Shown in pieces: positions 1 to 33,766 of a DNA stretch of 33,766 bases. The stretch lies in contig JACRQA010000104.1 in NCBI GenBank assembly GCA_016222915.1, forward strand, positions 1 to 33,766, given 5' to 3'. Each line of letters begins with the position of its first letter. Position 1 is the stretch's first letter. This DNA is from Nitrospirota bacterium. Its GTDB lineage: Bacteria > Nitrospirota > Thermodesulfovibrionia > UBA6902. Under the pieces are notes generated by a model, which worked only from the letters and a program-made list of their open reading frames with translations, was not told the origin of the DNA and ran no database searches. Position numbers and translations under genes: made by a program.

Positions 1-2
1 AG

Positions 3-950
3 TCGGTTTGCGGCGCAGATATTACAGTTATCAACGCCTCAGGCGGCGATGCAATATTTATTCAGAACGTGAATAACTATACCACCATCAACGGCTTCAC
101 CATAATGGGAGGCTCGGTAGGAATAGCTATAAACAATAACACCGGAGGACTGGTTACTTTACAAAACAGCATTGTAAGAAACAACAGCCTCGGCATCAGC
201 TCCGGCAATAACTCCAACAGGATGAATATCGATAATACCGTCATCCGTGACAACAGCGGAAGCTCACAGGGCGGAGGTATATTCCTGAATAACTACGGAG
301 GGCCTTTCAATATAACAAACTCGACGATCAAGGACAATTCGACGACCTCGACCGGCGGCGGACTCTTTATACAGAATATTGCTTCCGGTGATATTACGAT
401 TACAAACACCACCATCACAGGAAACACTGCAGGCGGTAGCGGCGGAGGCATATACTCAAACAATTCAAGTCCGATATTCGACAAGACTGTTTTCGGCTCC
501 AATACGTCAAGCGGCAATGGGGGCGGCATGTTCTTCATGGGCTCAGGGGCATTGCTTACGATGACCAACAGTAACTTTACGGACAATACGGCCAACTCAA
601 AGGGCGGGGGTCTGTATTTAGAATCCGGGCTTACGGCAAATATTACAAACGTCACTTTCAGCAACAACAGGCTTACGGACACAACGTCAGGTCTGGGAGG
701 CGGCATTTATCAGAATCTGGCCACTACAACGATCAAAAATACAATCTTCTGGAATAATTCCGCCTCAGGTAAGAGAAGCGGACATGAGATGTATACGGCC
801 AGCGGACCTTTCTATCTATACAACTCGCTGTTCACTAATAACGTATACACGATAGGCGTGCCCGCCTCAGATAAACTTCCTCTGTTTAATATAGATGCGT
901 CATTCATTAATGATGCCCCGTTGTTTGTAGGAGGAACGCCGACGACATAG
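3..950 (+). CDS. Right-handed parallel beta-helix (choice-of-anchor-Q-like) protein; 5' truncated by window edge, 3' end looks like a frame break
   Basis: Frame 3 is open from base 3 (SVCGADITVINASGGDAIFIQNVNNYTTINGFTIMGG...). Repeated GGGI/GGGLF/GGGIY-type beta-helix rungs (TNSTIKDNST..GGGLFIQN). The first in-window GTG (69) is probably not the true start. The stop at 948-950 falls where family members continue with DDIDGDxR...DIGxDEY, which is present in the adjacent frame. Confidence 0.75.
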   Translation, partial: SVCGADITVINASGGDAIFIQNVNNYTTINGFTIMGGSVGIAINNNTGGLVTLQNSIVRNNSLGISSGNNSNRMNIDNTVIRDNSGSSQGGGIFLNNYGGPFNITNSTIKDNSTTSTGGGLFIQNIASGDITITNTTITGNTAGGSGGGIYSNNSSPIFDKTVFGSNTSSGNGGGMFFMGSGALLTMTNSNFTDNTANSKGGGLYLESGLTANITNVTFSNNRLTDTTSGLGGGIYQNLATTTIKNTIFWNNSASGKRSGHEMYTASGPFYLYNSLFTNNVYTIGVPASDKLPLFNIDASFINDAPLFVGGTPTT

Positions 951-3478
951 ACGGAGACACGAGGACCGGCAGTATTGATATAGGCTCTGACGAATATGCA
1001 AGCTCGCAGGCAGGCGGGGATAATTTAAGTGTGTCAAACTTGACGCAGATACAGTCAGGAAACGTCAATGCAGGACAGACAAATGTTGTTATGCTAAGGT
1101 TCCAGGTCGACTGCAGCAATCCAGGAGACGGCACATGCCTGCTTTCAACCATTACAACCGGAGATGCAGGCACAGCAGGCGCAGGAGACTGGAGCAGTCT
1201 GGAGATATATATAGACACGGACACCGGCTTTGCCGGATCAACCTTGATCGGACAGTCTGCGTCCTGGGACGGGACATCCACAACCGTTACGCTCAATCAA
1301 GGGGCACAAGCCGACAGGACGGTAACAAACGGCACTCCGAAATACATCTTCATCGTTTACAATCTGACTGAAGCGGCGGAAGGAGAGACCATCGATGCCG
1401 TAGTTACGGCATTGGCCGTGGCCTCGCCTGACAACGGTGTATCAGGATTGGGATATGCTTCAGCGTACATAGGTGTTAATGCAGATTCGCTCTCGACATC
1501 AAACAATACGCCGGTGCAGGCGGTTGATCCCAATGTCGGCGATCAGAATGTCGTCATGCAGCGCTTCCAGGTAGACTGCGATACTGCGGGAAACAATTCC
1601 TGTATACTGTCCACAATGACGGTGGATGATCTTGGAACAGCCTCTACCGGAGACTGGGACAACCTGGAGATATACATAGATACAGACACAAACTTTACAG
1701 GAGCTACAAGGATCGGACAAGCGGCATCATGGGACGGCGCATCAACTGCAGTCTCGCTTAATCAGGGGACGACGGCGGACAGGACCGTGACGAACGGAAC
1801 TTCAAAGTATATCTTCATCGTCTATGACATTAATTCAGGCGCAGGCGGAGTGACGATTCAGAACCGCGTGACGGCGGTCGGGGTCTCATCTCCGGACACA
1901 GGCGTGACCGGACTTGCTTATAACTCAAACCTATTGACCGTGCAGGGTGCCTCTGCAGATACTCTTTCAACATCGGCACCAATAACCGTGCGTACGGGAT
2001 ATGCCGACATCGGCGAGAACTCCCTTGTGATGCAGAGGTTCAAGGTTGACTGCGACAACAGCGCTGATGGCTCATGTCTGCTTTCAAGCGTGACGGTTGA
2101 CGACCTCGGCACAGGAGCTTCGGGCGACTGGGATTACCTACAGGTCTATATCGACACAGATACGTTATTTGCTGGAGCGGTCAAGATTGGACAGACCGCG
2201 TCATGGAACGGCGCGTCCACGGCGGTTACGATTGATCTCGGAACAGCAGCTGACAGGACAGTGACGTTCGGGACTTCCAAGTATGTGTTCATTGTCTATG
2301 ACCTCAGTGCAACTATTGCAGCGGGCGATACCTTGAAATCAAGGGTGACCGCTGTCGGCGCTGCCTCGCCTGACAACGGCGTGTCGGGACTGACATATGA
2401 CTCTAACCAGCTTACTGCAACGGAAGCGATCTCCGTTTACGGCACATGCGGGGTTGCCTGTGTTGCTACTACAACCGGCCAATGCTGCAATACGATCACG
2501 CAGGCTATAGGTAGAAACGACAGCACGACAAGACCCATAATCGTTTATGACGGGACATACAGCGAGAGCGTGAATTTAATGAACAAGAGCGACCGTTACT
2601 TACAGTCCGCCAACGGACCTGAGAGCACGATCATCGACGGCGGAACATATACGTTCCTGTTACAGACCTCCTACAACATAACCCTGGACGGTTTCGGCCA
2701 TATGGGATCGACTTACGGCATTCAGGCCAACGGCAACACCACTACGACTGTCAGGAACTGCGATATCTACAGCAACACCAGCAGAGGAATTAATGTAAGC
2801 AGTGGAACAAACGTGACTCTTTCTGTCTCCAGTTGCGACATTTATTCCAACGCAGGAGGGGCCGGAGCCGGTATCTATTTGAACGGAGGGAATATAACCG
2901 TTGAAAATTCAAAAATCTACGGCAATGCCGGCACGGGAAGCGGCACGCTTTATCAGGTTAACGCCACTACGACCTTTAGAAATGTGATAATGACGGGCAA
3001 TACAGCGTACGACGGTGGCGCAGCCTATTTCAACAGCGGCACATTCAACTGCTACAACTGCACGATAAGCGGCAATTATGCGAGCAATATCGGCGGCGGT
3101 CTCAGGGTGGCGAGCACAACCGTGACCCTGAGAAACAGCATTATGTATAACAATTACGCGGTCGGTCAGGGAGATGAATTGTACCTGGTGAGCGGATCAA
3201 CCACACTGGATTATTCTTTTATCAAGACCGGCGCGTCTTATATCCAGGGCGGGCCGCCCACTTTGACCAATACAATCAACGATGATACTAACCTGTTATT
3301 TATAGACAAACGGGACCCTTCGGCAACGGCCACAATCGACGGCGATTATCATCTGAGAGCGGGTTCGCCCTGCATCAATTCCGGCACAATCACCAATGCT
3401 GTTTCACCCGACATTGATGGAGATTCAAGGCCTCAGGGCGGGGGATACGACATGGGCGCGGATGAGTATGCTCCGTAA
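914..3478 (+). CDS. Large secreted protein: choice-of-anchor-Q tail, three ~155-158 aa tandem repeats, then beta-helix with a second choice-of-anchor-Q end; likely the continuation of the 3-950 frame
   Basis: ORF track gives 1031-3478, but frame 2 is open from 914 and encodes ...NADDIDGDTRTGSIDIGSDEYASSQAGGDNLSVSNLTQ without interruption. C-terminus is SPCINSGT...DIDGDSRPQGGGYDMGADEYAP. Confidence 0.7.
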   Translation, partial: CPVVCRRNADDIDGDTRTGSIDIGSDEYASSQAGGDNLSVSNLTQIQSGNVNAGQTNVVMLRFQVDCSNPGDGTCLLSTITTGDAGTAGAGDWSSLEIYIDTDTGFAGSTLIGQSASWDGTSTTVTLNQGAQADRTVTNGTPKYIFIVYNLTEAAEGETIDAVVTALAVASPDNGVSGLGYASAYIGVNADSLSTSNNTPVQAVDPNVGDQNVVMQRFQVDCDTAGNNSCILSTMTVDDLGTASTGDWDNLEIYIDTDTNFTGATRIGQAASWDGASTAVSLNQGTTADRTVTNGTSKYIFIVYDINSGAGGVTIQNRVTAVGVSSPDTGVTGLAYNSNLLTVQGASADTLSTSAPITVRTGYADIGENSLVMQRFKVDCDNSADGSCLLSSVTVDDLGTGASGDWDYLQVYIDTDTLFAGAVKIGQTASWNGASTAVTIDLGTAADRTVTFGTSKYVFIVYDLSATIAAGDTLKSRVTAVGAASPDNGVSGLTYDSNQLTATEAISVYGTCGVACVATTTGQCCNTITQAIGRNDSTTRPIIVYDGTYSESVNLMNKSDRYLQSANGPESTIIDGGTYTFLLQTSYNITLDGFGHMGSTYGIQANGNTTTTVRNCDIYSNTSRGINVSSGTNVTLSVSSCDIYSNAGGAGAGIYLNGGNITVENSKIYGNAGTGSGTLYQVNATTTFRNVIMTGNTAYDGGAAYFNSGTFNCYNCTISGNYASNIGGGLRVASTTVTLRNSIMYNNYAVGQGDELYLVSGSTTLDYSFIKTGASYIQGGPPTLTNTINDDTNLLFIDKRDPSATATIDGDYHLRAGSPCINSGTITNAVSPDIDGDSRPQGGGYDMGADEYAP
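1061..2430 (+). repeat. Three tandem ~155-158 aa protein repeats (V-[VM]-M-[LQ]-R-F-[QK]-V-D-C...C-[LI]-L-S...GDW..L.[IV]YIDTDT..F.G...IGQ.ASW.G.ST.V)
   Basis: Equivalent Met codons (MLRF/MQRF/MQRF) at 1091, 1556 and 2030, i.e. spacing 465 and 474 nt; each copy carries a conserved Cys pair. Confidence 0.85.
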
Positions 3479-3560
3479 ACAGCCTGATGCCGGCAAGGAA
3501 GAATAGTCAAGTTAATAACAATAATATGTGGTTAAGTATACAAGCGGTAAATGTTTCGGT

Positions 3561-3655
3561 CATTGACTATCCCCATTTCTGCATAAACAAAATCAACTGG
3601 GCGCATATCATATAGCAAGCGGCTTTCTACCGTCTTTATGCCCTCCACTAAACTT
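3561..3655 (+). pseudogene. Relic of a multiheme cytochrome N-terminus in the intergenic region
   Basis: 3561-3589 cattgactatccccatttctgcataaaca matches 28599-28627 (inside the 28534 cytochrome CDS) at 28/29 positions. In frame it reads IDYPHFCINKINWAHII* against IDYPHFSINSIGCDSCHF; similarity decays after that. Confidence 0.65.
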
Positions 3656-3746
3656 CCCCTGTTCCCAATTGAAGATTAAGATGAATTAAAAAGGTGAATT
3701 AAAGGAGAAGTCTCATTCAATCCTTTAGTTAATGTGTTTCCTTCCA

Positions 3747-3803
3747 TTTCCTTAGTTAATTTCAGAGAATGACCTATTGAGCTAAATTGTATGAATGCCG
3801 AAC
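3747..3803 (+). promoter_or_regulatory. Candidate conserved upstream element, copy A
   Basis: TCC 3749, TTCAG 3761, CCTATT 3773, CCGAA 3798: same order and spacing as copies upstream of 14510 and 28534. Confidence 0.5.
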
Positions 3804-3883
3804 AATAGTAAGACGGTATGTATAGTAGATTTACATAGTAAATCCTCAGTGTTATTACTCAGTTAACGAGATAAAGGAGCAAT

Positions 3884-6800
3884 ATGAGAAGGGTCGTTAG
3901 TTATAGTATTGTAAGAATTGCGAGCTTGCAACTATTGATTTTAGCAGTTTTATTGGTACTTGCAGGTAAAGAGGCGATGGGCCTCGATTATCCACATTTT
4001 GGAAACAACAACATAGGCTGCGATTCATGCCATTTCATATATGGAACTCAGCCTTCTCTATTGCCGCCATGGACTGCACATGAACCACAAAATATAGATG
4101 ATACTCAGTACAATACCCTCTGCTGGAGTTGCCACAACGACATAGAAGCTCCTCATGTACGCACACATTCAAGCCTTCAGATTGACGATAGCTATGGCGA
4201 CTGGACAGTGGAATGCAGGGTATGCCATAACCCTCACTATCAGAAGCAGAAGGAATATGGAAGCGCAAGTTATCTTTACTCAGGCACATCAACAACAGTA
4301 ACGGCATCATCCATTACAAAGACCGGGGCAGGCTGGGAAACGGATGTTTATGAGGGCATGGTGGTAATCCCTAATATTTCCCAGAATAAATATGTTTATA
4401 AAATTACAGATAATACGGATGATACATTAACGGTAGAGGGGCCGATGGATTTAACAAAGGTCACCACAGGGAATACCTTTGCAATATTATACGGTAATCT
4501 TATCAACAAGACCATTGATCTGAGCAAGATAACGATAGACCCCTCAAAGAGCGGAAACAAGACAGTCAGATTTTTCAGGAAGGAGGGAGCTAATTCCTTT
4601 GCGGACGGCAATTCATCATACGATGGAGTGTGCGAGGTTTGCCATACACGGACAACGCATTTCCGAAATGGAACATATACAGGCGACTCCTCATATTCTG
4701 ACCCCTTGCATGAGAATGTCGGTTCGCCTGCGGGAACTTATTGTATAGAATGCCATTCGCATGTTAATGGATTTGCACATGGCGGAGCAGGAGGCACAGG
4801 CTGCGACCAGTGCCATGGGCATGATGCAGGGTATGAAGGCGTCACTGGCGGCAAGGGGACGTATGTTGCCCATTCGACACATACGGAGAATGATTCCGAC
4901 GATCTTAGGGGGCCGCACGTAGACTGCGGTACTTGCCACAATACGAGCAGTTTTCCGAATTTTGCAGACGGTGTAAGCTATGCTGATTACAAGTCTGGTG
5001 CGGAAATGACGACGGTATGTAATCCCTGTCATAGTCCCGATGGTACATATAATGGAGTAAGCGATTCTGCTGTCGGAGCAAAGAACAACTGGAGCATATC
5101 AAAGAGTGCGGACAGCCGCATTTATGAGGCAAACGGCAGTTTGAAATCCGGAAAGGGGAAGTGGTGTGCGACATGTCATGATGAGTCTCCGTCTCAGATA
5201 CAGAGCATTAATGCCCCGAATGTAATAGGTGATGAGGACGGCTTATTCACCTACGGTACAGGATGGGGATTCTACAAGACAGGACATGGCTTGCCATCAG
5301 GGCAGACGTATCCGGCAAGCGGGGGTATAAAAGCAGGGGCTGGGAAGGGATGCCTCGACTGTCATTTATCTACCGTAGCTCATATAGACGGAAATGCGAG
5401 GACATTTGATGATCATGAAAGTTCCTCTACCGATCCAAGCGAATATCGCCAGGGCTACCGTCTCAAGTTGATAAGCAGCGAGGAGCCGATGATTATACCC
5501 AAAACCGGCAGGGCTGAAGCGTCTAATTCCAGATTGTGTTTCAGCTGCCACACGGACACTCCCTTTACAACGTCTGATGGCACGAACACAAATTACAGAA
5601 ATGGCTCCACCAACCTGCATTACTATCATCTTAATTTAAATGATAGCTTGCGTTTCAAGGCTGACTGGGGCAGCGGCGAAAGCTATGATAGCCAGGCCTA
5701 CACCAGCCGGATCACCTGCATAACCTGTCACAACGTACACGGTTCTACCAGGCTGTCCATGGTGCGCGACGGCAAACTCGTCAACAGGGAACCCGGCGTC
5801 AAGATATGGTACTACAACTCCGACATTTCCACTAATTCAAATCCTCCGCAGCCGGAGAACCTGCCGCTTTCGGCCAGCACCGGATCATTATGGCTTCCAG
5901 GGTCAGCCGGTAATGTATGCTATCCATGTCACGGTGGGACCAGCACCGAGATAAAGAACAGGAACCCTTTTCAGGATACTGACCAGTCACCTATTCTTGA
6001 ATGGACCGGTGAGACAAACTATACAAGCGACGGAGTTGACCCTGCCAGCGGCGCATCAGGAAGTGCTTTCACTTTCAGGGTCAAATATACGGATACAAAC
6101 AACGACTCGCCAATCTATATGCAAGTGTGGGTAGATGAAGATGACAGCGGCACTTATGAGCCCGGAGAAAAATATACGATGACCGGAGCAAGTTCCTCTG
6201 ATATTATCTATACGGACGGCAAGATGTACTACAAGACGCTCACCATAGACAGTGCCGGGGACAATATTATCAACTATCGTTTCTATGCATCGGATGGGAC
6301 TAATGATGCCACGGGCGCCCCGATGAGCGGAGGGACTATTACAATTTCCAGCAGTGCTCCAGTACTGTCATGGACAGGAGAAGCAACCTATACAAGTGAT
6401 GGGGTCAATCCTGACACGGGAGGAAACGGCGATGGTTTTGAATTCAGGGTCAAATATGCTGATGCAGACAATAATGCTCCGGCATTGATTCAAATATGGT
6501 TGGATTCGAATGACAGCGGTACCTATGAAGAAGGCGAAAAATATGCAATGACTGCAGTGACCGGCGGTGATACCACATATTCAGACGGCAAATTATATAC
6601 AAAGAGCCTGACAATCGCTTATGCCGGAGACGGAAATCTCAATTACCGTTTCTATGCAAGCGACGGCTCTGCCGGCGCAACAGGCAGTCCCACGTCAAAC
6701 AACATGGTAACTGTTCTTGACGGGACGAATAATCCTCCTTCACTTGACTGGGTAGTTGCAACATGCCTGACCAATGGCGTTAAACCCGCAGAGGGGCCAA

Positions 6801-9800
6801 ACGGCGGTGATTTTGAGTTCTTGATAAATTATACGGATGAGGACAATCAGTGTCCGCCGACAGCTAATGACATCCAGGTATGGATAGATGTGAACGACAA
6901 CGGCACATACGAAGAAGGAGAAAAATACAATCTTGCCGAGACAGACGCCTTCGATACCACATGTTCGGATGGAAAGCTTTATAAGGTTACAAGGACACTT
7001 TCACTTGCAGGCGACAATGCGTTTAATTATCGCTTCTATGCTTCAGACGGAAGTGATACGGCCATAGGCGGGCCGATATCGAACAATACTGTCACAGTCG
7101 TCGATGCGCTCAAGGTAAGGCCCTCAGGCGGCTCGGGCTGGTACAGTACAATCCAGTCTGCGGTCGACGCAATCTCGGGAGCCCATACAGTACTTGTATA
7201 TGAAGGTGCTTATAACGAAAAAGTGACTTTTTCCGGTGGGGATGATAGCAACGTAACTGTCCGGTCGGTTTGCGGTCCGGACACCACTATCATAGATGCC
7301 ACGGGCAAAACATACGGCGTGTCAGTTGGAAGCAATTCCAATGGCTCAACAGTCGAAGGTTTTCAGATTATGAATGGTACGGCAGGCGTATATATCAGCA
7401 ATGCCGGCATTACGATCGATAACTGCAAGATCCATGATAATACACAGGGCATAAGTTTTATCGACGACACTCTCCCCAGAGAAACCCCCCTCATCGTCAG
7501 GGACTCCGAACTCTATGACAACCATGGCGGGAGCGGTGGCGCGATCTATATCAAAAACGGCTCTGAGCCCCACCACCAGATTATTAACACCGTTATCCAT
7601 GACAATACGGCGGTAAGTGGCGGTGGCGCTTATCTGGGCGGCATTGTTGATATCACCGGATCTACCATAAGGGACAACTCTGTAACGGCCAATGGCGGCG
7701 GTCTTTATATCAGCGGGGTCGTAAGTCTGGTTAGATCATCAATCATCGGCAATACTGCTGTGGGCAATGGCGGTGGCGCCTTCCTCCCTGACGCCGACAC
7801 CTTGACAATGGAAAACAGTATTGTAGCCGACAACACGGCCGCAGTGGGCGGTGGTGTATGGCTTGACGGTGCATTGACTGCGGTCAACTCAACCATCGCA
7901 AATAATGAAGCGACCGGAGCCAGCGGTGGCGGAGCGTTTTATACCAACACCTGGGCTGCCATTGATATCAAGAATTCCATTGTATGGAACAATATCGCCT
8001 CAAATGCCATGCAGAAACATGTAGCATCGGTGTCTTCAACTAGCACAATGACTGTAAACGATTCAATCATCAGCAATGATGGCGACGGAATTTATAATGA
8101 CTATCCATATGTTGTTGTAGCTTCCGGCGGTTCTGCAAGTTTCAGCGGCTACTTATCAGAGCAGGACCCCTTCTTCGTTGATGCATCAGGCGGAGATTAC
8201 CATATAAAGTCGAACTCACCGGCCATCGATGTTGCCAATGCGACATATGCGCCCACTGATGACATCGACGGCGACAGCAGGCCTCAGGGCAGCGCTGATG
8301 ACATTGGCGCGGATGAATATGACGGGACAATAAATAATGCCCCCGCGCTTTCCTGGACCGGGGAGGCAAATTATGAGTCAGATGGTGTTAATCCGAACAG
8401 CGCTGTCGGCGGCAGCAATTTCGAATTCAGGATTGACTACACAGATGCTGATAATACAGCTCCGACCTCGATCCAGGTTTGGGTAGACGAAGACGACAAC
8501 GGTTCTTATGCGGAAGATGAAAAATATAACATGACGGCAGTTAATGCTGATACGGTTTATTCCGACGGCAAACTTTATACAAAAACACTGACGCTCAGTT
8601 ATGCCGGTAACGGCGCTTTGGATTACCGGTTCTACGCATCAGACGGCACGGTCGCTGCATCGGGTGCGCCAGCTTCAGACAGCACGGTAACAGTAACAAA
8701 TAATGCACCGGCACTTGGCTGGACAGGCGAGACGAATTATACAACCGACGGGGTGAATCCCAACAGCGGAATAACCGGCAGCAACTTCGAGTTTAGAGTT
8801 GATTATACAGATGCTGATAACACAGCGCCTTCGTATATAGAAGTATGGGTAGATGAAGATGACAGCGCCGTTTATGATCTTGATGAGAAATACAGCATGA
8901 CCGAAACCGACGGCGGTGACACTAATTATGAGGACGGCAAGCGGTATTCAAAAACACTCACTCTTGCGACAGCCGGTGACAGCGTTCTGAATTATAAGTT
9001 TGCGGCCTCTGACGGTACGGATTCAGCAACAGGCACTCCGACAAATAATTCTTCACTGACTGTTTCCGGTGTTACGGTGACCTTTACAAGCGCATCACAG
9101 GTAACGGCAGGTGAAAGCAGCGCTGTGACGATCACTGCACAACTGAGTGGAGTAAGCGGTCAGGATGTCACGGTACCGTTTACAATAAATACGGGCAGTA
9201 CTGCAACAGGTGGAGGAACTGATTACAGTATAACCGTAAGCCCGATAACAATTACTGCCGGAAATACAACAGCAGATATAACCGTAACAATAGCTACGGA
9301 CAGCCTTGATGAGAATAACGAGTCCGTCATTGTTGATATGGGAACTCCTACCAATGCAGCACAGGGCGCAATAACAACCCATACGGTAACAATTACGGAT
9401 GACGACAACGAACCGACGGTGACCTTTACAAGTACGTCGCAATCCACGACTGATGAAACAGGAACTGCAACAATCACGGCACAATTGTCTGCTGCAAGCG
9501 GCAGGGATGTAACAGTACCTTTTACCATTAACGGCAGCAGTACGGCTACAGGCAGCGGAACGGACTACAACATAACCGCAAGCCCGATAACCATCACAGC
9601 AGGAAATACAACAGCAAATATAACGGTCACAATAGCGGCAGACAGCCTTGATGAAAATAATGAGACTGTCATTGTTGATATGGGAATGCCGACCAATGCG
9701 ACACAGGGAGCGACCACGACGCATACGGTTACAATTACGGATGACGATGCAACGCCGACAGTGACCTTTACAAGCGCATCACAGACAACGGCCAATGAAA

Positions 9801-12046
9801 GCGGCACACCGACAATTACGGCACAGCTTTCTGCAATAAGCGGACGCAATGTAACGGTCCCGTTTACAGTAAGCGTAAGCAGCACAGCAACGGGTGGAGG
9901 CACGGACTACAGCATAACTGCAAGCCCGATAACTATCACAGCCGGAAATACAACCTCCGACATAACCGTTACAATTACTGGTGACAGCCTTGACGAAAGC
10001 AATGAGACTGTCATTGTTGATATGGGATCACCGACCAATGCGACTCAGGGGGCAATCACAACGCATACCCTGACGATTACGGATGATGACCTGGCAGGAG
10101 GTACAATTTATACCGTATGTAAAGCGGGCCATGCAGACGCGCCGTGTAATTATCAGAGCATAAATGGAGGTATTGACAGCGCCTCTGTTTTGAATGGAGA
10201 TACTTTACTGGTCTCGGCTGATACATACAGTGAAAACATCAATTTCGACGGAAAGAATATCACAATCCAGGCGAAAATGGGTGCTGCGTCAACGACGATA
10301 CAGGGAAGCGGCGCCAATGCCGCAGTTGTTACCTTCAGCAACGCCGAAACCTCCGGCGCGGTTCTTGACGGTTTTACCATCAATAACCAGGCGGCAAATA
10401 CGGCAACAAGAGGAATCTATATATCCGGAGCTGCTCCTACCATAAAGAATTCCATTATTGAGGGCAATTCAGCCAATAACGGAACCAACGGTGGTGGCGG
10501 CGTGTATGTAGACAATTCAATCCCGACCTTTGACAATTGTACTATCAGGAGCAATACCGCGACAAATCGTGTGGGCGGCGGCATTTATATCACAGGGGCT
10601 GCAAGCGGTGCAACTATTACCAATTCCACAATCGGCGGCTCAGGCTATGCCAACTCCGCAAATAGCGGCGGCGGCATTTATTTCACAGGCTCTACAACAG
10701 GCACATTGTCCGTCAGCGGCAGCACCATAGCATATAATACGACTACCCAGGCCGGCACCGGTATTTATATTACGGGTATCACAAACACGACAATCTTTAC
10801 TAACACGTCCATCAACAATAACACCTCTTCCCAGACCGCCGGAGGCATATATAGCAATAATTCAGCGCTGTCATTTACTGATTGCAACATAAACAGCAAT
10901 GCGACAGGCAGCACAGCCAGTTACGACGGTGGCGGCATCTACCTGACCGGGGCCTCGGCTTCAGCAACGATCTCTGGCGGGACTATCAATGGGAATTCCG
11001 GCCGCTACGGTGGAGGTATTTACATAAACGGCTCGACAGCAGCCACTCCGCTTTTGATCAGCAACGCGACGATGTCTTCCAATACAGGCTATCTGGGCGG
11101 AGCGGCATATCTGACAGGGGTCACAAATACAGTTTCTATAACCGGCACAACCATCAGCGGCAATACCGGCATTGCGAGCGCCGGCGGTATTTACAATAAT
11201 GCAGTAGCTCTTGAAATAGCCAACAGTCACATTGACTCGAATACAGTGTCAAACAGCAGTCAGAGGGGCGGAGGCCTTTATCTGACCGGAGCAAAGACCA
11301 CGACAATTACCGATACGACTGTTAACAGCAACACGGCCACAGGGCTTGGCGGAGGAATTTATGCCGGAGGAGGCGCTACCCTTGCATTTACCGGAGGCTC
11401 CATTAACAGCAATGCAACTTCATCTACAGGGGATGGAGGAGGAGTAGCTGTCGATGGCGCAACAACATTGAGTGTTTCAAAGGCTGATATACGTGGAAAC
11501 AAAGCACGATACGGCGGCGGCATTTATTATACATCGACATCCGCCACTGCCGCATCGATCACTAATTGCACTATAACCGGAAACACGCACACCGGGACAT
11601 TGGACGGCGGTGGAATATACACTTCCGGAACAGCGATGAACATAATCAATAGTACACTGGCCGGAAACTATGCCTACCGTTACGGCGGAGGTATAAGGGT
11701 GCAGGCAGGAACTGTCAACATAAAAAACAGCATCATATACGGTAATACAGCCGGGACCTCCGGTCCTCAGATAAGCGGATCTCCTACCGTTTCATACTCC
11801 GATATTGAGGGAACTTTTGCCGGGACCGGCAACATTGATTCAGACCCGTTGTTTGAATCATTCGTAGCCGGTGATAAGGCAGGGAATAACGATCCAAAGA
11901 CAAGCGGCAACTTCCATATTCAGAGCGGCTCACCGTGCAAGGACACGGGAAACAACGACGATGCCCCTGCGGGCACTGATATCGACGGAGATACGCGCAT
12001 TCTCAACGGCACGGTTGATATGGGCCCGGATGAGTATGTGCCATAG
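3884..12046 (+). CDS. Giant (2720 aa) secreted multiheme c-type cytochrome fused to Ig-like, beta-helix and Calx-beta modules
   Basis: SD AAAGGAG upstream of ATG; N-terminal hydrophobic signal-like segment; 13 canonical CxxCH motifs (CDSCH, CWSCH, CRVCH, CEVCH, CIECH, CDQCH, CGTCH, CNPCH, CATCH, CLDCH, CFSCH, CITCH, CYPCH); downstream modules recognised by repeat motifs. Confidence 0.9.
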   Translation: MRRVVSYSIVRIASLQLLILAVLLVLAGKEAMGLDYPHFGNNNIGCDSCHFIYGTQPSLLPPWTAHEPQNIDDTQYNTLCWSCHNDIEAPHVRTHSSLQIDDSYGDWTVECRVCHNPHYQKQKEYGSASYLYSGTSTTVTASSITKTGAGWETDVYEGMVVIPNISQNKYVYKITDNTDDTLTVEGPMDLTKVTTGNTFAILYGNLINKTIDLSKITIDPSKSGNKTVRFFRKEGANSFADGNSSYDGVCEVCHTRTTHFRNGTYTGDSSYSDPLHENVGSPAGTYCIECHSHVNGFAHGGAGGTGCDQCHGHDAGYEGVTGGKGTYVAHSTHTENDSDDLRGPHVDCGTCHNTSSFPNFADGVSYADYKSGAEMTTVCNPCHSPDGTYNGVSDSAVGAKNNWSISKSADSRIYEANGSLKSGKGKWCATCHDESPSQIQSINAPNVIGDEDGLFTYGTGWGFYKTGHGLPSGQTYPASGGIKAGAGKGCLDCHLSTVAHIDGNARTFDDHESSSTDPSEYRQGYRLKLISSEEPMIIPKTGRAEASNSRLCFSCHTDTPFTTSDGTNTNYRNGSTNLHYYHLNLNDSLRFKADWGSGESYDSQAYTSRITCITCHNVHGSTRLSMVRDGKLVNREPGVKIWYYNSDISTNSNPPQPENLPLSASTGSLWLPGSAGNVCYPCHGGTSTEIKNRNPFQDTDQSPILEWTGETNYTSDGVDPASGASGSAFTFRVKYTDTNNDSPIYMQVWVDEDDSGTYEPGEKYTMTGASSSDIIYTDGKMYYKTLTIDSAGDNIINYRFYASDGTNDATGAPMSGGTITISSSAPVLSWTGEATYTSDGVNPDTGGNGDGFEFRVKYADADNNAPALIQIWLDSNDSGTYEEGEKYAMTAVTGGDTTYSDGKLYTKSLTIAYAGDGNLNYRFYASDGSAGATGSPTSNNMVTVLDGTNNPPSLDWVVATCLTNGVKPAEGPNGGDFEFLINYTDEDNQCPPTANDIQVWIDVNDNGTYEEGEKYNLAETDAFDTTCSDGKLYKVTRTLSLAGDNAFNYRFYASDGSDTAIGGPISNNTVTVVDALKVRPSGGSGWYSTIQSAVDAISGAHTVLVYEGAYNEKVTFSGGDDSNVTVRSVCGPDTTIIDATGKTYGVSVGSNSNGSTVEGFQIMNGTAGVYISNAGITIDNCKIHDNTQGISFIDDTLPRETPLIVRDSELYDNHGGSGGAIYIKNGSEPHHQIINTVIHDNTAVSGGGAYLGGIVDITGSTIRDNSVTANGGGLYISGVVSLVRSSIIGNTAVGNGGGAFLPDADTLTMENSIVADNTAAVGGGVWLDGALTAVNSTIANNEATGASGGGAFYTNTWAAIDIKNSIVWNNIASNAMQKHVASVSSTSTMTVNDSIISNDGDGIYNDYPYVVVASGGSASFSGYLSEQDPFFVDASGGDYHIKSNSPAIDVANATYAPTDDIDGDSRPQGSADDIGADEYDGTINNAPALSWTGEANYESDGVNPNSAVGGSNFEFRIDYTDADNTAPTSIQVWVDEDDNGSYAEDEKYNMTAVNADTVYSDGKLYTKTLTLSYAGNGALDYRFYASDGTVAASGAPASDSTVTVTNNAPALGWTGETNYTTDGVNPNSGITGSNFEFRVDYTDADNTAPSYIEVWVDEDDSAVYDLDEKYSMTETDGGDTNYEDGKRYSKTLTLATAGDSVLNYKFAASDGTDSATGTPTNNSSLTVSGVTVTFTSASQVTAGESSAVTITAQLSGVSGQDVTVPFTINTGSTATGGGTDYSITVSPITITAGNTTADITVTIATDSLDENNESVIVDMGTPTNAAQGAITTHTVTITDDDNEPTVTFTSTSQSTTDETGTATITAQLSAASGRDVTVPFTINGSSTATGSGTDYNITASPITITAGNTTANITVTIAADSLDENNETVIVDMGMPTNATQGATTTHTVTITDDDATPTVTFTSASQTTANESGTPTITAQLSAISGRNVTVPFTVSVSSTATGGGTDYSITASPITITAGNTTSDITVTITGDSLDESNETVIVDMGSPTNATQGAITTHTLTITDDDLAGGTIYTVCKAGHADAPCNYQSINGGIDSASVLNGDTLLVSADTYSENINFDGKNITIQAKMGAASTTIQGSGANAAVVTFSNAETSGAVLDGFTINNQAANTATRGIYISGAAPTIKNSIIEGNSANNGTNGGGGVYVDNSIPTFDNCTIRSNTATNRVGGGIYITGAASGATITNSTIGGSGYANSANSGGGIYFTGSTTGTLSVSGSTIAYNTTTQAGTGIYITGITNTTIFTNTSINNNTSSQTAGGIYSNNSALSFTDCNINSNATGSTASYDGGGIYLTGASASATISGGTINGNSGRYGGGIYINGSTAATPLLISNATMSSNTGYLGGAAYLTGVTNTVSITGTTISGNTGIASAGGIYNNAVALEIANSHIDSNTVSNSSQRGGGLYLTGAKTTTITDTTVNSNTATGLGGGIYAGGGATLAFTGGSINSNATSSTGDGGGVAVDGATTLSVSKADIRGNKARYGGGIYYTSTSATAASITNCTITGNTHTGTLDGGGIYTSGTAMNIINSTLAGNYAYRYGGGIRVQAGTVNIKNSIIYGNTAGTSGPQISGSPTVSYSDIEGTFAGTGNIDSDPLFESFVAGDKAGNNDPKTSGNFHIQSGSPCKDTGNNDDAPAGTDIDGDTRILNGTVDMGPDEYVP
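4019..5932 (+). other. 13-heme CxxCH region of the 3884 protein
   Basis: First CDSCH codon at 4019, last CYPCH ends 5932. Confidence 0.9.
5986..7104 (+). repeat. Three Ig/cadherin-like repeats, each with an acidic EF-hand-like loop
   Basis: [SD]W...(T)..GV.P..G..G..FEFR[VI].YTD.[DN]N..P repeats with DEDDSGTYEPGE, DSNDSGTYEEGE, DVNDNGTYEEGE. Confidence 0.65.
7130..8322 (+). other. Internal beta-helix domain ending in a choice-of-anchor-Q-like motif
   Basis: WYSTIQSAVDAISGAHTVLVYEGAYNEKVTF...; GGGAYLGG, GGGLYISG, GGGAFLP, GGGVWLDG rungs; ends DDIDGDSRPQGSADDIGADEYD. Confidence 0.75.
8335..9066 (+). repeat. Two further Ig-like repeats
   Basis: LSWTGEANYESDGVNPNSA... and LGWTGETNYTTDGVNPNSG..., with DEDDNGSYAEDE and DEDDSAVYDLDE. 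Confidence 0.65.
9077..10102 (+). repeat. Three tandem Calx-beta-like repeats (342-bp period)
   Basis: VTFTS[AT]SQ starts at 9077, 9419 and 9761 (exactly 342 nt = 114 aa apart); each has [ND]IT[AV]SPITITAGNTT..ITVTI..DSLDE.NE[ST]VIVDMG..TNA.QGA.TTHT[VL]TITDDD. Confidence 0.9.
10105..12043 (+). other. C-terminal beta-helix domain, choice-of-anchor-Q-like end, no visible anchor
   Basis: Many GGGIY/GGGLY/GGGVA rungs; ends GTDIDGDTRILNGTVDMGPDEYVP* with no hydrophobic tail or PEP motif. Confidence 0.75.
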
Positions 12047-12158
12047 ATTCCATCATCTGCTTTGAGGCGACAAGGGGAGCAAAGCCTGCACGAGCATCGA
12101 ATGAGCAATGTTGCATGTTGAATATTAAGGATTTTGAGCTGACCAATGCATCTTAGAA

Positions 12159-13100
12159 TCAGGAATGGGTGGAATGCGGTTTCAATTTTAACCGATTAAT
12201 AAAAAGTCCGCTCCCCAATATCAACACGCCTGAAATAAACAGGATATAACTTTCCGGCTCTGGCACAACGGCAGGATAAGGGGCCGCGAGACTGGTAGTA
12301 TTAATTCCATCCAGAATAAACTTCTGCGTCTCTGCTCCGCTGATTATATCAACCGTCATTAACCTGTTCCCTCCACGGATTGTATACAACTCCCCTGTAA
12401 CAGGGTAAAACTCCAACCCCACACCCCCGGCATTAACTGCAGGAGTCAGATTAATCGACGAGAGCCTTTGCCCTGTATTTTTATCAAGCTTGTATAACGT
12501 GTCATATGTACAACCCCAACTGAAATTACATCCTGAAAGGGCATATAGTTCATCAGTGCTAAAGTCTATTGCAAGACCGGTATGATAAATATTCGGCCCG
12601 GCATCGCCTATAAGACTGGACGTACCTGTTGCGGGATTTATCAAATAAAAATTATCACTTGGATATCCGTCGACAAGACCGTAGAGGTCCCCGCTCCTGT
12701 CAAACGCGAGGCCATTGGTCCATTGAGTGTCAGGATTCAGATTGGCAGCGCCGATAGGATTAATATAACCGGTATCATAGTTTATTGAATAGAGCTGGTT
12801 GGCTGCATTGTTCCAGCCGAAAAGTTCATTATCAGGGCTGAAGGCAAGCGCGTTTATTCTGAAATCGGGAGGGACCGGGGCAGGTGAGCCATTTTGGAAG
12901 TATAATGTAGTGACTACATCGGTTGTCCCATTTATTGGGTCAATGCTCCATAAAGCCGAATTCCCCTCAAAAGCAGTAATAGAATAAAACTTGTCATATT
13001 CCAGGGCGGCATTTGAAACGCCGGCAAACATAAATGACGTCATCATAAATATGACAGACAAAATTAATATTGCCCTAGTCGTGGTTTCATGTCTTTTCAT
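12159..13100 (-). CDS. PEP-CTERM sorting-domain protein, probable beta-propeller-like repeats
   Basis: Signal-like N-terminus; repeats such as LYSINYDTGYINPIG/LYGLVDGYPSDNFYLINPATG; C-terminal VPEPESYILFISGVLILGSGLFINRLK (12162-12266); strong SD (AAGGAG) before ATG on minus strand. Confidence 0.85.
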   Translation of the reverse strand: MKRHETTTRAILILSVIFMMTSFMFAGVSNAALEYDKFYSITAFEGNSALWSIDPINGTTDVVTTLYFQNGSPAPVPPDFRINALAFSPDNELFGWNNAANQLYSINYDTGYINPIGAANLNPDTQWTNGLAFDRSGDLYGLVDGYPSDNFYLINPATGTSSLIGDAGPNIYHTGLAIDFSTDELYALSGCNFSWGCTYDTLYKLDKNTGQRLSSINLTPAVNAGGVGLEFYPVTGELYTIRGGNRLMTVDIISGAETQKFILDGINTTSLAAPYPAVVPEPESYILFISGVLILGSGLFINRLKLKPHSTHS

Positions 13101-13116
13101 TTCTTCTCCTTAAGTG

Positions 13117-13995
13117 TCAATTTTTCAAAGCGCGCTGCCTTGAAAAACGTCTGAATCCCAATGCTGCTCCGCCCGTGATAAAGAGGACATAACTTATCGG
13201 CTCCGGAACTACGGCAGGTTGATAGGATATATTCATTTGAGTATCATTCAGCGTAATCCATCGATTCTTATTGGTGACCTGACCTTGTGGAATGGCGGTC
13301 CAGAAAAAAGAATCCCCAGAGTCCATTGAGATTGAAAGGTCAATTGGAATAACCATGTTCGGGCAGTTTCCGAAATTGGCGCCACATTCCATATCGGCTG
13401 AGAATGGGCTGGTAAGAAGATCATTTTTAAGTACGGTAACGCTGTTACTGGAAGAGTCAAAGTATCCCATAATGAGCTGTACATCAACGGGCGAGGCCCA
13501 GTAATTGCCTGTATAAGACATGCTTTGTCCGCCCCAGTATAGTCTTAGCGATCCAAGAATATCGATATCGGAATCATTCCCGACCGGATTAGTCCATCTG
13601 ATAAGAGATGAATTTTTATTTGCATTATAGCCGGAATAGAAGTTTGTATTTTGGTCCCAGCGGCTGATGTTGACGTCATTATCGTACATGGCCTGTCTTT
13701 TCCATCTGCCGTTACCGGGCATCGGATCTGTCCAATAATAAGCCATGTTCGAGGTATGCAGATAATCCGTTCCGGTAAACCACTCGTAACTCCAGACTGT
13801 GCTTCCCTGTGTGTCTTTTTTAAAATTCAAATCATTCGTGATCAGAAAATCGCCATTCCGGTCCCACGTAAAGCCGTCTTGATACTCAGCTCCCGACTTG
13901 CTAGCAGATCCACAAAGCAAAATTGCAGCGACAAATATTCCGACGGAAATCTCTTCCGCTTTTTTCAGGGCTGTCGTTAAAAGTTTATTTCTCAT
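13117..13995 (-). CDS. PEP-CTERM sorting-domain protein of unknown function
   Basis: Signal-like N-terminus; C-terminal VPEPISYVLFITGGAALGFRRFSRQRALKN (13120-13209). Followed by the 13100 gene after 16 nt, suggesting co-transcription. Confidence 0.82.
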   Translation of the reverse strand: MRNKLLTTALKKAEEISVGIFVAAILLCGSASKSGAEYQDGFTWDRNGDFLITNDLNFKKDTQGSTVWSYEWFTGTDYLHTSNMAYYWTDPMPGNGRWKRQAMYDNDVNISRWDQNTNFYSGYNANKNSSLIRWTNPVGNDSDIDILGSLRLYWGGQSMSYTGNYWASPVDVQLIMGYFDSSSNSVTVLKNDLLTSPFSADMECGANFGNCPNMVIPIDLSISMDSGDSFFWTAIPQGQVTNKNRWITLNDTQMNISYQPAVVPEPISYVLFITGGAALGFRRFSRQRALKN

Positions 13996-14399
13996 ATAAT
14001 TGTCTCGACTTTTAGTAGTGCGCTTAAGCTTCTTTCACCTTTATTTATTTCGCGTTAAATATGATCTGCTGCCCGACAGGCTTCCTGAACGGCTTCTCAA
14101 AACAAGATAAGTAAAAACGTGCAAGATAAATGCCACAATCATAATTCAATGAATCCGGGTGGTTATGTTTTCCTTAAGTCTTTTGATGTGCTTAAAACCG
14201 AGTGAAATCCCGCATTAGATGGTATTTTTACCTATGCTTAAGAAGCACGGATAATCCAGAGGCATCAGCTAAAATTGGTTGTTCCCCGGACTGTGGAGCT
14301 GATGAAAAAGTATTCTTCATTTAAGAAAGAAAATCAAATGCTGCAAGGTTTGAGTTAGATTGTGAGTCAGAGAGTGAAGAAAGGTATATGCTGTCCTAA

Positions 14400-14453
14400 T
14401 CCTTAGTTAAATTCAGGAAAAAACCTATTCATCATTTTCACTTAACATCCGAA
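14400..14453 (+). promoter_or_regulatory. Candidate conserved upstream element, copy B
   Basis: TCC 14400, TTCAG 14412, CCTATT 14424, CCGAA 14449; spacing identical to copies A and D. Confidence 0.5.
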
Positions 14454-14509
14454 TTGTAAATAGACAGCGTTTGGTATTGAGCAAAATAAATAATATCAGG
14501 AGGCCGGTC

Positions 14510-14704
14510 ATGAAAGGAAAGAATTATGCGGGTATCATCGGGACAGTAGCTCCAAAGTATGTTCATCGCGGAGAAACGTTTTATAAGGAAGTGATAAAGA
14601 AGCTTGACGCAAAGACAATTTTATGGTCAGCATTACATATCGGTGGATTTATGTTTGTAGCATCGATCCTGTTTTTACTGGTAATGCTCATCGCCACTTC
14701 CTGA
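14510..14704 (+). CDS. 64-aa small protein with one predicted transmembrane helix
   Basis: ATG at 14510 preceded by AGGAGG with 6-nt spacing; MKGKNYAGIIGTVAPKYVHRGETFYKEVIKKLDAKTILWSALHIGGFMFVASILFLLVMLIATS. The track start at 14471 (TTG) is less likely. Confidence 0.7.
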   Translation: MKGKNYAGIIGTVAPKYVHRGETFYKEVIKKLDAKTILWSALHIGGFMFVASILFLLVMLIATS

Positions 14705-14911
14705 TCGGACAAAGAGTGTGCTGTTTATTATGACTGGGACCCGATGTGATGTCCGATTGAATCGATTGCGGCATTCTCACCTCATTCTCTTTCCTTTTAA
14801 TCGTACTGGACTGGCCTGTTGAAATTAAATATCTTGTGCTGTAATATCAGCGAAGAGCGCATCGTCAAGAATCTTGAGTAATCAATAGAAGAATAAATTA
14901 AGGCGAAAAAA

Positions 14912-15532
14912 ATGAAACTGGAAGTGCCGGTCATAGGAATCCTGCGTGGAGTGGAAGCTGCCTATTTTCAGAACATAATGGATACCTCGTTTGCTTCAGG
15001 CCTGCAGGCAATTGAGATTACGATGAACACTGACCGGGCAGTGGAGATCGTTTCGTCGAACAGGGCGTCTGTGCCTTCCGGAAAATTACTGGGAATGGGG
15101 ACGATATGCAATCTTGCGGAAGCTGAAATGGCCATTGACGCCGGGGCCATGTTCCTTGTTACGCCTAATACGGACACGGCGGTCATTGATTATGCAGTAT
15201 CAAAATCAGTCCCGGTGATATCAGGGGCGCTGACTCCTACAGAAGTATATACTGCGTGGTCTGCCGGCGCTGACATGGTCAAGGTCTTTCCATGCCGGCC
15301 ATTCGGTCCTGAATATATCCGTGAACTCAGAGGACCTTTTGACCATATCCCCATGGTCGCGGTAGGGGGCGTTGACCCCGGCAACATCATAGAGTATTTC
15401 GCTGCCGGCGCAAAGGCCGTGGGCGCAAGCGCCTCGCTTTTCGGCCGCAAGGCATTGATGGAGCATGACCTTGATGAAATTGCCCGAAATGTTAAAAAAT
15501 TTATTGCCCTTTGCCCTGATCAGAAGAAATAA
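14912..15532 (+). CDS. KDPG/KHG aldolase family protein (2-dehydro-3-deoxy-phosphogluconate aldolase-like)
   Basis: VPVIGILRG, AIEITMNTDRA, GMGTI, GAMFLVTPNTD, GALTPTEVYTAWSAGADMVKVFPC, VAVGGVDPGNIIEYFAAGAKAVGASASLF: hallmark Eda-family motifs. Confidence 0.9.
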   Translation: MKLEVPVIGILRGVEAAYFQNIMDTSFASGLQAIEITMNTDRAVEIVSSNRASVPSGKLLGMGTICNLAEAEMAIDAGAMFLVTPNTDTAVIDYAVSKSVPVISGALTPTEVYTAWSAGADMVKVFPCRPFGPEYIRELRGPFDHIPMVAVGGVDPGNIIEYFAAGAKAVGASASLFGRKALMEHDLDEIARNVKKFIALCPDQKK

Positions 15533-15533
15533 A

Positions 15534-15573
15534 TTATAATATCCCCTCAGATAAAACTTTCTTAATATTATAA
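15534..15573. promoter_or_regulatory. Perfect 9-bp inverted repeat between the two aldolase genes
   Basis: ttataatat (15534-15542) and atattataa (15565-15573), abutting the SD of the 15585 gene. Confidence 0.4.
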
Positions 15574-15584
15574 GGAGACGATAT

Positions 15585-16535
15585 ATGTACAGACCTGAAA
15601 TAAAAGTTATAGACTGCTCTGTCCGCGACGGGGGATTAATGAATAAGTGGCAATTTTCCGACTCTTTCGTATGCAAGGTCTATACGGCTTGCACGGAAGC
15701 AGGCGTCGATTATATGGAGATCGGTTATCTGAGCTCGGAGTCTGCTTTTTCACGGGCCGAGGTAGGGCCGTGGAAGTTTTGCGCTGAAGATGACATCCGG
15801 CGCATTATCGGCAAGACAGAGAAAAAGATCAAGCTCTCTGCTATGGCCGACATCGGCAGGATCGAATATAATGACATCCCCCTAAAATCCGATAGCTCCC
15901 TGGACATGATCCGGGTCGCATGTTATGCGCATCAAACTGACGCCGCAATAGCCCTGGCCCATCATTGCATCGACAAAGGCTATGAGACAACCATAAATCT
16001 CATGGCGGTCTCCACAGTGGGATTGCGCGAGTTGGACGAGGCACTTGATGATCTTTCAAAGAGTCGGGTGCCGATAGTTTACGTTGTAGACAGCTTTGGC
16101 GCTTTCTATTCCGAGGACATAGACCTGCTTTCCAAAAAATACATGGAGCGCCTCCCCGGCAAGACTATCGGGATACATTGTCACAACAACCAGCAACTGG
16201 CCTTCGCCAATACCATATCTGCAATCATCTCTGGGGTCAATTATCTCGACGCCAGCTTGTACGGAATCGGACGCGGGGCCGGCAACTGCCCGCTTGAACT
16301 TCTGATAGCATTCCTGAAAAATCCCAAGTTTAAGGTGCGTCCACTTATTGAGGCCATAGAGGCCGAGATCCTTCCGTGGACGGAAAAGATCGACTGGGGT
16401 TATTACATTCCGTATATGGTATCGGGCGTGCTGAACCAGCATCCACGCGCGGCCATGGCGCACATGGAGTCCGACATGAAGAATAAAATTACGCAATTCT
16501 TTGATCAGATGACGAGCGCCACCGAGTTGGGATAA
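15585..16535 (+). CDS. DRE-TIM (HMGL-like) metallo-aldolase, 4-hydroxy-2-oxovalerate-aldolase-like
   Basis: SD AAGGAG; VIDCSVRDGG near N-terminus, YMEIGY, GIHCHNNQQLAFANTISAI, YLDASLYGIGRGAGNCPLELL. Confidence 0.85.
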   Translation: MYRPEIKVIDCSVRDGGLMNKWQFSDSFVCKVYTACTEAGVDYMEIGYLSSESAFSRAEVGPWKFCAEDDIRRIIGKTEKKIKLSAMADIGRIEYNDIPLKSDSSLDMIRVACYAHQTDAAIALAHHCIDKGYETTINLMAVSTVGLRELDEALDDLSKSRVPIVYVVDSFGAFYSEDIDLLSKKYMERLPGKTIGIHCHNNQQLAFANTISAIISGVNYLDASLYGIGRGAGNCPLELLIAFLKNPKFKVRPLIEAIEAEILPWTEKIDWGYYIPYMVSGVLNQHPRAAMAHMESDMKNKITQFFDQMTSATELG

Positions 16536-16730
16536 TTAGGAAATTACCAACTATCGAGTCGGATTCAACTGATTGTTGATATAAGAAATCGGAACTCAAC
16601 TGCTGCGCAATATCTTATGTGAAGGTGCGTGAATTCCCCCAGATGAGCTGTCCCAATCCTGACTGATCAAGTGTTATCTCCTTATTGTAAGGTAAGTTGG
16701 AGTATCCGGTTTTACTGGTATTTATATTGC

Positions 16731-16786
16731 TTATTTCCTTAAGTTTTCAGTATTATTCCACGAAATAAATAATAAACTAAGTCGAG
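16731..16786 (+). promoter_or_regulatory. Diverged relative of the upstream element (copy C)
   Basis: TTTCCTTAAGTTTTCAG with TTCAG at 16746, CC at 16758 (+12) and TCGAG at 16782; TCC-TTCAG spacing is 10, not 12. Confidence 0.25.
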
Positions 16787-16805
16787 TTACTGAAAGGAAT
16801 TTTAT

Positions 16806-19800
16806 ATGAGGGGAGTGTCCTTAAAAAGGGTCTTCGCCGGAATATTGAGCCGGAAGCTGAGACTATTTGTAAGCTCTAATCTGTTCTGCTTTTCAATTTT
16901 TGTATTAATCCTGCTGATATCGTCGGCGCATGCGGCCCTGGACTTCCCGCATTTCGGGAACAACAACATCGGCTGCGACTCCTGCCATTTTGTGTACGGG
17001 TCACAACCGTCATTGATGCCGCCGTGGACAGCTCATACGCCGCAGGACATTGACGATACTCAATACAATACCCTCTGCTGGAGCTGCCATAACGATATTG
17101 ACGCCCCATACGTAAGAACGCATTCAAGCCTTCAGACGGACAGCGGCTATGGAAACTGGACCGTTGAGTGCAAGGTCTGTCATAACCCTCATTATCAGAG
17201 GCAGCTCAGGACATATGGAAGTTCTGCCTATCTTTATTCGGGGGTATCGACGGAAATTACATCCGCAACAATTACTCAGACAGGGGCGGGTTGGGGGGAG
17301 GACCAATGGGCAGGGATGATTGCGGTCGGCAATATAGCCAAAGCCGATTACAACTACAAAATAATCGGCAACACGGCGGACACGCTCACAGTACAGGGGC
17401 CGATGAACCTGACAAAAATCGCCACGGGGAACACCTTTGCAATAATTTACGGGAAGCTCATAAAAGATACGGTTGACCGCAGCAAGATTACACCTCCCAA
17501 GACCGACACCAAGACGGTAAGGTTTTTCAGGGACACAGGAAGCAAGTCATTTGCCGACGGTGATACAACGTATGACGGCATATGTGAAGTATGCCACACT
17601 CAAACCAGCTATCATGACGAAATAGGCTCCGGCGCTGCTCATAATGAAAGCCTGAAATGTGTCCAATGCCATAATCATGTCAACGGCTTTGCGCACGGCG
17701 GCGGAGGCGGAGGCGGCACGGGATGCGGAGATGCCTCAAGCTGTCACGGCCTGCAGAAGTCACATCCTACGCACGTCGATGGAAGTGGAATGCATTTGTC
17801 GCTTGCCTGTTCAGAATGCCACGATACATCCAATTTCCCTCAATTTAAGGACGGCCAGACTCTTGCGACAACAACCGTATGCAATCCCTGCCACAGTCCG
17901 GGGGGCACGTATGACGGTGTCTATGATCCGAATATCGGAGTCAAAATCAATTTCACCAATGGCGTATACGATAATAACGGGACCAGTCTTAAGCCTGGCA
18001 AAGAGAAGTGGTGCGCAAGCTGCCACGATGAAGGGCCTTCGGTTATTCAGGGCGTAAGCGCACCGAACGTTGTCGGCGATGAAGAAGGCGCTGAATACGG
18101 CTACGGCTATACCTGGGGATATTATCTTAGCGGTCACAAGATCGGCTGCCTCAATTGCCATGACGCCGCAAAACGTCATATCGACGGCGCGTACAGGACT
18201 TATGAAGTCCTGGATGACAGCCAGGCGAATGAATCAGTCCCTACGCCTTATACCGATGCTTACCGTCTGGCGAATGTTAAAGGCAAACCTGCGATGGTCA
18301 TTCCCTTAAACCCGACGGCCCCTTCGTACAATCTGCTTGACAGCTTTGCGCTCTGTTTCAAGTGCCATAAAAAGAATGACGTGATGGGGACGGCGTATAA
18401 TGACCGCGGCCGGACGAACTTTTATAATGCGACCTCCGGCCAAAACGCGCATTGGTATCATTTGCCCCTGGGCGACAACTATTACGATTCTGACTGGGAC
18501 ATCACGACTTACTCGACTTCGTTCCAGAAGCTCGATTCAGCGGTGTCCTGCGTTGCCTGCCATAACGTACACGGCGCGCCCAACCAGGCGATGCTCAGGC
18601 ACGGCGAGCTTATCAGCCTTCCGGGACAAACCAATGCCGTGCCTGCATTCAATATGAAATACATTCTGCCCGGCGATGGGGCCGGGGCGGTGAAGTTCAC
18701 CCCCACGCTCCCGCAGGCCGGTGATTATGAGGTCTTTGCCTATTGGGCATCGCTTAACGGCCGCAATGAGATTTCCCGCGCGGCAACCAACGCGCCGATC
18801 ACTATTTCTTACAACGGCGGGGCGCAGAGCGCGCAGTTGACAAAGGACCTGCGGTACAACTGCTGCAGTTGGAAATCCCTCGGAATTTATTCTTTCACCG
18901 GAGCAGGGAATGAATATGTCGAGATGACTTCGTCCGCTGCCGACGGCGCTATCATCGCGGACGGCATGAAGTGGGTGAAGACGGACACCGGCGCAGAGGT
19001 AGTGATGGATGAAGAGGCCGCTTCTTTCCTGCCGTCGACCAATGACTGGACCCTGAGGAGCAACCCGGGATACAGTTTAAACGATGACTACCGGGACTAT
19101 GGTCCTATTACCAGCACAACCGCGCCGGTTTCGCAGAGCGTAGCCGGGGCAGGGCCGGGCAGCTCGGGGCCGGTCAATAACCGGATATGCACTGCCTGTC
19201 ACTACAGCCCTGTCTGGCACCGCACCCCGAACCCTTTGCCGATGGTCATTCCATTGACCTTTGATGACGAAATCACAGCGGACGGCACAGTCGATCTGCT
19301 CTTCGGGGCCTGGGTGAAATCCCCGGGAGGAGTTATCACTTCTGTAACTATTGATCTTTCAGTAATAGGAGGCGGTCAGACCCAGACATTATATGACGAT
19401 GGCACACACGGTGATACTGTCGCCGGTGACAACCTCTACAGCTTTCTCCGGACGATTCCCGATTACGCCCCTTCAGGCACTAATACATTTCACATTATCG
19501 CTGTGACCAGCCAGGGGCAGGGTGAAGCCGATCTTGAGGTCACCTTCGTCACGCCAGGAGAAATCATCTGGGACAACGACAGCGGCGACGGATTGTGGAG
19601 CACACCTGAAAACTGGAGCGCTGACAGTCTTCCTGTTGCAGGTGACAAGGTTGTCTTTAAACATACTTCAAACACCAATTGTTTTGCCGATACTATTCCG
19701 GCGGGACTGACATACATCGGCTTGAATCCGGGTTATACTGCTACCCTGACTCTATCGTCAAATCTCAATGGCGGGTCGAGAACGTTAAACGTTAACGAAC

Positions 19801-22800
19801 TTCGTGCATACGCCGGACATCTGCTTCTGCAGGGCGATACCTCAGTCGTCAATGCAGCCTCCGGCGGCACCGCAGACAAACCGCATGGGGCCGGGCTTAC
19901 GATCAATGCATCAAACGTGATCGTCGGTCCAAGCGGCCACATCAGCGCAGACGGCCAGGGATTCGGCCCGCAATCCGGTCCCGGCGCAAGCAGCGTCAAC
20001 TGGGCGTCCGGCGGGAGTTACGGCGGTTTCGGAACATCCACCGATGGCATACGCGATACGTTCCCCTATGGGTCGATTACCGAGCCTACCGCGCTCGGAA
20101 GCGGCGGGGCAACTGTATCGAGCGGCGGCAGCGGCGGCGGGGCAATGAAGCTCATTGTATCCGATACGGTGACGGTCAGAGGACTGATTTCCGCAGCCGG
20201 CATCAATGCCGACGGCGGCGGCTCGGGCGGCAGTGTATGGATCATTACAAACAGGATCGAAGGTGAAGGCACGATCAGCGCCAGGGGCGGCTACAACGCC
20301 TACCGCACAGGCGGCGGCGGTCGAATATCATTACAGTGGAACAGCGGCAATTTCGATTTTGACGGATTGATTACCACCGAGGGTTCAACCGGCGCGACGA
20401 ACGGGTCGTTATGGGTGAATGCGGTGGGCGGCAGCAACGCCTGGGCCGAGATGTGGAATGCATCACGGCCGGTAAACAGCCTTGTGGCAATCCCACCCGG
20501 AGAATATACTCTTAACGATCTGCGCATTCTGAATGGCGCAAATATCGAATGTCTGGGAGACCGGAGCGCGATCAACGCAGCGTCGGGCGGGACCGAAGCG
20601 ATACCACACGGCAGCGGCGTCACGATTCATTCCAACAACATCGTGATAGAATCGGGCGGCATTCTTTCAGCCGACGGCATGGGCTTTTATCCGCAGCAAG
20701 GCCCAGGTACCGGGGCGTCAAATGGCGGCAGCTATGGCGGATATGGCATGGGCGTAGACAGCCAAAGGCGGTCGTTTGCATACGGCTCCGCACTGGTCCC
20801 CACCGCGCTTGGCAGTGGCGGCGGCACATCGCAAGCCGGACCGGGCGGGGGCGCGATAAAGCTGGACGTATCCGGCAATGTAACAATTGACGGGACACTT
20901 TCGGCGGTAGGACACGGCTGTAAGATGTCGACTGCCGGTTCAGGCGGCAGTATTTGGATCGTTGCAAACACTATAGCCGGATCAGGATTGATCAATGCAA
21001 GCGGCGGCGATGACTGGTGGGGCACGGGTTACAGCGGCGGCGGCGGCAGAATTAGGCTTGATTGGCAAACGGGCAAGTACTTGTTCAACGGCATAGTGAA
21101 GGCCGAGGGGCCGGATAACGCAACAAACGGCGCCCTCTGGGTAAATGCGGTGGGCGGCAGTAATTCCTGGAATGAGTTGTGGAATGCCTCGCGCCATGTT
21201 ACCGGCTCTGTTGCCTTGCCTTCGGGAACATACACGATTTCAGAGCTTCACATAGACTCAGGCGTCTCTTTGGATGGACAGGGAGACCCGACTGTCATCA
21301 ATGCGGCCTCCGGCGGCACAGCCGATAAACCCCATGGCCAAGGCGTAATAATCAACGCTGATAACATTACGATTGCAAGCACTGCATCGCTAAACGCCGA
21401 CTTCATGGGCTTCCGGCCGCAGCAAGGCCCCGGAGGAAATCTTGATTGGGGCGGCAGTTACGGCGGTTACGGAAACCATATCTACGGCTGGCAGAGAGGC
21501 TCTCTATACGGCTCTTTTACTGAACCAACAGCGTTAGGCAGCGGCGGAGGTGGCTTTTCCACCAACGGTTTGGGCGGCGGCGCCCTCAAATTAAATGTCA
21601 GCGATACGATCACTATTAACGGTACCCTTTCAGCCAACGGCGAGGCGGTCAAGGGCGGAGGCGGTTCCGGCGGCAGTATTTGGGTCACAGCCGATACGAT
21701 AACCGGAACAGGCGCGATCAGCGCCATGAGCCCGCTGCGGTGGGCATCAGCCTACAGCGGCGGGGGCGGTCGCATATCCCTGCAGTGGAACACCGGCAAC
21801 CTTTCATTTACCGGACAGGTAAAGACAGAGGGTGTTGGCACTGCAACGAGCGGCACCCTTTGGGTCAATGCGGTAGGCAGCGCCAATTCCTGGAATGAGC
21901 TGTGGAATGCCTCACGTCCTGTAAGCGGTTCGGTGGCCCTGCCTTCAGGCTCATATGACATTGCCGAGTTGACCATTCCTTCCGGCATCAGACTGGATGT
22001 TCAGGGAGACAATGGCGCAAGCGGCGCTGAAGGCGCAGGGGTGACGATCAATTCCAATAACATCACAGTTGAAACAGGGGCGACTATTCGAGGCGACTCG
22101 CTTGGCTTCAGACAAAGGCAAGGCCCCGGAGCGGCAACCTCAGGTCTGTATGGCGCGAGCCACGGCGGTATCGGCTCATCCGGCGCCCCGATATACGGCT
22201 CCGAAACCTTGCCTGTATCCCTGGGCAGCGGCGGCAGTGACTCAAGCAGTGGCGGACCAGGCGGCAGCGCAGTCAAGCTGGCGGCAGAAAATACATTGAC
22301 CATCAACGGATCAATCTCCGTAAACGGTCAAGGCACAACCGGCGGCGGCGGCGCGGGCGGCAGCGTCCTGCTGATTACCGACATCCTTGCCGGAGCCGGA
22401 TCGATCACTGCCAACGGCGGCTCAAACGGCGGCGGCGGGGGCCGGATCGCGGTCCATTACAATACCGACAATTCATTATTGAGCAGCAATAGTACGGCAA
22501 ACGGCGGCAGCGGCACACCTTCCGGCGGAAACGGAACGATAGACTTTGCGAATGATGCAGACGGGATATACGCGGGCATGAAGAGCGCCTTCGCTTCGGA
22601 TGCCTCCGGCGGCGGGGCCGGGATCCAATCCGGCGATCAAGTGGTTATCCAATTCAGAGGCCCGACCGAGGGGACTGCTATAACTGCCGGCAACATCGAT
22701 ACAGCCCTTCAATTGTCGAACTCTCATTCCTGGCTGGACAGCCTGGGCGGCATTCAGCCGGCTGTATGGTCGACAGATATCTACACAAACGATACCTTGA

Positions 22801-23588
22801 CCATTAACCTGTCCATAGCCGGCGGAGTCCCGGATGTTGCAGTGGGAGACAATATTACTATGGGTGGAGTTATTAGGGATGATTTAGGCAATTACCCCAC
22901 CGGGACTGTAATCCTGAGCGGCTTCTTCGGTTCTATTCCGATGGGAGCGGTTGCTTATTGGCCAATGGATGAAGGCAGCGGCGACAAAGTGTTTGAAGCG
23001 ACGGGAAGCAGCAATGACGGCACGCTTAAGCCAAATTATCCGGCTGACGCTCCGGCCTGGAATCCGGCAGGCCATACAGCCTCGGCCCTGTCTTTTGACG
23101 GTGTCAATGATTATGTCGATACAGGTAATCCGGCCTCTCTCAACCCGGCCTGGCGCGAGCCGTTTTCCGTGGAGGCATATGTAAAATTCAATTCGCTGAC
23201 CAACTTCCATATGCTGGTTACCAAAATCAATAATGCCTTACCTTACCGCGGCTGGCAGTTGTGTAAGGACAGCGCCAATAAAATTGCTTTTTACCTCGTG
23301 GACGATTTCGGAGCAGGCAAGTATTTACTGCGCACCTCCTCCAGCGCTGTTACCACGGGCACATGGTACCACGTGGTTGTAACGTATGACGGCGGCGCGA
23401 CGGGCAATTCCATCAACATATATTTAAACGAGGCGCTCGACCAGGCCGCTCCTACCGACGGAGCGAACGCCGCAGCAATGACCACAATCGCTAATACAGA
23501 GAACGTGAAGCTTGGTGTGCGGGGGACGAATAGTTATCCTTTCAAGGGGACCATGGACGAGGTAATTATTTACAGACCTGGGTATTAA
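16806..23588 (+). CDS. Giant (2260 aa) multiheme cytochrome fused to golvesin-C-like, Gly-rich repeat and LamG-like modules
   Basis: SD AAAGGAA; signal peptide ending AHA; 12 canonical CxxCH plus one CX5CH; C-terminal WPMDEGSG...DGVNDYVDTG...TMDEVIIYRPGY LamG-like signature. Confidence 0.9.
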   Translation: MRGVSLKRVFAGILSRKLRLFVSSNLFCFSIFVLILLISSAHAALDFPHFGNNNIGCDSCHFVYGSQPSLMPPWTAHTPQDIDDTQYNTLCWSCHNDIDAPYVRTHSSLQTDSGYGNWTVECKVCHNPHYQRQLRTYGSSAYLYSGVSTEITSATITQTGAGWGEDQWAGMIAVGNIAKADYNYKIIGNTADTLTVQGPMNLTKIATGNTFAIIYGKLIKDTVDRSKITPPKTDTKTVRFFRDTGSKSFADGDTTYDGICEVCHTQTSYHDEIGSGAAHNESLKCVQCHNHVNGFAHGGGGGGGTGCGDASSCHGLQKSHPTHVDGSGMHLSLACSECHDTSNFPQFKDGQTLATTTVCNPCHSPGGTYDGVYDPNIGVKINFTNGVYDNNGTSLKPGKEKWCASCHDEGPSVIQGVSAPNVVGDEEGAEYGYGYTWGYYLSGHKIGCLNCHDAAKRHIDGAYRTYEVLDDSQANESVPTPYTDAYRLANVKGKPAMVIPLNPTAPSYNLLDSFALCFKCHKKNDVMGTAYNDRGRTNFYNATSGQNAHWYHLPLGDNYYDSDWDITTYSTSFQKLDSAVSCVACHNVHGAPNQAMLRHGELISLPGQTNAVPAFNMKYILPGDGAGAVKFTPTLPQAGDYEVFAYWASLNGRNEISRAATNAPITISYNGGAQSAQLTKDLRYNCCSWKSLGIYSFTGAGNEYVEMTSSAADGAIIADGMKWVKTDTGAEVVMDEEAASFLPSTNDWTLRSNPGYSLNDDYRDYGPITSTTAPVSQSVAGAGPGSSGPVNNRICTACHYSPVWHRTPNPLPMVIPLTFDDEITADGTVDLLFGAWVKSPGGVITSVTIDLSVIGGGQTQTLYDDGTHGDTVAGDNLYSFLRTIPDYAPSGTNTFHIIAVTSQGQGEADLEVTFVTPGEIIWDNDSGDGLWSTPENWSADSLPVAGDKVVFKHTSNTNCFADTIPAGLTYIGLNPGYTATLTLSSNLNGGSRTLNVNELRAYAGHLLLQGDTSVVNAASGGTADKPHGAGLTINASNVIVGPSGHISADGQGFGPQSGPGASSVNWASGGSYGGFGTSTDGIRDTFPYGSITEPTALGSGGATVSSGGSGGGAMKLIVSDTVTVRGLISAAGINADGGGSGGSVWIITNRIEGEGTISARGGYNAYRTGGGGRISLQWNSGNFDFDGLITTEGSTGATNGSLWVNAVGGSNAWAEMWNASRPVNSLVAIPPGEYTLNDLRILNGANIECLGDRSAINAASGGTEAIPHGSGVTIHSNNIVIESGGILSADGMGFYPQQGPGTGASNGGSYGGYGMGVDSQRRSFAYGSALVPTALGSGGGTSQAGPGGGAIKLDVSGNVTIDGTLSAVGHGCKMSTAGSGGSIWIVANTIAGSGLINASGGDDWWGTGYSGGGGRIRLDWQTGKYLFNGIVKAEGPDNATNGALWVNAVGGSNSWNELWNASRHVTGSVALPSGTYTISELHIDSGVSLDGQGDPTVINAASGGTADKPHGQGVIINADNITIASTASLNADFMGFRPQQGPGGNLDWGGSYGGYGNHIYGWQRGSLYGSFTEPTALGSGGGGFSTNGLGGGALKLNVSDTITINGTLSANGEAVKGGGGSGGSIWVTADTITGTGAISAMSPLRWASAYSGGGGRISLQWNTGNLSFTGQVKTEGVGTATSGTLWVNAVGSANSWNELWNASRPVSGSVALPSGSYDIAELTIPSGIRLDVQGDNGASGAEGAGVTINSNNITVETGATIRGDSLGFRQRQGPGAATSGLYGASHGGIGSSGAPIYGSETLPVSLGSGGSDSSSGGPGGSAVKLAAENTLTINGSISVNGQGTTGGGGAGGSVLLITDILAGAGSITANGGSNGGGGGRIAVHYNTDNSLLSSNSTANGGSGTPSGGNGTIDFANDADGIYAGMKSAFASDASGGGAGIQSGDQVVIQFRGPTEGTAITAGNIDTALQLSNSHSWLDSLGGIQPAVWSTDIYTNDTLTINLSIAGGVPDVAVGDNITMGGVIRDDLGNYPTGTVILSGFFGSIPMGAVAYWPMDEGSGDKVFEATGSSNDGTLKPNYPADAPAWNPAGHTASALSFDGVNDYVDTGNPASLNPAWREPFSVEAYVKFNSLTNFHMLVTKINNALPYRGWQLCKDSANKIAFYLVDDFGAGKYLLRTSSSAVTTGTWYHVVVTYDGGATGNSINIYLNEALDQAAPTDGANAAAMTTIANTENVKLGVRGTNSYPFKGTMDEVIIYRPGY
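16974..19202 (+). other. Multiheme region of the 16806 protein (12 CxxCH + CX5CH)
   Basis: First CDSCH at 16974; last CTACH ends 19202, lying after the golvesin-like insert. Confidence 0.88.
18664..18996 (+). other. Golvesin C-terminal-like (carbohydrate-binding-like) domain inserted before the last heme motif
   Basis: AGDYEVFAYWASLNGRNEISRAATNAPITISYNGGAQSAQLTKDLRYNCCSWKSLGIYSFTGAGNEYVEMTSSAADGAIIADGMKWVK. Confidence 0.65.
19213..19552 (+). other. Choice-of-anchor-X-like domain
   Basis: SVTIDLSVIGGGQTQTLYDDGTHGDTVAGDNLYSFLRTIP. Confidence 0.45.
19848..22520 (+). repeat. Four Gly-rich ~241-aa tandem repeats (last one shorter/diverged)
   Basis: [VI]NAASGGT...PHG.G starts at 19848, 20571 and 21297 (723 and 726 nt spacing); fourth at ~22009 (NGASGAEGAGVTINSNN). 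Each carries GSYGG[FY]G, LGSGG, GSGGS[VI]W[IV], GGGGRI, LWVNAVG. Confidence 0.85.
22561..22925 (+). other. Recurrent 'IQSGD..V.I.F' module, copy 1
   Basis: GIQSGDQVVIQFRGPTEGTAITAGNIDTALQLSNSHSW...AVWSTDIYTNDTLTINLS...GDNITMGGVIRDDLG. Confidence 0.7.
22939..23585 (+). other. LamG/concanavalin-A-like domain
   Basis: GAVAYWPMDEGSGD...ALSFDGVNDYVDTG...FSVEAYVKF...TWYHVVVTYDGG...INIYLNEAL...GTMDEVIIY. Confidence 0.85.
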
Positions 23589-23618
23589 TGCTTGGGCAGA
23601 TAACAAGAGGGGCGTTAT

Positions 23619-26600
23619 TTGAGACTGAGGGGTGGGACATTTTCAGCAGGACATCATATTATTAAGAGCAACATATTGCTCTTAACGCTGATGCTGGTCC
23701 TGTCAGCAGTCTCAGTATTTGCAGCGACTGATTACCCTCATTCGGGCATCAACAACATCGGCTGCGACTCCTGCCATTTTGTGTATGGGTCACAGCCGTC
23801 CTTATTGCCTCCGTGGACCGTGCATGCCCCTCAGGACATAGATGACACTCAATACAACACCCTCTGCTGGAGCTGCCATAACGATATCGATGCCCCATAT
23901 GTGCGAACTCATTCGAGCCTTCAGACGGACAACGGCTATGGAGACTGGACCGTAGAATGCAAGGTCTGTCATAACCCTCATTATCAGAGGCAGTTCAGGG
24001 TCTATGGAAGCCAAAGCTACCTTTATTCAGGACAGTCGACGGGAGTTACATCAACAACCATCACCCGTGCAGGGGCGGGCTGGGAGGAAAACCAGTGGGC
24101 AGGTGAGATAGTTGTCGGCAATATTTCCAAACCCGATTACAATTACAAGATCATAAGCAATACTGCAGATACATTGACGGTGCAGGGGCCTGTAAATTTG
24201 ACGAAGGTCATCACTGGGAACACCTTTGCAATCATATACGGGAAACTTGTAAAGGAATCGATTGACCGCAGTAAGATCACCCCGCCAAAGACTAACGTCA
24301 AGACGGCAAGATTTTTCAGAGATACAGGGAGCAAGTCATTCGCAGATGGTGACGCGACATATGACGGCATATGTGAAGTATGCCACACAGAGACCAACTA
24401 TCATGACGAAATAGGCTCCGGTGCAGCGCATAATGAGGGAGTGCGATGCACTCAGTGCCACAACCATGTCAACGGGTTCGGGCATGGTGGCGGAGGCGGC
24501 ACAGGCTGCGATTCCTGCCACGGCCATGATGCAGGCTGGCAAGGCAATAATAATCTTGGGAAGGGGACGTTCAAAAGCCATTCGACCCACACTGAAAACG
24601 ACAGTGATGATTTAAAAGGGCCTTATATTGTCTGCGGTGATTGTCACGACACGGGCAGCTTCCCTAATTTTAAATCAGGCGCGGATATAAACGGCGATGG
24701 TAAATTTAATCTTTTGGAGACTGATGTCTGCAACCCTTGCCACAGCCCTGAGGGTACATATGACGGAGCTAACAACAATGTGATCGGCGCAAAGGCCAAC
24801 TGGCAGGAGGGCATTTATAATGCTGATGGCGCTACATTGCAGCCGGGCAAGGAAAAGTGGTGCGCGGGTTGTCACGATGAAGGGTCTTCAATTATTCAAA
24901 GCGTCAGCGCTCCAAACGTTATCGGCGATGAAGATGGTGTATACACATATGGTATAGGCTGGGGTTTTTACAAGACCGGTCATGGTCTGCAGGACGGCCA
25001 GGTCTATCCTTCCAAGGACGGTGACTTTCCACCCTTGATGGTCAACGGCTCGACACGCCCAATCGGGTGCAGCAGTTGTCATGATTTTTCCAGCAGACAC
25101 ATTGACGGAGTGGACAGGACGTACGGCACGCAATCGATTACCGCGGCAGGTTACCGGCAGGGCTACCGGTTAAAGATGGTGAACGGCAAAGAGCCCATGC
25201 AAATACCAAGGCCGGGAAGCAGTATTAACTTCGACGACTACCTGCTCTGCTTCCAGTGTCACGAATCAGAGCCGTTTCTTGATCCCATAGATGAGCGATC
25301 AAACATGGCGCAGCGCAGCACCGGCAATGCTAATTTGAAGGTCGGTCATTATTATCACTTGAGTCAAATATGGTGGCAGGGCTGGAAATCCGACTGGAGG
25401 ACGACATCAAACAGCGGAGTGAGCTGTCCGCAGTGCCACAACGTTCACGGCAGCAAGAACATGGCGATGTTGTCCGATGGATCGCTTACCGGCACACCGC
25501 CGGGCTTTGAATTTTACTATTACAACAGGGCGCTTTCCAGTAAGGACATCAACGGCTACAATCCGCCGACGCCTCGGAATATGCCTTTAAGGCTTGCCGA
25601 CGGCTTCCAATGGCTGCCGCTAAGCACCAACAGGGTCGGTTGCAGCGCGACATGCCATGGTCAAATTCTATATAGAAATTTCGAATGGACCCCTTACAAT
25701 GTTCCAAACAGCCCTCCTGTCCTTTCGTGGACGGGCGAGACCAATTACACGTCCGATAGTGTTTATCCCAAAAGCGCTGTATCAGGAAGTAATTTCGAGT
25801 TCAGGATCAATTACGCGGACCACTTGACTAATATGGACGGAGGAGGTTTTTATAATTCCCCGAGCTATATTAGGGTGATGCTCGACAATAATAATGACGG
25901 CGTTTTCGAGACAGCTTACTCCATGGACTACGTGAGCGCAGCGCCCTCAGGCGGGAGGATATATAAGAAGATCATATCCATCAGAAATACTTACAGCAAT
26001 ACCATACGCTACAAAATTTCAGCGGCAGACGGGCCGGACACCGTGTCTACCGGCTCTTCTCCCAGCGGGCTGCAGGCTGTCGGCGACCCTGCGAATGAAA
26101 ACACAATCTCGATAATCAATCGCGCGCCTGTGCTTTCATGGACTAACGAGACGAATTATGAAAATGACGGTGTTAATCCAAACGCCGGGGCCGTCGGACA
26201 GGCTTTCACCTTCAGAGTCAAATATACGGACCCAGACAATCAGCCGCCTGATGCAAACGGAGTGCGGGTCATTGTTAATGGTGTTGAATATGTCCTGGAT
26301 GAGAAGGCCGGCGGTTATTACGATACCGGGAGAATCTACTACAAGGTCATAGCTCTTACCACCGCAGGAGAGCTCAGCTACAGGTTTATCGCTAATGACT
26401 ACTTTGGCCTTCCGGCCACTGGAGAGCCTGTGTCTGATCATACAGTGACGGTGCAGGCGTCTTCCACGCCCCCAACCCTTGAATGGGTTATTGAGCCGGG
26501 CCGCATAGAAGGGATCAAACCAGCAAGCGGCGTATCGGGCGATGAATTCGAATTCAGGATCAAGTACACGGACCTGAATAACCAGTGGCCTCCGCTGGCG

Positions 26601-28214
26601 GGCTATATGAGGATATGGATTGATAAGAACGATAACGATAATTTTGATAATGGCGAGACCTACGAGATGCTGGAAGAAGTCGCCGGATCAGGATGCGTCA
26701 GCGGTAAGTTGTACAAGATTGCCGTGAGGCTTGTGTATGCAGGAGACGGTATTTTGAAATACCGCTTCCTGGCGTCAAACGGCGTGGACGTAGCATCAGG
26801 AGAGCCGGCAACGGACAAATATCTTACACTGGCCAATTCAAAGATATGGACTACTGACGTTGATTTCAACGCAGGTATCAAGACCGGAGTAAGCGTCAAC
26901 GGGGTCTCGGAAGCTGCTTATGTTACCCTCCAGACGGGGGCTGAAAACTGGAGCGCCGTCAGCGTGACCGGACAGTCGCCGGCAACGTCATGGGGACCTA
27001 TGGTTTATGACAGCCACTGCAAAAAATTCATCTACTACGACGGAAGCTCCTATGAATTTAATCCGGCGCTCAAGCAATGGACAAAATTCACGGCAGCGGG
27101 CAGCCCGCCGACAAATGCGTCCGGATGGGGCTGGGCGGGTTCGTCTTTAATGACCTATGACCCGGACAGGGACAGAGTGGTCATGCTTGCATACAACGGA
27201 CAGACCTGGGAATACCATGAGGGCGTCTGGACGAACAGAAACGCCCAAAACATCAATTACCCGGGTTACAACAGATTTAAGTATGCAATGGTCTATGACC
27301 CGACACTTCGAAAGGTCATACTCATCGGTGGCACAATCGGTCCCGGAGTAAGCTATGCCTATTCCGGCCCCATTGTAGTATATGAAGAGACCTGGGCCTA
27401 TGATCCTGTACTGAATAGCTGGGAACCGGTGTTTTTTAACAATACCAATCCACCGGACGGGAAGGGCTTCTCATCTTCCAAGGTGAACCAGACAATAGCG
27501 GTTTTTGACTCATCGGCCAATAAAGTAATCATACCTTACGGAGGGGGCTATTCTTATAACTCTTCCGGCACATTCAGCTTTGGTCCTACCGACTGGATAT
27601 GGAGCAATCTGAATATTTCAACTCCGAACCGTATGTATCAAATTCCGCTCGCATACGATTCCACAAAGGGCAGGGCGGTCCTTTACGGCGGGGCCTTCAA
27701 TGATACACCGCAATATACAACATGGGTCTTTAACTCGACCGATTTCACATGGCAGCAATTGTCCCCGGCAAATTCGCCTTCAGTCGCCGCCGGTTCCATG
27801 TCGTATGATAGTAATAATATGAAGATGATTCTCAACGGTGGATCAGGAGGGACCTGGGCATTTGGAAATACTTATTCTCTATCAAACGAGGGAACAATTT
27901 CCGGCCTGAAAATAGACGCTGGTGAAGGGGCGACTGTTCAATGGAATACCATAGCATGGCATGCCAATGTCCCAATGGGGACCAGCATTAAGTTCCAGGT
28001 AAGGACGGGAAATAGCGAAGGCGAACTTGGCAACGCAATTTTTACCGGACCTGATGGCACAGATCAGACTTATTACACAATATCAGGCAGCCCGCTTGCA
28101 AGTGTTACTAAGACCCACTTCATTGAAGTCAAAGCGGTCCTGACTACAACCGATGTATCCGGAAGTCCAATTCTATATTCGTTGACTGTAAGCCATGATG
28201 TGGCTCTGCAATAA
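23619..28214 (+). CDS. Multiheme cytochrome (1531 aa) fused to Ig-like repeats and a Kelch/galactose-oxidase-like region
   Basis: Likely TTG start 30 nt after the previous stop (probable operon); signal-like N-terminus; 12 canonical CxxCH plus one CX3CH. Confidence 0.88.
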   Translation: MRLRGGTFSAGHHIIKSNILLLTLMLVLSAVSVFAATDYPHSGINNIGCDSCHFVYGSQPSLLPPWTVHAPQDIDDTQYNTLCWSCHNDIDAPYVRTHSSLQTDNGYGDWTVECKVCHNPHYQRQFRVYGSQSYLYSGQSTGVTSTTITRAGAGWEENQWAGEIVVGNISKPDYNYKIISNTADTLTVQGPVNLTKVITGNTFAIIYGKLVKESIDRSKITPPKTNVKTARFFRDTGSKSFADGDATYDGICEVCHTETNYHDEIGSGAAHNEGVRCTQCHNHVNGFGHGGGGGTGCDSCHGHDAGWQGNNNLGKGTFKSHSTHTENDSDDLKGPYIVCGDCHDTGSFPNFKSGADINGDGKFNLLETDVCNPCHSPEGTYDGANNNVIGAKANWQEGIYNADGATLQPGKEKWCAGCHDEGSSIIQSVSAPNVIGDEDGVYTYGIGWGFYKTGHGLQDGQVYPSKDGDFPPLMVNGSTRPIGCSSCHDFSSRHIDGVDRTYGTQSITAAGYRQGYRLKMVNGKEPMQIPRPGSSINFDDYLLCFQCHESEPFLDPIDERSNMAQRSTGNANLKVGHYYHLSQIWWQGWKSDWRTTSNSGVSCPQCHNVHGSKNMAMLSDGSLTGTPPGFEFYYYNRALSSKDINGYNPPTPRNMPLRLADGFQWLPLSTNRVGCSATCHGQILYRNFEWTPYNVPNSPPVLSWTGETNYTSDSVYPKSAVSGSNFEFRINYADHLTNMDGGGFYNSPSYIRVMLDNNNDGVFETAYSMDYVSAAPSGGRIYKKIISIRNTYSNTIRYKISAADGPDTVSTGSSPSGLQAVGDPANENTISIINRAPVLSWTNETNYENDGVNPNAGAVGQAFTFRVKYTDPDNQPPDANGVRVIVNGVEYVLDEKAGGYYDTGRIYYKVIALTTAGELSYRFIANDYFGLPATGEPVSDHTVTVQASSTPPTLEWVIEPGRIEGIKPASGVSGDEFEFRIKYTDLNNQWPPLAGYMRIWIDKNDNDNFDNGETYEMLEEVAGSGCVSGKLYKIAVRLVYAGDGILKYRFLASNGVDVASGEPATDKYLTLANSKIWTTDVDFNAGIKTGVSVNGVSEAAYVTLQTGAENWSAVSVTGQSPATSWGPMVYDSHCKKFIYYDGSSYEFNPALKQWTKFTAAGSPPTNASGWGWAGSSLMTYDPDRDRVVMLAYNGQTWEYHEGVWTNRNAQNINYPGYNRFKYAMVYDPTLRKVILIGGTIGPGVSYAYSGPIVVYEETWAYDPVLNSWEPVFFNNTNPPDGKGFSSSKVNQTIAVFDSSANKVIIPYGGGYSYNSSGTFSFGPTDWIWSNLNISTPNRMYQIPLAYDSTKGRAVLYGGAFNDTPQYTTWVFNSTDFTWQQLSPANSPSVAAGSMSYDSNNMKMILNGGSGGTWAFGNTYSLSNEGTISGLKIDAGEGATVQWNTIAWHANVPMGTSIKFQVRTGNSEGELGNAIFTGPDGTDQTYYTISGSPLASVTKTHFIEVKAVLTTTDVSGSPILYSLTVSHDVALQ
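23763..25658 (+). other. Multiheme region of the 23619 protein (12 CxxCH + CX3CH)
   Basis: CDSCH at 23763 through CSATCH ending 25658. Confidence 0.88.
25710..26830 (+). repeat. Three Ig-like repeats related to those in the 3884 protein
   Basis: VLSWTGETNYTSDSVYPKSA, VLSWTNETNYENDGVNPNAG, TLEWVIEPGRIEGIKPASG; loops DNNNDGVFE and DKNDNDNFDNGE. Confidence 0.65.
26990..27880 (+). other. Kelch/galactose-oxidase-like beta-propeller region
   Basis: Repeated pattern PMVYDSHCKKFIYYDG..., LMTYDPDRDRVVMLAYNGQTWEY, AMVYDPTLRKVILIGG, LAYDSTKGRAVLYGGA, SMSYDSNNMKMILNGG. Confidence 0.75.
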
Positions 28215-28416
28215 GCATAGAGTAATATCCCTCACGACAAGGTGAAATAAAACATCGTCTCAATATTTATTAAGAATACCCGCCTGTATTTATGAAATAA
28301 TTTTAAATTTATCGGATGGTATTTTATTTGCTTATTTAAATAGGGAGGAGGGGCATACAAGAATTTTGAAAATACAGCGCAGGAAAAATACTAATAGAAC
28401 TTATTTCGTTCTGCCT

Positions 28417-28474
28417 GATTTCCTGATGCATTTTCAGATAAATCCCTATTGAGGAAATAAATATAATCTCCGAA
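28417..28474 (+). promoter_or_regulatory. Candidate conserved upstream element, copy D
   Basis: TCC 28421, TTCAG 28433, CCTATT 28445, CCGAA 28470. Confidence 0.5.
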
Positions 28475-28533
28475 TGAGATTCATCTATAAGGCGGAAATG
28501 TAGCCAACAATTGCAGTTAAGAAAGAAGAGATA

Positions 28534-31500
28534 ATGAGGGGATCAATACTTCTTGCTGTACTTGCCGTACTGTTCGTCATTGCTGCGCCCGCCCACACCA
28601 TTGACTATCCCCATTTCAGCATAAACAGCATCGGTTGCGACTCGTGCCATTTTGTATCAGGGACACAACCTTCATTATTGCCTCCCTGGACAGCGCATAA
28701 TCCCCAGGATATAGATGACACCCAATACAACACACTTTGCTGGAGCTGTCATAATGATATCGATGCACCCTATATGAGGACGCATTCAAGTCTTCAGACA
28801 GACAACAGCTATGGAGACTGGACTGTGGAGTGCAGGGTCTGCCATGATCCTCATTACCAGGACCAGTTCAGAAAATACGGGAGCCCTAGCTATCTGTATT
28901 CAGGCGCATCAACGGGGATAACGGCATCGACGATAACGAAGACAGGCGCGGGGTGGACGGCTAATGCATATACCGGGCTGGTGATTGTTCCGAATGTGTT
29001 ACAGAAGAATTATAACTACAACATACTCAGCAACACATCTGATACATTGACAGTGCAGGGACCGATCAATTTAACAAAGGTGACCGTTGGGAACACGTTT
29101 GCTATTGTCTACGGGAACCTGATCAACGACACTATTGATCTCAGCAAGATAATAATAACGCCTGCCAAGAGCGGGAGCAAGACGACAAGGTTTTTCAATT
29201 CAACAGGTGGTAAATCATTTGCTGATGGTGATGCAACGTATGACGGGGTATGCGAAGTCTGTCATACACAGACAACCCATTTCAGGAACAACGGCGGAGG
29301 CTTCGATCCGTTGCATACAAACATGGGAGCAGTCGTTGGGACGAGGTGCACTAATTGCCACATGCACGTGAACGGGTTCATGGGCATGGGCGGAGGGGTG
29401 CACAAGACGCACGTGACGGATGAAAAGGGGCCGAAGCTCGCATGTGTGGATTGCCATGGGACAAACACTCCACCTATGCTTGCGGATGGTCAGAGACTTG
29501 CGAACACTACTGTATGCAATAGCTGTCATTCGGAAAGCGGAGCAGCAATTGCCAAGACCTACTGGCAGACCAATCCCGGCAATTGGACAACTACAGGGGG
29601 AGAAGCGGAATACTGCGGGAGTTGTCACGACGGGACACCGGGAAACAGCAAGAACGACGGCACAGGAGATACAGCAGCAAATATAGTCGGAGACAATACG
29701 ACATACGGATTCTTTGTCACAGGTCATGGAAAGACAACGGGCACTTATACAAGGCTTTCCTGGCAGGCCACAATGACATACGGGAATCCTGCGGCAAACA
29801 AATCCTGCAGCGTGTGTCATGATCTGAGCACCCCGCATTACGGCAGCGTCAATAAGAGACTTAAGCCGGGATATGAGAATGACAGCAGCAACAGCAATTG
29901 CAGGCAGTGTCATGATTCCGGAATTGCGGCGACATCCGAACCTGAGTGGTATACGACATATTCCGCATATCAAGAATCCGCTCACAAGAACAAGAAGTGC
30001 TCTGAATGTCATGACGTGCATGGGGCGTCAGGAAATTATCCCGGGATGACGAGGGCAAATCAGGAGAGCTTGTGTTATCAATGTCATACCCAGGGAGGTG
30101 TACAGAACAATGCGATGTCAGGAGCAGGTTTAGCGGACGACATACAGCAGGCTTTCAGCCTTTCAAACAAGCATGACCTTGGAACATCATTCTCGCTGAA
30201 TTTTGAAAGCTACACCCTTGAATGCGTATCATGTCACAACGTACATGTCATCACCGGGAAATATTGGGATGCGGCAAGCGGAAAGAGTCCCGTAACGAGA
30301 TTTACAAACAATACCGCAGTATGGGGAGATGCCGCCGGCGAAAAGATGGACGATTATGTCGGCTCAGGGATTTACCAGACTCCATATGCTGACGTATTTC
30401 CCGGCTATATACTGCCCGATTACCCGACCTTCTGTCTCGACTGTCACAGCAGTTTCGGGGGTGGCGGTCAAGGTGGCATAAGCTGGGGTTCCGACAAGCA
30501 CGGCAAAGGCGCAGCTAACAACCCCGGCGGGAATCAGGGACCGTATCCTGACTATTGGGGGATATGGGCACAAGGCCAAATATACGATGCCAACCCGCCA
30601 GCTTTCAAGGTGCCTGTAGGTCGCGGCTTTGTCTCTTTCACGTATCAGCCGTGGGACCAGGAGCGCCGCATCGCGGGTGGCAACTTTGTGCTGTCGTGCA
30701 CTGATTGCCATGAGGCGCATGGCGCAAGTAACGGATCAATGACCAGGACCATTATTCGTCCGGCAACCAGCGAACCAGGGGCCGAAACCGGCCCATCATC
30801 ATCAGCGCCGACTGCCTGCCAGATTTGTCACGGTGTTAAGACACAGGAGCACAACGGCGGTCTTTTCGGCTGCGGTTCAGCTTCATGTCACCAAACGGCC
30901 AACATCCATCGCCTGGCTGTCTCGGGGGGCGGCGGCGGGACGACCTTATTCAACAGGGAACATGTGGCGGACATCAGATTTGAGAATTCTCTGGACGACT
31001 CCGGCACATGGAAGATGCACGGGCGCTGGGTGGACAACGGCAATCTTCAGTCTACGAATTCCAGCCTGAGTCCCAACGCCGATTACCTGGCCAAATTCGT
31101 TCCCGGTAAATCCGGCCAGGCCTTCTCCTTTGACGGCAACGACGTTGTAGAGCTGGGCTCACGCGGGGCTTTCTCCGAAGGCTATGCCCAGTCGTCGGCC
31201 AAAACCGGCATGGCCAAGGCTTTCGAGCTGACCGACACGGGCACAATTGCAGCTTGGATATATCCGACTGATCTCACCGGCACGAAGACCATCGCTTCAA
31301 ACGCAAAGGAAGGCGACAGGAACTATGTGTTGATGATTAAAGACACTGTCCCCGGCGAGACCGGCCCGAGGCTTGTCTTCCATGCTGACACAATGGACAT
31401 GTATGAACCGGACCACGGGGCGTACAGCAGTGTAACGATTCCATTAAATGAATGGACGCACGTGGCTGCCGTCTATAACCGCTGGGATGCCGACCACAAG

Positions 31501-33766
31501 ATCATAAGGCTTTTTGTAAACGGGAACGATGTGACCATGAATACCGGCGCCGTGGAATACTCCCAGCCTCTTACACAATGCAGTATTGAGCCTACTTCAT
31601 ACTGGTCGACCTGGAACATGCAGCCGTTTCTTCTCGGCGGTCATCCCGTCGATTTTGATATGTTCCAGGGAGTAACTTGCGATATGACCGATTACTTTGA
31701 GGGGAAAATGGATGAGTTCCACGTCTACAATATAGCGATGAATTCTTACCAGATACGGCAGAGCATTGGTCCTGTTATTGTAAGTGCAAAGGGCAAGATC
31801 GGCAGCGACCAACTGACTATTGCCTTTTCACGCGGGGTATATACGAATACAGGCGCAAGCGGCTCTCTTGTTCCTTCGGATTTCATCCTCACGGATACGG
31901 ATGATAGCAGGACGGTTTCATCGGTAAACCATACCGCCGGCGCATCAACTGCGACGTTGACCCTAAGCTCTCCGATTGATTCATCTGAAGACCTCTTTGC
32001 AGATAAATTGAAGGCTGCAAGCAATACTGTCTTTGATTCAAGCGACAACCCAGCCATTTCTCTGGACGTGGTCATAACAGCCAGATCAAATATCAAAGGC
32101 GCAATTGCAAAAGATTCATCGGGCGTCGCAGGCATACAGACCGGAGACAAGGTAATCATAAAATTTGATATGGCTACACAGGGCACGCCTGTTACAAGTG
32201 GAAATATTAATAGCGCCCTTGGTCTCTCCAACAGTCATTCCTGGCTCAGCGGAAGCGGCGCGATAACCTCCGCCATATGGAGCACGACCACAAATTCAAA
32301 CGACACATTGACGATTACATTAAGCGCAAACAGCGGAGCTCCGTCTGTTTCTCCTGGCGATATAATTACGCTCAACGGCACGTTAAAGGACGCATCAGGC
32401 GTTTCCATTGATGACAATCATGTCATTTCAGGGACATTCGGTCCGCTCCCTGACGGCGCAGTAGGATACTGGAACATGGTCGAGAACTACGGCGACGGCG
32501 CGTATGATTCAACCGATTATGAAAACCATGGCACGCTCGTCAATCTCCCTACATGGACAACGGGAGTATATGATTCCGGGCTTTACTTTGACGGCGAGGA
32601 TGATTACGTGGAAGTCCCGGACTCCGCATCACTTGATCTAAGCAGAGAGGGGACATTGGAGGTTTGGGCCAAGAAAGATGAGAACAGGGCATACCAGGTT
32701 TATATTGCCAAATATGCAACCTCCGGCAGCGCGCTTGCCAATTTCGGCTACGTGCTTGCTGATGTGGAAGGCAAGATAGCGGTCAAATGGGGCGAGGAGG
32801 ATGACGTCCTGACAAGCGACTGCGTTACAGTGCCGACCGGGGCATGGAACCATATTCTCGCCACTTACGACGGCACGCAGATGAAGATATTCCTCAACGG
32901 GCAGCCCATAAAAACCGGCTCCGTTATGAAGAAAGCCGTCCCCAATGCATACCCTCTGAGGATTGGCGCAAAGGGCGCGGGCGACTCTTATGACAGCCTC
33001 TTTCAAGGCACGATTGACGAGGCAGTGGTCTACAATAGGGCGCTTACCAACGACGAGGTAAGAGAGCGTTACGGCGAGACTGTCAGCCCGAAGAGCGCCA
33101 TTGTTTATGACATGAACGGAGCTGATGGGATACAATCCGGCGATAAGGTCGTGGTCAAGTTCGACGGACCTACAAACGGAGCGACTGTGAATGCTTCAAA
33201 TATTAATGCGGTCTTGGCCCTTAACAATGGTCATACATGGGGCACGATAAGCAGCGCGGCATGGAGCACAACAGTATTCACGAATGACAAGCTGACAATT
33301 ACTTTAAGCACAAGTGGCATCGCGCCGACAATTGCGCCTGCGGATACAATAACCCCTAACGGCTCTGTGCTGAAAGACCTGTGGGGCAGTTCCATAACAA
33401 CCACTATTGGCGTAGGCGGCAAATTCGGCCCGCTCCCAAGCGGCGCGGTGGCCTATTATGATTTCAACGAAGGAAGCGGTACGACTGTCAATGATGCTAC
33501 TTTAAATGAAAACCACGGCGTTGTCAGGGGTGATGGATCATGGATTTCGGGCAGGACAGGAGGCGGCAATGCGCTGAATTTCAACGGCACGGACACACAT
33601 GTTTTTGTGCAGGACTGCGGGACTTCGCTTGATCTTACCACCCAGGGCACACTTGAGTTCTGGATGAGGAAGGACAGCAGCCCGACGAACACCTACCCCA
33701 TCATTGTCAGCAAGGGACAGCCGACAAGGACAGACGGCACGGGCAACTATGCAGTCGACTCACTGA
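28534..33766 (+). CDS. Multiheme cytochrome fused to LamG-like domains; 3' truncated by window (absent from supplied ORF track)
   Basis: ATG at 28534 (MRGSILLAVLAVLFVIAAPAHTIDYPHFSINSIGCDSCH...); read open by eye to ...GNYAVDSL at the window end. 16 canonical CxxCH plus one CX4CH, several in doublecyt style (CHDVHGA, CHNVH, CHEAHGAS). Confidence 0.9.
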   Translation, partial: MRGSILLAVLAVLFVIAAPAHTIDYPHFSINSIGCDSCHFVSGTQPSLLPPWTAHNPQDIDDTQYNTLCWSCHNDIDAPYMRTHSSLQTDNSYGDWTVECRVCHDPHYQDQFRKYGSPSYLYSGASTGITASTITKTGAGWTANAYTGLVIVPNVLQKNYNYNILSNTSDTLTVQGPINLTKVTVGNTFAIVYGNLINDTIDLSKIIITPAKSGSKTTRFFNSTGGKSFADGDATYDGVCEVCHTQTTHFRNNGGGFDPLHTNMGAVVGTRCTNCHMHVNGFMGMGGGVHKTHVTDEKGPKLACVDCHGTNTPPMLADGQRLANTTVCNSCHSESGAAIAKTYWQTNPGNWTTTGGEAEYCGSCHDGTPGNSKNDGTGDTAANIVGDNTTYGFFVTGHGKTTGTYTRLSWQATMTYGNPAANKSCSVCHDLSTPHYGSVNKRLKPGYENDSSNSNCRQCHDSGIAATSEPEWYTTYSAYQESAHKNKKCSECHDVHGASGNYPGMTRANQESLCYQCHTQGGVQNNAMSGAGLADDIQQAFSLSNKHDLGTSFSLNFESYTLECVSCHNVHVITGKYWDAASGKSPVTRFTNNTAVWGDAAGEKMDDYVGSGIYQTPYADVFPGYILPDYPTFCLDCHSSFGGGGQGGISWGSDKHGKGAANNPGGNQGPYPDYWGIWAQGQIYDANPPAFKVPVGRGFVSFTYQPWDQERRIAGGNFVLSCTDCHEAHGASNGSMTRTIIRPATSEPGAETGPSSSAPTACQICHGVKTQEHNGGLFGCGSASCHQTANIHRLAVSGGGGGTTLFNREHVADIRFENSLDDSGTWKMHGRWVDNGNLQSTNSSLSPNADYLAKFVPGKSGQAFSFDGNDVVELGSRGAFSEGYAQSSAKTGMAKAFELTDTGTIAAWIYPTDLTGTKTIASNAKEGDRNYVLMIKDTVPGETGPRLVFHADTMDMYEPDHGAYSSVTIPLNEWTHVAAVYNRWDADHKIIRLFVNGNDVTMNTGAVEYSQPLTQCSIEPTSYWSTWNMQPFLLGGHPVDFDMFQGVTCDMTDYFEGKMDEFHVYNIAMNSYQIRQSIGPVIVSAKGKIGSDQLTIAFSRGVYTNTGASGSLVPSDFILTDTDDSRTVSSVNHTAGASTATLTLSSPIDSSEDLFADKLKAASNTVFDSSDNPAISLDVVITARSNIKGAIAKDSSGVAGIQTGDKVIIKFDMATQGTPVTSGNINSALGLSNSHSWLSGSGAITSAIWSTTTNSNDTLTITLSANSGAPSVSPGDIITLNGTLKDASGVSIDDNHVISGTFGPLPDGAVGYWNMVENYGDGAYDSTDYENHGTLVNLPTWTTGVYDSGLYFDGEDDYVEVPDSASLDLSREGTLEVWAKKDENRAYQVYIAKYATSGSALANFGYVLADVEGKIAVKWGEEDDVLTSDCVTVPTGAWNHILATYDGTQMKIFLNGQPIKTGSVMKKAVPNAYPLRIGAKGAGDSYDSLFQGTIDEAVVYNRALTNDEVRERYGETVSPKSAIVYDMNGADGIQSGDKVVVKFDGPTNGATVNASNINAVLALNNGHTWGTISSAAWSTTVFTNDKLTITLSTSGIAPTIAPADTITPNGSVLKDLWGSSITTTIGVGGKFGPLPSGAVAYYDFNEGSGTTVNDATLNENHGVVRGDGSWISGRTGGGNALNFNGTDTHVFVQDCGTSLDLTTQGTLEFWMRKDSSPTNTYPIIVSKGQPTRTDGTGNYAVDSL
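28636..30891 (+). other. Multiheme region of the 28534 protein (16 CxxCH + CX4CH)
   Basis: CDSCH at 28636 through CGSASCH ending 30891. Confidence 0.88.
30970..31770 (+). other. LamG-like domain 1 of the 28534 protein
   Basis: IRFENSLDDSGTW...AFSFDGNDVVELG...GTIAAWIYPTD...NEWTHVAAVYNRWDADHKIIRLFVNGNDV...GKMDEFHVYNIAM. Confidence 0.8.
32085..33080 (+). other. Recurrent 'IQ(S/T)GD' module copy 2 followed by LamG-like domain 2
   Basis: GIQTGDKVIIKFDMATQGTPVTSGNINSALGLSNSHSW...; then GAVGYWNMVENYGD...LYFDGEDDYVEVPDSASLDLSREGTLEVWAK...GTIDEAVVYNRAL. Confidence 0.8.
33097..33766 (+). other. Recurrent 'IQSGD' module copy 3 followed by LamG-like domain 3 (truncated)
   Basis: GIQSGDKVVVKFDGPTNGATVNASNINAVLALNNGHTW...; then GAVAYYDFNEGSGTTVND...ALNFNGTDTHVFVQDCGTSLDLTTQGTLEFWMRK. 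Confidence 0.8.

Follow-up and report, generated by a model that had tools for sequence, protein, structure and literature searches.

Class-3 flagellar and chemotaxis genes are transcribed from sigma-28 (FliA) promoters of the form TAAAGTTT-N11-GCCGATAA, and in Geobacter multiheme cytochromes are under the control of c-di-GMP-I (GEMM-I) riboswitches. To our knowledge, it has not been established how uncultured Nitrospirota time the production of their giant surface cytochromes. In Geobacter, fliC and one che cluster have predicted sigma-28 promoters (PMC2577667). One report on Shewanella proposes that swimming cells sense electron acceptors via outer-membrane cytochromes (PMC5789149); co-regulation of cytochromes with motility would therefore be sensible.

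The window analysed here (the whole stretch of 33,766 nucleotides, contig C64 of a genome of 3.0 Mb and 94% completeness) contains three copies of an element which resembles the sigma-28 class-3 promoters both in its -35 TNAG and -10 CCGAWA, at a TNAG-N15-NCCG spacing, and in the chemoreceptor and surface genes that lie behind it in relatives. Unlike those promoters, it adds a conserved 30-bp upstream region (the putative operator), has TATTNAG for CTAAAG and, in the window, CCGAA, and has giant multiheme cytochromes among its likely targets. A literature search found no description of the element, which is weak evidence given that open-access coverage alone was available. What would be new is the pairing of a probable sigma-28-type promoter with a conserved putative operator; cytochromes were not expected among the genes behind it.

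A 62-bp element before three genes of the window

The initial annotation had described a pattern, TCC-N9-TTCAG-N7-CCTATT-N19-CCGAA, at 3749, 14400 and 28421, and it is present on the plus strand at all three positions, exactly and with the order and spacings claimed; 0.01 matches are expected even with three mismatches allowed, and none of 100 shuffles reached three matches. The genome-wide statistics are based on a pattern search of the genome and on simulated sequence. In the 3.0-Mb genome, the exact pattern occurs at the three window sites and at no others. The 42-base core likewise has exactly three exact matches in this genome, and allowing up to two mismatches adds two scattered matches, each with two. 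The distances to the start codons also agree with the annotation (135, 110 and 113 nt to the ATGs at 3884, 14510 and 28534), the CCG lying 86, 61 and 64 nt before the ATG at sites A, B and C, respectively.

The observed architecture is exact, with a 62-bp consensus of TTTCCTKA, N7, TCAGGAAA, then CCYTATTNAG, 15 bases and (G/T)CCG(A/T)(A/T), all at fixed distances. Its 5' half, TTTCCTKA-N7-TCAGGAAA, is an odd-centred dyad, and this upstream part is the most conserved in the profile. The first ten sites align gap-free with 14 invariant columns, and of 18 aligned sites, 17 have CCG or TCG at a constant distance. For cross-validation, a 62-column profile was made from 15 sites of other genomes only, the window sites being excluded; the window sites score 45.6-47.2 bits with it, against 14.5 bits for the next-best window position and no more than 15.1 bits anywhere in 18 Mb of simulated sequence. 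The seeds had initially been located with the window pattern, so that the core bases depend on it, whereas the columns around them do not. The window sites are thus of the same family as those of the relatives. Two further copies that had been proposed, a diverged one at 16734 and a weaker one at 14791 before the KDPG aldolase, depart from the internal spacing, reach -7.9 and -16.5 bits with the same profile, and are not members.

Table 1. Elements and genes of the window, and loci of related genomes with the element upstream.
Feature	Position or locus	Strand	Detail
Element A, 62 bp	3747..3808	+	Pattern, core and profile searches; flank comparison
Element A, dyad half-sites	3747-3754; 3762-3766	+	TTTCCTTA; TCAGA
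Element A, CCTATT; -35-like; -10-like	3773-3778; 3777-3781; 3797-3803	+	CCTATT; TTGAG; GCCGAAC
Element B	14398..14459	+	Pattern and profile searches; flank comparison
Element B, upstream part	14400-14405; 14412-14417	+	TCCTTA; TTCAGG
Element B, CCTATT; -35-like; -10-like	14424-14429; 14428-14432; 14448-14454	+	CCTATT; TTCAT; TCCGAAT
Element C	28419..28480	+	Pattern and profile searches; flank comparison
Element C, upstream part	28419-28426; 28433-28438	+	TTTCCTGA; TTCAGA
Element C, CCTATT; -35-like; -10-like	28445-28450; 28449-28453; 28469-28475	+	CCTATT; TTGAG; TCCGAAT
Multiheme cytochrome, 2720 aa	3884..12046	+	Behind element A; 13 CXXCH; Calx-beta and beta-helix repeats
64-aa protein	14510..14704	+	Behind element B; predicted single membrane span
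Multiheme cytochrome	28534..33766	+	Behind element C; at least 16 CXXCH; open at contig end
Two beta-helix ORFs	69-950; 1031-3478		
Two secreted proteins	12159-13995	-	
KDPG/KHG aldolase and HMGL-like gene	14912-16535	+	3' of the 64-aa gene
Two giant multiheme cytochromes	16806-28214		12 CXXCH each
Single or tandem MCPs	L154, L161, L247		
Periplasmic binding protein and MCP	L155, L159, L162, L166		
Histidine kinase and sensor or binding protein	L248, L251		
LuxR-type response regulator	L249		Beside Hpt and receiver proteins
Coat-protein-U pilin	L163		Neighbours resemble chaperone/usher set
PilZ	L156, L157		
Small lipoprotein	L150, L152		
Glycosyltransferase	L250		
Homologous cytochromes	L153 (two sites), L158, L160		

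The 64-aa protein has no Pfam or NCBIfam match, and the named relatives of the cytochromes are mostly from Nitrospirota/Thermodesulfovibrionia MAGs. Elsewhere in the window, the two beta-helix ORFs look like a single gene with a frameshift near 930-950 (assembly error or decay), because the continuing frame (NADDIDGDTRTGSIDIGSDEYA...) is that of the second ORF. The two secreted proteins encoded between genes that follow elements have PEP-CTERM-like C-termini (VPEP...), the second being above the TIGR02595 cut-off. The aldolase and HMGL-like genes come after the 64-aa gene in the same orientation, and element B might therefore drive both too; the models closest to the HMGL-like gene are those of 4-hydroxy-2-oxovalerate aldolase, with scores below their cut-offs. 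The two remaining giant cytochromes, 30 nt apart and probably forming one operon, are without the element, though they are paralogues of the two element-bearing ones.

Distribution of the element in related genomes

A first scan of 150 relatives, in which one mismatch was allowed, turned up sites like these within the family, and several precede genes for homologous cytochromes, chemoreceptors and binding proteins; more strong sites came from searching 37 family genomes with a profile. A second profile, built from 18 sites and run on 231 class genomes, returned five more non-training sites at E < 0.001, one of them in another family; an even sample of 396 genomes from across the phylum contained no site outside the class. 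In both family and class, the strong profile matches are located 5' of genes, with about 30-190 nt between them and the start, and the genes that they precede are mainly those of chemotaxis, surface structures and related cytochromes (Table 1). Since the sites were picked by DNA pattern alone, this association with gene classes is not circular. An exact core match in G021 (L013) falls within coding sequence, probably by chance, and was set aside.

Within the genome studied, the element occurs before the three window genes alone, all on the window contig. It was seen neither before flagellin nor before the MCPs of that genome that were examined. The suggestion that it defines a regulon therefore holds across the class, in many genomes, and does not extend to this genome, where three copies occur on one contig. 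A LuxR-type response regulator adjoins two sites (L247, L249); its homologues occur in 35 of the 37 family genomes regardless of the element, and it is therefore not discriminating as an activator candidate. At L154 only, a single case, a gene for a cNMP-binding protein lies 3' of the chemoreceptor. Five genomes with no FliA over the cut-off and no flagellin (G009, G012, G013, G022 and G026) have no strong site, a number too small for any conclusion.

Promoter geometry and rival explanations

The last two parts of the element, its 3' half, have the geometry of a sigma-28 promoter, and FliA is encoded in the same genome (TIGR02479, 255.6 bits; G000:C156). The flagellin promoter of this genome (CTAAAG...ACCGATATAG) and its MCP promoters (TCAAG-N15-GCCGATAAG at L198, TAAAG-N15-GCCGATATG at L199) have a -10 CCGATA in the same spacing range as the element, and flagellin genes of the family show CTAAAG-N14/15-(G/T)CCGATA. 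The family flagellin promoters (L168-L188) have an upstream dyad of their own just before CTAAAG, CTGGAAA-N5-TTTACAG, which is unlike that of the element studied. A -35 of the form T(N)AA/AG at the genome's own sigma-28 spacing (14-15 bases after AG) is present at A (TTGAG-N15-GCCG) and C (TTGAG-N15-TCCG), with TTCAT at the corresponding place in B. All three -10-like sequences of the window read CCGAA, as opposed to the (G/T)CCGATA of sigma-28. Several sites of the relatives read CCGATA, CCGATAAG or TCGATAG, and (C/T)CGATA is found in four of the five non-training sites. Canonical T(N)AG-N14/15-(G/T)CCGATA lies upstream of 6 of 24 cytochrome homologues (0.04 expected, none antisense); of these six, L051 alone had also served to train the profile. 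In G005 and G025, homologous PilZ-gene sites keep the operator without the CCG, with GATAAT two bases downstream. Given the CCGAA of the window and these two PilZ-gene sites, the sigma factor is one that we infer rather than one that is shown.

A common promoter/operator, as the initial annotation had it, agrees well with the upstream positions in many genomes, the sigma-28 geometry of the 3' half and the conserved dyad of the 5' half. From the sequence comparisons, we consider it probable that the element combines a sigma-28-type promoter and, upstream of it, the operator of a putative activator. The downstream module, TTNAG-N15-(G/T)CCG(A/T)(T/A)A, would be the FliA-type -35/-10 pair, while the dyad and the CCYTATT that follows it, overlapping the -35, would form the operator, from which a putative, probably dimeric, activator would help the holoenzyme. 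Transcription would start about 10 nt after the CCG, and the regulator would be expected to activate rather than repress.

The 5' part may instead be a transcription-factor operator that works with another sigma factor (housekeeping or ECF), with CCGWA only partly sigma-28-like and a real -10 of CCGAA or CCGTA. We regard this as rather unlikely: the window -10s do depart from CCGATA, the upstream part is the best conserved, and the PilZ-gene sites hold it without CCG and with GATAAT nearby, but the fixed CCG/TCG distance, the (C/T)CGATA of the non-training sites, the chemotaxis genes behind the sites and the plain sigma-28 promoters on cytochrome homologues all argue against it. Far less probable is a 5'-leader RNA common to the three mRNAs, be it a riboswitch or a protein-binding leader. 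Such a leader, which had been offered as an alternative, would be in keeping with an element 110-135 nt before the ATGs and with the c-di-GMP-I riboswitches on relatives of two of the genes; however, RNAalifold on the 18-sequence alignment found no pairs and no conserved structure, the window has no Rfam match, and the distance to the gene varies, down to about 30 nt.

It can hardly be credited that the sites are functionless copies of an upstream region duplicated among paralogues, or a chance pattern. Two of the three genes are indeed paralogous cytochromes of one cluster, yet the third is unrelated, the same element precedes unrelated genes in other genera, and the expected count is very low, as given above. 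Identity among the three window regions is 56-63% inside the element, 26-28% upstream and 28-38% downstream; with unrelated flanks and similarity that ends at the element edges, recent duplication is ruled out as the source of the three copies, which were therefore kept by selection. Profile scores, flank comparison and cross-genome sites together largely refute this explanation.

Cytochromes between a probable promoter and riboswitches

As a sigma-28-type promoter with operator, the element would drive, in its own genome, a small membrane protein and two giant multiheme cytochromes, which are probably on the outer surface; its targets in relatives would be chemoreceptors, binding-protein/chemoreceptor operons, signalling kinases, pili and homologous cytochromes. 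Production of the cytochromes of extracellular electron transfer (EET) would then probably be coupled to the program of sensing and motility. As in Geobacter, surface cytochromes appear to be tied to the decision between motile and attached states, with c-di-GMP-I riboswitches at sister loci; unlike in Geobacter, the window genes carry no riboswitch and have the promoter element instead. In G021 (C276; L217/L255), a c-di-GMP-I-GGC riboswitch precedes the gene for a 64-aa-protein homologue (38% identity, E 3.9e-4), with that for a cytochrome homologue of 16 CXXCH immediately after it, and the cytochrome homologue L050 has a c-di-GMP-I riboswitch upstream (2715-2794), followed by a sigma-28-type promoter. 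Sister genes would thus be under motility-type promoters or c-di-GMP riboswitches, both of which may be readouts of the motile/attached decision.

We tentatively propose, as a possibility somewhat short of an even chance, an activator-dependent sigma-28(-like) regulon of the Thermodesulfovibrionia in which giant EET cytochromes are switched with chemoreceptors and pili, and in which c-di-GMP riboswitches are an alternative wiring on sister genes. The 62-bp signature is exact and can be searched for, and the hypothesis on sigma factor and activator lends itself to testing. Sharing of the probable promoter with chemoreceptors points to an electron-transfer machinery that is made during swimming and the search for minerals or partners.
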